Origin: Rubellimicrobium aerolatum
GTDB taxonomy: Bacteria > Pseudomonadota > Alphaproteobacteria > Rhodobacterales > Rhodobacteraceae
Length of the DNA: 64,000 bases
Assembly: GCF_017872975.1 (NCBI RefSeq)
Contig: NZ_JAGGJP010000004.1
Location: forward strand, 186,001-250,000
Direction: 5' to 3'
This document shows positions 1-64,000 of this stretch, piece by piece. The notes beneath the pieces are model-generated. The model worked only from the letters and a program-made list of their open reading frames with translations. It was not told the origin of the DNA and did no database searches. The translations under genes and the position numbers were made by a program. Numbering within the stretch: position 1 is the first letter of the stretch; each line of letters starts with the position of its first letter.

Positions 1-62
1 AGCGCCCCCGCGCCGAGGCGGTGGCGCTCCTCGACCAGCTCGTCGGCATCTACAAGGCCTGA
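1..62 (+). CDS. C-terminal end of an upstream gene (partial)
   Basis: An open frame entering from the left edge ends in TGA at 60-62. The last visible residues read LLDQLVGIYKA. Only about 19 codons are present, so the family cannot be identified. In related Rhodobacterales a glycolytic gene, such as class I fructose-bisphosphate aldolase or enolase, often precedes the ftsB-pdhA block; that is context only. A GC-rich inverted repeat follows the stop. Confidence 0.5.
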   Translation, partial: RPRAEAVALLDQLVGIYKA

Positions 63-70
63 CCGGCCAC

Positions 71-98
71 CCCGGGGCCGCCGCCGCGCGGCCCCGGG
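71..98 (+). terminator. GC-rich hairpin after the partial gene
   Basis: Perfect 10-bp arms CCCGGGGCCG and CGGCCCCGGG are separated by 8 bases, 9 bases after the stop codon of the upstream gene. No T-run follows, so this is a likely transcript-end hairpin rather than a classical intrinsic terminator. Confidence 0.45.
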
Positions 99-206
99 AC
101 CACGCCGATCCCATCCGCCACGGTCGGCGCTTGACACCGCGTCACCGTGTGTCACCCTCCCGCCCAGGCGCCCGCCAGAGGCGCCAAGGGGCACGAGGGC
201 ACATCC

Positions 207-506
207 ATGATCCGCAGCACGCGCGCGCCGCTGGGCTACCTGACGCTGGTCGGGCTCCTGATCCTCGCGGCGCTCTACTTCGTCTTCGCCGCCGTCCAGG
301 GCGACTACGGCGTCTTCCGCCGCGCCGAGGTGGACGCCGAGGCGCTGGAGCTGAAGGTCCGCCTCGCCACCCTCTCCGACGAGGTCGCCCGGATGGAGAA
401 CCTGACGCGCCGCCTCTCCGACGACTACCTCGACCTCGACCTCCTCGACCAGCAGGCCCGCGACGTGCTGGGCCTCGTCCGCCCCGACGAGATCGTCATC
501 CGTTAG
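207..506 (+). CDS. FtsB/DivIC-type septum formation initiator
   Basis: This is a 99-residue bitopic membrane protein of the DivIC/FtsB family, part of the divisome complex that links FtsL and FtsQ. It has a short basic N-terminus, one membrane helix at about residues 9-29 (YLTLVGLLILAALYFVF), then a charged coiled coil with regular Leu/Val spacing (about 42-75). It ends in the family-typical DVLGLVRPDEIVI segment. The ATG at 207 was chosen over an upstream ATG at 147 because it follows a GAGGG-type ribosome-binding site and gives the usual length. It sits directly upstream of the pdh locus, as in other Rhodobacterales, but a regulator gene is inserted on the opposite strand. Confidence 0.85.
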   Translation: MIRSTRAPLGYLTLVGLLILAALYFVFAAVQGDYGVFRRAEVDAEALELKVRLATLSDEVARMENLTRRLSDDYLDLDLLDQQARDVLGLVRPDEIVIR

Positions 507-515
507 GAGCGGGCC

Positions 516-1649
516 CTAGGCGCCGGCATCCGGCGCGGGCCCCGTGCTCCCCCGGACCACCAGCGTCAGCGGCAGCACCTCCCGCCCCACCGGCAACGGA
601 CCGTCCAGGATCGCCGCGACCGCCCGCTCGGCGATGCGGGCAAAGGGCTGCTCCACCGTGGTCAACGGCGGCCGCGACTCCGCGCCCTCCGGCACCCCGT
701 CGAAGCCCGCCACCGACACGTCGCCGGGCACCCGCAGCCCCCGCGCCCGCAGCCAGCCCAGCGCCTCCAGCGCCACGAGGTCCGACATGGCCAGCAGCGC
801 GGTCGGCGGCGCGAGCCCGTCGAACAGCGGCCCCAGCGCCTCGCCCACGTTGCCGCCGTCGTTGGCCACGGCGACGACCGGCACCGCGTCCTCCGCCAGC
901 CCCGCCTCCGCCAGCCCCGCCCGGAAGCCGCGCGCCCGCTCGCGCACGTTGACGAATCGCGTGGCCCGCACCGCCTCCGGCGTCACCCGGCCGGCCATGT
1001 CCCCCAGCCCGATCCCCAGGATCGCCACCCGCCGGTGCCCCAGCGCCGCCACGTGCCGCGCCGCCTCCCGCGCGCCGCCGAAGTCGTCGATGTCCACCGC
1101 CGGCACGTCCGGCTCGGCGGTGTCCAGCGACAGCGCCACGAACGGCAGCCCGCGCCGCTGCGCGATCTCCACCAGCAGCTCCCGCCCGCCGCAGCGCAGC
1201 AGGAACCCATCCACCAGCGCGCTCTCGATGCTCCAGGCAACCTGCCGCCCCCCCGCCACCGACACCAGCGCCAGCCCCGCCCCCCGCGCGTCGCAGACCC
1301 GCGCCACCTCGGCCATCAGCCGCCGCGCCCAAGGGTCGGCGAAGAAGTAGTCCAGGGGCTCCGCCGCCGCGACGCCGATCGCATGGGCCTTGCCCGCCCG
1401 CAGCAGCCGCCCCTTCGGGCTCGGCCCCGCATAGCCCAGCACGCGCGCCGCCTCGCGCACCCGCTCCCGCACCTCCTCGCGCACCACCTCCGGCCGGTTG
1501 AAGACGTTCGAGGCCGTCCCCTGCGACACCCCCGCCGCCGCCGCCACGTCCCTCAGCCTGATCCCGCGCGATTCCGCCTCCCTCGTTCTCCCCGTGCTAT
1601 GCCGAAACTTGGATCGATTCAACTTTTCGCTTGACGCAAGGACAACCAC
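516..1649 (-). CDS. LacI-family transcriptional regulator
   Basis: A LacI/GalR-type repressor. The DNA-binding helix-turn-helix is at about residues 30-50 (LRDVAAAAGVSQGTASNVF), followed by the hinge helix and a periplasmic-binding-protein-like effector domain (about 85-370). Such proteins usually respond to a sugar or sugar derivative; the ligand cannot be read from the sequence. The frame opens with GTG at 1649, but the N-terminal 25-30 residues are not typical and an operator-like palindrome at 1609-1622 lies inside them. The true start may therefore be downstream, for example the TTG at 1622. The gene converges on ftsB with a 9-base gap and is divergent from pdhA. No sugar transporter is adjacent, so its targets are unclear; autoregulation is likely. 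Confidence 0.85.
   Translation of the reverse strand: MVVLASSEKLNRSKFRHSTGRTREAESRGIRLRDVAAAAGVSQGTASNVFNRPEVVREEVRERVREAARVLGYAGPSPKGRLLRAGKAHAIGVAAAEPLDYFFADPWARRLMAEVARVCDARGAGLALVSVAGGRQVAWSIESALVDGFLLRCGGRELLVEIAQRRGLPFVALSLDTAEPDVPAVDIDDFGGAREAARHVAALGHRRVAILGIGLGDMAGRVTPEAVRATRFVNVRERARGFRAGLAEAGLAEDAVPVVAVANDGGNVGEALGPLFDGLAPPTALLAMSDLVALEALGWLRARGLRVPGDVSVAGFDGVPEGAESRPPLTTVEQPFARIAERAVAAILDGPLPVGREVLPLTLVVRGSTGPAPDAGA
1609..1622. promoter_or_regulatory. LacI-type operator-like palindrome 1
   Basis: TTGGATCGATTCAA is a near-perfect 14-bp palindrome with a central CG, the form usual for LacI/GalR-family operators in alphaproteobacteria. It overlaps the 5' end of the regulator frame. 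Confidence 0.5.
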
Positions 1650-1660
1650 AGGGATATTAC

Positions 1661-1674
1661 TTGAATCGGTTCAA
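1661..1674. promoter_or_regulatory. LacI-type operator-like palindrome 2
   Basis: TTGAATCGGTTCAA has 5-bp inverted arms TTGAA/TTCAA and a CG centre. It lies 12 bases upstream of the GTG of the LacI-type gene. Together with the related site at 1609-1622, 52 bases away, it would fit autorepression. It could also affect the leader of the divergent pdhA gene, about 260 bases away. Confidence 0.6.
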
Positions 1675-1772
1675 GGGACACGATCCATCCTGACCGCGCA
1701 TTTTGAACGACATTTCCGAACGATCATTGGTTCCAACACCTTCATTCACCTGATCCTTGCACGACCCGGACC

Positions 1773-1806
1773 CCCCTGCCTCCCCCCTGCGGGGCGAAGG
1801 CAGGGG
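1773..1806 (+). other. Hairpin in the pdhA leader region
   Basis: Arms CCCCTGCCT and AGGCAGGGG pair perfectly (9 bp). The loop contains a second CCCC/GGGG helix. It is about 130 bases upstream of the pdhA start and has no T-run. The role is unknown; it may be a transcript end from the left or a leader structure. The rest of 1650-1936 holds no convincing gene. Confidence 0.4.
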
Positions 1807-1936
1807 CTCCCCATTCCGCAGTCCAATCCGTTAGCGCCAACATCGCTGCGCTGCGGCGTGGGTCGGCCCTCGCCAAGCCCCGAAGGCTCCGCTAAGTCCT
1901 CCTGACACCGACCAAGGTCGAGGTAGGAGAGACCCC

Positions 1937-2956
1937 ATGGCCACCGCCACCGCCGCCCAGGCCGAGACGCCCTCCCCCGAATCGGGCGCCATCCCCAACG
2001 TTTCCAAGGACGAGCTCCTCAAGTTCTACCGCGAGATGCTGCTCATCCGCCGCTTCGAGGAGAAGGCGGGCCAGCTCTACGGCATGGGCCTGATCGGCGG
2101 CTTCTGCCACCTCTACATCGGTCAGGAGGCCGTGGTGGTCGGCTTGGAGGCCGCCGCCGAGGAAGGCGACAAGCGCGTGACCTCCTATCGCGACCACGGC
2201 CACATGCTCGCCTGCGGCATGGAGGCACGGGGCGTCATGGCCGAGCTGACGGGCCGCTCCGGGGGCTACTCGCGCGGCAAGGGCGGCTCCATGCACATGT
2301 TCAGCAAGGAGCGGCACTTCTACGGCGGCCACGGCATCGTCGCGGCGCAGGTGCCCATCGGGGCGGGCCTCGCCTTCGCCGACCGCTACCTCGGGAACGG
2401 CCGCGTGACCTTCGCCTACTTCGGCGACGGCGCGGCCAACCAGGGCCAGGTCTACGAGAGCTACAACATGGCCCAGCTCTGGTCGCTGCCGGTCGTCTTC
2501 GTGATCGAGAACAACCAGTATGCCATGGGGACCTCCGTCAAGCGGTCCACCATGTCCCGCACCTACTGGGAACGCGGCGCGGCCTACGGCATCTCCGGCG
2601 AGGAGGTGGACGGCATGGACGTCCTCGCCGTCAAGGCCGCCGGCGAACGGGCGGTCGCCCACTGCCGCTCCGGCGCGGGCCCCTACATCCTCGAAGTGAA
2701 GACCTACCGTTACCGGGGCCACTCCATGTCCGACCCCGCCAAGTATCGGACCCGCGAGGAGGTCCAGAAGATGAAGGAGGAGCGCGACCCGATCGAGCAT
2801 GTCCGCGCCCTCCTCCTCACCGGCAACCACGCCACCGAGGACGAGCTCAAGGCCATCGACCGCGAGATCAAGGAGATCGTCAACGACTCCGCCGAGTTCG
2901 CCAAGGAGAGCCCGGAGCCCGACGTGGCCGAGCTCTGGACCGACGTGGTGGCCTGA
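1937..2956 (+). CDS. pdhA: Pyruvate dehydrogenase E1 component, alpha subunit
   Basis: The thiamine-diphosphate subunit of pyruvate dehydrogenase (339 aa). With PdhB it decarboxylates pyruvate and acetylates the E2 lipoyl group, feeding acetyl-CoA into the TCA cycle. The ThDP/Mg motif begins GDGAANQGQ at about residue 163 and ends in ENNQYAMGT. The loop YRYRGHSMSDP at about 258-268 is the E1-alpha phosphorylation-loop region. The ATG at 1937 follows GTAGGAGA. It is the first gene of pdhA-pdhB-pdhC, but the 191-base gap to pdhB is large for one operon and contains inverted repeats. Confidence 0.97.
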   Translation: MATATAAQAETPSPESGAIPNVSKDELLKFYREMLLIRRFEEKAGQLYGMGLIGGFCHLYIGQEAVVVGLEAAAEEGDKRVTSYRDHGHMLACGMEARGVMAELTGRSGGYSRGKGGSMHMFSKERHFYGGHGIVAAQVPIGAGLAFADRYLGNGRVTFAYFGDGAANQGQVYESYNMAQLWSLPVVFVIENNQYAMGTSVKRSTMSRTYWERGAAYGISGEEVDGMDVLAVKAAGERAVAHCRSGAGPYILEVKTYRYRGHSMSDPAKYRTREEVQKMKEERDPIEHVRALLLTGNHATEDELKAIDREIKEIVNDSAEFAKESPEPDVAELWTDVVA

Positions 2957-2993
2957 TGCCCCCTGTCCGGGACCGATTCGCCTTTCGCGCGGG

Positions 2994-3013
2994 ACGGTTC
3001 GTTAAGGAACCGT
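2994..3013. other. Inverted repeat in the pdhA-pdhB gap
   Basis: Perfect 7-bp arms ACGGTTC and GAACCGT flank GTTAAG. No T-run follows. It may slow transcription between pdhA and pdhB or be a protein-binding site. The octamer TTCGTTAA inside it recurs at three other intergenic sites in this window (19511, 28110, 58266). Confidence 0.5.
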
Positions 3014-3147
3014 TCGCGCAACGCCCGTTGCTGACACCACCTGTTCACCCCATCCGCGTAGAACAGACCCACACGAGCCGCGAGGAGCGCACCCGATTCG
3101 CGGGGACGCCCGGCGCGGCGGCAAGATGAACGACCGAAGGAGACCGC

Positions 3148-4548
3148 ATGGCCACGAACATCCTGATGCCCGCCCTGTCTCCGACCATGGAGGAAGGCAC
3201 GCTCGCGCGCTGGCTCAAGAAGGAGGGTGACGCGGTGAAATCCGGCGACATCCTCGCCGAGATCGAGACCGACAAGGCCACGATGGAGTTCGAGGCCGTG
3301 GACGAAGGCACGCTCGGCCGCATCCTCGTGCCCGAAGGGACCGAGGGCGTGAAGGTCAACGCCCCCATCGCCGTCCTGCTGGCCGAGGGCGAGGACGCCT
3401 CCGCCGCGCCCGCCCCGGCCCAGGCCGACACCACCCCGATGCCCGCCGTCCTGGCCGGCCCCGAGGGCAAGACCGAGGCCACCGCCGGCGACGCCACCCC
3501 GACGCCCGCCCCCATCCCCGCCGAGCCCAAGGCTCCGGTGACGCCCGACTACCCCGAGGGCACGGCCACCAGGACCATGACCGTCCGCGAGGCGCTGCGC
3601 GAGGCCATGTCCGAGGAGATGCGCCGCGACGAGACGGTGTTCCTCATGGGCGAGGAGGTCGGCGAGTATCAGGGCGCCTACAAGATCAGCCAGGGGATGC
3701 TGGACGAGTTCGGGGCCAAGCGCGTCATCGACACGCCCATCACCGAGCACGGCTTCGCCGGCATCGCCGTGGGTGCCGCCTTCGGAGGCCTGCGCCCCAT
3801 CGTCGAGTTCATGACCTTCAACTTCGCCATGCAGGCGATCGACCACCTCATCAACTCGGCCGCCAAGACGCTCTACATGTCCGGCGGCCAGATGGGCTGC
3901 CCCATCGTCTTCCGCGGCCCCAACGGCGCGGCCGCCCGCGTCGGCGCGCAGCACAGCCAGGACTACGCCGCCTGGTATATGCAGGTCCCCGGCCTCAAGG
4001 TCGTGATGCCCTACTCCGCCGCCGACGCGAAGGGCCTGATGAAGACCGCCATCCGCGACCCGAACCCGGTGATCTTCCTGGAGAACGAGATCCTCTACGG
4101 CCGCTCCTTCGAGGTGCCCGAGATGGACGAGTTCACCATCCCCTTCGGCAAGGCCAAGATCGAGAGGGCGGGGAGCGACGTCACCCTCGTCAGCTTCGGC
4201 ATCGGCATGACCTACGCGCTCCAGGCCGCCGAGGAGCTGGCGAAGGACGGCATCGACGCCGAGGTCATCAACCTCCGCTCGCTGCGTCCGATGGACCTTC
4301 CCACCGTCATCGAGTCGGTCAAGAAGACCAACCGCTGCGTCACCATCGAGGAGGGCTGGCCGCAGGGCTCGGTGGGCAACTACATCGGCAGCCAGATCAT
4401 GCAGCAGGCCTTCGACCATCTCGACGCGCCGGTGATCTCGCTGACGGGCAAGGACGTGCCGATGCCCTACGCCGCCAACCTCGAGAAGCTCGCGCTCGTC
4501 ACCGTGCCCGAGGTGATCGAGGCCGTTCGCCACGTCACCTATCGCTGA
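3148..4548 (+). CDS. pdhB: Pyruvate dehydrogenase E1 component, beta subunit, with N-terminal lipoyl domain
   Basis: E1-beta of pyruvate dehydrogenase (466 aa), the partner of PdhA in the alpha2-beta2 heterotetramer. Residues 1-78 are a lipoyl domain with the lipoylated lysine K43 in ETDKATMEF. An Ala/Pro-rich linker (about 80-130) leads to the E1-beta catalytic domain (140-466), recognisable by [26 protein letters not shown] and the C-terminal transketolase-like domain. The extra lipoyl domain is characteristic of alphaproteobacterial E1-beta. Its lipoyl domain is nearly identical to that of PdhC, implying duplication. The ATG at 3148 follows GAAGGAGA. The stop is 12 bases before pdhC. Confidence 0.97.
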
Positions 4549-4560
4549 GGACGCCCCAAG

Positions 4561-5943
4561 ATGCCCACGCAGATCCTCATGCCCGCCCTGTCCCCCACCA
4601 TGGAGGAAGGCACGCTCGCGCGCTGGCTGGTCAAGGAAGGCCAGGCGGTGAAGTCCGGCGACGTCATGGCCGAGATCGAGACCGACAAGGCCACGATGGA
4701 GTTCGAGGCCGTCGATGAAGGCGTGATCGGCAAGATCCTGGTGCCCGAGGGCACCGAGGGCGTGAAGGTCAACCAGCCCATCGCCGTCCTCCTCGCCGAG
4801 GGCGAGGACGCCGCTGCATCCGCTCCGGCGACCCAGGCCGACGCCGGCGCAACCCCGCCCAAGGACTCGCCCGCCCCCTCCGGCGCGATCTCCGACTACT
4901 CCCTCGGCCCCGTGCCCGAGCGGACCGGCGAGGCCCCCGCCGGCGTCCTCGACGCCGCCGCCGCCAAGCCCGAGACACCCTCGACCGCCTCGGCTCCGCA
5001 AGGCGGCCGCGTCTTCGCCTCCCCCCTCGCCCGCCGCATCGCCGGGCAGAAGGGCCTCGACCTCACCGCCCTCAAGGGCAGTGGCCCCAACGGCCGGATC
5101 GTGAAGGCTGACGTGGTGTCCGCGCAGCCCGCGCCGAAGGCGGCGGCTCCCGCTCCGCAACCGGCCGCCACCCAGCCTGCTCCGAAGGCCGAGGCGCCGA
5201 AGCCCGCGTCCGCGCCTTCCGCCGACGCCATCCTGCGGATGTACGAGGGCCGCGAGTTCGAGGAGGTCAAGCTCGACGGGATGCGCAGGACCATCGCCGC
5301 GCGCCTTACTGAGGCCAAGCAGACGATCCCGCACTTCTATCTGCGCCGCGACATCCGGCTCGACGCGCTGCTCGCCTTCCGCACCCAGCTCAACGGCGCG
5401 CTGGAGGCCCGCAAGGTCAAGCTGTCGGTCAACGACTTCATCATCAAGGCCTGCGCGCTCGCGCTCCAGCAGGTGCCCGACGCCAACGCCATCTGGGCGG
5501 GCGACCGGATCGTGAAGCTCAAGCCCTCTGACGTGGCCGTCGCCGTCGCCATCGAGGGCGGCCTCTTCACCCCGGTCCTCAAAGACGCGCACCTCAAGTC
5601 GCTCTCGGCGCTCTCCTTTGAGATGAAGGACCTCGCCGCGCGCGCCCGGACCAAGAAGCTCGCCCCTCACGAATACCAGGGCGGCAGCTTCGCGATCTCG
5701 AACCTCGGGATGTTCGGCGTGGACAACTTCGACGCTGTCATCAACCCGCCGCACGGCGCGATCCTCGCCGTCGGCGCGGGCGTCAAGAAGCCGGTGATCG
5801 GCGCGAACGACCAGATCGAGGTGGCGACGGTCATGTCCGTGACGCTCTCGGTGGACCACCGAGTCATCGACGGCGCGCTGGGGGCCGAGCTCCTGCAAGC
5901 CATCAAGGACAACCTGGAGAACCCGGTCGCCATGCTGGCGTGA
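4561..5943 (+). CDS. pdhC: Dihydrolipoamide acetyltransferase, E2 of pyruvate dehydrogenase
   Basis: The E2 core of the pyruvate dehydrogenase complex (460 aa), which moves the acetyl group from lipoyl-lysine to CoA. It has a single lipoyl domain (residues 1-78, K43), an Ala/Pro linker, the peripheral-subunit-binding domain at about 150-186 ([14 protein letters not shown]) and the catalytic domain (about 230-460). The active-site motif DHRVIDGA is near residue 434. The third catalytic gene, E3 (lpd), is not next to it in this window. It is translated from ATG 4561 after GAGGACG. Confidence 0.97.
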
Positions 5944-5975
5944 CCGGGCGTCCTCACCGGATGACCGCCGCCAGG

Positions 5976-6003
5976 GGGGCGCTAGCTGTGAAGCCAGCGC
6001 CCC
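5976..6003 (+). terminator. Hairpin after pdhC
   Basis: Arms of 11 bases (GGGGCGCTAGC and GCCAGCGCCCC) pair with one mismatch around the loop TGTGAA, 32 bases after the pdhC stop. There is no poly-T tail. It probably ends the pdh transcript or stabilises its 3' end. Confidence 0.5.
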
Positions 6004-6026
6004 TTCGACGTGAAAGGATGACACCC

Positions 6027-6443
6027 ATGCGACGGCTCCTGATCCCGCTCGCGGTCCTCGGGCTCCTGGCGGCCTGCGAGGACATGACGACCGGCCCGGC
6101 CCCGACCGCGCCGCCTCCGCCGAGCCCCCGCGACGTGGCCGGGGCTGCCATCCCGCCGCGCCAAGGCTTCATCACCTATCTCTGCTCCGATGGGACCGTG
6201 GTCCAGGCCAACTACTCCGACAATCGAGGGAAGTTCGGCATCATGAGTAACGCCAGCCGCTCGGTCCTGCTGTCCATCGACAGGCAGAGCGTGCGATTGG
6301 CCCAGAGCGTCTCGGCCAACGGCACCCGCTACATCGGCGGCGGTTACGAGTGGGTGGCCTTCGGCACCGACACGGCGAGCCTGAGCCGTGAACCACAAGG
6401 GGCCGAGCCGGTCGCCTGCCGGTCGAACGGCGGGCGGGGCTAG
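6027..6443 (+). CDS. MliC-like lipoprotein (C-type lysozyme inhibitor domain)
   Basis: A 138-residue predicted lipoprotein. The signal peptide ends in the lipobox LLAAC with Cys17 as lipid anchor, followed by a Pro-rich spacer and an MliC-type beta-barrel domain. That domain is recognised by YLCSDGTVVQANYSDN, a central GTRYIGGGYEWVAFG segment and a closing VAC. The two cysteines (YLC and VAC) could form the family disulfide. MliC proteins sit in the outer membrane and block host C-type lysozyme. The ATG at 6027 follows AAGGA with an 8-base spacer and was preferred to the ATG at 6018. It stands alone between the pdh hairpin and convergent cysE, 1 base apart. Confidence 0.8.
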   Translation: MRRLLIPLAVLGLLAACEDMTTGPAPTAPPPPSPRDVAGAAIPPRQGFITYLCSDGTVVQANYSDNRGKFGIMSNASRSVLLSIDRQSVRLAQSVSANGTRYIGGGYEWVAFGTDTASLSREPQGAEPVACRSNGGRG

Positions 6444-6444
6444 G

Positions 6445-7251
6445 TCACTCGCCGGGCACGCGATGGTCCATGGCCATGGCGGGCTGGGCGCAGCCGGCCT
6501 CGCCGACGATCCGCGCCGGCACCCCCGCCACCGTCTTGCAGGGCGGCACGTCGTGGAGAACCACGCTGCCGGCCGCGATGCGCGAGCAGGGGCCGATGCG
6601 GATGTTGCCCAGGACGTGCGCGCCGGCCCCGATCAGGACGCCGTCGCCGATCTTGGGGTGGCGGTCGCCGTCGGTCTTGCCGGTCCCGCCCAGCGTGACG
6701 GAGTGGAGCATCGACACGTTGTCGCCCACCACCGCCGTCTCGCCGATGACGATGGAATGGGCGTGGTCGATCATGATTCCCTTGCCGATCCGCGCCGCCG
6801 GGTGGATGTCCACGCCGAAGGCCTCGGAGACTCGGGCCTGGAAGAAGTAGGCCATGTCGCGGCGGCCCGCCGTCCAGAGGTGGTGCGCGACGCGATAGGC
6901 CTGCACCGCCTGGAAGCCCTTGAAGTAGAGCATCGGCTGGAGGAACGTGTGGCAGGCCGGGTCGCGGTCGCAGATGGCGACGATGTCGGCGCGGGCGGCC
7001 TGGGCGATCTCGGGCTCCCCGGACAGCGCGGCGTCCACGATCTCGCGCAGGATCTGGCCCGACATCTCGGGCGAGGTCAGCTTCATCGCGATGCGGTAAG
7101 CCAACGCGCGCTCGAAGCTCGCGTGGTGCAGGACGCTCGAATGCACGAGGCCGCCGAGCAGCGGCTCGGTGGCGATGGCGGCCTCCGCCTCCAGGCGGAT
7201 GCGCGACCACACGGGGTCGAGTTCGGCCAGATGGAGCCGGGGTGTCGCCAT
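6445..7251 (-). CDS. cysE: Serine O-acetyltransferase
   Basis: Acetylates L-serine with acetyl-CoA, the first step of cysteine synthesis in the cytoplasm. The 268-aa protein has an N-terminal helical domain (about 1-145) and a left-handed beta-helix of hexapeptide repeats. The helix carries DHAHSIVIGETAVVG with the catalytic His, followed by SVTLGGTGK and the C-terminal tail involved in cysteine feedback. The start at 7251 (MATPRLHLAE) follows AGGAGG; longer frames lack this. A cysE gene next to the GTA cluster is a conserved arrangement in Rhodobacterales. Confidence 0.95.
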   Translation of the reverse strand: MATPRLHLAELDPVWSRIRLEAEAAIATEPLLGGLVHSSVLHHASFERALAYRIAMKLTSPEMSGQILREIVDAALSGEPEIAQAARADIVAICDRDPACHTFLQPMLYFKGFQAVQAYRVAHHLWTAGRRDMAYFFQARVSEAFGVDIHPAARIGKGIMIDHAHSIVIGETAVVGDNVSMLHSVTLGGTGKTDGDRHPKIGDGVLIGAGAHVLGNIRIGPCSRIAAGSVVLHDVPPCKTVAGVPARIVGEAGCAQPAMAMDHRVPGE

Positions 7252-7366
7252 GCCTGGGGCCTCCTGCGTTCGGCGGGAACCTAGCGCAGATAGGTGACGG
7301 GGGCCACGGTGAAAGGGGCGTTCTCCGGGCCGGGGATGGCGCGGAAGGATCAGGCTGCCGCCCATG

Positions 7367-10300
7367 TCAGTGCACCCCTTCGACGACCCGGAACGGCCCC
7401 GGCCCGAAGCGGTCGGAGAGCTGCGCGACCTCGACGCGGACCGGCTCCGGTCCGTCGGCGGCGCGCAGCGCGGCGTCGTAGGTCCAGGCCGGGGTCGCCA
7501 CCTGCACCTCGCGCAGGATCACGTCGTCGCGCGTGACGCGGACGAGGTAGGCCTCGCGGTCCTCGCCCAGCGGCACGTCGAGGCCGCTCCAGCTATCGCC
7601 GTCGATGCGGGTGCGGCGGGTCCAGGCGATCTCGGTCCCCGCGCCGGTCGGGCGGGCGCGGAGGTGGCAGACGGCGTAGGGGCGCAGGCCGAGGCCCCGG
7701 AACGCCAGCGCCTCGTGCCGCCAGGTGGCGTCGGAGGACGGGCGGGCCGAGGGCCCCCAGCGGTAGTGGCGCAGGCGGTCGCGGAGGCTGGCATGGTAGC
7801 CCCATTGCGTCACCGCGCCGTCGAGCAGCACGAAGCGCGAGCCGGCGGGCCAGACCGGAGGCATGGTCGCGTCGGTGCCGGCCTGGCCGCGCAGGCGCAG
7901 GCGGAGGTCCCAGGTCCGGGGCGCGACCAGCTCGGCCTCGGCGAACTGGAACACCTCCCAGCCCTCGGGGCTGCCGTCGCCGATGGCGGCGGCGGAGGCT
8001 CCGGCGAGCACCCGGTCGGGGCCGACCGATTGCAGGGAGCCTTGCGCGAGCCGCACCCGCAGGGCGGGGCCGTGGTCCCAGGTGCCGGGCGGGGCCGCCG
8101 GGAGGGCGGTCAGAGTCTCCCCGGCGGTGGCGGGGAGCGGCTGGACCAGCGCGGTGCGGTAGCCGGAGTCCGAGTCGGCCTCGCGCAGCGTCACCGGGCC
8201 GGGCCAGGGCCGGGCGGTGAAGGCGACATGGGGGGCGTGCGGGGCCTCCTCGCCGGTCAGGAGTGGCAGGTCGAGGAACAGCGCCTCGACCGGGACGGGC
8301 GCGGCGACGGGACGAGAGGGCGGCGGCTCGATGTCCATGTCGGGCGCGCGCCAGAGGCCGGGCTCGACGCGGACGGCCTCGATGGTGCGGGGGCCGGTGT
8401 CCTCTACCCGGTCGATGCGCCAGGAGGCGCCGTCGAGCGACACCACGTCGCCGGGGCCAAGATGGGCGAGCGACGGCGGCAGCGCGGCGCGCAGCCCGTC
8501 GCGGGCCACGCGGGATTCATGCAGCCAGCGCTCGGCGATGGCCGTGCCCTCCTCGCGCAGGAGGACGAGCGGCAAGGCGCTTTGGGACAGCGACGGCGTG
8601 GGGTCGTCGGGGAGGACGCCCTCGGCGGAGGCCGGGGCGTAGTCGCCGCCGTGCTCCACGAAGGACAGATGGACGCGGCCCGCCAGCTCGGCCTCGGGGG
8701 CGCGGGTGCGGGTCGCCACAGCCTCGGCCTCGGGGTCATGGACGAGGCGGCCGGCGTCGAGCACCGCGTCCACGCGGCCGGAGCGGTTGCGGAAGACGAG
8801 GCGGCCGTCACGCTCGGCGGCGTCGAAGCCGTGGGCGAGCATGAGGGGTTGCAGCGCCTCGCGCGCCGTTCCGGCCTCCTCCAGCAGCAGGCCGCGCACG
8901 AGGCCGTGCAGGCGGGAGGTGTCGGGGTCGGGGAGGCCCGCGTCGCGGCAGATCTCCTCGACCACCGAGGCGAGCGAGCGCGCCGAGGCGCGGCCGTTCA
9001 GCCAGTGGCCGCGATGGTAGTTCGGGCCGTCGCCCCATAGGTCGTCGCGGGCCGGGAAGGCCGGGAAGGGCCGCGCGTCCCAGGCCCAGGCGTGGGCGCG
9101 GTCCATGTCCACCATGCGCCCGCCGTAGAGCGGCGAGACGGGGTTGTTCGCGGCCCCCGCCCAATGGCGGAACAGGGCACGGTAGTAGCTCTGCTGGATC
9201 AGGTCGTCGCGGCGGCCGTCCGAGAAGTGCGGGAGGACCCCTTCGGAGGAGTGCGGGTCGAGGAACTTGTTGGGCTCGTTGGTCGCCTTGTCGAGCGCGG
9301 CGCAGCCGATCTCGGTGAACCAGATGGGCTTGGAGCGGGGGGTCCAGGCGGTCGGGGTCGCGGAGCGGATGCCGTTCACGCGGTCGTGGTGGGGGGTCTC
9401 CCACCAGGAGCGAAGGTCCTTGAGGCGCCAGATCCAGGGCTCGCCCTGGCCGTCGGCGATGGGCGTGCGGAGTTGGGCGGCGCGGTCGGCGTCGGTGGCG
9501 TAATGCCAGTCGTGATATTCGCCGCCGGCGACGTTGGCGGCGAGGTAATCGACGTTGTGCACGTCGCCCCAGGCGGCGTCGGCGTGGTCGTCGCCGTCGC
9601 GCCAGTCCGAGAGCGGCAGGTAGTTGTCGATGCCGATGGCGTCGATGGCCGGGTCGGCCCAGAGCGGATCGAGGTGGAACACCTTGTCGGCGGTCCCCTC
9701 GGGCTGGTGGCCGTGGTATTCGGACCAGTCGGCGGCGTAGGTGATCTTTGCCGTGGGCAGGATCGCCTTCACCTCGCGCGCGAGGCGGCGCAGCGCCTCG
9801 ACCGCCGGATAGCCGGTCGCGCCGCGCAGGGTGGTGAGGCCGCGCATCTCGGTGCCGATGCAGAAGGCGTCCACGCCCCCCGCCTGCGCGCAAAGGTGCG
9901 CGTAGTGCAGGATCATGCGGCGGAAGGACCATTCCTCCGGCCCGGCGTAGACGACGCCGGTGGCGGTGCGGGCGAAGTGGTGGGGCTGGGCTTGGCCGAA
10001 GAAGGCGGCGACCTCCTGATCGGCCTGCGCGGTGCCGTCCGGCGAGCCGGGGCGGCCGGGGGCGATGGAAGCGGTGATGCGGCCGCGCCAGGGGAGCGCG
10101 GGTTGCTCGGCGGCCCCGTAGGGATCGGGGAGGCCGTTGCCCGGACGCTGGTCCATGAGGACGAAGGGGTAGAACATCACCTCCTTGCCGCGCGAGCGGA
10201 TCTCGCGGATCGCCTGGATCACCGAGGCGTCGGCGGGGGTGCCGCCGTAGATCGGGCGGTCGTTCGTGCGGGGGACCAGCGGCGCGGCGGCTCGGGGGAG

Positions 10301-11257
10301 GCCCGAGACGGTCCAGGGCATCCCCTCGCCGTCGGCGCTGGCCTGCTCCACCTTGGGTTCGACCTGGCAGGACCCGGCGCGGAGGTCGTTGCCGAACCAG
10401 CAGGCGACGAGGCTGACCGATCGCAGGCGGGGGAGCTGGGTGGCGAGGTCGTCGAGCGACACGAGGAGGTCGGGGCGGCCCTGCGCGGTGCTGACGTTGG
10501 CGGCACTGCGTTCGCCGAAGCCGTGGCTGAGATAGACGGGCGTCGTGGCGAGGGCGTATTCGCCGGTGCCGGGGATCAGCGCCACGCCGCGCAGGAGGCG
10601 CGACAGGTCCTCGGCCTCCGCGTCGGGACGCTCTGCGGCGGGGCGGAAGACCTCGAAGGAGAACTGGGGCACGCGGTTGCCGAAGCGGGCGAGGGCGAGG
10701 TCCTCGATCACCACGTAGGCGATGCCGCGATAGGCGGGGACGCGGCCCTGCCCTTCCACCGCTTCCATGCGGGGGTCGGGGAGCTGGTCGTCGGCGCCCT
10801 TGTAGAGCGAGAGCTGGAGGTCGGTGGCGGCGATCTCGGCGCCGTCGGCCCAGATGCGGCCGAGGCCGGTGATCTCGCCTTCGCAGAGGGCGATGGCGAG
10901 GGACACGGTGTAGCTGTAGCTGGTGCTCTCGGTCGAGGGGACGCCCTTGGCGGCGCTGGTGCCGGTGGTGCTCGCGGTCTCCTGGAAGCGGGTGGCCCAG
11001 ATGACCTGGCCCGACAGGCGCACGGCCCCGTGGGCGCGCGAGACGGACGCGCCCTCGGACGCGCCGGTGAGGCGGAAGCGGTCGATGCGGCCGGTCTCCA
11101 CGGGGGCGCTGCCCGAGCCGAGGAGGCGGGCGTCGAGGAGGCGACCGGCGAGGCCGCCGGCGGCGCGGCCGAGGACGGTGCCGGAGAGGCCGAGGACGGA
11201 GCCGCCCAGCGCGGAGCCGAGGCCCGCGCCGGCGGCGGACAGGACGAGGGTGGCCAT
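7367..11257 (-). CDS. GTA g15, baseplate multidomain protein (megatron)
   Basis: A 1296-residue tail-tip protein. In the RcGTA structure this protein forms the baseplate tip that contacts the recipient and opens the envelope. The N-terminus is a Gly/Ala-rich hydrophobic stretch (about 1-45). A TIM-barrel-like glycoside-hydrolase domain follows in the central part (QAGGVDAFCIGTEMRGL, WFTEIGCAALDK). After it come phage-tail domains with the DNGRASARSLASVVEEI-type region and a C-terminal beta-rich domain. Its ATG overlaps the g14 stop in TGATG. Length and domain order match the family; no frameshift was seen. The catalytic residues of the glycosidase domain were not verified. Confidence 0.93.
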   Translation of the reverse strand: MATLVLSAAGAGLGSALGGSVLGLSGTVLGRAAGGLAGRLLDARLLGSGSAPVETGRIDRFRLTGASEGASVSRAHGAVRLSGQVIWATRFQETASTTGTSAAKGVPSTESTSYSYTVSLAIALCEGEITGLGRIWADGAEIAATDLQLSLYKGADDQLPDPRMEAVEGQGRVPAYRGIAYVVIEDLALARFGNRVPQFSFEVFRPAAERPDAEAEDLSRLLRGVALIPGTGEYALATTPVYLSHGFGERSAANVSTAQGRPDLLVSLDDLATQLPRLRSVSLVACWFGNDLRAGSCQVEPKVEQASADGEGMPWTVSGLPRAAAPLVPRTNDRPIYGGTPADASVIQAIREIRSRGKEVMFYPFVLMDQRPGNGLPDPYGAAEQPALPWRGRITASIAPGRPGSPDGTAQADQEVAAFFGQAQPHHFARTATGVVYAGPEEWSFRRMILHYAHLCAQAGGVDAFCIGTEMRGLTTLRGATGYPAVEALRRLAREVKAILPTAKITYAADWSEYHGHQPEGTADKVFHLDPLWADPAIDAIGIDNYLPLSDWRDGDDHADAAWGDVHNVDYLAANVAGGEYHDWHYATDADRAAQLRTPIADGQGEPWIWRLKDLRSWWETPHHDRVNGIRSATPTAWTPRSKPIWFTEIGCAALDKATNEPNKFLDPHSSEGVLPHFSDGRRDDLIQQSYYRALFRHWAGAANNPVSPLYGGRMVDMDRAHAWAWDARPFPAFPARDDLWGDGPNYHRGHWLNGRASARSLASVVEEICRDAGLPDPDTSRLHGLVRGLLLEEAGTAREALQPLMLAHGFDAAERDGRLVFRNRSGRVDAVLDAGRLVHDPEAEAVATRTRAPEAELAGRVHLSFVEHGGDYAPASAEGVLPDDPTPSLSQSALPLVLLREEGTAIAERWLHESRVARDGLRAALPPSLAHLGPGDVVSLDGASWRIDRVEDTGPRTIEAVRVEPGLWRAPDMDIEPPPSRPVAAPVPVEALFLDLPLLTGEEAPHAPHVAFTARPWPGPVTLREADSDSGYRTALVQPLPATAGETLTALPAAPPGTWDHGPALRVRLAQGSLQSVGPDRVLAGASAAAIGDGSPEGWEVFQFAEAELVAPRTWDLRLRLRGQAGTDATMPPVWPAGSRFVLLDGAVTQWGYHASLRDRLRHYRWGPSARPSSDATWRHEALAFRGLGLRPYAVCHLRARPTGAGTEIAWTRRTRIDGDSWSGLDVPLGEDREAYLVRVTRDDVILREVQVATPAWTYDAALRAADGPEPVRVEVAQLSDRFGPGPFRVVEGVH

Positions 11258-11670
11258 CAGGACGCTCCTTCCAGGTCGAAGCGGGCCACGATGCGGGCGG
11301 CCCAGGGGGTGGAGAGCGGGGATTCCACGACGCCGTGGCCGCTCAGGGCATGGATGAAGGTGGTCGGGGTCGCGAGGAGCCCGAGGTGCTTGGCTATGGC
11401 GTTGGGCCTCATGCGGAACAGGAGGAGGTCGCCGGGGGTGCCCCTTCCGGGCGGCAGGAGGCGCGCTAGGGCGTGCCAGAGGCGCTCCTCGCCCTGGGGT
11501 TCGGACCAGTCGGGGCTGTAGGGCGGGATCGATGCGGGCTCGTGGCCGTGGAGGTCGCGCCAGAGGCCCCGAACGAGGCCCAGGCAGTCGCAGCCGGCTC
11601 CGCGCAGGCTGGCCTGGTGCTGGTAGGGGGTGCCGATCCAGCGGCGGGCGGTCTCGATGACGCGGGTCAT
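11257..11670 (-). CDS. GTA g14, NlpC/P60-type cell-wall peptidase
   Basis: A 137-residue cysteine peptidase of the NlpC/P60 fold carried in the GTA tail tip, expected to cut peptidoglycan stems during DNA delivery. The catalytic Cys is in GCDCLGLVRG (C29) and the partner His is in AKHLGLL (about H95). The N-terminal ARRWIGTPYQHQ is typical for the family. It overlaps g13 by 4 bases (ATGA) and g15 by 1 base, so the three are translationally coupled. Confidence 0.93.
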   Translation of the reverse strand: MTRVIETARRWIGTPYQHQASLRGAGCDCLGLVRGLWRDLHGHEPASIPPYSPDWSEPQGEERLWHALARLLPPGRGTPGDLLLFRMRPNAIAKHLGLLATPTTFIHALSGHGVVESPLSTPWAARIVARFDLEGAS

Positions 11671-12536
11671 TGGAGGGAGCCTCCGTCGTTGGGGCCCGAG
11701 GGGACGGGGACGGAAAGGAGCCAGTCCTCGCCGGGGATGAAGGGGAAGCCGCGGAAGTTCGCGATGTTGTCGAAGCGGGCGCGGCAGGTGGTGGCGCGCT
11801 TGTCGCAGCCGGGTTGGAGGCGGATCAGGTCCGTGGGCGCGAGGGGCGCGCGGAGGGGGGACCAGAGTTCGAGGAGGCGGTCGGGGCCGTCCGTCTGGTC
11901 GCGCTTGACCGTGGCGGTGAGGCCCTGCGCCTGCCCGGTCAGGACGGTGAGGCGGCCGCGCTCGAACCAGCGGGACGGGAAGGTGGTTAGGCCGGACAGG
12001 CGGAACAGGGTGCCGTCGGTCGTGGCGGCGGGAACCTCGGCGGAGACGCCGGGGGCGGTGGTGTCGAAGCGGCAGGCGGCGTCGCCGAGGCTCGCGCCGC
12101 AGGTGGTCTGGTAGAGGCGGCCCAGGGGGCGGTTCAGGGCTTCGGAGAGGCCGCGCAGCTCGGCGTGGAACGCGCCGTCGCCGCGACGGATCTCGCCCAG
12201 GGTGCCGGTGAAGCGGAGGACGCGGTCGGCGGGGTCGGTCCAGTTGACGTGCCAGAGATGGACCTGGGCGGCATCAAAGCGCCCGGCCTCGATGTCGGCG
12301 TCGGTGATGGCGTCGGAGGTGAGGGCGCCGGTCGCTTCGCTGTTGTCCACCGAAAGGCCGGTCGCCTGGACGACGGCGCTGGCGGAAAGGCCGGAGTCGG
12401 GGCGGAAGGTCAGGCCGTCGAAGGACAGCGGGCGGTCGTGGTCGGTGAAGCCCAGGGTGACGCCGTCGCGGCGGGTCACGGACCAGCAGCGGGCGATGGT
12501 GGTGACGCCGGTGGCGAGGTGGTCGCGGAGGGTCAT
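11667..12536 (-). CDS. GTA g13, tail hub protein (DUF2163)
   Basis: A 289-residue hub protein of the GTA baseplate. It starts MTLRDHLATGVTTIARCW and contains the DUF2163 N-terminal region and a C-terminal domain. Two cysteine pairs (TTCGASLGDAAC and GCDKRATTC) are present; the RcGTA hub is described as holding an iron-sulfur cluster, which these four cysteines could bind. Overlaps g12 and g14 by 4 bases each. Confidence 0.92.
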   Translation of the reverse strand: MTLRDHLATGVTTIARCWSVTRRDGVTLGFTDHDRPLSFDGLTFRPDSGLSASAVVQATGLSVDNSEATGALTSDAITDADIEAGRFDAAQVHLWHVNWTDPADRVLRFTGTLGEIRRGDGAFHAELRGLSEALNRPLGRLYQTTCGASLGDAACRFDTTAPGVSAEVPAATTDGTLFRLSGLTTFPSRWFERGRLTVLTGQAQGLTATVKRDQTDGPDRLLELWSPLRAPLAPTDLIRLQPGCDKRATTCRARFDNIANFRGFPFIPGEDWLLSVPVPSGPNDGGSLQ

Positions 12537-13156
12537 GCGCGCACCTCGATTACCGGGACGGAAGGGACCTCGCCCGCCTGGAAGGTGGAAACCTGCACGC
12601 GGATCGCGTCGGCGTCGAAGCGCACCGGCACGTCGAACTCGAAGCCCGCCGTGATGGCGGCCCCGGCGGCGGGGGCGGTCGCGAAGGTCACGAGGCCGGT
12701 GGCGGGGTCGAGCGTCCAGCCGGTGGACTCCTGGCCCGCGACGGCGACGCGGACGGTGCCCGCGACGGGTTTCCGGATCGTGCGCCAGTGGGTGACGCCG
12801 CCCGAGGCGTAGGCCTTGCGGAGCTGGAACGCGCGGGTGGTGCCGTCGCCGGTGCCGATCTCCTGGTCCAGCGGGCCGGGGAGGACGGAGGGGGCGCAGG
12901 ACTTGTGGTCGGCCCAGTCCTTCCAGCGGAAGCCGTGGAGCTGGCCCATGCGCGCCTCCCAGAAGGCCAGGAGCGCGTGGAGGTCGTCGAGCGAGCGCAG
13001 GCCCAGCCCCGCGTCGTAGCGGCGGCGGGACTGCGACCAGGGGGAGTTGCGCTCCTCCCAGCCGTTGGAGAGCGTGACGATCTCGGTCCGGCGCTCGGGG
13101 CCGCCCTGGGCGCCGAAGCTGAGGGCCGTGGGGAAGCGGGTCTCGTGGAAGGACAT
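12533..13156 (-). CDS. GTA g12, distal tail protein (DUF2460)
   Basis: A 207-residue distal tail protein joining the tail tube to the hub. The DUF2460 signature is clear at the N-terminus (FHETRFPTALSFGAQGGPER, then SRRRYDAG), and a GFRWKDWADHKS segment lies in the middle. The ATG at 13156 is preceded by AGAGGAGAGA; the longer frame to 13186 runs toward g11 without a better site. Confidence 0.92.
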   Translation of the reverse strand: MSFHETRFPTALSFGAQGGPERRTEIVTLSNGWEERNSPWSQSRRRYDAGLGLRSLDDLHALLAFWEARMGQLHGFRWKDWADHKSCAPSVLPGPLDQEIGTGDGTTRAFQLRKAYASGGVTHWRTIRKPVAGTVRVAVAGQESTGWTLDPATGLVTFATAPAAGAAITAGFEFDVPVRFDADAIRVQVSTFQAGEVPSVPVIEVRA

Positions 13157-13169
13157 GGGATCTCTCCTC

Positions 13170-13811
13170 TCAGCGGTTGCGGGCACCGCGGCCGAGGAGG
13201 CGCGACATCTCGGCGGCGATCTGGCCCTGGGAGCGGCGGAAGCCCTGGGCGTCGGGGGTGGTGACGTGGATGGTCACGTTCGGGGCCGCGCCGCCCTGGG
13301 ACTGGACGCCGAGGCGGCCGTCGGGGCCGCGCGTGAGCGGCATGATCGCCTCCGGTCCGGCCTCGCCCATGAGGCCCGTGGCCCCGCGCATGGCGAAGGG
13401 GGTGGCCTGGCTGACGACGCCGCCCTTGGCGAAGGGCATCACCCGGCCTTGGGCGAAGGTGCCGCCCTTGGCGAAGGGCAGGAGGCTGGCCACCGCACCG
13501 CCGAGCCCCTGCCCCAGAGTCGCCGAGAGCGAGGCGTTCAGCGGCTTGACGGCGGCCTTGTAGACCGAGTCGACCAGCGACCGGCCGACGCCCTGGAGCG
13601 CGGTCGAAAGGCGGTCGCCGTCCACCACCAGCCCGTCGATGGCGCGGCGCAGGCCGGTGGACAGGCCCCGCTCGACCGCGCCGGCGTCGCGGGCGGTCGC
13701 GCCCAGCGCGTCGCGGACGCGGGCGAGTTCGGAGGCGAAGGCGGAGGCGGCGCGGGTGGTGTCTTGCAGGGGGGCGTCGCCGGTGTCGTCGTCGAGGTCG
13801 AGGAAGGTCAT
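13170..13811 (-). CDS. GTA g11, short tape measure protein
   Basis: A 213-residue tape measure protein. It is short, as expected for the short GTA tail. A helical N-terminal part (about 10-100) is followed by Gly-rich repeats LPFAKGGTFAQG, MPFAKGGVVSQA and TGLMGEAGPEAIMPL, the signature of phage tape measure C-terminal domains. The start at 13811 overlaps the g10.1 stop by 4 bases; upstream residues of the open frame belong to another frame. Confidence 0.9.
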   Translation of the reverse strand: MTFLDLDDDTGDAPLQDTTRAASAFASELARVRDALGATARDAGAVERGLSTGLRRAIDGLVVDGDRLSTALQGVGRSLVDSVYKAAVKPLNASLSATLGQGLGGAVASLLPFAKGGTFAQGRVMPFAKGGVVSQATPFAMRGATGLMGEAGPEAIMPLTRGPDGRLGVQSQGGAAPNVTIHVTTPDAQGFRRSQGQIAAEMSRLLGRGARNR

Positions 13812-14020
13812 GCTTGGTCTCCTTTCGGGTCGTCGGGGTGCTGGGCGGCCAGCGCGAGGAAGCGGGCGCGGTCCATGACGGGCGCGCGGCGGTCGAGGCC
13901 GAGGAGCAGGGCCAGCTCGGCGGGGGTGAGGGACCAGAACTCGGCGGGCTTGAGGCCGAGGGTCTGGAGGCCCGCGCGCAGGAGCGCGGGCCAGTCGAAG
14001 CGGGCTGTTGGAGGGGGCAT
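13808..14020 (-). CDS. GTA g10.1, small phage-type protein (tail assembly chaperone-like)
   Basis: A 70-residue protein, MPPPTARFDWPALLRAGLQT to the C-terminus PKGDQA, matching the small 'phage conserved hypothetical' proteins placed between GTA g10 and the tape measure. The motif LGLKPAEFWSLTPAEL is the recognisable core. By position it is the counterpart of a phage G/T-type tail chaperone. It starts by TGATG overlap with g10 and ends in a 4-base overlap with g11. A longer upstream frame (to 14512) is not coding. Confidence 0.85.
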   Translation of the reverse strand: MPPPTARFDWPALLRAGLQTLGLKPAEFWSLTPAELALLLGLDRRAPVMDRARFLALAAQHPDDPKGDQA

Positions 14021-14334
14021 CACGCGGCCTCCGCGAAGGCGCGGGCGAGAAGCTCGGCCGCGAGGCGGACGGCGGCGAGGGGGCCACCGGCGATCTCGGA
14101 GGCGAGCAGGTCGTCGGGCGTCACGCGCCAGCCGCCGCCGCGCAGGCCGGCGACGAGGAGCGCCAGCACGTCGCGCGAGGACACGTCGCCGGATTCGAAC
14201 CGGGCGACGAGGGCGATCAGGGTGTCGTCGCCGAGCTTGGATTCCAGCTCCGCCAGCGCGCCGAGGGTCAGCTTGGCTGTGCGGGGGACGCCATCGACGA
14301 CGATCTCCACCTCTCCGGCATGGGGGTTCGCCAT
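14020..14334 (-). CDS. GTA g10, tail assembly chaperone (GTA-gp10 family)
   Basis: A 104-residue protein, MANPHAGEVEIVVDGVPRTA, followed by LTLGALAELESKLG and helical segments, typical of the GTA-gp10 family thought to help tail assembly before the tape measure. The ATG at 14334 shares its A with the TGA stop of g9. A GTG one codon upstream is possible. Confidence 0.88.
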   Translation of the reverse strand: MANPHAGEVEIVVDGVPRTAKLTLGALAELESKLGDDTLIALVARFESGDVSSRDVLALLVAGLRGGGWRVTPDDLLASEIAGGPLAAVRLAAELLARAFAEAA

Positions 14335-14750
14335 CACGACGCCGCCGTGAAGGCGATGGCCCCGGCGGAGGCGAGGGTGAGTTCATACGTCGCCTCGCCG
14401 TCGTGGGTGCCGGCGTAGTCGATGGCGGTGATCTGGAACGGGCCTTGCAGGGTGCCGAAGGAGGGGACGATGACCTGGGCGGTCGGGATCTCTCCGGCGA
14501 AGAACAGGGCACGGAGGCGGGCGTCGGTGGCGGCGTCCTTGAACACGCCGTTGCCGGAGAGCGCGGCGGAGCGGAGGCCCGCGCCGCCGAGCAGCTCGCG
14601 CCAGCCGCCGGGGCTGTCGAGGGTGGTCACGTCCACCGTCTCGGCGTTGAGCGAGAGACGCGTGGCGCGCAGGCCCGCGACGGTCTCGAACCGTCCGGTG
14701 CCGTCCATGTCGATCTTGATGAGAAGGTCCTTGCCGGGTTGGGCGGCCAT
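14334..14750 (-). CDS. GTA g9, major tail (tube) protein
   Basis: A 138-residue tail tube protein of the TP901-1/lambda V-like family. It starts MAAQPGKDLLIKIDMDGTG, carries VDVTTLDSPGGWRELL, and ends in beta strands with EATYELTLASAGAI. It polymerises into the tail tube. AGGAG precedes the ATG at 14750; the frame extends to 14903 but has no ribosome-binding site there. Confidence 0.93.
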   Translation of the reverse strand: MAAQPGKDLLIKIDMDGTGRFETVAGLRATRLSLNAETVDVTTLDSPGGWRELLGGAGLRSAALSGNGVFKDAATDARLRALFFAGEIPTAQVIVPSFGTLQGPFQITAIDYAGTHDGEATYELTLASAGAIAFTAAS

Positions 14751-14778
14751 GATGGGGTCTCCTTTCAGGGGGTTCGGG

Positions 14779-15204
14779 TCAGGTGAGGGATGCCGCGTCG
14801 TCCTCGACGCGGAGGCGGAAGATGAGGTCGATGCGGCGGGTGTCGCCGTTGTCGCGGCGGCTGGCTTGGGCGCGCAGGAAGCGCAGGAACACGACGCGGC
14901 CACGGGTCAGCGTCAGGTCGGCCCCGAGGAGGGCGTCGCAGACGGCGCTGGCAGCGGCCTTGGCGTCCGCGAAGCCCGCGCCGTCGCTGACGACCGAAAG
15001 CGTCACGTCGTGCTCGCTGCCCCGGCCGGTCTGGTCCGAGCGGTCGCGGACCGTCTCGGGGCCGAGCGCGACGTAGAGCGAGGGCGGCAGGCCGGGCGGG
15101 AGCTGGTCGTGCACGGCGTCGCCGACCAGCGCCCGGAGGGGGGCGTCGGTGGCGAGCCGCTGGTAGAGCGCGGCCTGGACCGCGCGCGAGAGGGCGTAGG
15201 TCAT
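14779..15204 (-). CDS. GTA g8, tail terminator protein (DUF3168)
   Basis: A 141-residue DUF3168 protein placed between the stopper and the tail tube, corresponding to the GTA tail terminator. The N-terminal MTYALSRAVQAALYQRLATD and the central PPSLYVALGPETVRDRSDQ are typical. It begins inside a 4-base overlap with g7. Confidence 0.9.
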   Translation of the reverse strand: MTYALSRAVQAALYQRLATDAPLRALVGDAVHDQLPPGLPPSLYVALGPETVRDRSDQTGRGSEHDVTLSVVSDGAGFADAKAAASAVCDALLGADLTLTRGRVVFLRFLRAQASRRDNGDTRRIDLIFRLRVEDDAASLT

Positions 15205-15572
15205 AGCGCGGCCTCCTCGCTGGCGAGGACGAGCAGGTAGCGGCCCTGGGGGTCGGCCTCGGTGACGAGGCGGATCGGGTAAAGGCGCTGGCCGTCGCGG
15301 AAGCGCTGGCCAGGGCGGGGGCGCGAGGATGCGCCGGGGGCCGCGCCGCGCACGGTGATGCGGAGCGGCGTGGTGACGTGGGTCCCGGCGGGCTCGGCGG
15401 TCACGCGGGCCGCGCCGGGGGCGATCTCGGCCCAGAGCGCGCCGAGCTCGGTCCAGGCGCGGGTGTAGCCGCCCAGGCCGTCGGGCTGGCGGAGGGGCTC
15501 CTCCAGCAGCAGGCGGCGGCGGAGGTGGGGGGTCGCCGGGCGAGCGGTGGCGGGAATGCGGCGGGCGGTCAT
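15201..15572 (-). CDS. GTA g7, head-tail stopper/adaptor
   Basis: A 123-residue head-closure protein of the phage head-tail adaptor family. The segment RRLLLEEPLRQPDGLGGYTR followed by WTELGALWAEIAP is the classic family motif. It sits between connector g6 and tail terminator g8, with 4-base overlaps at both ends. Confidence 0.9.
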   Translation of the reverse strand: MTARRIPATARPATPHLRRRLLLEEPLRQPDGLGGYTRAWTELGALWAEIAPGAARVTAEPAGTHVTTPLRITVRGAAPGASSRPRPGQRFRDGQRLYPIRLVTEADPQGRYLLVLASEEAAL

Positions 15573-16156
15573 TCGGCGTCCCTCCCCAGGCGGATCGGGC
15601 GGTAGCGGTCGATCAGCGCCGAGACGCCGAAGGGGGTGCAGCCGGGGCCGAGCGCGGTGTCGTGGCGGTATTCGTGGTAGTGGGCGGCGAGCATCAGGAC
15701 CGCCTGCGCGAGGTCGGCGGGGAGGTCGGACCAGGCGGGGCCGTAGCCGGCCTCGAAGATCACGCGGGCGGTGCCGCCATGGGGGATGGACGGCAGGGGG
15801 CCCACGAGCGCCGGGCGCTGGGCGTCGGCGTCGAGGCGGAGGGCGTCGGGCGGGAGAGCGATCTCGGGGCCGCTGGCGGGGACCAGCGCGACCGAGACGA
15901 GCGACGCGACGGGCGCGAGCGGAAGGGGCTGGCGGCCGGGGCGGGTCCAGGCCGAGAGCGTCAGTTCGAAGCGGCGGCGCAGCAGGGCCTTCCCCGTGCG
16001 CCCCTCGATGGCGGCGATGGCGGCGCGCAGGAAGGCCGCGAGCAGCGGCTCCTGCAGGTCGTCGTCGGAAAAGCCCGTCCCGAGGCGCAGGTGCTCCTTG
16101 AGGCGGGCGACGGGGAGCGCGGAGTCGGGCGCCTCCGTCAATTCGACCAGATTCAT
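15569..16156 (-). CDS. GTA g6, head-tail connector (adaptor) protein
   Basis: A 195-residue connector protein that docks under the portal. The N-terminal helical region LKEHLRLGTGFSDDDLQEPL and AAIAAIEGRTGKALL matches the phage gp6/phiE125 gp8-like connector family. It lies 67 bases downstream of the capsid gene; AAGGAGG precedes its ATG. Confidence 0.9.
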   Translation of the reverse strand: MNLVELTEAPDSALPVARLKEHLRLGTGFSDDDLQEPLLAAFLRAAIAAIEGRTGKALLRRRFELTLSAWTRPGRQPLPLAPVASLVSVALVPASGPEIALPPDALRLDADAQRPALVGPLPSIPHGGTARVIFEAGYGPAWSDLPADLAQAVLMLAAHYHEYRHDTALGPGCTPFGVSALIDRYRPIRLGRDAE

Positions 16157-16223
16157 CGGGAAAACCTCCTTCGGTCGGGGTTGCGGGGGGTGGGGCCGCC
16201 CATGGGGACGGCCCCGAGGAGGC

Positions 16224-17420
16224 TCAGCTCGCGGCGAACTTGAGGAGCTTGATGGCCGCGAAGTCGGTCACGCCGCCGCCCACGCGCTTGGTCGCGTAGA
16301 AGAGGACGTGCGGCTTGGCGCTGTAGGGGTCGCGGAGCACGCGGAGGTCGGGGCGTTCCGCCACCGTGTAGCCCGCCTGGAAGTCGCCGAAGGCGATGGA
16401 CAGGCTGTTGGCCGCGATGTCGGGCATGTCCTCGCAGATCAGGACCTTGTAGCCCATGAGCCGCGCGGGCTCTCCGGCCACCATGCCGTCGGACCAGAGG
16501 AACCGGCCGTCGGCGTCCTTGAGCTTCCGCAGGACGCCCGTGGTGCGCGAGTTCATCACGAACACGGCGCGGGCGCGGTAGGGCGCGGGGAGCGCGTAGA
16601 CGAGGTCCACCAGCGGGTCGATGGAGGACAGCGCCCCGGCGGCTCCGGAAGCGACGTAGCCGAGGCTGTTCCAGGCCCAGGAGGCGTTGGCGACGGTCGG
16701 GTAGGCCAGCACGCCCTTGGGCTTGTCCACGCCGTTGCCCGTCACGAAGGCGGCGGATTCGGCGCGGGCGAAGCGTTCGGCGATGCGGCCGGCGAGCCAG
16801 GATTCCACGTCGAAGGCGGCGTCGTCGAGGAGGCGCTGCGAGGCCTTGGGCTGGGCGGCCAGTTCGTGCAGCGGGATGGAGATCTTCTCCAGCGCGCCGG
16901 TCGCGGTTTCCGCCGTCGCGCCGGTCTCGGTCGCCCAGCCCGCGCCGAGCTCGCCCCGGTCGATCAGCACGTCGAGGCTCGCGTTCTCCACGGCGACGAC
17001 GCTCGCGATGGAGCGGATCGAGGCGGTGGAGACGAGGATCGCGCGGATCTGCTCGGCGGTCTGGGGCGAGACGAGGACGCCCCCATCGGGGGCGACGCCG
17101 GCGGAGTAGGACTTGCCTTCGAGGGCCAAGCCGCGGAGGCCGGCGTCGTCGCCGGAGCGGAGGTAGGCGTCGAAGGCCTTCTGGTGCGGGGCCTCGTGGA
17201 AGTCCGCCGAGAGCATCGGGCGTTGGGCGGCGGTGGTCATCCTGGTGGCGAGCTTGGTCATGATGCGGGTCTCCTGATCCTGAAGTTTGGTGGCGATGTC
17301 GGTGGCGAAGGCGTTGAGTTCGTGGATGAAGCCGTCGGTGGCGGCCTTGATCTCGGGCGACGTTTCGGGCGGCGGGGACAGAGCTTCCCCGGCCCGAGAC
17401 AGCGTCTCGGGAGCGGTCAT
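16224..17420 (-). CDS. GTA g5, major capsid protein (HK97 fold)
   Basis: A 398-residue HK97-type capsid protein. The first ~100 residues form the coiled-coil delta domain with PEIKAATDGFIHELNAF, expected to be removed by g4. The mature part begins near AGVAPDGGVLVS. Other landmarks are ASIRSIASVV, FVTGNGVDKPKGVLAY and the C-terminal VLFYATKRVGGGVTDFAAIK. The start at 17420 follows GAAAGGAC. Confidence 0.96.
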   Translation of the reverse strand: MTAPETLSRAGEALSPPPETSPEIKAATDGFIHELNAFATDIATKLQDQETRIMTKLATRMTTAAQRPMLSADFHEAPHQKAFDAYLRSGDDAGLRGLALEGKSYSAGVAPDGGVLVSPQTAEQIRAILVSTASIRSIASVVAVENASLDVLIDRGELGAGWATETGATAETATGALEKISIPLHELAAQPKASQRLLDDAAFDVESWLAGRIAERFARAESAAFVTGNGVDKPKGVLAYPTVANASWAWNSLGYVASGAAGALSSIDPLVDLVYALPAPYRARAVFVMNSRTTGVLRKLKDADGRFLWSDGMVAGEPARLMGYKVLICEDMPDIAANSLSIAFGDFQAGYTVAERPDLRVLRDPYSAKPHVLFYATKRVGGGVTDFAAIKLLKFAAS

Positions 17421-17455
17421 GGTTGGTCCTTTCGGTTGGGGGTTGCGGGAGGGCC

Positions 17456-17989
17456 TTACTGGCCCATGAGGCGGGTGCGGGCCGCAGCCACGGCCGCCGT
17501 CATCTGGTGGAGGAGCGCGAGGTCCGCGCCCTTGGCGCCGAGGCGGGCCTCGCGCAGCATCGGGAAGGTCACGAGCGACACCTCCCAGAGTTCGATCTCG
17601 GCCAGCCGGCGCCGGCCCTGGTCGTCCTTGGTGGCGCGCACCGTGCGGTAGCCGATGGAAAGGCCGTCGATGGCCCCGGCGCGGATCAGCACGGCGGCCT
17701 CGCGGGCGCGGGCCACATCGGGGAGGAGGCGGCCCTTGACGTAGAGGCCGCGCGCGTCCTCGCGCAGCTCGTCCCAGACGCCGATGGGCTGGGCGGGGTC
17801 GTGCTGCCAGAGGAGCTTCACGGATTCCCCGGCGCTCGCGAGGCGCTTCAGGGACGCCGCATAGGCCCCGCGCTCCACGATGTCGCCACCCTGGTCGGGG
17901 AGGCCGAACAGCGAGGCATAGCCTTCGATCGCGGTGCCGTCGGGGGTGACGGCCACGTCGGCGAGGGGTCGGGTGAACTTGGTCTCCAT
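17456..17989 (-). CDS. GTA g4, HK97-family prohead protease
   Basis: A 177-residue serine protease that removes the capsid scaffold segment. EGYASLFGLPDQGGDIVERGAY is the family start. The catalytic residues are probably the His in LLWQHDPAQPIG and the Ser in DGLSIGYR. It is translated from ATG 17989 after GAAGGAG and lies between g3.5 and the capsid gene. Confidence 0.95.
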   Translation of the reverse strand: METKFTRPLADVAVTPDGTAIEGYASLFGLPDQGGDIVERGAYAASLKRLASAGESVKLLWQHDPAQPIGVWDELREDARGLYVKGRLLPDVARAREAAVLIRAGAIDGLSIGYRTVRATKDDQGRRRLAEIELWEVSLVTFPMLREARLGAKGADLALLHQMTAAVAAARTRLMGQ

Positions 17990-18003
17990 GTTGAACTGCT
18001 CCT

Positions 18004-18222
18004 TCAGGGAAGATGGTCCAGCATCGACTGGACGAACTGGGCGAGGATGACGGCCACCACCCCGTAGACGGTGAGCCAGAGACGTTTTTCGAGGCGCTCC
18101 ATCATGGATTCGATCTTGGCGAGCGACTGGTGGAGTTGGGCGAACTTCAGCTCGCTCATCCGCTCCTGGCTCTCGATCTTGAGGCCGGGGGCGCAGAGGA
18201 ACGGGCGCGGCTCATGTGCCAT
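18004..18222 (-). CDS. GTA g3.5, small head-formation-associated membrane-type protein
   Basis: A 72-residue protein found at this position in GTA clusters. The N-terminus FLCAPGLKIESQERM is followed by an amphipathic helix (LHQSLAKIESMMERLEKRLW) and one hydrophobic segment (TVYGVVAVILAQFVQSML). The ATG at 18222 overlaps the portal stop by 11 bases and follows GGAGG. An internal ATG at 18159 has its own AGGAG and is the alternative. The precise function is not established. Confidence 0.8.
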   Translation of the reverse strand: MAHEPRPFLCAPGLKIESQERMSELKFAQLHQSLAKIESMMERLEKRLWLTVYGVVAVILAQFVQSMLDHLP

Positions 18223-19453
18223 CGGCGGCCTCCATCGGAGGCAGGCCCAGGAGGCGGCGCTTCTCGGCCTGGGACAGGAAGGAGGCCTGGGCGACGCGAC
18301 GCCACTGGGCCTCGCGCTCGGTGGCCAGGGCCGGGATCTGGTCGAGGTCCGGCGCGAGCGTGATGCGCTCGCCGGTGAAGTCCGACAGCCAGTCGCTGAT
18401 CGCGGAGGCGACGCGGGTGGCGAGCGGCAGGACGGTCAGCCGGTAGAAGGCGCGGTTGGCCTCCTGGTAGTTGGCGTAGGTCGCGTCGCCGGGCAGGCCG
18501 AGGATCATCGGCGGCACCCCGAAGGCGATGGCGATCTCGCGCGCGGCCTGCTCCTTGGTCTGCTGGAACTCCATGTCCGAGGGGCTGAAGCCCATGGGCT
18601 TCCAGTCGAGGCCGCCTTCGAGCAGCATCGGCCGCCCGGCGTTGCGGGCGCCTTGGTGCTGGGATTCCATCTCGGAGACCAGCCGGTCGAACTGGTCCTG
18701 CGACATGGTCCCGCCGTTGGGGCCGGCGTAGACGATCGCGCCCGAGGGACGGGCGGCGTTCTGGAGGAGCGCGAGGCTCCAGCGCGACGCGCCGTTGTGG
18801 ACCTCGATGGCCTGGGCGGCGGCCTGGAGCGCCGACAGGCCGTAATGGTCGTCCTGAGGGTGGAAGCTTTTGACGTGGCAGACGGCGCGGGCCGGGAAGC
18901 GGTGGCGGCGCGCGCCCACGGTGTAGTCGTAGGCGACGGGCCAGCCGTCGTCGCCCGGCACCACCGCCATGCGGTCGGAGCGCAGGACGTGGAGTTCGTG
19001 CGGGAGCCCCTCCTCGGCCGCCACGGCCTCGACGAAGCCGTTGCCGGTGAGGAGGAGCTGGCCGTAGAGCGACTCGAGCAGCTCGGCCCGGCCCTGCGAG
19101 GGGTTGGGCCGGGCGATGAGGTCGAGGACCGGGTGGGCCTCGTAACGGCTCTGCGCGTCCTGGAGGACGAGCGGCAGCGCGGCGGCGGCCTCGGCGATCA
19201 GGCGCACGGCGCGGAAGCCCACCGGGTTGCGGGCGAACCCGGCCTGGGTGAGCTGGGCCGCGTCGCGCGGTTGCAGGGCGGCCCGGCCCGAGGAACCGGG
19301 CCAGGCGATGAGGTTGCCCGCCGCCGAGGCCTTGGCCTCGGTCGGGGCGGTCGTGACGGCGGCCGGCACGGGGGCCGATCCGGTGGCGTGGGCGTGGACC
19401 GGGAGGGTCCGGTCGGGGGCGCCCGTCTCCTTTCGTCTCAGGAAGTCGAACAT
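18212..19453 (-). CDS. GTA g3, portal protein
   Basis: A 413-residue HK97-type portal that forms the dodecameric DNA entry ring. It begins MFDFLRRKETGAP. Landmarks are DLIARPNPSQGRAELLESLYG, NGFVEAVAAEEGLPHEL, GLSALQAAAQAIEVHNGASRW and IALGVPPMILG-like FGVPPMILGLPGDATYANY. The ATG at 19453 has an excellent AAGGAGAT site; the frame extends to 19534 without one. A 111-base gap separates it from g2, the longest in the first half of the cluster, and holds a 29-bp element shared with a site at 58.3 kb. Confidence 0.95.
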   Translation of the reverse strand: MFDFLRRKETGAPDRTLPVHAHATGSAPVPAAVTTAPTEAKASAAGNLIAWPGSSGRAALQPRDAAQLTQAGFARNPVGFRAVRLIAEAAAALPLVLQDAQSRYEAHPVLDLIARPNPSQGRAELLESLYGQLLLTGNGFVEAVAAEEGLPHELHVLRSDRMAVVPGDDGWPVAYDYTVGARRHRFPARAVCHVKSFHPQDDHYGLSALQAAAQAIEVHNGASRWSLALLQNAARPSGAIVYAGPNGGTMSQDQFDRLVSEMESQHQGARNAGRPMLLEGGLDWKPMGFSPSDMEFQQTKEQAAREIAIAFGVPPMILGLPGDATYANYQEANRAFYRLTVLPLATRVASAISDWLSDFTGERITLAPDLDQIPALATEREAQWRRVAQASFLSQAEKRRLLGLPPMEAADGT

Positions 19454-19513
19454 CGTCTTTCTATCTCCTTGGGCCTGGTTCGCGGTCCGTGCGATGGAAT
19501 TTGCCAGCGATTC

Positions 19514-19542
19514 GTTAACGGCGTCCGACAGCAACGAACGGT
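19514..19542 (-). promoter_or_regulatory. 29-bp conserved element upstream of the portal gene
   Basis: Read on the minus strand it is ACCGTTCGTTGCTGTCGGAC, one variable base, then CCGTTAAC. It matches 58289-58317 at 28 of 29 positions. It lies 61 bases upstream of the portal ATG, in the g2-g3 gap, and points toward g3. GTTAAC is a CtrA half-site, but only one half is present here. The role is unknown; an internal promoter or regulator site is the simplest guess. Confidence 0.6.
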
Positions 19543-19564
19543 CAGGCGCGATTCGCGCAACGGG

Positions 19565-21295
19565 TCAGACGAGCCGGAATCGCGGCTCGGCCGGGGGGGC
19601 CGGAGGGGCCAGGATCAGGTCGTGGACGGCCCAGACCAGCGCATCGAGCCGGTCGGGCGAGCCCCGGCCCCGATAGCCGGTCACGGACATCCTAAGCATC
19701 TGATCCTCCAGCTTTCTCAGGTCCGCGCCGTGCAGGTGGCGCACCCGCCCCTGTTCGTAGAGCGCGGCCACCGGCTCGGCGCGAATCACCTTGCCCTCGC
19801 GGGCGTGGACGCAGGTCACGGCGAGGTTCGGGTCGATGCTGCGGAGGATCGTCCCGACCATCGCGCCGCCCTGGTTGACCTCGGCGATGATTCGCGAGGC
19901 GCCGTGGCGGCGCGCGGCCTCGATCACGGCGCGGCCCCACGAATCGGGGCTCGCGCCCTGCACGGTGGCGTCCTCGATGACGTAGGCCATCCAGTCGCCG
20001 CGCGGGCCCTGGGTGGTCGCGCCGACGACGACGATGCCGGTGGCGTCCGACGCCTTGCCCGTCGAGACGGCGGGATCGACCGCCACCACGATCCGGTCGA
20101 GCCGGGGCAGCCAGCGCGCCCGCGCATGGTCGAGCGTCCGGGCCGTCCAGAGCGCGCCGTCGGCGGCGTCGAGCAGCAGCCCCTCCAGCTCCTGCCGGCC
20201 GAGGCGGGTGTTGGCGAAGCGGGCCTGCATCTCCTCCATGAAGCCGCGCGCGAGGAAGGCGCGGTTCGCCGTGGTGGGCGCGTGGGTTTGGGCCGTCCCC
20301 TCGCGGCCCAGGAGGGCGGTCAGGGCGGGGGCGTCGCGCGGCGTGGTGGTGACGACGCAGCGGGGGTCGTCGCCGAGGCGCAGCGCGAACTGGAGCTGGT
20401 CCCAGGCGGCCTCCGCCTTCTTCCACTTGGCCAGCTCGTCGGCCCAGGCGGCGTCGAACTGCGGCCCGCGCAGCGATTCGGGCTCGTGGGCCGAGAAGAT
20501 CTGCGCGACAGCGCCGTTCGGCCATTCGAGCAGCCGCCGGGTGGCGTGCCAGGTGGGCCGCCGGTCGGGCGGGGAGCAGGCCATGAGGCCCGAAGCGCCG
20601 AAGATCATCACCTCGCGCGCCTGGTCCAGCGTCTCGGCCAGCAGCGCCACGCGGCGGGCGCGGCCGGGGTCGCGCGGGCGCGGGCCTTCGACCTGGGCGC
20701 GGACCCATTCGGCCCCGGCCCGCGTCTTGCCGGCGCCGCGCCCGCCGAGGATGACCCAGGTGCGCCAGTCGCCCTGGGGCGGGAGCTGGTGGGGATGCGC
20801 CCAGAACTCGAAGAGGTAGGGGAGGCCCTGCACCTCGTGGTCGGTCAGGGCGGCGAGGGTGGCGCGCACGGTCTCGCGGCCCTGCCGGGCGAGCCAGCGG
20901 GCGGTGAGGGGCTGACGCGGGGGTTCGGTGGGGGCTTCGGTGGGGGCCGGAGCGGGCGCCCGCTCCGGCCCGGTCGCCTCGGGACATTGCGGCGGGGCGC
21001 TTGCAGGTCCGCCGCGCGTCGTCTCGGCCTGCCGGGTCTCCTCCGTCGCTTCGGTGGCGGGGCTGGACCCGGTCGCCTCGGGAGTCGTCGGGGCGCTCGC
21101 GGGCGGCCCGTCGATCCTCCCCTCCTGCCGGGTTTCGGCGGGGGCGAATCGCTCGACCGGGGCGGCGAAGCCGGGACGCGGGGCGTCAGGGGCCATGGCG
21201 GCCCCCTGCCCCTTGGCGGCGTCGGGTCGGCGGGAGGCGAGCCAAGCCTCGTCGGCGCGGTCGCGGAAGCAGGTCGCGGGGGACAGGCGTTGCAT
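19565..21295 (-). CDS. GTA g2, large terminase with long N-terminal extension
   Basis: The DNA-packaging ATPase/nuclease (576 aa). The ATPase domain begins near residue 150; Walker A is GGRGAGKT at about 181-188, and an acidic AWADELAKW segment lies in the Walker B region. The nuclease domain has VAVDPAVSTGKASDATG near 405 and continues to the C-terminus. The first ~135 residues are Pro/Ala/Glu/Thr-rich with repeated PEATG units and look disordered, an unusual extension. The start at 21295 is supported by a GGGAGG site and a 3-base gap after g1. No internal ATG with a good site precedes the ATPase domain. Confidence 0.92.
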   Translation of the reverse strand: MQRLSPATCFRDRADEAWLASRRPDAAKGQGAAMAPDAPRPGFAAPVERFAPAETRQEGRIDGPPASAPTTPEATGSSPATEATEETRQAETTRGGPASAPPQCPEATGPERAPAPAPTEAPTEPPRQPLTARWLARQGRETVRATLAALTDHEVQGLPYLFEFWAHPHQLPPQGDWRTWVILGGRGAGKTRAGAEWVRAQVEGPRPRDPGRARRVALLAETLDQAREVMIFGASGLMACSPPDRRPTWHATRRLLEWPNGAVAQIFSAHEPESLRGPQFDAAWADELAKWKKAEAAWDQLQFALRLGDDPRCVVTTTPRDAPALTALLGREGTAQTHAPTTANRAFLARGFMEEMQARFANTRLGRQELEGLLLDAADGALWTARTLDHARARWLPRLDRIVVAVDPAVSTGKASDATGIVVVGATTQGPRGDWMAYVIEDATVQGASPDSWGRAVIEAARRHGASRIIAEVNQGGAMVGTILRSIDPNLAVTCVHAREGKVIRAEPVAALYEQGRVRHLHGADLRKLEDQMLRMSVTGYRGRGSPDRLDALVWAVHDLILAPPAPPAEPRFRLV

Positions 21296-21298
21296 GGG

Positions 21299-21670
21299 TC
21301 AGCCCTCCCCGCCGCACGTGGAGGGGCGAGCGGCGGCGGCGCTCTCGTCGCCGCAGTCGTGGAGCCGCTGGAGGCGGCAGGCCATCTCCTCGCGGAGCGC
21401 CGCGAAGTCGATCTCGCAGGCGTTGCGAAGGCCGGAGTTCCTCTCGTGCCAGGCGTTGTAGCGGTCCTCGGCCTCGAAGGCGCGCTTGAGGGCGGATTCC
21501 AGCTCGGACTGCTTGAGGCCGATGTCCTTGAGGAGGCGGGGGTCCTGCTCGGCCTCCACGCGGTCGAGCAGCTCCGCGAGCGTGCGCCGCACGGAGCGGA
21601 GGAGTTGCAGCGCGTCGCGGAAGGTCTGCTCGATCTCGGGGCCGGTGAGGGCGATGGGTCTGCGGGTCAT
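21299..21670 (-). CDS. GTA g1, small terminase-like protein
   Basis: A 123-residue mostly helical protein at the promoter-proximal end of the cluster. It begins MTRRPIALTGPEIEQTFRDA and has a coiled-coil-like centre (ELLDRVEAEQDPRLLKDIGL; ESALKRAFEAEDRYNAWHE). GTA g1 is regarded as a divergent small terminase subunit. The C-terminal tail holds CGDESAAAARPSTCGG. It begins the operon; a weak AGGAAAGG lies upstream. Confidence 0.85.
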   Translation of the reverse strand: MTRRPIALTGPEIEQTFRDALQLLRSVRRTLAELLDRVEAEQDPRLLKDIGLKQSELESALKRAFEAEDRYNAWHERNSGLRNACEIDFAALREEMACRLQRLHDCGDESAAAARPSTCGGEG

Positions 21671-21779
21671 GATGCTGTGGCCTTTCCTGCTCTTGTTGTT
21701 GCGCCGGGCGTTTGGGGGGCCGGCACGAGGAGGATCGCGGAAAAGGACTGACGAAGCGTTGGAGCACCGGGCGGTGGGT

Positions 21780-21794
21780 TTAACGCCGGGTTAA
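21780..21794. promoter_or_regulatory. CtrA-type box upstream of the GTA operon
   Basis: TTAACGCCGGGTTAA is an exact TTAA-N7-TTAA, the full CtrA consensus of alphaproteobacteria. It lies 109 bases upstream of the g1 start codon. CtrA is required for GTA expression in R. capsulatus, where direct control is thought to pass through GafA. A full box here suggests CtrA itself may bind near this GTA promoter. Confidence 0.65.
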
Positions 21795-21837
21795 CGGGCC
21801 GGCGGGCGGCGGGGCCGGGGGCGCGGATGGGGAAAGT

Positions 21838-21850
21838 GACGATGCGTCAA
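21838..21850. promoter_or_regulatory. Dyad TGACG-N3-CGTCA upstream of the GTA operon
   Basis: Perfect 5-bp inverted arms TGACG and CGTCA with a 3-base spacer lie 44 bases beyond the CtrA-type box. This is the shape of a dimeric regulator site. On the minus strand it overlaps CTTGACGC, which resembles a -35 element. No clear -10 element is seen. Confidence 0.35.
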
Positions 21851-22220
21851 GAGGTTGGTCGCCGTGCGGGGGCGGGCGCGGGCGGCGGCGGGGGGGCCGG
21901 CGCGGGCGCGCGGGACGGCGGCGCGCAACGCCTCCGGGCCGGGGGCCGGGCGGGCGCGGGCGATGTTTTCGGCCGGGAGGCGGGATGAAGCGGGACGGGG
22001 CGGGGATTCGCCGGGTTGCGGCGGGGCTCCGGCGCGGGATGATTCGCGGGGCGGCGACGGTCCCTGCCGGAATGGCCGGGGCGATGTGCGGCGGGAGGTG
22101 GGGAGCGGGCGGCGGCTCGGCGGGATGGCGCGCGCCGTCTCGCGGCCCTTTCTTCTGACCGCAGATGTCCCGGGGGGGATCGCGCGGCGCGCGATGGCGG
22201 CCTCACGGGCGCGGGCCCGT

Positions 22221-22304
22221 CGGGGGTCTGGTCGGGGGTCTGGTCGGGGGTCTGGTCGGGGGTCTGGTCGGGGGTCTGGTCGGGGGTCTGATCGGGGGTC
22301 TGAT
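22221..22304. repeat. Seven tandem copies of a 12-bp unit
   Basis: The unit CGGGGGTCTGGT repeats seven times head to tail. The last two copies read CGGGGGTCTGAT and a partial eighth follows. It lies 83 bases downstream of the mltG stop. On the plus strand it would read Gly-Leu-Val-Gly repeats, but no credible gene contains it. Probably a variable-number repeat. Confidence 0.95.
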
Positions 22305-22386
22305 CGGGAGGAACCCGCCCTGCGGGGCGCGGGGGAGGGACGGGCGCCTTGCAGGGTTCGGGGTCGGGTCGCCTGGCGCGCGGGCG

Positions 22387-23607
22387 CTAGTTCGAGCCGT
22401 CCGCCGGCTCGGGGTCCGCCGCCTCCGCCTCCTCGGCCTGCCGGGCCTCGATCTCGCGCCAGCGGGCGACGTTGCGCTGGTGCTCCTCGAGGGTGGCGGC
22501 GAAGGCGTGGCCGCCGGTGCCGTCAGCGACGAAGTATCGGTAGTCGGTCGCCGCCGGGTTCACGGCCGCCTGGATCGCCGCGCGGCCGGGGTTGGCGATG
22601 GGGCCGGCGGGGAGGCCGTCCAGGACATAGGTGTTGTAGGCCACCTCGCCGTGGAGCCGCCGCTCCGTGACGCCGTCGATGTCGGACTGGCGGATCGGGC
22701 GGTCGAGGAGCCCCTGCCCCCGCGTGATGCCGTAGATGATCGTCGGGTCGAACTGGAGCCGCATCCCCTGGCGGAGGCGGTTGACGAGGACGGAGGCGAC
22801 GACCGCGCGCTCCTCGGGGATCGCGGTCTCCTTCTCGACGATGGAGGCCAGCGCCAGGGCCTGCTCGGGCGTGTCGAAGGGGAGGTCTTGGGCGCGGGCC
22901 TCCCAGGCTTCGGCGAGCGCGGCGTCCTGGGCGGCCTGCATCCGGGCGAGGAGGTCGGCCACGGAGTCGCCGGGGCGGATCGCGTAGCTGTCGGGGGCGA
23001 GGCGGCCCTCGGGCGGGATGGGGGTGCCGTCGCCGTCGAGCACGTCGATGGCGTCGAGGGACTGGGCGACCTGCCAGCTCGTGACGCCCTCGGCCACGAC
23101 GACGCGGAAGGTGGTGTCGGGCTGGGCCTTGACCTGCTCGTAGGCGGCGGGGACGGGGGCGTCGGAAAGGGGCTCGAACTCGGCGCGTTCGTCGTAGTCC
23201 CCCGTGGCGGGGTCGAGCTCGCGGACCTGGGCCAGCGTGCGGGCGACGCCGATGCGGTAGACGATCTCGGTGCCGCAGGTGGAGGCGCCGTCGCCGGTGA
23301 CGATGTCGGTGATCTCCTGCATCGACGCCGCCTCGGGGATCAGGAAGCTGCCCTGCTTGAGGTCGGCGGTGCGGTCGGCGTAGTCGGCGCCGAGGCGGAG
23401 GATGGTCGGGTGGGCGACGGCGCCCTTCTGGCCGAGATCCTCGGACACCTCGCGGAAGTTGGCGCCGGGGGCGACGCGGAGGCAGATCGCCTGCGCGAGC
23501 GGGCCGGGGGCGGAATACTGCGAGACGCCCCAGGTGACGAGGCCGGCGAGCAGGAACAGCGCCACCGTCAGGAAGGTCAGCGCGTTGGCGGCGACGTGGC
23601 GCCACAT
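22387..23607 (-). CDS. mltG: Endolytic murein transglycosylase MltG
   Basis: The inner-membrane enzyme that cuts nascent peptidoglycan and is thought to end glycan strand synthesis (406 aa). One membrane helix is at residues about 9-31 (LTFLTVALFLLAGLVTWGV). The YceG periplasmic domain has the catalytic Glu in LASIVEKET, near residue 255, with VLVNRLRQGMRLQFDPT, YNTYVLDGLPAGPIANPG and YRYFVADGTGGHAFA. The acidic C-terminal tail is Glu/Ala-rich. It is 55 bases downstream of fabF in the common fabF-mltG order. Confidence 0.95.
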   Translation of the reverse strand: MWRHVAANALTFLTVALFLLAGLVTWGVSQYSAPGPLAQAICLRVAPGANFREVSEDLGQKGAVAHPTILRLGADYADRTADLKQGSFLIPEAASMQEITDIVTGDGASTCGTEIVYRIGVARTLAQVRELDPATGDYDERAEFEPLSDAPVPAAYEQVKAQPDTTFRVVVAEGVTSWQVAQSLDAIDVLDGDGTPIPPEGRLAPDSYAIRPGDSVADLLARMQAAQDAALAEAWEARAQDLPFDTPEQALALASIVEKETAIPEERAVVASVLVNRLRQGMRLQFDPTIIYGITRGQGLLDRPIRQSDIDGVTERRLHGEVAYNTYVLDGLPAGPIANPGRAAIQAAVNPAATDYRYFVADGTGGHAFAATLEEHQRNVARWREIEARQAEEAEAADPEPADGSN

Positions 23608-23662
23608 CAGGCGGGAGTCCGGGCGAAGGGGCGCGGCGGGCGGCGGGCCGACGCGGCGCCCG

Positions 23663-24922
23663 TCACGGCGCGGCCCCGAGGACGAGGCAGGCGTTGGTGC
23701 CGCCGAAGCCGAAGCTGTTGTTCACCGCGATCCTGACCTCGCGGCGGCGGGCCTGGTTGGGGGCGAGGTCCACGGGCGTCTCGACCGCCGGGGTGTCGAG
23801 GTTGATCGTCGGCGGGCAGATCTGGTCCCGCAGGGCGAGGATGCAGAAGATCGACTCGATCGCTCCGGCCGCGCCGAGGAGGTGGCCGGTCATCGACTTG
23901 GTGGAGGACATGGTGACCGACGCGGCGGCGTCGCCCATGAGACGCTCGACCGCCGCCAGCTCGATCACGTCGGCCATGGTGCTGGTGCCGTGGGCGTTGA
24001 TGTAGTCGATGGCGGCGGGCTGGAGGCCGGCGTCGGCCAGCGCCATGCGCATGGCGCGCTCCGCGCCCTCGCCGTCCTCGTTGGGGGCGGTGATGTGGTA
24101 GGCGTCGCCGGACAGGCCGTAGCCCAGGATCTCGGCGTAGATCCTGGCGCCGCGGGCGCGGGCGTGCTCCAGCTCCTCCAGCACCACCATGCCGGCCCCC
24201 TCGCCCATCACGAAGCCGTCGCGGTCGGCGTCGTAGGGGCGGCTGGCCTTGGTCGGGTCGGCCCCGTGCCGGGTGGAGAGCGCCTTGCAGGCGTTGAAGC
24301 CGGCCATGCCGATCTCGCAGATGGCGGCCTCGGCCCCGCCCGCCACCATGACGTCGGCGTTGCCATACTTGATGAGGCGGGCGGCGTCGCCCAGCGCGTG
24401 CGCGCCGGTGGAGCAGGCGGTGACGACGGCGTGGTTGGGGCCCTTGAAGCCATACTTGATGGAGACCTGGCCCGAGACGAGGTTGATGAGCGAGCCGGGG
24501 ATGAAGAAGGGCGAGACGCGGCGCGGGCCCTTCTCCCTGAGGAGGAGGGTCGTGGCCTCGATGGACTTCAGGCCGCCGATGCCGGAGCCGATCAGGACGC
24601 CGGTGCGGGCGCGCTCCTCCTCCGTGGCGGGCACCCAGCCCGAATCCTCGACCGCCTGCTGGGCGGCGGCGATGCCGTAGAGGATGAAGTCGTCGATCTT
24701 GCGCTGGTCCTTGGGCTCCAGGTAGCGGTCGGCGTCGAAGGTGCCGTCGGTGCCGTCGCCGCGCCGGACCTCGCAGGCGTAGTCGGTCGCGAGGGCGGAG
24801 GCGTCGAAGGCCTGGATGGTGCGCGCGCCGGACTGGCCGGCGAGAAGCCGGGTCCAGGTCTCCTCCACCCCGTCGGCGAGGGGGGTCACGAGGCCGAGGC
24901 CCGTCACGACGACACGACGCAT
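23663..24922 (-). CDS. fabF: 3-oxoacyl-ACP synthase II
   Basis: Condenses malonyl-ACP with acyl-ACP in fatty acid elongation (419 aa). It starts MRRVVVTGLGLVTPL. The catalytic Cys is in TACSTGAHALGD (about C169), and the two His are in NAHGTSTMAD and SMTGHLLGAAG, with NNSFGFGGTNA near the end. The start at 24922 follows GGGAGG. Because of the duplication in the upstream gene, an open frame runs without a stop from 28012 through fabF; the strong ribosome-binding site and exact family length argue that fabF is translated on its own. Confidence 0.96.
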   Translation of the reverse strand: MRRVVVTGLGLVTPLADGVEETWTRLLAGQSGARTIQAFDASALATDYACEVRRGDGTDGTFDADRYLEPKDQRKIDDFILYGIAAAQQAVEDSGWVPATEEERARTGVLIGSGIGGLKSIEATTLLLREKGPRRVSPFFIPGSLINLVSGQVSIKYGFKGPNHAVVTACSTGAHALGDAARLIKYGNADVMVAGGAEAAICEIGMAGFNACKALSTRHGADPTKASRPYDADRDGFVMGEGAGMVVLEELEHARARGARIYAEILGYGLSGDAYHITAPNEDGEGAERAMRMALADAGLQPAAIDYINAHGTSTMADVIELAAVERLMGDAAASVTMSSTKSMTGHLLGAAGAIESIFCILALRDQICPPTINLDTPAVETPVDLAPNQARRREVRIAVNNSFGFGGTNACLVLGAAP

Positions 24923-25056
24923 CCGAAATCCTCCCGTTGGGGGTTGCGCGGGGCCGGTCATACAGAGGGGGGGCGGGCTCCGCAACCGGGGCCGCCCCCC
25001 GCCGGGGAGGCGGCCCGCGGGGCGCGAGGGCGTCAGGCGGGGCGTCGGGCCGGGCG

Positions 25057-28012
25057 TCAGGCGGGGCGGCGGGCGGGGCGGCGGCCCATCGGCGGCAGGC
25101 CGGTGCGGTCGAGCCGGTCGAAGGCGGCCTTGACGGCGAGGGCCAGCGGGAAGGACAGGGCCAGCGCGACGGCGAGGCGCGCGGCCTCGGGCAGCGGCAG
25201 GCGGGCGACGCCGACGATGACGATGACGTGCAGGAGGTAGACGAAGAGCGTGGCCCCGGCGAGGCGCTGGAGGATCAGGCCCAGGGTGCGCGGCACCGAC
25301 AGGCGCGGGTTCCAGAGCAGGAGCACGATCGCGGCGCCGAGGACGAGGCGCGGGCCGAGCGCCGGGTTGAGCGCGGCGATGGCGGCCCAGGCGACGGCCC
25401 CGGCGAGGAGGGTCGCGGTTCGTTCCCGGCGGGTCGCGGCGGCCTGGAGCATCCAGCCGAGCATCAGGACCGGCAGGCATTCGAGGATGTCGCGGGGCGG
25501 ATGGTGCGGCACCGGCAGCCGCGCGAGCGCGTCGGGGCCGAAGGCCGTGCAGGAGGTAGACGAAGAGCGTGGCCCCGGCGAGGCGCTGGAGGATCAGGCC
25601 CAGGGTGCGCGGCACCGACAGGCGCGGGTTCCAGAGCAGGAGCACGATCGCGGCGCCGAGGACGAGGCGCGGGCCGAGCGCCGGGTTGAGCGCGGCGATG
25701 GCGGCCCAGGCGACGGCCCCGGCGAGGAGGGTCGCGGTTCGTTCCCGGCGGGTCGCGGCGGCCTGGAGCATCCAGCCGAGCATCAGGACCGGCAGGCATT
25801 CGAGGATGTCGCGGGGCGGGTGGTGCGGCACCGGCAGCCGCGCGAGCGCGTCGGGGCCGAAGGCCAGGAGCGTGCCGCCGAGCAGCGCCAGCGAGGCCGC
25901 GAGGCCGCCCGAGGCGACCGCCCAGGGCCGCGCGGCGAGGCCACGCCGCGCGGCGGGAACCTGGGCGGCGAGCGCCACGACGAGGACGAGCTGGACGTAG
26001 AGGCTGACGAACCAGTAGGGCTCGAGCGCCGAGGACTCGGTCCAGATGTGGTAGTTGCCGAGGAGGAGCGCGTAGCTGCCCGGCACGCCGCCGCCCTTGA
26101 GCAGGCCGTAGAGCACGGTCAGCCCGGCGTAGAGCGGCACGATCGGGAACAGCATCCGCAGGGCGAAGCGGCCCGCCTGCCCCGTCGCCAGCAGGTCGGT
26201 CTGGAAGCGGCCGAGTCCGAAGCCCATGAGCAGGATCAGCGCCCAGGTGCCGCCGTAGAGCGGAAAGGTGGTGGCGTGCTGCCCGATGACCAGGGTGATC
26301 GCCAGGAGCCGCAGCGGCACGTCGATGCCGAGCCGGGACGCGACCGGGCGGGCGGCGGGCCGGCGCGTGGCGAGGGATTCGAGCTCGGCCAGCGTCATGC
26401 GCTCCCAGCCTTCGGGGGTGGTCCCGAGATGCTCCTCCAGGGTCATCTGCATCTGGAGGTAGCTGAGCGAGTCGCCGCCCAGCGACACGAAGCTGTCGCC
26501 GGGCCCCACCTCGGGGGCGCGGGTGGCCTGACGCAGCGCCTCGCGCAGGTCGAGGCGGCCGCGCCGGGCGCTGGCCTCCTCGTCGCGGGCCACCACGGCG
26601 GCGGCGCGGGCGGCGAGCGCGCGCTGGTCCACCTTGCCCGAGGGCAGGAGCGGCACCCCGCCCAGCGGCGCGGCGTGGATGCGCGCCCCGGGCAGGTCGT
26701 AGGCGCGGGCCACCGCCTCGCGCACGGCCTCGCCCCGCGCGGGGTCGTCGTGGAGGAGCACGAGGCGGTCGCCCGCCGCCATGGCGCGGGCGGCGAGGCC
26801 CTGCCCGGCCAGCATGGATTCGATGCGGTCGAGGCCGAGCCGGAGGCCGTAGAGCTTGACGAAGCGCTTGGAGCGGCCGGTGATGCGGAAGAGGCCCTCG
26901 GGCGTGATCTCGGCGATGTCGCCGGTGCGGAGCTCGACGACCTCGGGCCCGCGCGCGAGATCGGCGCGGGCCGTGGCGTAGCCCATCATCACGTTGGGGC
27001 CGTCGTAGACCAGCTCCCCCTCGCGGCCGGGGGTCGCGATCTCGCCGCCGTCCTCGGCCAGCAGGCGGAGGCGGCCGCCGGGGATGGCGCGGCCGATGGT
27101 GTCGCAGGCCTCGGGCAGCGTCTCGGGCGGGACATAGGAGATGCGCGGGGCGGCCTCGGTCTGGCCATACATCAGCACGAGGTCCCAGCCCTGGGCCTGG
27201 CCCTTGGCGTGGGCGCGGCGCACGATCTCGGGCGAGAGGCGGCCGCCGGCCTGGGTCACGTAGCGCAGCGACGGCAGGTCGAGCGCGGCGAAGCCGGCGG
27301 CGTCCAGCACCTCGAACTGGTGGGGGACGAGGGCGAGGCTGGTGACGCGGGCGGCGCGGGCCCGGTCCCAGAACGCGGGCGCGGTGACGGAATCGGGGAT
27401 GAGCGCCAGCGACGCGCCGGCGGCGAGGTAGGAATGGAGGACCGAGAGCCCGTAGGAGTAGAACAGCGGCAGGGTGGTGGCGGCGCGGTCGTCCGTCCCG
27501 AGGCCGAGGTATTCGGCGATGGCGCGGGCGTTGGAGTCGATGTTGCGGCCCGAGAGCCGCACGAGCTTGGGGTCGCCGGTGCTGCCGGAGGTCGACAGGA
27601 GGAGCCGCAGGTCGGGGTGGGGCGCGGGCCCGTCGGCCGGGCCGGGCGCGGCGGCGCGGAGGTCGAGCCCGCCGTCCCGGGGCGCGATGGCGAGGTCGGG
27701 CCGCCAGGCGCGGGCGATGGCGCTCTCCGGGCCGAGCTGGCCGGGCTCCAGCACCAGGACGGGCAGGCCGGCGCGGAGCGCGCCGAGATAGGCGGCGATG
27801 GCGGGGACGGAGGTCTCGAACTCCAGCGCGACCAGGGCCGAGGGGCCGGGCGCGGCGACGCTCAGGCGCTCGGACCAGACGTCGGCCTGGGCGGCGAGCT
27901 CGCCGTAGGTGACGGCGCGCCCGGCGGGGTCGATCAGCGCCGGCCGGTCGTCGCGACCGAGGGGGAAGGTCCAGAAGGGAGCGGAAGCAAGGCTCGGGTC
28001 CATGCGCGTCAC
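25057..28012 (-). pseudogene. NRPS-like adenylation/carrier/membrane-acyltransferase gene, frame broken by a 319-bp tandem duplication
   Basis: The intact part encodes three modules. The first is an AMP-forming adenylation domain (about 1-480), with STSGSTGDPKLVRLS near 140, MYGQTEAAPR near 280 and LRTGDIAEITPEGLFRITGR near 355. The second is a carrier domain (about 490-555) with the phosphopantetheine Ser in SLGGDSLSYLQ. The third is a polytopic acyltransferase-3-like domain from about 570. Bases 25228-25546 are repeated at 25547-25865, and the 319-base shift destroys the frame inside the last membrane region. Without one copy the frame would run to a stop at 25057 and end RPARRPA. Natural substrates are unknown. 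GTG 28012 follows AAGGA; ATG 28003 is the alternative. A perfect CtrA-type box lies 90 bases upstream. Confidence 0.8.
25228..25865. repeat. 319-bp direct tandem duplication
   Basis: Copy one is 25228-25546 and copy two 25547-25865. The one difference I found is A at 25501 against G at 25820. The copies abut directly with almost no homology at the junction. 319 is not a multiple of three, so the duplication shifts the reading frame of the host gene. Confidence 0.93.
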
Positions 28013-28102
28013 GGGGAATCGTCCTTAGCCTTTGTCTTCGACTGCGACGGGTCGGGCGTCCGGCCCACCCTGCGCCCGCCGGCCCGGCGGGCAAGGAAAT
28101 GT

Positions 28103-28117
28103 TTAACAATTCGTTAA
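28103..28117. promoter_or_regulatory. CtrA-type box upstream of the NRPS-like gene
   Basis: TTAACAATTCGTTAA is an exact TTAA-N7-TTAA. It lies in an AT-rich pocket 90 bases upstream of the GTG at 28012 and downstream of the acpP terminator, so the NRPS-like gene is the only gene it could drive on the minus strand. Confidence 0.65.
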
Positions 28118-28174
28118 TCGGGCATAGGGCGGAACCATGGCATGCTTTGGGCGGCAAGGGCGGCCGCAACGAAA

Positions 28175-28205
28175 AAGGGCGGCGCCCCCGGGGGGCGCCG
28201 CCCTT
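28175..28205 (-). terminator. Intrinsic terminator of acpP
   Basis: Complementary 15-base arms (AAGGGCGGCGCCCCC and GGGGGCGCCGCCCTT) are almost contiguous. Read from acpP on the minus strand, the stem is followed by a T-run that starts within it (TTTTTC). This is the clearest rho-independent terminator in the window. Confidence 0.9.
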
Positions 28206-28228
28206 GAATGTCCGCCCGAAGGGGCCGC

Positions 28229-28462
28229 TTACTGGGCTTCGGAGATGAACTTGACCGCGTCGCCGAAGGTCTGGATGGTCTCGGCGGCGTCGTCGGGGAT
28301 CTCGATCCCGAACTCCTCCTCGAAGGCCATGACCAGCTCGACGGTGTCGAGCGAGTCCGCGCCCAGGTCGTCGATGAAGGAGGCGCTCTCGGTCACCTTC
28401 TCCTCCTCGACGCCAAGGTGTTCGACAACGATCTTGCGCACGCGATCGGCGACGTCGCTCAT
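28229..28462 (-). CDS. acpP: Acyl carrier protein
   Basis: A 77-residue acidic carrier protein of fatty acid synthesis. The 4'-phosphopantetheine attachment Ser is S37 in [20 protein letters not shown]. The start at 28462 ([17 protein letters not shown]) follows AGAGGAC. It lies downstream of fabD-fabG with a 189-base gap that probably holds its own promoter, and upstream of a strong terminator. Confidence 0.97.
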
Positions 28463-28595
28463 GGAAAGTCCTCTTGTCCTGGGCCGCGGCCCGTCTGTCA
28501 AAGTCCTGAGCCCTGGGAAGCGCGGGGCGGGGCCCCTTGTTCCACGCAAGGCCACGGGGTTCGTCGCAGGCCGCGCCGTCCCGTGTCGGCGCGGG

Positions 28596-28623
28596 TCATA
28601 GCAGAGATTTGAACGGTGGCAAA
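28596..28623 (-). promoter_or_regulatory. Possible acpP promoter
   Basis: On the minus strand TTTGCC, 16 bases, then CTATGA, inside a local AT-rich pocket between fabG and acpP and 134 bases before the acpP ATG. Matches to the alphaproteobacterial -35 and -10 patterns are partial. Confidence 0.4.
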
Positions 28624-28651
28624 CGCTTTCGCCCCCGCCCCCGCGCCGCCC

Positions 28652-29389
28652 CTAGAGCATCGCCATGCCGCCGTTGACGTGCAGCGTCGCGCCGGTGACG
28701 TAGGCGGCCTCGGGGGAGGCGAGGTAGAGGACGGCGGCCGCGATCTCCGAAGGGTCGCCCATGCGGGCGGCGGGAATCTGGGTCAGGATCGCGGCCTTCT
28801 GGTCGTCGTTCAGCTTGTCGGTCATGGCGGTGGCGATGAAGCCGGGAGCCACCACGTTGACGGTGATCCCCCGGCCGGCGAGTTCCGCCGCGAGCGCCTT
28901 GGACAGGCCGACGAGGCCGGCCTTGGCGGCGGCGTAATTGGCCTGGCCGGCGTTGCCGGTCGCGCCCACCACCGAGCCCACGTTGACGACGCGGCCCCAG
29001 CGGGCCTTCATCATGCCCCGGATCGCGCCCTTGGTCAGCCGCGCGACCGCCGTGAGGTTGACGGCGAGCACGTCGTCCCAGTCGTCGTCGGACATCCGGA
29101 TGAACAGGTTGTCGCGGGTGATGCCGGCGTTGTTCACCAGGATGTCGAGGCGGCCCATCGCCTCCTCCGCCTGCTTGGGCAGGGCGGCGAGCGCCTGCGG
29201 GTCGGACAGGTCGGCGGGGAGGACATGGGCGCGGTCGCCGAGTTCGGCCTTCAGCGCCTCCAGGGGCGGGAGCCGGGTGCCGTGGAGGCCGACGGTGGCC
29301 CCCGCGCCGTGGAGCGCGCGGGCGATGGCGGCGCCGATGCCGCCCGAGGCGCCGGTGACGAGGGCGGTCTTGCCGTGGAGGTCGAACAT
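28652..29389 (-). CDS. fabG: 3-oxoacyl-ACP reductase
   Basis: An NADPH-dependent ketoreductase of fatty acid synthesis (245 aa, short-chain dehydrogenase fold). The nucleotide motif is TGASGGIGAAIA, with NNAGITRDN. The catalytic Ser-Tyr-Lys is in VNVGSVVGATGNAGQ and NYAAAKAG, and the protein ends VTGATLHVNGGMAML. The ATG at 29389 overlaps the fabD stop (ATGA), so the two are translationally coupled. Confidence 0.97.
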   Translation of the reverse strand: MFDLHGKTALVTGASGGIGAAIARALHGAGATVGLHGTRLPPLEALKAELGDRAHVLPADLSDPQALAALPKQAEEAMGRLDILVNNAGITRDNLFIRMSDDDWDDVLAVNLTAVARLTKGAIRGMMKARWGRVVNVGSVVGATGNAGQANYAAAKAGLVGLSKALAAELAGRGITVNVVAPGFIATAMTDKLNDDQKAAILTQIPAARMGDPSEIAAAVLYLASPEAAYVTGATLHVNGGMAML

Positions 29390-30342
29390 CAGGCGGCTCC
29401 TTGGTTGGTTAGGGCGGCGCTGGCGGCGCGCGCCTCCTCGGGGGTGCCGACCGCGCGGGTGGCCACGCCCGGCGCGGTGCGGCGGATCATGCCGGAAAGC
29501 GCCTTGCCCGCGCCGATCTCCCACGCCTCGGTGACGCCGTTGGCGGCCAGCCATTGGACGGATTCGCGCCAGCGGACGGAGCCGGTCACCTGCCGCACGA
29601 GGAGGTCGCGGATCGCCGCGCCGTCGGTGACGGGGGCGGCGGTGACGTTCGCCACCAGCGGCACGGCGGGGTCGCGGAGCGTGACGCCCGCCAGTGCCTC
29701 GGCCATGGCCTCGGCGGCGGGCTGCATCAGGGCGGAATGGAAGGGGGCGGAGACGGGAAGGAGGAGGGCGCGCTTGGCCCCCTTGGCCTTGGCGATCTCC
29801 ACCGCGCGCTCCACCGCCTCGCGGGTGCCGGAGACGACGACCTGCGCGGGGTCGTTGTCGTTGGCGGCCTGGCAGACGCCACCCTCGGCGCGCGCCTCGC
29901 GGGCGACCTCCGCCGCCTGCTCGAAGTCGAGGCCGAGGAGGGCGGCCATGGCCCCCTGCCCCACCGGCACGGCGGCCTGCATCGCCTCGCCGCGCAGGCG
30001 CAGGAGGCGGGCGGTGTCGGCGAGCGTCAGCGATCCGGCGGCGCAGAGGGCGGAGTATTCGCCCAGAGAATGGCCGGCGACGTAGGCGGCGGCGGTGAGG
30101 GCGACGCCCTCGGATTCGAGCGCGCGGAGGGCGGCGAGCGAGGTCGCCATCAGCGCGGGCTGGGCGTTGCGGGTGAGCTGGAGGGTCTCGGCGTCGCCCT
30201 CCCAGATCAGGGACGACAGGGATTCGCCCAGGGCCGCGTCCACCTCGTCGAAGACGGCGCGGGCGGCGGGGTAGGCCTCGGCGAGGGCGCGGCCCATGCC
30301 GATCGTCTGGGCCCCCTGGCCGGGGAACACGAAGGCGCGCAT
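29389..30342 (-). CDS. fabD: Malonyl-CoA:ACP transacylase
   Basis: Loads malonyl groups onto ACP (317 aa). It begins MRAFVFPGQGAQTIGMG. The nucleophile S92 is in GHSLGEYSAL, and the partner His is in VSAPFHSALM; QVVVSGTREAV is also typical. The start at 30342 follows GGGAGGATC. It is divergent from rpsF with about 230 bases between. Confidence 0.97.
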   Translation of the reverse strand: MRAFVFPGQGAQTIGMGRALAEAYPAARAVFDEVDAALGESLSSLIWEGDAETLQLTRNAQPALMATSLAALRALESEGVALTAAAYVAGHSLGEYSALCAAGSLTLADTARLLRLRGEAMQAAVPVGQGAMAALLGLDFEQAAEVAREARAEGGVCQAANDNDPAQVVVSGTREAVERAVEIAKAKGAKRALLLPVSAPFHSALMQPAAEAMAEALAGVTLRDPAVPLVANVTAAPVTDGAAIRDLLVRQVTGSVRWRESVQWLAANGVTEAWEIGAGKALSGMIRRTAPGVATRAVGTPEEARAASAALTNQGAA

Positions 30343-30442
30343 GGATGATCCTCCCTCACGAAATCCGGCGCCGTCATAGGGGGCGGCCGGGGATGGGGCA
30401 AGCGCGGGGCTTGCGCGGGCCGTCCGGGCCTTGCGCCAGGCC

Positions 30443-30470
30443 TTGCGCCGGGCGGGCGCATCTGTATAAG
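30443..30470 (+). promoter_or_regulatory. Possible promoter of the rpsF-rpsR-rplI operon
   Basis: TTGCGC, 16 bases, then TATAAG, placed 103 bases upstream of the rpsF start. The -10 is good and the -35 is a partial match. Confidence 0.45.
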
Positions 30471-30572
30471 GCCCCATCCTTCCGCGGAGCCCATGAAACC
30501 GGCGCATCCTCTCGTGGGACGGGGCGCGGCAAGGAAACCCCCTCCCTTTGAAATGCGCAGCCAGGAGCGACC

Positions 30573-31016
30573 ATGCCTCTCTACGAGCATGTCTTCATCG
30601 CCCGTCAGGACCTGTCGAACGCGCAGGCCGAGGCGCTGATCGAGCATTTCGGGACCGTCCTCGCCGACAACGGCGGCCAGGTGGTCACGAACGAATACTG
30701 GGGCGTCAAGACGATGTCCTACAAGATCAACAAGAACCGCAAGGGCCACTACGCCCTCCTGCGCTCGGACGCGTCCGCCGCGGCCGTGCAGGAGATGGAG
30801 CGGCTGATGCGGCTCCATGACGACGTGATGCGCGTGCTGACCATCAAGGTGGACAAGCACGAGGACGGCCCCTCGGTCCAGATGCAGAAGCGCGACGAGC
30901 GCGACCGCGACGGCCGGGGCGATCGCGGCGACCGGGGCGACCGCCCCCCGCGCGAAGATCGCGGCCCCCGCGAGGACCGTGGTGATCGTGGCGGGTTCTC
31001 CCGCGACCGTCGTTGA
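30573..31016 (+). CDS. rpsF: Ribosomal protein bS6
   Basis: A small-subunit protein that pairs with bS18 (147 aa). The core (about 1-100) begins [18 protein letters not shown] and includes [19 protein letters not shown]. The C-terminal ~45 residues are an Arg/Asp/Gly-rich tail with repeated GDRGDRGDR and PREDRG units. Long charged tails are common in alphaproteobacterial bS6. CAGGAG precedes the ATG. First gene of rpsF-rpsR-rplI. Confidence 0.97.
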
Positions 31017-31033
31017 TCTTGGAGGCCTGACAG

Positions 31034-31261
31034 ATGGCAACGAAACCCTTCTTCCGCCGCCGCAAGTCCGATCCGTTCGAGGGCAAGGACGCGCCCGCGA
31101 TCGACTACAAGGACACGCGCCTGCTGCAACGCTACATCTCCGAGCGGGGCAAGATCGTCCCCTCGCGGATCACCGCCGTCGGCGCCAAGAACCAGCGCAA
31201 GCTCGCCACGGCGATCAAGCGCGCGCGGTTCCTGGCGCTCCTCCCCTACGCCGTGAAGTGA
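31034..31261 (+). CDS. rpsR: Ribosomal protein bS18
   Basis: A 75-residue 30S protein. It starts [15 protein letters not shown] and shows the family motif [17 protein letters not shown] followed by [26 protein letters not shown] lies 9 bases upstream. The gap after rpsF is 17 bases. Confidence 0.98.
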
Positions 31262-31271
31262 GGACCGCCCC

Positions 31272-31841
31272 ATGCAAGTGATCCTTCTGGAACGCGTGGC
31301 CAAGCTGGGCCAGATGGGCGACGTCGTGAACGTCAAGCCCGGCTTCGCCCGCAACTTCCTGCTGCCGCAGGGCAAGGCCATGCGCGCGAGCGAGACCAAC
31401 GTCGCCAAGTTCGAGCAGACCAAGGTCCAGCTCGAGGCGCAGAACCTGGAGACCCGCAAGGAGGCCGAGGCCGTCGCCGCGACCCTCGACGGGCAGACCT
31501 TCGTGGTCATCCGCTCCGCCTCGGACGGCGGCGCGCTCTATGGGTCGGTGACGACGCGCGACGTGGCTGATGCCGCGACCGCCGGCGGCTTCTCGGTGGA
31601 CAAGCGGCAGGTGATCCTGAACGCGCCGATCAAGGACCTGGGCATCCACACGGTCACCGTGCGGCTGCACCCCGAGGTGGACACGGCGATCCGCGTGAAC
31701 GTCGCCCGCTCGCCCGAGGAAGCCGAGTTGCAGGCCTCGGGCAAGTCGATCCAGGAGCTCGCGGCCGAGGCCGAGGCCGCCGCCGAGTTCGAGATCGCCG
31801 AGCTGTTCGACGACATCGGGGGCGCGGCGCAGGAGGAGTGA
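31272..31841 (+). CDS. rplI: Ribosomal protein bL9
   Basis: A 50S protein of 189 residues. The N-terminal RNA-binding domain has [19 protein letters not shown] and [16 protein letters not shown] long helix joins it to the C-terminal domain with [15 protein letters not shown] and [13 protein letters not shown]. An acidic tail of about 40 residues beyond the usual end is typical of alphaproteobacteria. A terminator follows. Confidence 0.97.
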
Positions 31842-31860
31842 TCCTTCGCGCCGGCGTCTT

Positions 31861-31895
31861 GGGGGGCCGTTCCGGGAGACCGGGGCGGCCCTTTT
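31861..31895 (+). terminator. Intrinsic terminator of the rpsF-rpsR-rplI operon
   Basis: GGGCCG and CGGCCC form the stem, with an inner CCGG/CCGG pair, and CCCTTTTCC follows. It begins 20 bases after the rplI stop. Confidence 0.75.
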
Positions 31896-32066
31896 CCGTT
31901 GGGGAGGCGGATGACGATCCCGTTGTTTCCGCGAACGGGCCGTTTCTTACTCGGGCCACCGATTGAGATCGGATGGAGCGGACCGGATTGACCTCGGCTC
32001 GTTCGCCGATGATCGGACGGCGGTAGACGGAATCCGCTGAAAACGATCAATCAGGACCGGGTCTTC

Positions 32067-32768
32067 ATGACAATGCATACGCTGGGCGACGCTCCCTCGA
32101 CGCTGGAACAGGATTGGCGAGCCAGAGGCTTGCCGACCTTTCGTCCTTGGATGGGAGAGCATTACCGCACACCGACCGGGATCACGGCGGGACGTCGGTT
32201 GCTGGTGCTGGGAGAGTCGCATTACGTTGACGAAAACGAAAGAGGCATGGTCGGCACCACGCCCCCGGGTTTCACGCGAACGGTCGTGGAAAAACTGGCG
32301 TTGGCGGAAAGGCCGTATCCATTCTTCGACAAGATCGCGCGGCTGGTGGCGGCCGATGCGGATGGCCGGATCACGCGGGACCGAACTGCCGAGTTCTGGC
32401 AGTCGGTGGCATTCTGCAATTTCGTTCCCGTGATCGTGGGCGAGAACCGTGTTCCCGATCAGTGGATGTTCAAGGCCGGGACCGAGACGGTCCAGAGCCT
32501 GCTGGACGAATTGGAACCAGAGGTCGTGATCGCGTGCGGAATCCGTCTGTGGGATTATTTCGCGCCAAATCTGGAGGGATATTCCGGACCGGCATACCAA
32601 ACGGACGTCCATGATGACGGGCGCGCGATCTTTGGCAAGTTCTACCACCCAAGCGCGCGAAAGTTCCGCTTGGGAGATTGGGCCCCAAGGGCGCGCCGTC
32701 TGCTCGATCAGGCTGGAAAGCCACGAATGAAGGGGCACGGGCTGAGGTGGTCGGATCTGGGGGCGTAA
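32067..32768 (+). CDS. Unidentified protein with a LGESHY motif
   Basis: A 233-residue cytoplasmic protein with no signal or membrane segment. Notable stretches are RRLLVLGESHYVDEN, FWQSVAFCNFVPVIVG and PEVVIACGIRLWDYFAP, followed by KFYHPSARKF. A Gly-Glu-Ser-His motif after a hydrophobic strand and a late HPS are reminiscent of the uracil-DNA glycosylase-like fold, but this is a weak resemblance and no function is claimed. Its GC content is visibly lower than its neighbours, it has little codon bias, and it sits alone between rplI and tig, suggesting acquisition. ATG 32067 or 32073 are both possible. Confidence 0.7.
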   Translation: MTMHTLGDAPSTLEQDWRARGLPTFRPWMGEHYRTPTGITAGRRLLVLGESHYVDENERGMVGTTPPGFTRTVVEKLALAERPYPFFDKIARLVAADADGRITRDRTAEFWQSVAFCNFVPVIVGENRVPDQWMFKAGTETVQSLLDELEPEVVIACGIRLWDYFAPNLEGYSGPAYQTDVHDDGRAIFGKFYHPSARKFRLGDWAPRARRLLDQAGKPRMKGHGLRWSDLGA

Positions 32769-32772
32769 GTCA

Positions 32773-32819
32773 CAGGGTGCGCGGTTCCGGGGCTGTAGGA
32801 CCGGGAACCGCGCACCCTG
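32773..32819. terminator. Perfect 16-bp inverted repeat after the orphan gene
   Basis: Arms CAGGGTGCGCGGTTCC and GGAACCGCGCACCCTG pair at all 16 positions around a 15-base loop. It starts 4 bases after the orphan gene's stop. No T-run is seen. It may act as a terminator or be an insertion-type palindrome. Confidence 0.6.
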
Positions 32820-32843
32820 CGGGATCGGCAGGCCATGAATGGG

Positions 32844-32869
32844 AAAAGGCACCCACCGGGGGCGCCTTT
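32844..32869 (-). terminator. Intrinsic terminator of tig
   Basis: On the minus strand AAAGGCGCCC, loop CCGGT, GGGTGCCTTTT: a 10-bp stem with one G-U pair followed by Ts, about 90 bases after the tig stop. Confidence 0.7.
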
Positions 32870-32961
32870 GGCCTGATCGTCCTTCGGGCGTGGTGGCCGG
32901 CGGCCCCCGGGGGCCGCCGTTCGGCGCTGGAAACGGCCCCCCGGACCGTTTCCGACGCGCC

Positions 32962-34287
32962 TCATTCCTCGTCGAGCGCCTCGACGGCCTGTTGCAGCTC
33001 GTCCTTGGAGACCTCGCGCTCCTCCACCTTGGCCTGGGCGAAGATGTGGTCGATCACCTTGTCCTCGAAGATCGGGGCCTGGATCTGCTGGCGGGCGGCG
33101 GGGTTGTTCTGGATGAACTCGAAGAACTGCCGCTCCTGGCCGCGATACTGGCGGGCCTGCTGGAGCACGGCCTGGGTCAGCTCGGCGTCCGTGACCTTGA
33201 CCTCGGCCTTCTGGCCCAGCTCGGCCAGCAGGAGGCCCAGCTTCACCCGGCGGCGGGCAAGGCGCTGGTGGTCCTCGGTCGGCTCCACGGTGTCGTGGTC
33301 GTGGCCGTGGTGGTCGGGGTTGTCCTCGTGCCAGAGCTGGTGGGCGATCTGGCCGGCCTCGGCTTCCACCAGGGACTGCGGCAGCTCGAAGTCCACGCGG
33401 CGGTCGAGCTCGTCGAGCAGCGCGCGCTTGGCGACGGCGCGGGCGGCGCCCTGGTATTCGGATTCCAGACGCTCGCGGACCTGGGCCTTCAGGGCGTCGA
33501 GGTCGTCGGCGCCGAAGCGCTTGGCGAGGTCGTCGTCCAGCGCGGCGGCCTTGGGGGCCTTCACCGCCTTGACGGTGCAGGTGAAGACCGCCGCCTTGCC
33601 GGCAAGGTGCTTGGCGCCGTAGTCGGCGGGGAAGGCCACGTCCACGTCCTTCACGTCGCCGGTCGAGACGCCGACGAGGCCGTCCTCGAAGCCGGGGATG
33701 AAGGAGTTGGAGCCGAGCACGAGCGGGTAGTCCTGGGCCGCGCCGCCCTCGAAGGGCTCGTCGTCCACCTTGCCGAGGAAGTCGATGGTGACCTGGTCGC
33801 CGGATTCGGCGGGGCCGTCCTTATCCTCGTAGGACTTGGCGGTGTCGGCGAGGTTCGACAGCGCCTCATCGACGGCGGCGTCGTCGGCCTTGACGGTCAG
33901 GCGGGTGAGCGCGAGGTCGGACAGGTCGAGCGCGGGAACCTCGGGGAGCTTCTCGTAGGAGACATCGACGGTCACGTCGTCGCCTTCCTTCCAGCCCTCG
34001 TTGGTCATCTTGATGGCGGGCTGGGTGGCCGGGCGGTCGCCGGTCGATTCGAGGTGCGAGGACACCGCGCCGTCGATGGCCTCCTGCATGGCCTCGCCCA
34101 GCAGGCGGGGGCCGTGCTGCTTGCGAAGGAGCGCCATCGGCACCTTGCCCTGGCGGAAGCCCTTCATGGCGACCTGCGGCTGGATCTCGGCCAGCTTGGC
34201 CTGCACCTGCTGGTCCAGTTCGGCGGCGGTGACGGTGACGGTGTAGCCGCGCTTCAGGCCCTCGTTCAGCGTCTCGGTGACTTGCAT
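32962..34287 (-). CDS. tig: Trigger factor
   Basis: The ribosome-bound chaperone and peptidyl-prolyl isomerase (441 aa). The N-terminal ribosome-binding domain has the signature [17 protein letters not shown] near residue 45. The FKBP-like domain includes [20 protein letters not shown] and [11 protein letters not shown]. The C-terminal helical arms follow, with a His-rich insertion [11 protein letters not shown]. The start at 34287 ([14 protein letters not shown]) was preferred to the longer frame, which runs into the tRNA gene. Confidence 0.97.
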
Positions 34288-34329
34288 AAACCTCATCCTC
34301 TCGTCTGGCGCGCGGCGCCGCGTCGTTTG

Positions 34330-34414
34330 TGGTGCGGGTGAAGGGACTCGAACCCCCACGCCTTGCGGCGCCGGAACCTAAATCCGGTGCGTCTGCCAGT
34401 TCCGCCACACCCGC
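34330..34414 (-). tRNA. tRNA-Leu (anticodon UAG)
   Basis: On the minus strand it begins GCGGGTGTGGCGGAACTGG and ends in CACCCGC plus encoded CCA. The anticodon stem CCGGA/TCCGG holds a 7-base loop TTTAGGT with anticodon TAG. A long variable arm and the T-arm GGTTCGAGTCC are present, as in class II tRNA-Leu. 85 nt including CCA. It lies just upstream of tig on the same strand. Confidence 0.97.
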
Positions 34415-34524
34415 AACGTCCCACGGAGGGCGGGCGAGCCCTCCCCCCTCTGGCTGGCGCGGCTCCTAGCAGAGGGGGACGGGGCGCGCGAGGGGGAAAA
34501 TCGCGGGCTTGCGGCGGGGCCGGA

Positions 34525-34578
34525 GGGGGGCGCCGCCCCCCGCTTCGCTCCCCCCGGGATATTTGGAGCCAAAGAAGG
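34525..34578 (+). repeat. Dispersed extragenic repeat, copy 1
   Basis: A 54-bp element: a GGGGGGCGCCGCCCCCC palindrome, then GCTTCGC, a C-run, and GGGATATTTGGAGCCAAAG. It is closely matched by 52511-52564 with a handful of changes. It lies between the nnr stop and the tRNA gene. Confidence 0.85.
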
Positions 34579-34608
34579 ACGGGGGAGCGGGTCCGGCCCT
34601 GGGGCGCC

Positions 34609-36285
34609 CTACAGGCCGAGGGCGCGGAAGACCTTCGGCAGCTCCTCGGGGAGGTCCTCGGCGATGAGGCCGGGGCCGAAGGAGCGCGCGGCCTCGACGT
34701 GGAGCCAGGCGGCGGCGCAGGCGGCCTCGAAGGGGGCGAGGCCGCGGGCGAGGAGGCCCGTGATGAAGCCCGCCAGCACGTCGCCGGAGCCCGCCGTGGC
34801 GAGCCAGGGGGCGGCGCGGTCGTGGACGGCGGCGTGGATGGCGGCCGTCCCGTTCGGCTCGGCGATCACGGTGTCGGGGCCCTTGAGGAGGACGACCGCG
34901 CCGCATTCGCGGGCGGCGTCGCGGGCGGCGTCGAGCTTGGAGTAGGCGGGGCCGGTGGTGGCTGGGGCGCGCCACCTCTCGGCGATGGCGGGGAACAGGC
35001 GGGCGAACTCGCCGTCGTGGGGGGTGAGGACGCAGCGGGCATGGAGCTTGGCGCGCAGCGCGGGGTGATGGGCGAGGAGCGTGAGGGCGTCGGCGTCGAG
35101 GACGAGCGCCCTGCCCTTCCGCGCGGGGTGATTGCCGGCGTCGGGTCGGGAGGCGTCGAGGAGGGCGGACAGGAGCGCGGCCTCGCGGTCGGAGGTGCCG
35201 AGGCCGGGGCCGGCAGCGAGAGCGTTGAGGCGGGAGTCTTGGAGCAGGTCGGTCAGGACCTCGGCGTCGCGGACGGAACGCAGCATGATCGCGTCGAGGC
35301 GGGCGGCGTTCTCCTGGAGGGCGGCGGGGGGCACGGCGAGGGTGACGAGGCCCGCGCCGATGCGGAGCGCGCCACGGGCGGCGAGGCGGGCCGCGCCGCC
35401 CCGGCCGCAGCCGCCGGAAAGGAGGAGGGCGTGGCCGTGGGCGTATTTGTGGCCGGTGCGCTTGGACAAGCCATCCCCGGCGGGACAGGCGACTTGCTTG
35501 ATCCTGTGGGGTTGCCACTGCGGACCGAGGCCGATGTCGGCGACGACCACCTTGCCGCAGCAATCCGGGCCGTGCGCCAGCAAGTGTCCTGGCTTCAGGC
35601 TGTGAAAGGTCACGGTGAGGTCGCAATACAGCGGGCTGTAGATCGGCGCGACCAGCCGTCCCAGTCCGCGCCTCGCAAGGTCATCCACCACCTCCTGCGA
35701 GGGTGGCGGCGCCGGCTCGAAGCGTTCCATGCCGCTGTCGCTGTCAAGGCCGCTTGGCACGTCGATGGCGACGATCCTGCTCCGGTGGTTGTCGCCCGCC
35801 TCGGCGCGCGCGAGTTCGATGTGGTCGATCAGCGCCCCGAGGTCGATCGGGACAGGGCGCACGAGTCCTGTCCCGAACAGCGCGTCGATCCAAAGGTCCG
35901 GAAGCGCGTCGTCGCCGTCGCGCTCCACATCCGGCACGACCAAGGTGTCGAGCGGTCGCGCCGGTGCGGATGCCGTCCAGCGTCTGAACGCCGTGCTCGC
36001 ATCCGGCGGCAGCTTCTCCGGGTCCCCATAGAGGAACGCCTCCACGTCCCAACCCCGTTCCTTCAGCAGCCGCGCCACCACGAATCCGTCGCCGCCGTTG
36101 TTGCCCGGACCGCAGAGCACCACGGCGCGGCGGGCGCCCTGCTCGATCTCGGGCCACTCGGCCAGGATCGCCTCGACCACGCCCCGGCCCGCCCGCTCCA
36201 TCAGCTCCAGGCCCGTGACCTCGCCCCTGGCGATGGCCGCCTGCTCCAGCGCCCGCATCTCCGCCGCCGTCAGGATCGCCGCCAT
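34609..36285 (-). CDS. nnr: Bifunctional NAD(P)HX epimerase / ADP-dependent NAD(P)HX dehydratase
   Basis: Repairs hydrated NAD(P)H (558 aa, YjeF type). The N-terminal epimerase domain (about 1-215) has [20 protein letters not shown] and [15 protein letters not shown]. The C-terminal ribokinase-like dehydratase domain shows [48 protein letters not shown] and [21 protein letters not shown]. The start at 36285 follows GGAGGAGG with ideal spacing; the longer frame to 36423 runs into the glnB promoter region. Confidence 0.96.
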
Positions 36286-36298
36286 CGCTTCCTCCTCC

Positions 36299-36316
36299 GG
36301 CAGTTTCCAAACTGCC
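36299..36316. promoter_or_regulatory. Palindrome between nnr and glnB
   Basis: GGCAGTTT and AAACTGCC form a perfect 8-bp dyad with a 2-base centre, 13 bases upstream of the nnr start codon. An operator or transcript hairpin is possible. Confidence 0.4.
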
Positions 36317-36341
36317 TTATTTCGCGCCATCCCGCACAACC

Positions 36342-36360
36342 AGCGCGCAACCTGCGCGCT
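36342..36360. promoter_or_regulatory. Dyad upstream of glnB (possible nitrogen-regulator site)
   Basis: AGCGCGCA, 3 bases, TGCGCGCT: perfect 8-bp arms about 100 bases upstream of glnB. The position suits an NtrC-type activator site, but the sequence is not a clear NtrC consensus. Confidence 0.35.
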
Positions 36361-36397
36361 TCCGCCGACGTCGCCTCCGCCCGGCCGCCGGGCCGGA

Positions 36398-36797
<400 letters not shown>

Positions 36798-36850
36798 CCA
36801 TCGCGGGCGGTGACGCCTACAAGGACAACCCAAGAGAAAGCACAGGGGAC

Positions 36851-38254
36851 ATGGCCAACAAGCTTCTCGACCTCATCGCGCAGGAGGAGGCGGAATACGT
36901 CGATATCCGCTTCACCGACCCGCGCGGCAAGCTCCAGCACGTCACCGTGGTCGCCGACCTCGTGGATGCCGACTTCCTTGAGGAAGGCTTCATGTTCGAC
37001 GGCTCCTCCATCGCCGGCTGGAAGTCCATCGACCAATCGGACATGAAGCTGATGCCCGATGCGGACAGCGCCTATGTCGATCCGTTCTTCGCGGAGAAGA
37101 CCATCTGCGTGCACTGCAACGTGGTGGAGCCCGACACCGGCGAGCCCTATTCGCGCGACCCGCGCGGCACCGCCGTCAAGGCCGAGGCCTACCTGAAGGC
37201 GACGGGCATCGGCGACACGGCCTTCATGGGCCCGGAAGCCGAGTTCTTCATCTTCGACAACGTCCGCTTCTCGGTCGCCATGCACAAGGTGTCGTTCGAG
37301 GTGGACGGCGTGGACGCCGCCTGGAACTCGGACGCCGAGTTCGAGGCCGGGAACATGGGCCACCGTCCGGGCATCAAGGGCGGCTACTTCCCCGTGCCCC
37401 CGATCGACGACGCGCAGGACCTGCGCTCCGAGATGCTGTCCACCATGAAGCGGATGGGCATGAAGGTGGACAAGCACCACCACGAGGTGGCCTCCACGCA
37501 GCACGAGCTGGGCATCATCTTCGGCACGCTGACCAAGCAGGCCGACGAGATCCTCAAGTACAAGTACGTCATCCACAACGTGGCGCAGGCCTACGGCAAG
37601 ACGGCGACCTTCATGCCCAAGCCCATCGCGGGCGACAACGGGTCGGGGATGCACGTCAACATGTCGATCTGGAAGGACGGGAAGCCCCTGTTCGCCGGCG
37701 ACAAGTATGCGGACCTGTCGCAGGAGGCGCTCTACTTCATCGGCGGCATCCTCAAGCACGCCAAGGCGCTGAACGCGATCACCAACCCCGGCACGAACAG
37801 CTACAAGCGGCTGATCCCCGGCTTCGAGGCCCCGGTGCTGCGCGCCTACTCGGCCCGCAACCGGTCGGGCTGCATCCGCATCCCGTGGGCGGAATCGCCC
37901 AAGGCCAAGCGCGTCGAGGCCCGCTTCCCCGACCCGTCGGCGAACCCCTACCTCGCCTTCGCGGCGCTGCTGATGGCCGGCATCGACGGCATCAAGAACC
38001 GCATCGATCCCGGCCCGTCCTCGGACAAGGATCTCTACGACCTGCCCCCCGAGGAGCTGGCGGCGATCCCGACCGTCTGCGGCTCCCTGCGGGAGGCGCT
38101 CCAAGAGCTGGAGAAGGACCACGAGTTCCTGCTCCAGGGCGACGTGTTCACCCGCGACCAGCTCGAGGGCTACATGGCGCTGAAGTGGGAGGAGGTCTAC
38201 GCCTTCGAGCACACGCCGCACCCGGTCGAATACAAGATGTACTACTCCTGCTGA
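36851..38254 (+). CDS. glnA: Glutamine synthetase, type I
   Basis: ATP-dependent ammonia assimilation into glutamine (467 aa). Signatures are [45 protein letters not shown], and [17 protein letters not shown]. The adenylylation Tyr is in [10 protein letters not shown] near residue 397, so activity is expected to be under GlnE/PII control. GGGGAC lies just before the ATG at 36851. A hairpin terminator follows. Confidence 0.98.
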
Positions 38255-38286
38255 TTCGCCCCCTGGGCGAGTCCGCGAGGATCAGG

Positions 38287-38314
38287 AAGGGGCGTCCCGC
38301 GAGGGGTGCCCCTT
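38287..38314 (+). terminator. Terminator of glnBA
   Basis: AAGGGGC and GCCCCTT with an inner CCC/GGG pair, followed by CTTCG, 32 bases after the glnA stop. Confidence 0.65.
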
Positions 38315-38497
38315 CTTCGCATGGCGCGCGCGCGACCCGGGGAGCCCTCGCCGCACAGGCAACGGACTTCTCGTCGCAGTTGCAATTGGGCGGTTGCGTT
38401 CGTGCCGCGCACGCGGCAAGCCTTGCTCGTCGGCCGCCGGCGCGGCCGGTGGCCATACCGAACGGGCCCCGTCCCCGACCCGCAGGAGCGATCCGCG

Positions 38498-39343
38498 ATG
38501 ACCCCGCCCCCCGCCCGGACGACCATCGGCCAGCTCGTCTATGGCCGGACGCCCGACCTGGAATTCGGGGGGCTGATGGAGGATCTGGACGCCGCGCTCT
38601 CGGCGCATGGGGCCGAGGAGCGGCGGCTGTCCTGGGCCGGCGAGGAGACGGCGCTGATCGACATGGGCCCGGCGCGGGTCGCGCTGGCGCTGGCGCGCGA
38701 CGTGGACCGGGCGGGCACGGCCGTCATCACCGTCGCGGTGAGCCACCGGCCCGTCGAGGGGCGCGACATGCGGCTCGCGGAGCGGCGGGGCCTCCTGGCG
38801 CGGCTGATCGCCGAGCGGCTGCTGGGCCGATGGACCCCGCAGGAGACGATCTGGACCACCTGCGAGGAGGTGGTGTCGCCGGCGCTGATCGACGCCTACA
38901 CCGCCGGGCTCGCCGCGCGGCTGGGCGCGGCGCGGGCCGTGAAGGCCGAGCAGAGGGCGCGGCCCGCCCGCGACCCCGCCCCCCGGCCTTTCCTGGAGCC
39001 GGCCGACCTGCCCCGCCTCATGGCCCGGCTGGAGATGACGCTGGCGGCGCGGCGCGCGGGGCAGCCCGTGCCGGACGGCCCGGCGGCGGCGCGGGCCTGC
39101 GCCGAGGAGGCGCGGCGGGGCCGGTCGCCGTTGCGGCTGCGGTTCTTGGCGTATCTCATGGACGTCACGCTGATGCTGGTGGCGCTGCCGGTGGGCGCGG
39201 CGATGCTGACCTACAGCCTGACGCGCGGCGCCAACATCAACACCAGCGGGCGGGTCATGGCGGTTTCGGGCGTGACGCTGGGGATGGCCGACCACTTCGT
39301 GGGGCTGGGCGGGCTCCAGTTCCTGCTGACCTCGGCGTTCTGA
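38498..39343 (+). CDS. Conserved-looking hypothetical membrane protein
   Basis: A 281-residue protein of unknown function. The N-terminal ~170 residues look cytoplasmic (TTIGQLVYGRTPDLEFGGLM, GEETALIDMGPARVALALARD). A helical Arg/Ala-rich linker follows, then one or two hydrophobic segments near the C-terminus (YLMDVTLMLVALPVGAAML). CAGGAG precedes ATG 38498; the frame extends upstream to 38306 without a site. It lies between the glnBA terminator and a bidirectional hairpin, so it is a single-gene unit. Confidence 0.8.
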   Translation: MTPPPARTTIGQLVYGRTPDLEFGGLMEDLDAALSAHGAEERRLSWAGEETALIDMGPARVALALARDVDRAGTAVITVAVSHRPVEGRDMRLAERRGLLARLIAERLLGRWTPQETIWTTCEEVVSPALIDAYTAGLAARLGAARAVKAEQRARPARDPAPRPFLEPADLPRLMARLEMTLAARRAGQPVPDGPAAARACAEEARRGRSPLRLRFLAYLMDVTLMLVALPVGAAMLTYSLTRGANINTSGRVMAVSGVTLGMADHFVGLGGLQFLLTSAF

Positions 39344-39361
39344 GGCCGGGCCGCGAAACGG

Positions 39362-39393
39362 AAGGGCCGGAGCCCCGGGAGGCTCCGGCCCTT
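39362..39393. terminator. Bidirectional terminator between the hypothetical gene and bioY
   Basis: AAGGGCCGGAGCC and GGCTCCGGCCCTT pair perfectly over 13 bp around a 6-base loop, between two convergent genes. Confidence 0.8.
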
Positions 39394-39413
39394 CGTGATC
39401 CCGGCGGGCGGGC

Positions 39414-40061
39414 TCAGGCGCGGGCGGAGCCCACGAGCTTCCAGGCGACGGGCAGCAGCAGCGCGGCGAGGCCGAGCTTGAGCGCGTCGCCGATCAGGTA
39501 GGGGGTGAGGCCCCAGGCGAGCGTCTGGTCCCAGACGGAGGCGTAGGTCGCCGGGTCGAAGGCGCCCGAGCCGACGACGTGCTGGAGCCAGAGAAGGCCG
39601 GGGACGTAGATCGCGACGTTGCCCAGCAGCATGGCGAAGGCCATCCGGCCCACCGAGCGGTCCCAGCCGCGCCGGGCGAGCGCGCCCAGCAGCACGGTCG
39701 CCAGCACGTAGCCCAGCAGGTAGCCGCCCGAGGCGCCCATCATGTAGCCGAGGCCGTTGTTCCCGGCCGAGGAGCTGGCGAAGATGTCGGCGCCGAGCGC
39801 CCCCAGGCCCATGTAGCCCAGGATGGTGGCGAGGCCGAGCCGGGGCCCGTAGGCCGCGCCCAGGCCCAGCACCGCGAAGGTGCCGAGGTTGACGGGCACC
39901 GGCGAGGGCGGCACCGGCACCTGCGCCTGCGCCGCGAGCGTCAGCCCCGCGATCCCCAGCGCCACGAGCATCGCCTGCCGCGCGAGGCGGGCCGGGCCGT
40001 CCTCGCGGGTGCCGAGCTCCGCGAGGACGGGCCAGGCCGTTTGCGTCATCCCTTGGGCCAT
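39414..40061 (-). CDS. bioY: Biotin transporter BioY (ECF substrate-binding subunit)
   Basis: The S component of a biotin ECF transporter (215 aa) with about six membrane helices. Family landmarks are QVPVPPSPVPVNLGTFAVLGLG, GGYLLGYVLATVLLGAL and GLTPYLIGDALKLGLAALLLP. The ATG at 40061 follows AAGGAGGAGG; an ATG four codons later is possible. bioM/bioN are not adjacent, so it acts alone or with shared energising subunits. Confidence 0.95.
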   Translation of the reverse strand: MAQGMTQTAWPVLAELGTREDGPARLARQAMLVALGIAGLTLAAQAQVPVPPSPVPVNLGTFAVLGLGAAYGPRLGLATILGYMGLGALGADIFASSSAGNNGLGYMMGASGGYLLGYVLATVLLGALARRGWDRSVGRMAFAMLLGNVAIYVPGLLWLQHVVGSGAFDPATYASVWDQTLAWGLTPYLIGDALKLGLAALLLPVAWKLVGSARA

Positions 40062-40128
40062 GCGGGGGCCTCCTCCTTGGTTCTGTCGGGGAACTTGTGG
40101 CGCAAGGCCCCGATCCGCGCAAGTTGTC

Positions 40129-40536
40129 TCAATCGGGGCGGTAGCGTGAGACCATGGTGTAGTCCTTGGCCGGGCCGGTGACGGTCCATTCCGCCGCCCA
40201 GTCGGGCCAGGACGTGAGGTCGTAGGCGACTCGGTAGAGGTCGCGCCCGCAGGGGTGGTCGGTGCCCGCCGCGCGGCCCTCGGGGCGGAATCGGTGGAAG
40301 GGACGGCCGTCGGGGAACAGGACGGCGATGCCGCCCTCGTCCGCGCGCCAGAGGTAGTCGCGATGCGCGGCGAGCGTCAGGCCCCCGAGGCGGAGCGTCC
40401 CCTCCTCGCGGTAGCGCAGCCCTTCGCCGTCGGGCGTGAACCGGGCGGCGCCGTCGAAGCGGCCAGGCGGGCCGAGCCGGTCGTCGATGATGCGCGCGAT
40501 GCGCCATTGGCCGAGGAAGTCGCGAAGATGCAGCAT
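40129..40536 (-). CDS. DUF6314 family protein
   Basis: A 135-residue soluble protein. It begins MLHLRDFLGQWRIARIIDD and continues with repeated beta-strand segments (RFTPDGEGLRYREEGTLRLG, YLWRADEGGIAVLFPDGRPFHRF) and ends in DYTMVSRYRPD. This matches the lipocalin-like DUF6314 family found mainly in Rhodobacterales; its function is unknown. A GTG one codon upstream of ATG 40536 is an alternative start. Confidence 0.8.
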   Translation of the reverse strand: MLHLRDFLGQWRIARIIDDRLGPPGRFDGAARFTPDGEGLRYREEGTLRLGGLTLAAHRDYLWRADEGGIAVLFPDGRPFHRFRPEGRAAGTDHPCGRDLYRVAYDLTSWPDWAAEWTVTGPAKDYTMVSRYRPD

Positions 40537-40581
40537 CACAGGGCGGGCCGTCTGCCCGCCATCCCTCCGTTCCGCCCTTGT

Positions 40582-40605
40582 GGCGGGCTGACGCCCGCCC
40601 TACGG
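40582..40605. repeat. Extragenic palindrome with CTACGG tail, copy 1
   Basis: Stem GGCGGGC, loop TGAC, stem GCCCGCC, then CTACGG. It has the same 7-4-7-6 layout as 56666-56689. It lies between the DUF6314 gene and purB. Confidence 0.7.
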
Positions 40606-40636
40606 AGCCCCTTATCCCAGTCCGCCGAGGCCCGCC

Positions 40637-41944
<1,308 letters not shown>

Positions 41945-41951
41945 GCCCCCC

Positions 41952-42569
41952 TCAGATCAGCCCGAACCCCACCGCGCGCGAGATCGCCTCGGCCCCGGTC
42001 TTGGCCCGGAGCTTGTGGCGGGCGTTCTTGAGGCGCTGCTTGATCGCCCCCTCGGTCACGCCGAGCCGGTGCGCGATCTGCTTGAGCCGCTGGCCGTCCT
42101 TGACCAGCCGCAGGGCCTCCAACTCGGCCAGGGTAAGGTTGCGGGGCGGCGAGAGCGCCCGGTGCCGAGCCTCCACATGGGCGGCGAGGAGGGCGATCTC
42201 CTCGGCCAGGAACTCCCGGTCGGGGCGGGCGAAGAGGCCGTAGCTGCGCGGCCCCCCCTCCTCCCCGTCGAGGACCGAGACCGCCGCGCCGAAGGCCAGG
42301 CCGTGGCGGCGCGCGAGGTCCAGGACGCCGCGCGGGTCGGGCAGCGCCACCTCGCTCCAGCGGATGCTGCCCTCCGCGCCGTAGATCCAGCGGATCAGCG
42401 GGTCCCAGGGCAGGTGGCCGTGGCGGGCGTAGTCCTCCACCCAGGGGCGGGGGAAGCGGTTCTCCTCCTCCAGCGGGAAGGCGAAGCCGACGCGGAGCGC
42501 GAGGTAGTGTCCGGCCGGGGCCAGGAGGCCGAGATCGAGCGTCAGCGAATCGACCGCCGGGACGGCCAT
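41952..42569 (-). CDS. LuxR-family regulator with autoinducer-binding domain
   Basis: A predicted quorum-sensing receptor/transcription factor (205 aa from ATG 42569). The N-terminal autoinducer-binding domain keeps the pocket residues of the family: Trp and Tyr in WVEDYARHG, Asp-Pro in LPWDPLIRW, a following Trp (SIRWSEV) and a Gly near FGAAVSVLDG. The C-terminal LuxR HTH is LTLAELEALRLVKDGQRLKQIAHRL then GVTEGAIKQRLKNAR. Starts at 42620 or 42650 would add 17-27 residues. No luxI-type synthase is in the window, so it may be a solo receptor. Divergent from a small secreted peptide gene. Confidence 0.88.
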   Translation of the reverse strand: MAVPAVDSLTLDLGLLAPAGHYLALRVGFAFPLEEENRFPRPWVEDYARHGHLPWDPLIRWIYGAEGSIRWSEVALPDPRGVLDLARRHGLAFGAAVSVLDGEEGGPRSYGLFARPDREFLAEEIALLAAHVEARHRALSPPRNLTLAELEALRLVKDGQRLKQIAHRLGVTEGAIKQRLKNARHKLRAKTGAEAISRAVGFGLI

Positions 42570-42816
42570 CGGGGGCCCGTCCTCGGCGAATCCCCGAACC
42601 CCATCCCGTCCCGCATACATCCGTCGTGCCCCGCTGATCGGCGGGACCATAGGCGCGCGGGGATGGGCGCGGCAACGACCAAATCCGTATAAGTTTATGC
42701 ACTTGCCGGAAACGGCCTCTCGATCCGCGCCGCTTCGCGCCTTTGCGCGACGGAGCGCGTTGCCGCAGGGGCAGGACGTGCTAGCTTCGGGCCACGGTCC
42801 ATCAAGGGAGCCTCCC

Positions 42817-42969
42817 ATGACTCGCCTTCTCCTCGCCGCAGCCCTTCTCGTCCTTCCCCTCTCGGCCCGCGCGGCCTGCTCGGGCCATTCGGACCAGCAG
42901 GCCATGACCTGCGCCCAGGGCACCACCTGGGACCGGGAAAGCGCCACCTGCGTCCCCGTCACCGGCTGA
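42817..42969 (+). CDS. Small secreted cysteine-containing peptide
   Basis: A 50-residue precursor. The signal peptide MTRLLLAAALLVLPLSARA ends at a likely ARA|AC cleavage site. The mature part of about 31 residues has three Cys in ACSGHSDQQAMTCAQGTTWD and ATCVP, resembling a minimal chitin-binding-like or unclassified disulfide peptide. AAGGGAG lies 7 bases upstream of the ATG. The longer frame from 42697 is not supported. Its function is unknown; it is divergent from the LuxR-type gene. Confidence 0.75.
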   Translation: MTRLLLAAALLVLPLSARAACSGHSDQQAMTCAQGTTWDRESATCVPVTG

Positions 42970-42997
42970 CGACGCGGGCCTGATCGGTCCCGCGCCG

Positions 42998-43012
42998 TCA
43001 ACCGAATCCTAA
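42998..43012. promoter_or_regulatory. Degenerate CtrA-type box upstream of fliG
   Basis: TCAACCGAATCCTAA matches TTAA-N7-TTAA with two changes and correct spacing, 37 bases before the fliG start. Flagellar genes are CtrA-dependent in this order, which raises its plausibility. Confidence 0.4.
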
Positions 43013-43049
43013 CGGATCCGGGTCATCCTGGCGGCATGAACGCGCCAGG

Positions 43050-44090
43050 ATGCCTCACATGACCCTCGCCCACGACGCCGCGCGGCTCGACCGACGGCGC
43101 AAGGCCGCCATCGTCGTCCGCTTCCTCCTGACGGACGGGCTCAAGCCGCCGCTGTCCCAGCTCACCGAGGATTCGCAGGTGGAGCTGACGCGCGCGATGG
43201 CCCGGCTCAACGTGGTCGATCGGGGCACCCTCGACGCCGTGATCTCCGAGTTCGCCGACGAGCTGGAAGGGGTGGGCTTCGCCGTCAAGGGCGGGGAGGA
43301 GGAGGCGATCAAGGCCCTGTCGGGCCATATCAGCCCGACCGCCGTCGCCCGGCTCAAGGCCAAGGCCGTGCAGACCGGCAACGACCCCTGGTCCGCCGTG
43401 GCGGCGCTCGGCACGCCCGAGCTGGCGGCCCTCCTGTCGCGCGAGAGCATCGAGGTCGCGGCGGTCGCCCTGTCCAAGCTGCCGGTCGCCCGCGCCGCCG
43501 AGGTCCTGGGCAAGCTGCCCGGAGAGCAGGCGCGGCGCATCACCTACGCCGTCTCGCGCACCAGCGGCATCGCTCCGGACGCCGTGCTGCGGATCGGCCG
43601 CGCCCTGGCCGAGGAGTACTGCATGGCTCCGCCCTCGGCCTTCCCGCAGCCTGCGGGGGAGCGCGTGGGCGCCATCCTCAACTCCTCGCCCCCCGTCACG
43701 CGCGAGGACGTGCTCGACGGGCTGGAGGTGCGGGATAGCGGCTTCGCCGCCGAGGTCCGCAAGTCGATCTTCACCTTCGCCCAGATCCCGTTCCGCCTGC
43801 GCGGCCCCGACGTGCCGCGCATCCTGCGCGAGCTGGAGCCCAAGGTCGTGGCGCTGGCGCTCGCCGCCGGGCGGAAGGGCAAGGCGGAGGACGCGGCCAC
43901 GGTCGATTTCATCCTGGGCAACCTGCCGCAGCGCCTCGCCGATTCGATCCGCGAGGAGATGGAGGGGATCACGCGCATCAAGCCCGCCGACGCCGACGCG
44001 GCGCAGGGCGCCGTGGTCACCACCGTCAAGGAGCGCGCCGCCATGGGCGAGATCGAGCTGATCGAGCCCGACGAGGCCGGGGAAGGATGA
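43050..44090 (+). CDS. fliG: Flagellar motor switch protein FliG homologue
   Basis: A 346-residue FliG-like protein, expected in the rotor C-ring where it carries the torque-generating charged face. Recognisable parts are RRKAAIVVRFLL at the N-terminus, AALLSRESIEVAAVALSKLP with AAEVLGKLPGEQARRI in the middle, and the C-terminal FTFAQIPFRLRGPDVPRILREL and LGNLPQRLADSIREEME. Start ATG 43050 or 43059. It is not next to other flagellar genes here, which is unusual for fliG. Confidence 0.88.
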   Translation: MPHMTLAHDAARLDRRRKAAIVVRFLLTDGLKPPLSQLTEDSQVELTRAMARLNVVDRGTLDAVISEFADELEGVGFAVKGGEEEAIKALSGHISPTAVARLKAKAVQTGNDPWSAVAALGTPELAALLSRESIEVAAVALSKLPVARAAEVLGKLPGEQARRITYAVSRTSGIAPDAVLRIGRALAEEYCMAPPSAFPQPAGERVGAILNSSPPVTREDVLDGLEVRDSGFAAEVRKSIFTFAQIPFRLRGPDVPRILRELEPKVVALALAAGRKGKAEDAATVDFILGNLPQRLADSIREEMEGITRIKPADADAAQGAVVTTVKERAAMGEIELIEPDEAGEG

Positions 44091-44324
44091 CCGGCGTCCC
44101 GTCGGCGGCCCCCGGCGAGGGTGCCGCGCGGTCGGCCGGGGGCTCCCCGCCCCGGCGCCCCGAGGTGCGTCCAGGGGTCGGGCCGATCGTGCCGGGAACC
44201 GTCCCCGCACGGCGCTGCGGGGGCCGGGCCGGGCCGACCCGCCCGGGCGACTGGCGGGCGGCGGGCCTTGGCAGGGGTCGGGCGGCGGCCTATGGGACGC
44301 GCGCAGCCGAGGGTTCCCGCGACG

Positions 44325-45224
44325 ATGCCCCTTCCCGCCGACGAGCCGCCCCCGCCGGGCACCGCCTCCGAGCGGACCCTGGACCGCGCCCTCCGCGTCG
44401 TGATCGGCACGGCCATGGCGATGCCCTACGCGCGCCGGGTGGCCTTCATGGGGGCGCTCACCCGCGGGGTCGTGGGGCCGCTCGCGGGCTACCGGGGCCG
44501 GGCGCTGGCGAACCTCGCGCTGATCCATCCCGACTGGCCCCTGCCCCGCCGCCGCGCCGTGGCGGCCGAGGTGCTGGACAACTGGGGCCGCACGCTGATC
44601 GAGAACTACTCCTGGCGCGAGTTGGGGGCGCAACTGGCGGTGGAGCCGGTGGCGGGCGGCGGCCTGCCGCACCTGGAGGAGGCGCGGGCGGCGGGGCGGC
44701 CGGTGATCTTCGTGACCGGGCACCTGGGCAACCACGAGGCGCCGCGCCACGTGCTGACGCGGCTGGGCTACTCGATCGGCGGTCTCTACCGCGAGATGGA
44801 CAACCCTCTGGTGAACGCCCACTACGCCGCCACCATGGCCGAGGTCTCGGGTCCGGTGTTCCCCAAGGGGCGGCGGGGAACGCTGGGCTTCGTGCGCCAC
44901 CTCGCGGGGGGCGGGATGGCGACGATCCTGTTCGACCTCCACGCCTACGACGGGGTGCCGATCCCCTTCCTCGGTCGCCCGGCCATGACGGCGACCACGG
45001 CGGCCGACCTGGCGCTCCGCTACGACGCGCTGCTGCTGCCCTACTGGGGCCTGCGGCGCGCGGACGGCCTGGGCTTCGACGTGATGCTGGAGGAGCCGAT
45101 CCCCCATGCCACGCCCCGCGCCATGATGGAGGAGGCGACGCGGCGGCTGGAGGCGCGGATCGCCGCGCATCCCGGCCAGTGGTTCTGGGTGCATCGCCGC
45201 TGGAAGCGGGTGCGGGGCGCCTAG
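44325..45224 (+). CDS. LpxL/HtrB-type lipid A acyltransferase
   Basis: A 299-residue protein of the lysophospholipid/lauroyl acyltransferase family that adds a secondary acyl chain to lipid A at the inner membrane. It has an N-terminal hydrophobic segment (RVAFMGALTRGVVGPLAGY), RGRALANLALIHPDWP, the catalytic HX4E motif in VTGHLGNHEAP, and LYREMDNPLVN with GFVRHLAGGGMATILFDLH. It ends FWVHRRWKRVRG, typical of the family. ATG 44325 was preferred; 44292 is possible. The 234 bases between fliG and this gene show no other feature. Confidence 0.9.
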   Translation: MPLPADEPPPPGTASERTLDRALRVVIGTAMAMPYARRVAFMGALTRGVVGPLAGYRGRALANLALIHPDWPLPRRRAVAAEVLDNWGRTLIENYSWRELGAQLAVEPVAGGGLPHLEEARAAGRPVIFVTGHLGNHEAPRHVLTRLGYSIGGLYREMDNPLVNAHYAATMAEVSGPVFPKGRRGTLGFVRHLAGGGMATILFDLHAYDGVPIPFLGRPAMTATTAADLALRYDALLLPYWGLRRADGLGFDVMLEEPIPHATPRAMMEEATRRLEARIAAHPGQWFWVHRRWKRVRGA

Positions 45225-45925
45225 CGTCCGGCCTTGGCCGCCGCGCGGATGCGACCCGGCCCCGGCTCCTGCAGAAGGATCACGGCGCGGTCGGACCCCT
45301 CGCAGGGAACGGTCATCGCCAGCGGCTCCTCGCCCGTCCAGGTGCCGGCCTTGCGCCAGGAGGTGACGATGTTGTGGTAGGCCACCGACAGGCCCGCGTT
45401 CTCGCCGCCGGTGATGTCCACCCGGTCCTCGGGCCGGTAGCGGACCACCTGCACGTCGAGCGGGCCGGGCAGCGGCGCGGGCGGGGCCTCGATCCGCAGC
45501 TCGCCCCCGTGGCACCTCGCCCGCAGGTCCACCGGCGTCACGGCCCCGGCATGGGCGTGGAGCTTCTCCATCACCGCCATGGCGTCGCCGCCCACCACCC
45601 GGTCCTGCCCGCCCACGACGATCTGCGGCGTGTAGACCATCCGCTCCCCGGCGGCGCGGGCATAGGCCTCCTGCCGGGCGGAATGGTCCGGCGAGGCGAA
45701 GCTGTCCGGCCAGCCGATGTAGTCCCAGTAATCGACATGGAGCGACAGGGCGATCACCCCGTCCATCCGCGCGATGTCCGCGAGCATCGCGTCCGCCGGC
45801 GGGCAGGAGGAGCAACCCTGCGAGGTGAACAGCTCCACCACCACCGGAAGGCGGGATTCAGCGGCGGAAAGGCTCGGTGCCAAGGTCGAGAGGAGGGCGA
45901 GGCACGTCGCCGGGAGAAGTCGCAT
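45221..45925 (-). CDS. DUF1223 family secreted thioredoxin-fold protein
   Basis: A 234-residue exported protein. The signal peptide (MRLLPATCLALLSTLAPSLSA) is followed by VVVELFTSQGCSSCPPADAML with a CSSC redox-like motif, then LSLHVDYWDYIGWPDSFA and YTPQIVVGGQDRVVGGD. These are the DUF1223 hallmarks. The CXXC suggests a periplasmic thiol function, not proven for the family. It overlaps the convergent acyltransferase gene by 4 bases. Confidence 0.92.
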   Translation of the reverse strand: MRLLPATCLALLSTLAPSLSAAESRLPVVVELFTSQGCSSCPPADAMLADIARMDGVIALSLHVDYWDYIGWPDSFASPDHSARQEAYARAAGERMVYTPQIVVGGQDRVVGGDAMAVMEKLHAHAGAVTPVDLRARCHGGELRIEAPPAPLPGPLDVQVVRYRPEDRVDITGGENAGLSVAYHNIVTSWRKAGTWTGEEPLAMTVPCEGSDRAVILLQEPGPGRIRAAAKAGR

Positions 45926-46110
45926 CGGGGGTCCGCCTGCCCGTGGGATTGTTCCTCGGGCTTACGGGACCCCCCGCCCCCGCGCCAATCAAGGAATTGC
46001 GAGAGGGCGCGGCCCGGTGCACCTTGCGCTCCGGGGTGCGGCCCCCGCGCCACGGCCGGGGGCTTTCCCCCGCCGGTGTGCAATGGTATACAAACCCGCG
46101 TCAGCGATGC

Positions 46111-46116
46111 CTATAT
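46111..46116 (+). promoter_or_regulatory. Possible -10 element of acnA
   Basis: CTATAT, a good alphaproteobacterial -10, 30 bases before the acnA ATG. No matching -35 is clear. A TGGTATACAAA stretch at about 46084 resembles a GntR-type half operator. Confidence 0.4.
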
Positions 46117-46146
46117 GACATCCGCCAGCCCAGAAGGATTCGCCCC

Positions 46147-48840
<2,694 letters not shown>

Positions 48841-48847
48841 GAGCGAA

Positions 48848-48872
48848 GCAAATCCCTTGAGAGGGGATTTGC
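48848..48872 (+). terminator. Hairpin after acnA
   Basis: GCAAATCCC and GGGATTTGC are perfect 9-bp arms with a 7-base loop, 8 bases after the acnA stop. No T-run of its own; a second hairpin follows. Confidence 0.6.
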
Positions 48873-48895
48873 AAAACCTTTGTGAATGCTTTTGC

Positions 48896-48922
48896 GGCGG
48901 GATCCCCAAGGTCCCGCCTTTT
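48896..48922 (+). terminator. Intrinsic terminator after acnA
   Basis: GGCGGGA and TCCCGCC around a 9-base loop, followed by TTTTCC. It is the second hairpin after acnA. Confidence 0.7.
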
Positions 48923-49001
48923 CCATGCCGCCGATGCGGGTCCCGGAAACGCGAACGGCGCCCCAGGGGGCGCCGCCTTGCGGATTGTCCTCAAGGGCCG
49001 G

Positions 49002-50366
49002 CTACCCCGCCAGCAGCGCGCTCACCTCGGCGACCTTCGCCTCCAGCAGCCGCCGGTCGCCCCGCGCCTCGATGTTGAGCCGCAGGAGCGACTCGGTGTT
49101 CGACATCCGCACGTTGGCCCGCCAGTCGCCCATGTCGAGCGACAGCCCGTCGAGCCGGTCCGCCGACCTCGCCGCCGCGCCATAGGCGGCCTCGAACCGG
49201 GCGATGGCCCCGGCGGGGTCGGCCAGCGCGAAGTTGATCTCGCCCGAGGACGGGAAGCGCGTCCGCAGGTCGTCCACCAGCGCCGAGAGAGGTTGCTCCT
49301 GCCGCGCCAGCAACCCGGCGACCAGCAGCCAGGGGATCATCCCCGAATCGCAATAGGCGAAGTCGCGGAAGTAGTGGTGCGCCGACATCTCGCCGCCGTA
49401 AGGGGCGTCCTGCTCGCGCAGGGCGGCCTTGAGGTGGGCGTGACCGGTGCGGCAGATCACCGACCGACCGCCCGCCTCCTCGATCATCGCCTGCGTGGCC
49501 CAGATCACGCGCGGCTCGTGGACGATGGGGGCTCCGGGCTCCTTGGCGAGGAAGGCGCGGGCCAGCAGCGCCACCACGTATTCGCCGTCGATGAAGCCCC
49601 CCCTCTCGTCGAACAGGAAGCAGCGGTCGAAGTCGCCGTCCCAGACCACGCCCATGTCGGCCCCCGCCTCGCGCACCGCCCGTTCGGAGCGTGCCCGGTT
49701 CTCGGGCAGCAGCGGGTTAGGGATGCCCTGCGGGAAGGTCGGGTCGGGCTCGTGGTCGAGGCGCACGAAGTCGAAGGGCACGCCACGCCGGGCCAGTTCG
49801 GCGGCAATGGCGTCGAAGGTCGGCCCCGCCGCGCCGTGCCCGGCGTTGACCAGCACGCGCAGGGGTCGCAGCCCGGCGGGATCGAGGTAGGAGGCGACGT
49901 GCGCCGCATAGGCCGGCCGCAGGTCCAGGCCCGCCCAAGTGCCTCGCCCCGAGGACGTCCCGAAGCGGTCGGCCACCACGAGGTCGTGGATGTCCTTCAG
50001 CCCGGTATCCCAGGCGATGGGCCGCGCGCCCTCGCGCACGATCTTCAGGCCGTTATAGTCGATGGGGTTGTGCGAGGCCGTCACCATCAGCCCGCCGCCC
50101 GCGCCGGTGTGGGCGGTGGCGAAATACACCTCCTCGGTGCCGCAGAGCCCGAGGTCGAGCACGTCCGTCCCCTCGTCCCGCAGCCCCTCGACCAGCGCGG
50201 CCTGCAACGCCGGGCTGGTGGGGCGCACGTCGCGGCCCGTCACCACCCGCTCGGCCCGCGTCACCTGCGCGAAGGCGCGGCCGATGCGATGCATCAGCGC
50301 CTCGTCCAGCTCCTCGCCCAGGCGGCCCCGGACGTCGTAGCTCTTGAAGCAGGAGAGGCGGGTCAT
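49002..50366 (-). CDS. Phosphomannomutase/phosphoglucomutase
   Basis: A phosphohexomutase of the alpha-D-phosphohexomutase family (454 aa), interconverting hexose 6- and 1-phosphates for nucleotide-sugar and envelope polysaccharide synthesis. It begins CFKSYDVRGRLGEELDE. The phosphoserine loop is VTASHNPIDYNGLK, the Mg site is WDGDFDRCFLFDE, and the sugar-binding loop is GGEMSAHHYFRDF. The family is best described as ManB/CpsG type; the sugar cannot be fixed from the sequence. The ATG at 50366 overlaps the ccmG stop by 4 bases, an unusual coupling to the cytochrome c genes. Confidence 0.93.
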   Translation of the reverse strand: MTRLSCFKSYDVRGRLGEELDEALMHRIGRAFAQVTRAERVVTGRDVRPTSPALQAALVEGLRDEGTDVLDLGLCGTEEVYFATAHTGAGGGLMVTASHNPIDYNGLKIVREGARPIAWDTGLKDIHDLVVADRFGTSSGRGTWAGLDLRPAYAAHVASYLDPAGLRPLRVLVNAGHGAAGPTFDAIAAELARRGVPFDFVRLDHEPDPTFPQGIPNPLLPENRARSERAVREAGADMGVVWDGDFDRCFLFDERGGFIDGEYVVALLARAFLAKEPGAPIVHEPRVIWATQAMIEEAGGRSVICRTGHAHLKAALREQDAPYGGEMSAHHYFRDFAYCDSGMIPWLLVAGLLARQEQPLSALVDDLRTRFPSSGEINFALADPAGAIARFEAAYGAAARSADRLDGLSLDMGDWRANVRMSNTESLLRLNIEARGDRRLLEAKVAEVSALLAG

Positions 50367-50908
50367 TCGGTCCTTTCCGCCCTGGCCAGCGCCGGGCGCA
50401 GTCGGCTGTCCACGAGCTCGGGGGTGAGCGGAAACGGGAGCCGGTCGATGATGGTGCCGTCGCCCGCCAGCACGAAGGTCTCGGGCACGCCGTAGGTGCC
50501 CCAATCCACACCCAGCCGGTTCTGGAGGTCCGCGCCGACAGCGGCGTAGGGATTGCCCAGTTCGTCGAGGAAGGCGGCCGAGCGCGCGGGCTCGTCGCGG
50601 GCGGCGATGCCGTAGATGGGGATGCCCTCGGCCGCGAGGTCCACAAGGACGGGGTGCTCCAGCCGGCAGGGCGCGCACCAGGAGGCGAAGAAGTTGACGA
50701 GCTTGGGCCGCTCGTCGGTGAGCACGGCGGGGTCGAGCGTCGGATAGCCGGGGATCGCGTCGCTCGGGAGCCCCGGCGCCACCTGCCCCACCAGGGCCGA
50801 GGGCAGCTCCTGCTGCCCGGCCCCCGTCAGCATCCCACCGGCGAAGAGCCCTGCCAGCGCCGCGAAGGCGAGGGGCGGGATGAGGACCAGGGGCGACACC
50901 TTAGCCAT
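50363..50908 (-). CDS. ccmG: CcmG/DsbE thiol:disulfide oxidoreductase
   Basis: A periplasmic membrane-anchored thioredoxin (181 aa) that reduces apocytochrome c cysteines before haem attachment. It has an N-terminal anchor (VLIPPLAFAALAGLFAGGML), the redox motif WCAPC in VNFFASWCAPCRLEHPV, and GTYGVPETFVLAGDGTI. It overlaps ccmD downstream of the ccmABCD genes and is translationally coupled with the mutase gene. Confidence 0.95.
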   Translation of the reverse strand: MAKVSPLVLIPPLAFAALAGLFAGGMLTGAGQQELPSALVGQVAPGLPSDAIPGYPTLDPAVLTDERPKLVNFFASWCAPCRLEHPVLVDLAAEGIPIYGIAARDEPARSAAFLDELGNPYAAVGADLQNRLGVDWGTYGVPETFVLAGDGTIIDRLPFPLTPELVDSRLRPALARAERTE

Positions 50909-51050
50909 CGCGCCCGCGCTCCACCCGCTCCATCTCGGCCCGGAGCCGCCGCCAGCGCCGCCAACTGAGGCCTGCAAGGCCCCCCAGCAGCGCCAGCGTC
51001 ACCGCGTAGGAGGCCAGCACCTCGACGGCGTAGGTCCCGAGGTCCGGCAT
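50901..51050 (-). CDS. ccmD: Haem exporter protein CcmD
   Basis: A 49-residue membrane protein, MPDLGTYAVEVLASYAVTLA, with one helix and a basic C-terminus (SWRRWRRLRAEMERVERG). It helps release holo-CcmE from the CcmABC complex. It shares one base with the ccmC stop (TGATG) and overlaps ccmG by 8 bases. Confidence 0.92.
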   Translation of the reverse strand: MPDLGTYAVEVLASYAVTLALLGGLAGLSWRRWRRLRAEMERVERGRDG

Positions 51051-51784
51051 CACGCCACCGCCCTCTGCGCCTGCCGCTCCAGCGCGCGGAGGCGACGGAC
51101 GCGGATCTCGGTCCCCGTCCGCATCAGCACAAGTGCCAGGAACAGCAGGATGAAACCCGCGATGCAGACGAGGAGCGGCAGCCAGTAGACATCCGCGATG
51201 TTCTCCTCGGCGTCCATCGACAGGGTGGCGCCCTGGTGCAGCCCCTGGTTCCAGAAGTTGACCGCGTAGCGCGACAGGATCGCGAAGACCGACCCCACGA
51301 GGCAGAGCACGGATGTCAGGTCCGCCGCCTGATCCGGGTCGGCGATCGCCTCCCACAGCGCGATGTAGCCCAGGTAGAACAGGCCCAGGATCAGGAAGGA
51401 CGTGAGGCGCGGGTCCCAGGCCCACCAGGTTCCCCACATCGGCTGCCCCCAGACCGCCCCGGTGAAGAGCGCGATCAGCGTCATCGTCAGTCCCACGGGC
51501 GCGGCGGCCTTGGCGGCGAGCGCGCTCACGTGGTGGCGGCGGATCAGCCAGACCAGCGAGGCGACCAGCATCATCGCCCAGGCGTTGATCGCCATCATCG
51601 CCGAGGGGACGTGGACGAAGATGATCTTGACCGAGGAGCCGAACTTGTCGGCCTCGGGCGTGAGGAAGAAGCCCCAGGCGAGGCCGCCCAGGATGCAGAC
51701 GCCCGCGCCGCCGAAGGCCCAGGGGATCACCGGGGTCGTCGTGGCGATGAACTTCTTGGGGTTGGCGTATTCCCAGATCGACAT
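51050..51784 (-). CDS. ccmC: Haem exporter protein CcmC
   Basis: The haem-handling membrane subunit that transfers haem to CcmE (244 aa, six helices). The tryptophan-rich WWD motif is MWGTWWAWDPRLTS, and histidines lie in FVHVPSAMMA and RRHHVSAL. It lies 43 bases downstream of ccmB on the minus strand. Confidence 0.97.
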   Translation of the reverse strand: MSIWEYANPKKFIATTTPVIPWAFGGAGVCILGGLAWGFFLTPEADKFGSSVKIIFVHVPSAMMAINAWAMMLVASLVWLIRRHHVSALAAKAAAPVGLTMTLIALFTGAVWGQPMWGTWWAWDPRLTSFLILGLFYLGYIALWEAIADPDQAADLTSVLCLVGSVFAILSRYAVNFWNQGLHQGATLSMDAEENIADVYWLPLLVCIAGFILLFLALVLMRTGTEIRVRRLRALERQAQRAVA

Positions 51785-51827
51785 GGGCGCTGAATAAGCC
51801 CTGCGCCCGTCCGCCTCAATGCCCCAT

Positions 51828-52484
51828 TCAGCGCAGGTTGATGCGAAGCACCGCCCCTGCGGCGAAGGGCAGCAGGGCGAGGCTCCCCGCCGTGATGCCC
51901 GAAAGCATGAGGAGGGGCGTGGTGGCGGCCAGCCCCTCGGCCCCCCGCCGCGCGGCCTCGGCCCCGAAGATCAGCGTCGGCACGTAAAGCGGCAGCACGA
52001 GGAGCGACAGCAGCAGCCCGCCGCGCCGCAGCCCCACCGTCAGCGCCGCGCCGAAGGTGCCGATCACCGACAGCGCCGGCGTTCCCAAGGCCAGCGTCAG
52101 CACCAGCCAGCCATAGGCGGGCCCTTGCAGGTTCAGGAGCACCCCCAGGGGCGCGGCGGCGAGCGTCAGCGGCAGCCCCGTCGTCAGCCAATGCGCCAGC
52201 GCCTTGGCCAGCGCCACGCCCTCCAGCGGCAGCGGCGAGGTGGCGATCAGCGGCAAGGCCCCGTCCTCGTGGTCGAGCGCGAACTGGCGGTCCAGCGACA
52301 GCAGCGTGGCAAGCAGCGCCGCCACCCAGAGGATGCCGGGGCCGATCCGCGCCAGGATCGCCGATTCGGGGCCGACGCCGAAGGGGATCAGCACGATGAC
52401 GATCAGGAAGAAGGCGAGCGACAGGCCGAAGCCGCCCCCGGCGCGCACGGCGAGGCGGAGGTCGCGGAGGAGCAGGGCCTTCAT
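51828..52484 (-). CDS. ccmB: Haem exporter protein CcmB
   Basis: The permease-type subunit paired with CcmA (218 aa, about six helices). It begins MKALLLRDLRLAVRAGGGFG, with FALDHEDGALPLIATSPLPLEG as a family hallmark. The 85-base gap to ccmA holds a dispersed repeat (52511-52564). Confidence 0.96.
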   Translation of the reverse strand: MKALLLRDLRLAVRAGGGFGLSLAFFLIVIVLIPFGVGPESAILARIGPGILWVAALLATLLSLDRQFALDHEDGALPLIATSPLPLEGVALAKALAHWLTTGLPLTLAAAPLGVLLNLQGPAYGWLVLTLALGTPALSVIGTFGAALTVGLRRGGLLLSLLVLPLYVPTLIFGAEAARRGAEGLAATTPLLMLSGITAGSLALLPFAAGAVLRINLR

Positions 52485-52510
52485 GCGTCGCGCCCGCCGG
52501 CCGGGGTCGA

Positions 52511-52564
52511 GGGGGGCGCTGCCCCCCGCTTCGCCCCCCCCGGGATACTTGAGGCCAAAGAAGG
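52511..52564 (+). repeat. Dispersed extragenic repeat, copy 2
   Basis: A 54-bp element matching 34525-34578: GC palindrome, GCTTCGC, a C-run, then GGGATACTTGAGGCCAAAG. It sits between ccmA and ccmB inside the ccm gene run. Confidence 0.85.
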
Positions 52565-52569
52565 CCGCA

Positions 52570-53205
52570 TCACAGGAAGGCCGCGTCGGTGCCCTGGTGG
52601 GCGGCGGCGCGCGGGTCGGCGCGGAAGGGGCCGAGGTCGAGAACCGGGGAGTCGAGACCCAGCGGCACGTGCGTCGCGATCACCGCGATCCCGCCCGCCG
52701 CGAGGTGCCGGTCGCGCAGCCAGTCCGCGAATCGTGCCACGGACGCGACGTCGAGCGAGACCGTCGGCTCGTCGAGGAGAAGGATCGTCCGTCCGATCAC
52801 CCCGAGCCGGGCGAGGCCCAGCCGCCGCGACTGCCCCGCCGACAGCGTGCCGGCCGGGCGGTCGCGCAGGCTCCGCAGGTCGAAGTCGTCCAGGATCGCC
52901 GCGTCGAAGCCCCGCCCGTAGAGGTCGGCCCAGAAGCGCAGGTTCTCCGTGACCGTCAGCGCGGCCTTGATGCCGTCGGCGTGGCTGGCGAAGGCCACGC
53001 TCTCGGGCGGCGCCTCCACCCGGCCGGCGAACGGCGGCGCGAGGCCCGCGAGCACTCGCAGGAGCGTGGTCTTGCCCGCCCCGTTCGGCCCGCGCAGGAT
53101 CAGCGCCTCGCCGGGCGCGACCGCGAAGCTCAGGCCCGTCAGCACCGGCACCCCGCCGCGCGCGACCGCCAGCCCCTCGACCCGCAGGCCCGTCCTCCCG
53201 GTCAC
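52570..53205 (-). CDS. ccmA: Haem exporter ATP-binding protein CcmA
   Basis: The ABC ATPase of the CcmAB complex (211 aa). Walker A is RGPNGAGKTTLL, the signature is TLSAGQSRRLGLARL, and Walker B is TILLLDEPTVSLD. A GTG at 53205 gives the compact GTGA overlap with the Mth938-like gene; the frame could also start at GTG 53214. Confidence 0.95.
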   Translation of the reverse strand: MTGRTGLRVEGLAVARGGVPVLTGLSFAVAPGEALILRGPNGAGKTTLLRVLAGLAPPFAGRVEAPPESVAFASHADGIKAALTVTENLRFWADLYGRGFDAAILDDFDLRSLRDRPAGTLSAGQSRRLGLARLGVIGRTILLLDEPTVSLDVASVARFADWLRDRHLAAGGIAVIATHVPLGLDSPVLDLGPFRADPRAAAHQGTDAAFL

Positions 53206-53558
53206 ACCGGCCACAGCGCGATGCCGACGCGCCGCCCCTCGGACAGGAGCACGTTGTAGGTGCGGCAGGCGGCAGGCGTCGGCATCGCCTCGACGCCGAT
53301 CCCGGCGTCGTCGGTCACGGCGCGGAAGCCCGTGGGCAGGTAGGCCATGTCCGCCCCGGTGCCCACGAAGAGCACGTCGAGCCGCGCGCCCTCGGCCAGG
53401 ATCAGGCCCGTGTCCTCCCAGCCGCCCCAGGCGCGCACGCCCGAATCGGGCAGGATCAGGAGCGGCCCGGCGATCACCCGCCCGCCGACGCGGAAGAAGC
53501 CCGGCCCGTAGCTGTCCACCGGCAGGGCGTCGGGGAAGCGCATCTCCTCGATCGGCAT
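53202..53558 (-). CDS. Mth938-like domain protein (DUF498)
   Basis: A 118-residue single-domain protein with the Mth938/NDUFAF3-like fold. The motifs FFRVGGRVIAGPLLILPDSG, DVLFVGTGADMAYLP and ACRTYNVLLSEGRRVGIALWPV are typical. The eukaryotic relative is a complex I assembly factor; bacterial function is uncertain. It sits between secF and ccmA, a common neighbourhood in this order. Confidence 0.9.
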   Translation of the reverse strand: MPIEEMRFPDALPVDSYGPGFFRVGGRVIAGPLLILPDSGVRAWGGWEDTGLILAEGARLDVLFVGTGADMAYLPTGFRAVTDDAGIGVEAMPTPAACRTYNVLLSEGRRVGIALWPV

Positions 53559-53562
53559 CGGA

Positions 53563-54534
53563 TCAGGCGTCGATGTCGGCGAACTGGTTCGCCGAGGCCT
53601 TCTTGGCCTTGTCGCCGCGCGGCAGGCCGATCCAGAGCACGATGTTCTTGGCCACGTAGACCGACGAATAGGTGCCGATGAACACGCCCATGGTCATCGC
53701 GAAGATGAACCCCCGGATCACGTCGCCGCCGAAGATCAGCAGCGGGATCAGCGCCAGCAGCGTCGTCCCGGCGGTCACCAGGGTGCGCGACAGCGTCTCG
53801 TTCACCGACAGGTTCATCACGTCCCGGAGCGGCATCGTCTTGTACTTCAGCAGGTTCTCCCGCAGCCGGTCGAAGACCACCACCGTGTCGTTGACCGAAT
53901 AGCCCAGGATCGTCAGCAGCGCCGCCACGATGGTCAGGTCGAATCGAAGCTGGAACAGCGAGAAGACCCCCGCCGTCACGATCACGTCGTGCAGCAGCGC
54001 GACGATGGTCCCCAGCGAATACTGCCACTCGAACCGCATCCAGATATAGAGCCCGATGCCCAGGCAGGCGCCCAGGATGGACAGGAACGCCGTCCGCACC
54101 AGCTCGCCCGAGACCTTGGGGCCGACCGATTCGACGGACGGGAAGGCGATGGCCGGGTCGATGGCCCGCAGCGCCTCCTCGACCACGGCGATCGTCTCGG
54201 GCGAGACGGCCTCCTGCCCCTCCTGCGCGGCGATGCGGACCTGCGCCACGTGCTGGTCGGCGCGGAAGGTCGGGTCGAAGACCTCGGTGATGGTCACGTC
54301 GCCCAGGCCCAGCCCGCTCAGGGCGTCGCGGTAGGCCGCCACGTCCACCGCCTGCGTCGATTCGGTGCGGATGGTGGTTCCGCCCTTGAAGTCGATGCCG
54401 AAGTTGAAGCCCAGCGTCGCCATGCTCAGCAGCGACCCCAGCACCAGCAGCGCCGAGAACCCCAGCGTGATCCACTGGAGGCGGAAGAAGTCGATGTTGG
54501 TCTTTTCCGGCGCGAGCCGCAGTCGCCATGCCAT
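53563..54534 (-). CDS. secF: Protein translocase subunit SecF
   Basis: An inner-membrane subunit that uses the proton motive force to finish Sec export (323 aa, six helices). The N-terminal FNFGIDFKGGTTIRTES and later VNDTVVVFDRLRENL with LTAGTTLLALIPLLIFGG-type helices are the SecF hallmarks. It lies 10 bases after secD. Confidence 0.97.
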   Translation of the reverse strand: MAWRLRLAPEKTNIDFFRLQWITLGFSALLVLGSLLSMATLGFNFGIDFKGGTTIRTESTQAVDVAAYRDALSGLGLGDVTITEVFDPTFRADQHVAQVRIAAQEGQEAVSPETIAVVEEALRAIDPAIAFPSVESVGPKVSGELVRTAFLSILGACLGIGLYIWMRFEWQYSLGTIVALLHDVIVTAGVFSLFQLRFDLTIVAALLTILGYSVNDTVVVFDRLRENLLKYKTMPLRDVMNLSVNETLSRTLVTAGTTLLALIPLLIFGGDVIRGFIFAMTMGVFIGTYSSVYVAKNIVLWIGLPRGDKAKKASANQFADIDA

Positions 54535-54544
54535 TGGGCCTACC

Positions 54545-56209
54545 TCACACGACGATGGTCTTGGGCCGGGTCCGGGCGAACCACAGCGCGATCAGCACGC
54601 GCGACACGTAGACGCCCGTGACCAGGGTGGTCAGCACGCCCAGGGCGAGCGTGACGGCGAAGCCGCGCACCGTGCCGGTGCCGACGAAGAACATGATGGC
54701 GGCGATGATGAAGGTCGTCACGTTGGCGTCGAGGATGGCCGAGAAGGCCTTGCCGAACCCCTCCTCCACCGCCCGGATGGGCGAGGCGCCGCGCCGGATC
54801 TCCTCGCGCATCCGCTCGTAGATCAGCACGTTGGCGTCCACCGCCTGCCCCATGGTCAGCACGATCCCGGCGATCCCCGGCAGCGTCAGCGTCGCGCCCA
54901 GCAGCGACAGCGCGGCGAGGATCATCACGATGTTGATGGCCAGCGCCACGCAGGCGATGGCCCCGAAGAAGCCGTAGGACGCCACCATGAACAGCACCAC
55001 CAGCACCGCCGCCGCGTAGGCGGCCGTCTGGCCCGCCCGGATCGAATCGGCGCCCAGCTCGGGCCCGATGGTCCGCTCCTCCAGGAAGGTCAGCTCGGCC
55101 GGCAGCGCCCCGGCGCGCAGCAGCACCGCCAGCTCGGTCGATTCCTCGGGGGTGAACTGCCCGGTGATGATGCCTTGCCCGCCGGGAATCGCGCTCTGGA
55201 TGACGGGGGCCGAGATCACCTGGTCGTCGAGCACGATGGCGAAGGGCTCGCCGATATGGGCGGCGGTGTATTCGCCGAAGGCACGCGCCCCCTGCGCGTC
55301 GAAGCGGAAGCTGACGGCGGGCCGGCCGTTCTGGTCGAAGGTCGGCTGCGCGTCGGTCAGGTCCTCGCCCGTCACCACCGCCGCGCGGTCGAGCACGTAG
55401 AGCACGCCGGGCTCGTCCACCGACGGCACCAGCACGTTGCCCGCGCCCGGGTTCGCCTCGGCGTCCGAGGTCACCTGCACCACCGGCTGGAAGGTGAGCT
55501 GCGCCGTCGTGCCGATGATGTCCTTGACCTCCTGCGCGGACCCCACGCCCGGCACCTGCACGAGGATACGGTCGGCGCCCTGCCGCAGAATCGTCGGCTC
55601 GCGCGTGCCGACCTCGTCGATGCGGCGGCGGACGATCTCCAGGGCCTGCTGCACGGTGCGGTCGTCCGTCGCCGCCCGCTCGGCCTCGGACAGCCGCACG
55701 GTCAGGATGTCGTTCTGCGCGCTGGCCTCGATGTCCGAGGCCGCGCCGCCCGCCAGCGTCGCCACCGGCTGCGCCAGCCCGCGCACGATCTCCAGCGCCC
55801 GCGCCGCGCCCGATGGCTCCGAGATGCGGATGCGGAGCTCGGACGGGTCGCCCCCCTCCTCGCGCGTCACGAATCCCACCGTGTCCCGCTCGGCCGCCAG
55901 CACGTCGCGGATCGTGGGCCAGAGCGAATCCATGCGGCTCGCGTAGACGTCGGCGACCTGCACCTCGGCCAGCAGATGCGCGCCGCCCCGCAGGTCGAGC
56001 CCGAGGTTGATGAGCCCCGAGGGCAGCCAGGCCGGCCATTGCGCCGCCTGCGCCTCCAGCTCGTCCGAGGCCAGGCCCGCCTCGATCGAGGCGCGGGCGT
56101 CGTTGGCCTGCTCGACTTGGGAATAGAACAGGTTCGGCAGCGCCAGCAGGATCGCCGCGACGGTGGCCGCCGCGACGAACAGCCTCTGCCAGAGGGGAAC
56201 GAGGATCAT
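54545..56209 (-). CDS. secD: Protein translocase subunit SecD
   Basis: The partner of SecF (554 aa). It has one N-terminal helix, the periplasmic P1 domain (LGLDLRGGAHLLAEV, LVQVPGVGSAQEVKDIIG) and a C-terminal six-helix domain with VDANVLIYERMREE. It lies 1 base after yajC, in the order yajC-secD-secF. Confidence 0.97.
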   Translation of the reverse strand: MILVPLWQRLFVAAATVAAILLALPNLFYSQVEQANDARASIEAGLASDELEAQAAQWPAWLPSGLINLGLDLRGGAHLLAEVQVADVYASRMDSLWPTIRDVLAAERDTVGFVTREEGGDPSELRIRISEPSGAARALEIVRGLAQPVATLAGGAASDIEASAQNDILTVRLSEAERAATDDRTVQQALEIVRRRIDEVGTREPTILRQGADRILVQVPGVGSAQEVKDIIGTTAQLTFQPVVQVTSDAEANPGAGNVLVPSVDEPGVLYVLDRAAVVTGEDLTDAQPTFDQNGRPAVSFRFDAQGARAFGEYTAAHIGEPFAIVLDDQVISAPVIQSAIPGGQGIITGQFTPEESTELAVLLRAGALPAELTFLEERTIGPELGADSIRAGQTAAYAAAVLVVLFMVASYGFFGAIACVALAINIVMILAALSLLGATLTLPGIAGIVLTMGQAVDANVLIYERMREEIRRGASPIRAVEEGFGKAFSAILDANVTTFIIAAIMFFVGTGTVRGFAVTLALGVLTTLVTGVYVSRVLIALWFARTRPKTIVV

Positions 56210-56210
56210 G

Positions 56211-56495
56211 TCAGGCCTTGGCCGGCTCGGTCTTGGAGACGACGCTCTGGATGGTGGAACGGACGACGCGGACGTTGACGCCGGGGGCGATCTCGACCTC
56301 GACCTCGTTCTCGCCGTCCTTGACCTTGGTGACGCGGCCGACGATGCCGCCCGAGGTCACCACCTGGTCGCCCCGGCGCAGCGCCGAGACCAGGGCCTGA
56401 TGGTCCTTGAGCTTCTTCTGCTGGGGCCGGATCAGCAGGAAGTACATGATGAGGAAGACGAGCAGCAGCGGGACGAGGGAGGTGATGCCTTCCAT
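56211..56495 (-). CDS. yajC: Preprotein translocase subunit YajC
   Basis: A 94-residue single-helix membrane protein of the SecDF-YajC complex. The helix LVPLLLVFLIMYFLLIRPQQKK is followed by GDQVVTSGGIVGRVTKV. The ATG at 56495 is preceded by AAAGGAC. The longer frame to 57188 runs antisense to serS and is not coding. Confidence 0.96.
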   Translation of the reverse strand: MEGITSLVPLLLVFLIMYFLLIRPQQKKLKDHQALVSALRRGDQVVTSGGIVGRVTKVKDGENEVEVEIAPGVNVRVVRSTIQSVVSKTEPAKA

Positions 56496-56799
56496 GGCGG
56501 TCCTTTGGATTGCGGACGGGAGGGAGGCCCCCCGAAAAGTCGCGGCAACATAGGGGCGGCCCCCCCGCTTGTCCACCGCACCACGGCGTGAGGCCCCCGG
56601 GAGCGGCTGCGGCCCTTCCGCGCGGCCCATCCGTGGCACCGGTGGCGCGGGGCCGGTGCGGGGCCGGTGCGCCGAAGCGCACCCTACGGAACACATGGGA
56701 CACGTCGTCGGGTGCGCCGTCCGCGCACCACCTTCCCCCCCGCTCCACCTTCCGGCATAGGCACCTCGTCCACCCGATCTCAACCCCAGGGGCACGCCC
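56496..56799. other. Divergent 304-bp gap between yajC and serS
   Basis: GC-rich DNA without a gene. It holds the CTACGG-tailed palindrome at 56666-56689 and must contain promoters for both directions, but no convincing -35/-10 pair was found. Confidence 0.6.
56666..56689. repeat. Extragenic palindrome with CTACGG tail, copy 2
   Basis: Stem GGTGCGC, loop CGAA, stem GCGCACC, then CTACGG. The same layout as 40582-40605, but the stem sequence differs. Confidence 0.7.
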
Positions 56800-58092
56800 A
56801 TGCACGACATCCGCGCCATCCGAGAGAACCCGGCCGCCTTCGACGCCGCGCTGTCCCGGCGCGGCCTGTCCCCGGTCGCCCCCGCGATCCTCGCCCTCGA
56901 CGAATCTCGCCGCGCCTGCATCCTCGCCGCCGAGACGGCGCAGGCCGACCAGAACCGCGCCTCCAGGGAGGTCGGGGCCGCCAAGGCGCGCGGCGACGAC
57001 GCGGAGTTCGAGCGTCTCCGCGCCCTGGTCGCCGACAAGAAGGCCGAGGTCGCCCGCCTGACCGAGGAGGCCAAGCTCCGCGACGCCGAGCTGTTCGACG
57101 TGCTGATCGGCCTCCCCAACCTTCCCGCCGACGACGTGCCCGACGGCCAGGACGAATCCGCCAACGTCGAGATCCGCCGCTGGGGCACCCCGCGCGAGTT
57201 CGGCTTCCAGCCGCTGGAGCACTACGACATCCCCGCCGCCCGCGTCGGCATGGACTTCGCCACGGCGGGCAAGCTGTCCGGCACCCGCTTCGTCGTGCTC
57301 ACCGGCGCGATGGCCCGCCTCCAGCGCGCGCTCGCCCAGTTCATGCTCGACCTGCACGTGGAGGAGCACGGGCTTTCCGAGGCCTGGACCCCCGTCCTCG
57401 TCAAGCCCGAGATGATGATGGGCACCGGCCAGCTCCCCAAGTTCGGCGAGGATTCCTACCAGACCACCAACGGCTGGTGGCTGGTGCCGACCGCCGAGGT
57501 GACGCTCACCAACTTCGTCAACGGCGACGTGCTGGACGACGCCACCCTGCCCCGCCGCCACGTCGCCCACACCCAATGCTTCCGCTCCGAGGCGGGAAGC
57601 GCGGGCCGCGACACCTCCGGGATGCTCCGCCAGCACCAGTTCGAGAAGGTGGAGATGGTGTCGATCACCCGCCCCGAGGACTCGGACGAGGAGCACCGCG
57701 CCATGACCCGCCACGCCGAGACGGTGCTCGAACGCCTGGGCCTCCCCTACCGCACGGTCGTCCTCTGCGCCGGCGACATGGGCGCGGGCGCGCGCCGGAC
57801 GCACGATCTGGAGGTCTGGCTCCCCGGCCAGGGCACCTATCGCGAGATCAGCAGCGTCTCCACCTGCGGCGACTTCCAGGCCCGGCGCATGAACGCCCGC
57901 TACAAGCCCGCCGACGGCGGCAAGCCCCGCTTCGTCCACACGCTGAACGGCTCCGGCCTCGCCGTGGGCCGGACGCTGATCGCCGTGCTGGAGAACGGCC
58001 AGGAGGAGGACGGCTCGGTGACGCTGCCGGAGGTGTTGCGTCCCTACCTGCGCGGCGCGACGCGGATCACCCCCGAAGGCACCTTCGCCTGA
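56800..58092 (+). CDS. serS: Seryl-tRNA synthetase
   Basis: Charges tRNA-Ser (430 aa). It begins [18 protein letters not shown]. An N-terminal coiled coil binds tRNA (about 25-105). The class II catalytic motifs are [22 protein letters not shown] with EKVEMVSIT (motif 2) and [17 protein letters not shown] (motif 3). CAGGGG precedes the ATG. Confidence 0.97.
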
Positions 58093-58269
58093 CCCCGCGC
58101 GCGTCCTTGGGACGGGCTCCGGCCCGTCGCCCCCACCCCGCCGGTCGGGGGAATCTCACGCCTTTCCTGGCACATAGGGCCGGGCTCACCCTGCCACGGC
58201 CCCACGGGAACCGGCAATGACCACAGGCTGGGGCTCCACCCCACCGAGCGCCCGCGGCCCGACGGTTCG

Positions 58270-58284
58270 TTAATCCGTCCTTAA
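58270..58284. promoter_or_regulatory. CtrA-type box between serS and der
   Basis: TTAATCCGTCCTTAA is an exact TTAA-N7-TTAA. It lies between two convergent genes with no obvious target, 4 bases before the 29-bp element at 58289. Confidence 0.6.
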
Positions 58285-58288
58285 GCCC

Positions 58289-58317
58289 ACCGTTCGTTGC
58301 TGTCGGACCCCGTTAAC
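58289..58317 (+). promoter_or_regulatory. 29-bp conserved element, second copy
   Basis: ACCGTTCGTTGCTGTCGGAC, one base, CCGTTAAC. It matches 19514-19542 at 28 of 29 positions. It points right, toward an ATG-ATG at 58341 that opens only a frame antisense to der. The region 58093-58382 otherwise holds no gene. Confidence 0.6.
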
Positions 58318-58382
58318 CGGCCTCTGCGACACTCGCGGGCATGATGATTCCCCATGCCCGGAGCCCGCCGATGATTCGCAGC

Positions 58383-59858
58383 CTAACCCAGATGCTTCCG
58401 CAGCGCCGAGGGCCCGCCCAGGCCCTTCTTCCCCTTGTAGGGGTTCTTCGCCCCCGCATCGCGAAGGATCAGCCGGATCGGCGTGCCCTCCAGGTCGAAG
58501 GCCCCGCGCAGCCCGTTGACCAGATACCGCTCGTAGCTGGCGGGCACGTCCTGCGGGTGCGTGGTCATCACGACGAAGGCCGGGGGCCGCGCCTTCACCT
58601 GCGTCATGTAGCGCATCCGGATGCGTCGCCCGCCCGGCGCCGGCGGCGGATGCGCCTCGGTCATCCCCAGCAGCCAGCGGTTGAGCTGCGCCGTCGGCAC
58701 GCGCCGGTTCCAGACCTCGTGCGCCTTCACGATGGCGTCGTGCAGCCGGTCGAGCCCCCGCCCCGTCCGCGCGCTGACCGTGATCAGCGGAGCGCCCCGC
58801 AACTGCGGCAAGAGCCGCTCGAACTGCTCCTTGAGAGCCTGCAACCGCGCCTCCCGCTCGGTGGCGAGGTCCCATTTGTTGACGGCGATCACCACCGCCC
58901 GCCCCTCGCGCTCCGCGAGGTCGGCGATCCGCAGGTCCTGCTGCTCGAACGGGATCTCCACGTCGAGCAATATCACCACCACCTCGGCGAAGCGCACGGC
59001 GCGCAACCCGTCCGAGACCGACAGCTTCTCCAGCTTGTCGCTGATCTTGGCGCGCTTGCGCATCCCCGCCGTGTCGAAGACGCGGACGGGCGTGCCGCCC
59101 CAGGTCGTCGGCACCGAGATGGCGTCGCGCGTGATCCCGGCCTCCGGCCCCGTCAGCAGCCGCTCCTCGCCGAGGATGGCGTTGATGAGGGTGCTCTTGC
59201 CGGCGTTGGGCCGTCCGACCACGGCGATCTGCAACGGCCGCGCCTCGCTCGGCCGCCAGTCCTCCGGGGCTTCGGCGTCCTCCTCGGTCTCCTCGCCGGA
59301 CCAGCCGAGGTCCACGTCCGTCGCCGGGGCCTCCTCGGCGGCCAGGGCGGCGCGCGCCTCGAACTCGTCCACGATGGGCAGGAGGGCGGACAGCAGGTCC
59401 TCCATCCCCTCGCCATGCTCGGCCGACAGCCGGATCGGCTCCCCGAGCCCCAGCGAGAAGGCCTCCAGATACCCCCCCTCGCCCGCCCGGCCCTCGGCCT
59501 TGTTGGCGGCGACGATGACATGGGCGTTCTTCTTGCGCAGGATGTCGGCGAAGACCTCGTCGGTCGCCGTCACCCCCTGCCGCGCGTCGATGACGAACAG
59601 GCAGACGTCCGCCTGCTCCACCGCCCGCTCGGTCAGCCGCCGCATCCGCCCTTGCAGCGAATCGTCGGTGGCCTCCTCCAGCCCGGCGCTGTCGATGACG
59701 GTGAACTTCAGCGGCCCCAGCCGCGCCTGCCCCTCGCGCAGGTCGCGCGTAACGCCCGGCTGGTCATCGACCAGCGCGAGCTTGCGGCCCACCAGACGGT
59801 TGAACAGGGTGGACTTGCCCACGTTGGGCCGCCCGACGATGGCAAGGGTGAAGCTCAT
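58383..59858 (-). CDS. der: GTPase Der (EngA)
   Basis: A ribosome-assembly GTPase with two tandem G domains (491 aa). The P-loops are GRPNVGKST at about 9-17 and GRPNAGKST near 217, and NKWD-type motifs are NKAEG and NKWDLA. The C-terminal KH-like domain ends [21 protein letters not shown] Glu/Asp-rich linker between the G domains ([13 protein letters not shown]) is typical of alphaproteobacteria. It is the last gene of the minus-strand yfgM-bamB-der run. Confidence 0.97.
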
Positions 59859-59867
59859 GCGGGGTCC

Positions 59868-61166
59868 TTAGCGGAAAGCGTTGAGCCGGCCGTCCTCGGT
59901 CACGATGTAGAGCGTCGAGCCCGCCACGACAGGGGCCGAGGCCGCGCCGGAGGGCAACGCGACATCGCCCAGGGCGGAGCCGGTGGCGGGATCGAACTGG
60001 CGCAGCGCGCCGTCCGAATCCGCGACGATGAGGCGCCCGCCCGCGAGGACGGGGCCGAACTGCGCGGTGACGCCGCGCCGATGCTCGCCCCGGGGCAGGG
60101 CCACGCGCCAGATCACGCCGCCCGTCGCGGCCTCGATCCGCAGCAGCTCGCCCCGGTCGTTGACGAGGAACAGCGAATCGCCCCCCGGCGCGACCGGCGA
60201 GGCCGCCCCTTCCGGGATGGCCCAGAGCGTGAGGCCGCTCGCCACGTCCAGCGCCGCGAGCCGGCCCGAGTAGCTGCCGACATAGGCGGTCGATCCGACG
60301 ATCACCGGGTCGCCGCCGATGTCGGTCGCGGCGAAGGCGGCGGCCGAGCCCTGCCGCACCCCGGCGACGATCCCCGTCCAGCGCACGAGCCCGGTCTCGG
60401 GGAAGACGCCCCGCACCTCGCCCGAGGGATGCGGCAGCACGAGGATGCCGCCGCGCGCCGCCGCCCCCGCGCCCCCCGCCCAGGTGGCGGTGGAGGGCAG
60501 CCCCGTGTCCTGCCAGCGCAGCCGCCCCGTCGCGGAGTCGAGCGCCCAAGCCCGGCTGTCCCGCGCGACGACCACCACGAGGTCGCCCAGCACGGTCGGC
60601 GCCGAGGCGCCGGGCGCGCCCAGCTCCTGACGCCAGCGCGGGGCTCCCGTCGCGGCGTCGAGCGCGACCAGCTCCCCGTGCCCGGTGCTGACAAAGACCG
60701 TCGCCCCGTCGGTCGCGAGGCCGCCGCCCGAGGCGTCGCCACGGTCCGCCTGCGAGGACGGCACGGCGCGGCTCCAGAGGAGCTGCCCGCCGGTCGAGAA
60801 GGCGCTGACCGTCGCGCGGGCATCGAGCGTGAACACGCGGCCCCCCGCCACCACTGGCTCGGCGGTGATGCGGGCGCGGCGGCTGTCGCCCTCGCCGATG
60901 GCGACCGAGAAGAGCGGCGCGAGGGCGCGGCCCAGCGCCGGATGGCCGGGCGCGTGGTCCGGCCCGCCGTTGCGGTGGGTCCAGTCGGCGTTCGCGGTGG
61001 CGGGCGGCAAGGCGATCCCGCGCGGGGCCGCGACCGGCACCTCGTTGGCGAAGGTCCCCGCCCGCAACGGCAGCCGCTCGCCGGGAAGGATCTCCTCCGG
61101 CGCGCGTCCGCATCCGGCCAGGAGCGCCGCCGCGAGGAGGGGGAGGGCCAGAAGTCTCGTCGTCAT
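59868..61166 (-). CDS. bamB: Outer-membrane assembly lipoprotein BamB-like (PQQ-like beta-propeller)
   Basis: A lipoprotein of the BAM complex that helps insert beta-barrel proteins (432 aa). The signal ends in the lipobox LLAGC (Cys19). Repeated WD-like PQQ blades follow, for example VAGGRVFTLDARATVSAF, DGATVFVSTGHGELVALDA, GDLVVVVARDSRAWALDSA and GSTLYIVTEDGRLNAFR at the C-terminus. It lies 3 bases from the TPR gene and 9 from der, the usual yfgM-bamB-der order. Confidence 0.92.
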   Translation of the reverse strand: MTTRLLALPLLAAALLAGCGRAPEEILPGERLPLRAGTFANEVPVAAPRGIALPPATANADWTHRNGGPDHAPGHPALGRALAPLFSVAIGEGDSRRARITAEPVVAGGRVFTLDARATVSAFSTGGQLLWSRAVPSSQADRGDASGGGLATDGATVFVSTGHGELVALDAATGAPRWRQELGAPGASAPTVLGDLVVVVARDSRAWALDSATGRLRWQDTGLPSTATWAGGAGAAARGGILVLPHPSGEVRGVFPETGLVRWTGIVAGVRQGSAAAFAATDIGGDPVIVGSTAYVGSYSGRLAALDVASGLTLWAIPEGAASPVAPGGDSLFLVNDRGELLRIEAATGGVIWRVALPRGEHRRGVTAQFGPVLAGGRLIVADSDGALRQFDPATGSALGDVALPSGAASAPVVAGSTLYIVTEDGRLNAFR

Positions 61167-61169
61167 CGC

Positions 61170-61850
61170 CTATTCCGTGCCTTGGGCCGGAGCCTGATTC
61201 AGCTCGGGCGCCGCCTCGGGCGGCACGCCCAGCGCGGCGAGCAGCGCCTCGACCCGGCCCCGCTGCGCCGCCGTCACGCCGGCGTCCTCGCGGATGGTCC
61301 GCAGCGTCGCGACCGCGTCCTCCCGCCGTCCGGCCGACAGGTCGAGAAGGGCGACCTGCTCCAGCGCCAGGAGACGGAAGGTCCCGCCGGGCGCCGCCAA
61401 GGCCTCCAGGGCGGCGCGGTCGGCTCCCGCCCCCTCGGCCATCAGCGCCTTGAGCGAGGCAAGGTCGCGGTAGAGCGGCGGCACCGCGCCGTCGGCGGCC
61501 ATGGCCCGCAGGGTGGCGACGGCCTCCTCGGCCTGGCCCGCCGCCTGCTGCTCGGCCGCCAGGAGGAGCGCGACCACCGCGCCCTCGTCGCCGCCCCGGG
61601 GCAGCCCGGACAGGGCGGCGAGGCGAGCCCCGGCGTCCTCGGTCTCCAGGGCGTCCAGGATGGCGTCGCCCCGCAGCTCCGCCGCCGCCTCGCCGCGCGA
61701 GCGGCTCCATTCGTAAGTGGCGGCGCCGCCCACGATGGCGAGCACCAGCACGGCCACCAGCCAGCCCCAGCGGCGGAACCAGCGGTTCAGCCGGTCGCGG
61801 CGGACGGCCTCGGTCACCTCGTCGATGAAGCTCTCGTTGGCGTTGGTCAT
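61170..61850 (-). CDS. YfgM-like tetratricopeptide membrane protein
   Basis: A 226-residue protein with one N-terminal helix (about 27-47, WGWLVAVLVLAIVGGAATYEW) after a basic cytoplasmic stretch. A helical-repeat periplasmic domain follows (LAALSGLPRGGDEGAVVALL, AVATLRAMAADGAVPPLYRD, LLALEQVALLDLSAGRREDAV). This matches the YfgM/TPR_21 family, an ancillary SecYEG chaperone. First gene of the run toward bamB and der. Confidence 0.88.
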   Translation of the reverse strand: MTNANESFIDEVTEAVRRDRLNRWFRRWGWLVAVLVLAIVGGAATYEWSRSRGEAAAELRGDAILDALETEDAGARLAALSGLPRGGDEGAVVALLLAAEQQAAGQAEEAVATLRAMAADGAVPPLYRDLASLKALMAEGAGADRAALEALAAPGGTFRLLALEQVALLDLSAGRREDAVATLRTIREDAGVTAAQRGRVEALLAALGVPPEAAPELNQAPAQGTE

Positions 61851-61967
61851 GACGGACCTCCCTCTGGCCCCCGCGCGTCAGGCGCCGTGGGCGGTCCTGA
61901 AGTCGCGCCCGTCATAGCCCGCAATCGCGGCGGCTGCCAAGACCCCCGGCCCGCGCGCGCCCTGCGG

Positions 61968-63170
61968 TCAATGTCCCGTCGCCAGCGAGGCCAGCGGCCG
62001 GCGCAGCACCAGGAGGCCGATGCCCAGCGCCAGCACGGCGCAGAGCGCGATGCCGGCCACCATCGGCAGCGGCGTGCCGTCGAAGAACGGCCCGAGCAGC
62101 GTGACCAGCAGCCCGCCCGTCACCATCTGGAGCGTGCCGCCTAGCGAGGATGCGAGCCCGGCGATGTCGCCGTGCTCCTCCAGCGCCAGAACGAAGGTCG
62201 CCGGCATCACCAGCCCGAGGAAGGCGTTGGCGACGAACAGCACGCCCATCAGCACGGCCAGCGTTCCGAAGCCGGCCCAGGCCAGGCCGAGGAGCAGCAG
62301 CGCCGCGCCCGCGAAGCCCCCGAGCGCGAGCCGCATGACCCGCACCAGCCCGAACCGCTGCGCCAGCGGGGCGGCGGCCTGGCTCGCCGCGAAGAAGCCC
62401 AGGGCGTTGAAGGCGAAGGCCAGCGAGAAGCCGGTGGGCGACAGGCCGAAATGCTCGGTGTAGACGAAGGACGCCGAGGCGATGAACACGAAGAAGCTGC
62501 CGAAGCCGAAGGCCCCCACGAAGGTCAGGCCCAGGAAGGCCGGATCGCCCAGCAGCACCCGGCAGCCCCGCGCCATGGAGCGGAGGTTGACCGGCACCCG
62601 GTCCTCGCGCGCCAGCGTCTCGGGCAGGGCGAACAGCGTGACGAGGAGGCTCATGGCCGCCACCGCGACCAGCGTGCCGAAGATCAGCCGCCAGCCGCCG
62701 AAGGCCAGCACCGCCGACCCGGCGAGAGGGGCCAGCATCGGCGAGACGGCGATCACCAGCATGACCAGCGCCATCAGCCGCGTGGCCTCGACGCCGGTGT
62801 GGCGGTCGCGGATCACCGCGCGCGGCACCACGCCCACCGCCGCCCCGCCGATCCCCTGCACGAAGCGGGCGGCGAGCAGCCAGCCCAGCGACGGCGCGAA
62901 GGCGCAGCCGACCGAGCCCAGCGCGAAGAGGCAGATGCCCAGCACCAGCGGCGGCTTGCGCCCCCAAGCGTCGGCCATCGGCCCCCAAAGGAACTGGCTG
63001 ACCCCGAAGGCCAGGAAATAGAGCGTGATCGTCATCTGCACCTGCGTTTCGGCGGCGCCGAGGTCCGCGCCGATCTGCGGGAGCGCGGGCAGGTACATGT
63101 CGATGGAGAAGGGGCCGATCGCCGACAGCAGCCCCAGCACGAGGGCCGTGCGGAACAGGGAGGAATGCAT
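61968..63170 (-). CDS. Bcr/CflA-type multidrug efflux MFS transporter
   Basis: A 400-residue drug:proton antiporter with 12 predicted helices. The N-terminal FRTALVLGLLSAIGPFSIDMYLPALPQIG is the Bcr/CflA signature, with QFLWGPMADAWGRKPPLVLG and the motif ARFVQGIGGAAVGVVPRAVIRDRH. The ATG at 63170 has a weak AGAGGG site. A one-mismatch CtrA-type box lies 41 bases upstream. The substrate is unknown. Confidence 0.93.
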   Translation of the reverse strand: MHSSLFRTALVLGLLSAIGPFSIDMYLPALPQIGADLGAAETQVQMTITLYFLAFGVSQFLWGPMADAWGRKPPLVLGICLFALGSVGCAFAPSLGWLLAARFVQGIGGAAVGVVPRAVIRDRHTGVEATRLMALVMLVIAVSPMLAPLAGSAVLAFGGWRLIFGTLVAVAAMSLLVTLFALPETLAREDRVPVNLRSMARGCRVLLGDPAFLGLTFVGAFGFGSFFVFIASASFVYTEHFGLSPTGFSLAFAFNALGFFAASQAAAPLAQRFGLVRVMRLALGGFAGAALLLLGLAWAGFGTLAVLMGVLFVANAFLGLVMPATFVLALEEHGDIAGLASSLGGTLQMVTGGLLVTLLGPFFDGTPLPMVAGIALCAVLALGIGLLVLRRPLASLATGH

Positions 63171-63210
63171 GGGAGCCCCTCTGGCAAGAATAAGAACATT
63201 ATGGGAACTG

Positions 63211-63225
63211 TTGACGCTGGGTTAA
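63211..63225. promoter_or_regulatory. Near-consensus CtrA-type box upstream of the efflux gene
   Basis: TTGACGCTGGGTTAA matches TTAA-N7-TTAA with one change, 41 bases before the efflux gene start, in an AT-rich pocket. Confidence 0.45.
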
Positions 63226-63299
63226 TTGCCTGGGGCGGAAATGGCAAGCGGCCTTCCACCCCTGCCGGCCGGTTCCAGCCGAGCGATGGCCGGCCCGCG

Positions 63300-64000
63300 T
63301 CAGGCCGCGAGCTCCTCGTCGAGGCTCTGCCGCGACCACAGCTCGGCATAGCGCCCGCCGCGCGCGAGGAGCGCGTCGTGGCTCCCCTCCTCCACCAGCC
63401 GCCCGTCCTCCAGCACGACGATGCGGTCGGCGTCGGCGACCGTGCTCAGCCGGTGGGCGATGACGATGACGCTGCGGCCCCGGCCCATCGCCCGCAGCTC
63501 CTCCTGGATCGAGGCCTCGGTCGCGGTGTCGAGCGCCGATGTCGCCTCGTCGAGCAGCAGGATCGGCGGATCCTTGAGCAGCGTGCGGGCGATGCCGACG
63601 CGCTGCTTCTCCCCGCCCGAGAGCTTGAGCCCCCGTTCGCCGACCTGGGTGTCGTAGCCCTGCGGCAGCGAGGCGATGAAGTCGTGAATGCGCGCGGCGC
63701 GGGCGGCGCCCTCGATCTCGGCCTGCGTGGCCCCGTCGCGCCCGTAGCCGATGTTGTAGCCGATGGTGTCGTTGAACAGCACCGTGTCCTGCGGCACCAC
63801 GCCGATGCGGGCGTGGAGCGACTCCTGCGCCACGTCGCGGAGGTCCTGCCCGTCGATGCGGATCGCGCCCCCGGTGACGTCGTAGAAGCGGAAGATCAGC
63901 CGGCCGATGGTGCTCTTGCCCGCGCCGGTCGAGCCGACGATGGCCACGGTCTGCCCCGGGGCGACGCGGAAGCTCAGCCCCTTGAGGATGGGCCGCTCCG
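63300..64000 (-). CDS. ABC transporter ATP-binding/permease protein, Atm1-like (C-terminal part)
   Basis: The C-terminal ATPase domain of an exporter that continues past the right edge. Walker A is [10 protein letters not shown], followed by [19 protein letters not shown], the Q-loop [13 protein letters not shown], the signature [20 protein letters not shown], Walker [13 protein letters not shown] and the H-loop IAHRLSTV. The wording [15 protein letters not shown] with [12 protein letters not shown] is characteristic of Atm1/ABCB7-type exporters of glutathione-linked sulfur or metal compounds. The stop is at 63300. The missing part should hold six membrane helices. Confidence 0.9.

Follow-up and report, generated by a model that had tools for sequence, protein, structure and literature searches.

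Copies of the element in the window

The gap between GTA genes g2 and g3 of Rubellimicrobium aerolatum shares a 29-bp element with an intergenic locus 39 kb away, which raises the question of what a GTA cluster and a distant locus have in common. The initial annotation offered two answers, a regulator or promoter site linked to the GTA, or a dispersed repeat. The following features of the window (the whole 64,000-nt stretch analysed) were considered.

18212–19453, minus strand: GTA g3, portal (Pfam PF04860, 3e-91)
19565–21295, minus strand: GTA g2, large terminase (Pfam PF03237, 3.7e-24; PF17289, 1.8e-18)
21299–21670, minus strand: GTA g1 candidate, ORF upstream of terL, small terminase by position only
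19490–19569, minus strand: 80-bp putative promoter block before g3, PWM 66.7; contains the 29-mer (19514–19542), with core at 19514–19539 and −10-like TGGCAAATT at about 19498–19506
58262–58341, plus strand: 80-bp putative promoter block between the convergent genes serS and der, PWM 45.2 (locus L003); core at 58292–58317 and −10-like TGCGACACT at about 58325–58333; without a downstream gene of its own
58270–58284, plus strand: TTAA-N7-TTAA, which we take to be a CtrA-type box, 4 bases ahead of the 58-kb copy
21723–21802, minus strand: weaker palindromic copy, CACCGCCCGGTG (21765–21776), upstream of g1, PWM −8.6
21780–21794, minus strand: CtrA-type box, TTAA-N7-TTAA, 4 bases ahead of the palindromic copy at g1
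3007–3051, plus strand (contig positions 189007–189051): marginal relative in the pdhA–pdhB gap, an inverted GCAAC module adjoining CCCGTTGCTG

The 29-mer had exactly two matches in the window, at 19514–19542 (minus) and 58289–58317 (plus), identical at 28 of 29 positions with a single variable base. The expected number was 0, as determined from 100 dinucleotide shuffles of the window, and the earlier claim of identity beyond chance was upheld. Both copies were intergenic, as had been stated: the first is flanked by the portal ORF, from 19453, and the terminase ORF, ending at 19565, and the second by serS, ending at 58092, and der, ending at 58383. The CtrA-type box reported beside the second copy was also present.

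A third copy, upstream of g1, was found in addition to those annotated (PWM −8.6, against −38.3 for the best reversed control). Its palindrome lies 95–106 bp ahead of the listed g1 start, and its TTAA-N7-TTAA box is at the same 4-base distance as in the 58-kb copy. It has no TTAA at the N14 position and was not recovered among the genome-wide profile matches. The g1 candidate itself had no match in Pfam or PHROG. The relative annotated in the pdhA–pdhB gap was real yet marginal (profile E = 0.035), ranking fourth in the window by PWM (−29.3, against the same control).

Architecture of the promoter-like block

The genome-wide scan suggested by the initial annotation, performed at up to 3 mismatches, returned 40 copies of the 29-mer (18 plus, 22 minus) and none for the reversed control. 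The 29-mer proved to be part of a directional, promoter-like block of about 80 bp, whose profile gave 98 matches at E ≤ 1e-3 in the genome containing the window. Removal of identical duplicates and of five loci with a best PWM of 12 or less (L270, L273, L278, L281 and L283) left 92 distinct sites.

In the own-genome copies, core and −10-like block (TGSSATnCT) stand in constant register, the latter beginning some 33 bp past the first base of the core; at this distance the palindrome would fall near −47. In other Rhodobacterales the core consists of the palindrome ACCGnnCGGT and a TTAA that follows CGGT at 14 bp; in R. aerolatum the palindrome is often degenerate (ACCGTTCGTT). The strongest invariance among own-genome sites was in CGTTGCTGTC, and that across the order was in the palindrome; TTAAC was near-invariant within the core. 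The module further upstream is interchangeable, being GTTGCGCGAA, inverted GCAAC, or a full TTAA-N7-TTAA box. The full box occurred at only 2 of the 92 sites, plus the g1 copy, the others having a single TTAA half-site.

Distribution in the R. aerolatum genome

Sites preceded the GTA portal gene g3, gafA, the GH108 endolysin gene and the DUF2793 gene, with the weaker form at g1. Most, however, were not at known GTA genes, some lying ahead of alaS, argS, hisS, obgE, sucA and similar genes. The 92 sites occur in both orientations; none overlapped a called gene, 48 had no downstream same-strand gene, and 63 were away from any nearby co-directional gene. Long open frames following the element were rejected as genes, since wherever a site faces a convergent gene they continue, with no stop, into the antisense strand of that neighbour.

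Three families of multicopy, predicted structured non-coding units were found downstream of the block. The non-coding bodies were up to 100% identical, homology blocks often began at the promoter, and block ends matched the promoter and a terminator-like end. One family showed covariation. The core of another was found in 6 of the 8 genomes of the genus but in 0 of 53 others; of 54 places of the ncRNA core, 30 had loci and were examined. The F1 RNA spans over 300 positions. A search of 15 loci with Rfam covariance models identified no ncRNA family; only tRNA scored above the cut-off, and two further hits were below theirs, at chance level. Judged by sequence, the block would drive these three multicopy ncRNA families as well, among its approximately 100 sites.

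The pattern near GTA genes across other Rhodobacterales

Absence of the g2–g3 copy from close relatives had been named as evidence against a regulatory role; the copy was present in relatives. CG[GT]T-N14-TTAA (≤1 mismatch) occurred upstream of the portal gene at 46 of 78 loci (shuffled mean 5.4, maximum 12), two of the 80 loci being too short, and was missing from the other 32. The exact pattern occurred at 29 of 78 (shuffled 0.22, maximum 2). At the GTA-type GH108 endolysin gene the pattern with ≤1 mismatch was found at −78 to −62 in 10 of 11 genomes (shuffled mean 0.07, maximum 2 of 11, 300 rounds), and in neither of two second GH108 genes.

The N14-TTAA form was found, at −71 to −73, in only 4 of 11 loci of DUF2793 genes (13 loci less L313 and L314). 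We take the DUF2793 protein to be the GTA head spike; a PDB search with it returned one uninformative entry. A GTA tail-spike reading of L269, beta-helix-like by eye, was rejected, there being no match in Pfam, PHROG or PDB. The element was present at gafA in R. aerolatum, R. roseum and R. mesophilum, the latter two having the only clear copies among 11 gafA loci of relatives. Palindromes were also found at g1 of several other Rhodobacterales, with the conserved form at g1 of R. roseum.

A blind scan of 61 family genomes for the exact palindrome-N14-TTAA gave 16 matches against 26 for the reversed control, that is, no enrichment; five of the 16 were directly upstream of GTA genes (endolysin 3, portal 2). 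The palindrome alone was unenriched in 9 of 10 named genomes, R. roseum being the exception (54 vs 22). A family-wide palindrome regulon is unsupported by these scans. Searches of phages with the portal and of plasmids with GafA gave matches all below 60% identity, with no Rhodobacter among the matches listed.

A predicted GafA- and CtrA-dependent promoter

These data suggest, with a probability of roughly 0.7, that the 29-mer forms the core of a GTA-regulon promoter with predicted GafA binding and a CtrA half-site. The activator at the palindrome would most likely be GafA, which is a dimer in R. capsulatus, with CtrA at the half-site TTAA(C) 14 bp past CGGT. Transcription would most likely start downstream of TGSSATnCT, with the palindrome near −47, and the block would fire when GTAs are made. 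The class has expanded in R. aerolatum to about 100 sites, including the three families of putative non-coding transcription units.

In the available text of PMC6363796, R. capsulatus GafA binds a fragment 76–125 bp before g1, an interval into which the R. aerolatum g1 palindrome falls, and the CtrA motif is given as of TTAAC-N6 type. GafA also binds its own promoter and 50–100 bp ahead of tspA, and late RcGTA promoters are reported to contain CtrA half-sites (available portions of PMC9638019 and PMC13420450). A GafA promoter would be expected at the structural cluster from g1, at gafA (autoregulation), and at unlinked lysis and head-spike genes. The first carries the weaker palindromic copy, the second the element in three species, and the last two the pattern at the frequencies given above, both in R. 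aerolatum included.

Alternatively, the block could represent promoters served by a general regulator unrelated to GTAs, or by the housekeeping polymerase, with GTA genes recruited into that class. The number of own-genome sites, several at aminoacyl-tRNA synthetase genes and others at obgE and sucA, would fit this, as would the genus-specific long form (1 of 197 other genera). We consider it unlikely, as outside the genus the placement at GTA genes is conserved (endolysin 10/11, portal 46/78, blind scan 5/16), gafA carries the element in three Rubellimicrobium genomes, and no wide regulon appeared in the 61-genome scan or the 10 named genomes.

Less probable still is a mobile repeat of MITE or REP type, dispersed through the genome and with a promoter in its end. 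Consistent with such an origin are the number of sites (92) and their two orientations, the location of 63 away from any nearby co-directional gene, and the multicopy bodies, up to 100% identical, whose homology often starts at the promoter. Against it stand the lack of gene overlap, the order-wide conservation at GTA genes at a fixed distance to the start codon, the coincidence of block ends with promoter and terminator-like end, and body covariation. Nor do the positions look unrelated between species: 21 of 37 loci of other genus species share at least two flanking proteins with an own-genome site (a raw count, without a random-locus baseline), and synteny already leaves this reading strained. 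The initial annotation had held that many random copies would indicate a repeat; the copies are many, and the absence of gene overlap, the fixed −10 register and the synteny speak against random placement. Of its two answers, the promoter site is favoured by the conserved g3 copy and the sites at gafA, GH108, DUF2793 and g1. With 48 of 92 sites lacking a downstream gene and many repeated non-coding bodies, "repeat" is partly true, of the downstream bodies only.

It is very improbable that the block is essentially a CtrA site, the remaining conservation reflecting common descent: TTAAC is near-invariant, full boxes occur at the 58-kb and g1 copies, and late RcGTA promoters have half-sites (PMC9638019, in the part available), but a full box precedes just 2 of the 92 sites, invariance is highest in CGTTGCTGTC and, order-wide, in the palindrome, and the g1 copy retains the palindrome without the downstream TTAA. 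A sigma-54 promoter was rejected: TGGCA...GC resembles −24/−12, yet TGCGA stands in its place in many copies and spacing is variable. LexA, lux box, parS and DnaA boxes were also considered.

Comparison with known systems

The predicted GafA/CtrA promoter shares its gene set with the RcGTA GafA promoters (structural cluster from g1, gafA, lysis, head spike), as far as the available text of PMC6363796, PMC9638019 and PMC13420450 describes them; the pre-g1 position and the CtrA half-site at late genes likewise agree (PMC6363796, PMC9638019). The internal g3 promoter and the approximately 100 further sites with ncRNA bodies differ from those accounts, and no GafA consensus was found in the same portions of the three papers. 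The Caulobacter GTA promoter (GafY/GafZ, IHF) similarly has an upstream activator element and elements near −35/−10, and GafY and GafZ each resemble one half of GafA; however, its ACTATG and GCGCCCG-CTGGCGC (between −35 and −10) differ in sequence and position (available part of PMC11150451). That text describes the GafA elements as not mapped at nucleotide resolution. The block would provide a candidate nucleotide-level operator for the GTA regulon across Rhodobacterales, permitting sequence-based prediction of regulon members and making GafA recognition directly testable.

That a single genome has GTA-type promoters at some 100 places, many of them putatively driving covarying multicopy RNAs, reopens the question of the use of GTAs to a cell of this kind. 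GOLLD and the phi29 packaging RNA are phage-associated structured RNAs, which the R. aerolatum RNAs would resemble in being expressed with virus-like particle genes. Unlike these, the R. aerolatum RNAs occur in families with many chromosomal copies, and the 15 loci searched had no Rfam ncRNA match. Tentatively, the Rubellimicrobium GTA activator may be a global switch, GTA production turning on some 100 units. These would include a genus-wide superfamily of structured RNAs at old chromosomal positions, rewritten jointly in each species by concerted evolution, in which GTA-mediated recombination itself is a possible homogenising agent. The RNAs could then have a functional role in the GTA programme that has gone unrecognised. 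Site positions are often syntenic between species, whereas the sequences agree only within one genome.

Genome-wide distribution of the element

A 29-bp sequence with one variable base had been proposed as a shared pair in the initial annotation. The window contains two matches and no more, one on the minus strand at 19514-19542 and one on the plus strand at 58289-58317; 100 shuffles of it gave none. The whole genome, an assembly of 3.76 Mb in 59 contigs with 95.6% completeness (the window being NZ_JAGGJP010000004.1:186001-250000), has 40 copies at up to three mismatches, against 0 in the reversed control. About 80 bp could be aligned across 30 fetched copies, running from gGGGGnGTTGCGCGAA through ~10 bp, CTGAcC and the core GTTCGTTGCTGTCGGAC-N-SCGTTAAC to a further ~7 bp and TGSSATnCT. 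A sequence profile built from 45 copies gave at least 108 matches at E ≤ 1, at least 98 of these at E ≤ 1e-3; the list is perhaps incomplete, because scoring covered 150 of the 4006 candidates from the first look. The weaker relative pointed out earlier in the pdhA-pdhB gap was among them (E = 0.035). The copy at g1, the candidate small terminase gene, was absent from the profile matches; by position weight matrix (PWM) score it ranked third in the window and exceeded the reversed control.

Placement relative to genes

Placement was analysed for 92 distinct sites, all scoring above 12 with the 58-bp PWM; five weak fetched matches and identical duplicates were excluded. None overlapped a gene called by our own codon-usage gene caller. 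Relative to the element, flanking genes were oriented ++ at 35 sites, +- at 24, -- at 23 and -+ at 9, with a contig end at one; a same-strand downstream gene is therefore present at 44 of 92 sites and missing at 48. A co-directional gene lay within 130 nt at 29 sites, and TGSSA occurred at +31 to +42 in 61, using a slightly wider pattern. The copy at 58 kb, between convergent serS and der, points toward the 3′ end of der and has no gene of its own.

Genes downstream of the element, among the 29 within 130 nt, with Pfam E-values
GTA portal (g3), 3e-91
DUF6456 GafA-like protein, 3.5e-52
GH108 endolysin, 8e-25
DUF2793 protein, 7.6e-27
Beta-helix-like protein (locus L269), without family match

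Other genes in this group, named by eye from sequence, were alaS-, argS-, hisS-, obgE- and sucA-like, or resembled ileS (after a small ORF), glutamate dehydrogenase and formate dehydrogenase. At L011, L234, L235 and L236 the promoter precedes a small-protein family with the N-terminus MPLDHA, the called frame continuing at L234 into an IleRS-like protein. At nine further loci (L001, L004, L005, L013, L016, L022, L024, L025 and L028) a Shine-Dalgarno-like sequence and start codon (TTG at L022) follow the promoter, with frames of more than 470 codons without a stop, antisense into the convergent neighbour.

The upstream module was GTTGCGCG alone at 57 of the 92 sites, inverted GCAAC alone at 26, both at 4, a full TTAA-N7-TTAA box at 2 and none of these at 3. 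The CtrA-type box noticed earlier beside the 58-kb copy was recovered as TTAA-N7-TTAA, separated by four bases from the position of the palindrome that follows it; L257 and the g1 copies of R. aerolatum and Rubellimicrobium roseum have such a box at the same distance. GAATC/GATTC words seem common within and just upstream of the block at many sites (e.g. L004, L006, L023); GANTC is the CcrM site.

Conservation upstream of GTA genes

The nearest named portal relatives were from R. roseum (83%), R. mesophilum (82%) and R. rubrum (81%). In R. roseum the element reads GTTCGGTGCTGTCAGAnnnCGTTAAC, with palindrome ACCGTTCGGT, and has 12 copies at up to three mismatches; at this threshold another genus genome, G001, had a single match, upstream of the portal gene, and five of eight genus genomes had none. 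The long form is almost restricted to the genus, with one hit in one of 197 genomes of other genera. The core common to DNA upstream of portal and g1 genes in other Rhodobacterales is ACCGnnCGGT, often CACCGYRCGGTG, and at g3 TTAA lies 14 bp after CGGT.

The copy between g2 (large terminase) and g3 is kept in relatives: CG[GT]T-N14-TTAA with up to one mismatch occurred upstream of the portal gene at 46 of 78 loci, against a mean of 5.4 and a maximum of 12 in shuffles, and without mismatch at 29 of 78 (shuffled 0.22, maximum 2). With start codons set by our own rule and the best GH108 gene taken per genome, the pattern, at up to one mismatch, lay at -78 to -62 in 10 of 11 genomes (shuffled 0.07, maximum 2); the miss, R. 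rubrum, has a near form. Neither of two second GH108 genes had it upstream. For DUF2793, 4 of the 11 loci examined carried the N14-TTAA form at -71 to -73 (P. spongiae, R. roseum, R. mesophilum and, with one mismatch, S. thalassica), four had a palindrome-like sequence only (G001, R. rubrum, A. marinus, R. cerasinus), and three had neither. A blind scan of 61 family genomes for exact ACCGNNCGGT-N14-TTAA gave 16 hits against 26 in the reversed control, and overall enrichment is therefore absent; five of the 16 lay immediately before a GTA gene, an endolysin in three cases and a portal in two.

A candidate regulator

A DUF6456 search of the genome gave one strong hit and one weak hit below the cut-off. 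The strong protein, which we take to be GafA, the GTA activator, has an HTH-like N-terminal stretch that also scored below the cut-off. The element lies upstream of gafA in R. aerolatum, R. roseum and R. mesophilum; a clear copy was missing from 9 of 11 gafA upstream regions of relatives. Published accounts place binding of R. capsulatus GafA 76-125 bp before g1, 50-100 bp before tspA and at the gafA promoter, and report CtrA half-sites at late genes (PMC6363796, PMC9638019, PMC13420450); PMC11150451 describes the exact GafA elements as unmapped at nucleotide resolution. In R. aerolatum the palindrome is 95-106 bp upstream of the start listed for g1. We conclude that the element is a GTA-regulon promoter, which GafA would most likely bind with help from CtrA, in keeping with one of the two readings first offered for the pair, a regulatory site linked to the GTA.

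Non-coding bodies downstream of the promoter

Of the 92 downstream bodies, 50 are singletons and two form a pair; the rest cluster into non-coding families F1 (22), F2 (8) and F3 (6) and a small-ORF family (4). F1, with 25 matches by DNA search, measures ~300-335 nt between its inferred start and a terminator-like end that is conserved in 22 of 22. RNAalifold gives it a structure of 60 pairs, of which 16 show changes on both sides; 96.2% of cells pair, and none of 500 shuffles reached any of five measures; this covariation is support rather than proof, because the structure came from the same alignment and the shuffles ignore relatedness. The non-coding bodies searched had no Rfam match, and our searches of open-access papers, by listings and selected passages, yielded no description of the element or its RNAs.

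The core CCCAGCCGCCGCGCGTCG occurred downstream of the element at the eight F2 sites among the 92 own ones and at 6 of 13 sites fetched from R. roseum or G001; upstream of the element it was seen at 2 of the 92. Extended by N3-ACGCGC, it was found in six of eight genus genomes (R. aerolatum counted) and none of 53 others (reversed control 0). CG[GT]TG-N13-TTAAC (up to one mismatch) lay within 420 nt upstream of the extended core at 21 of 30 loci (own 6/6; others 15/24, with just 62 nt of upstream sequence present at two of these) and in an equal length downstream at 0 of 30.

At least two flanking proteins were common with an own site at 21 of 37 other-species loci, a raw count in which at least one pair of loci overlaps. 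In six pairings of an own site with an other-species locus of this kind, including two with synteny on just one side, the bodies were unalignable between species (pieces ≤24 nt); within R. aerolatum, copies had median identities of 74-92% over 316-355 nt. Likeness within the genome at shared positions fits multicopy RNA genes that evolve in concert while keeping old positions, or else bodies replaced repeatedly at these positions. In R. roseum, one side of L318 matches a flank of L031 and the other a flank of L260, and L330 is divided in this way between L030 and L052, as though element copies had recombined and swapped their flanks.

Other repeats in the window

Further repeats were observed:
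25227-25526 and 25546-25845, direct duplication of 300 nt with 100% identity, the two starts 319 nt apart
22207-22320, upstream of the GTA cluster, 12-nt tandem repeat (GTCGGGGGTCTG)
34512-34581 and 52498-52567, two copies of a 70-nt repeat (86%) with GGGATAnTTGnnGCCAAAGAAGG at the end
A stretch similar to the 70-nt repeat, reversed, follows some non-coding RNA copies, e.g. L008 and L019.
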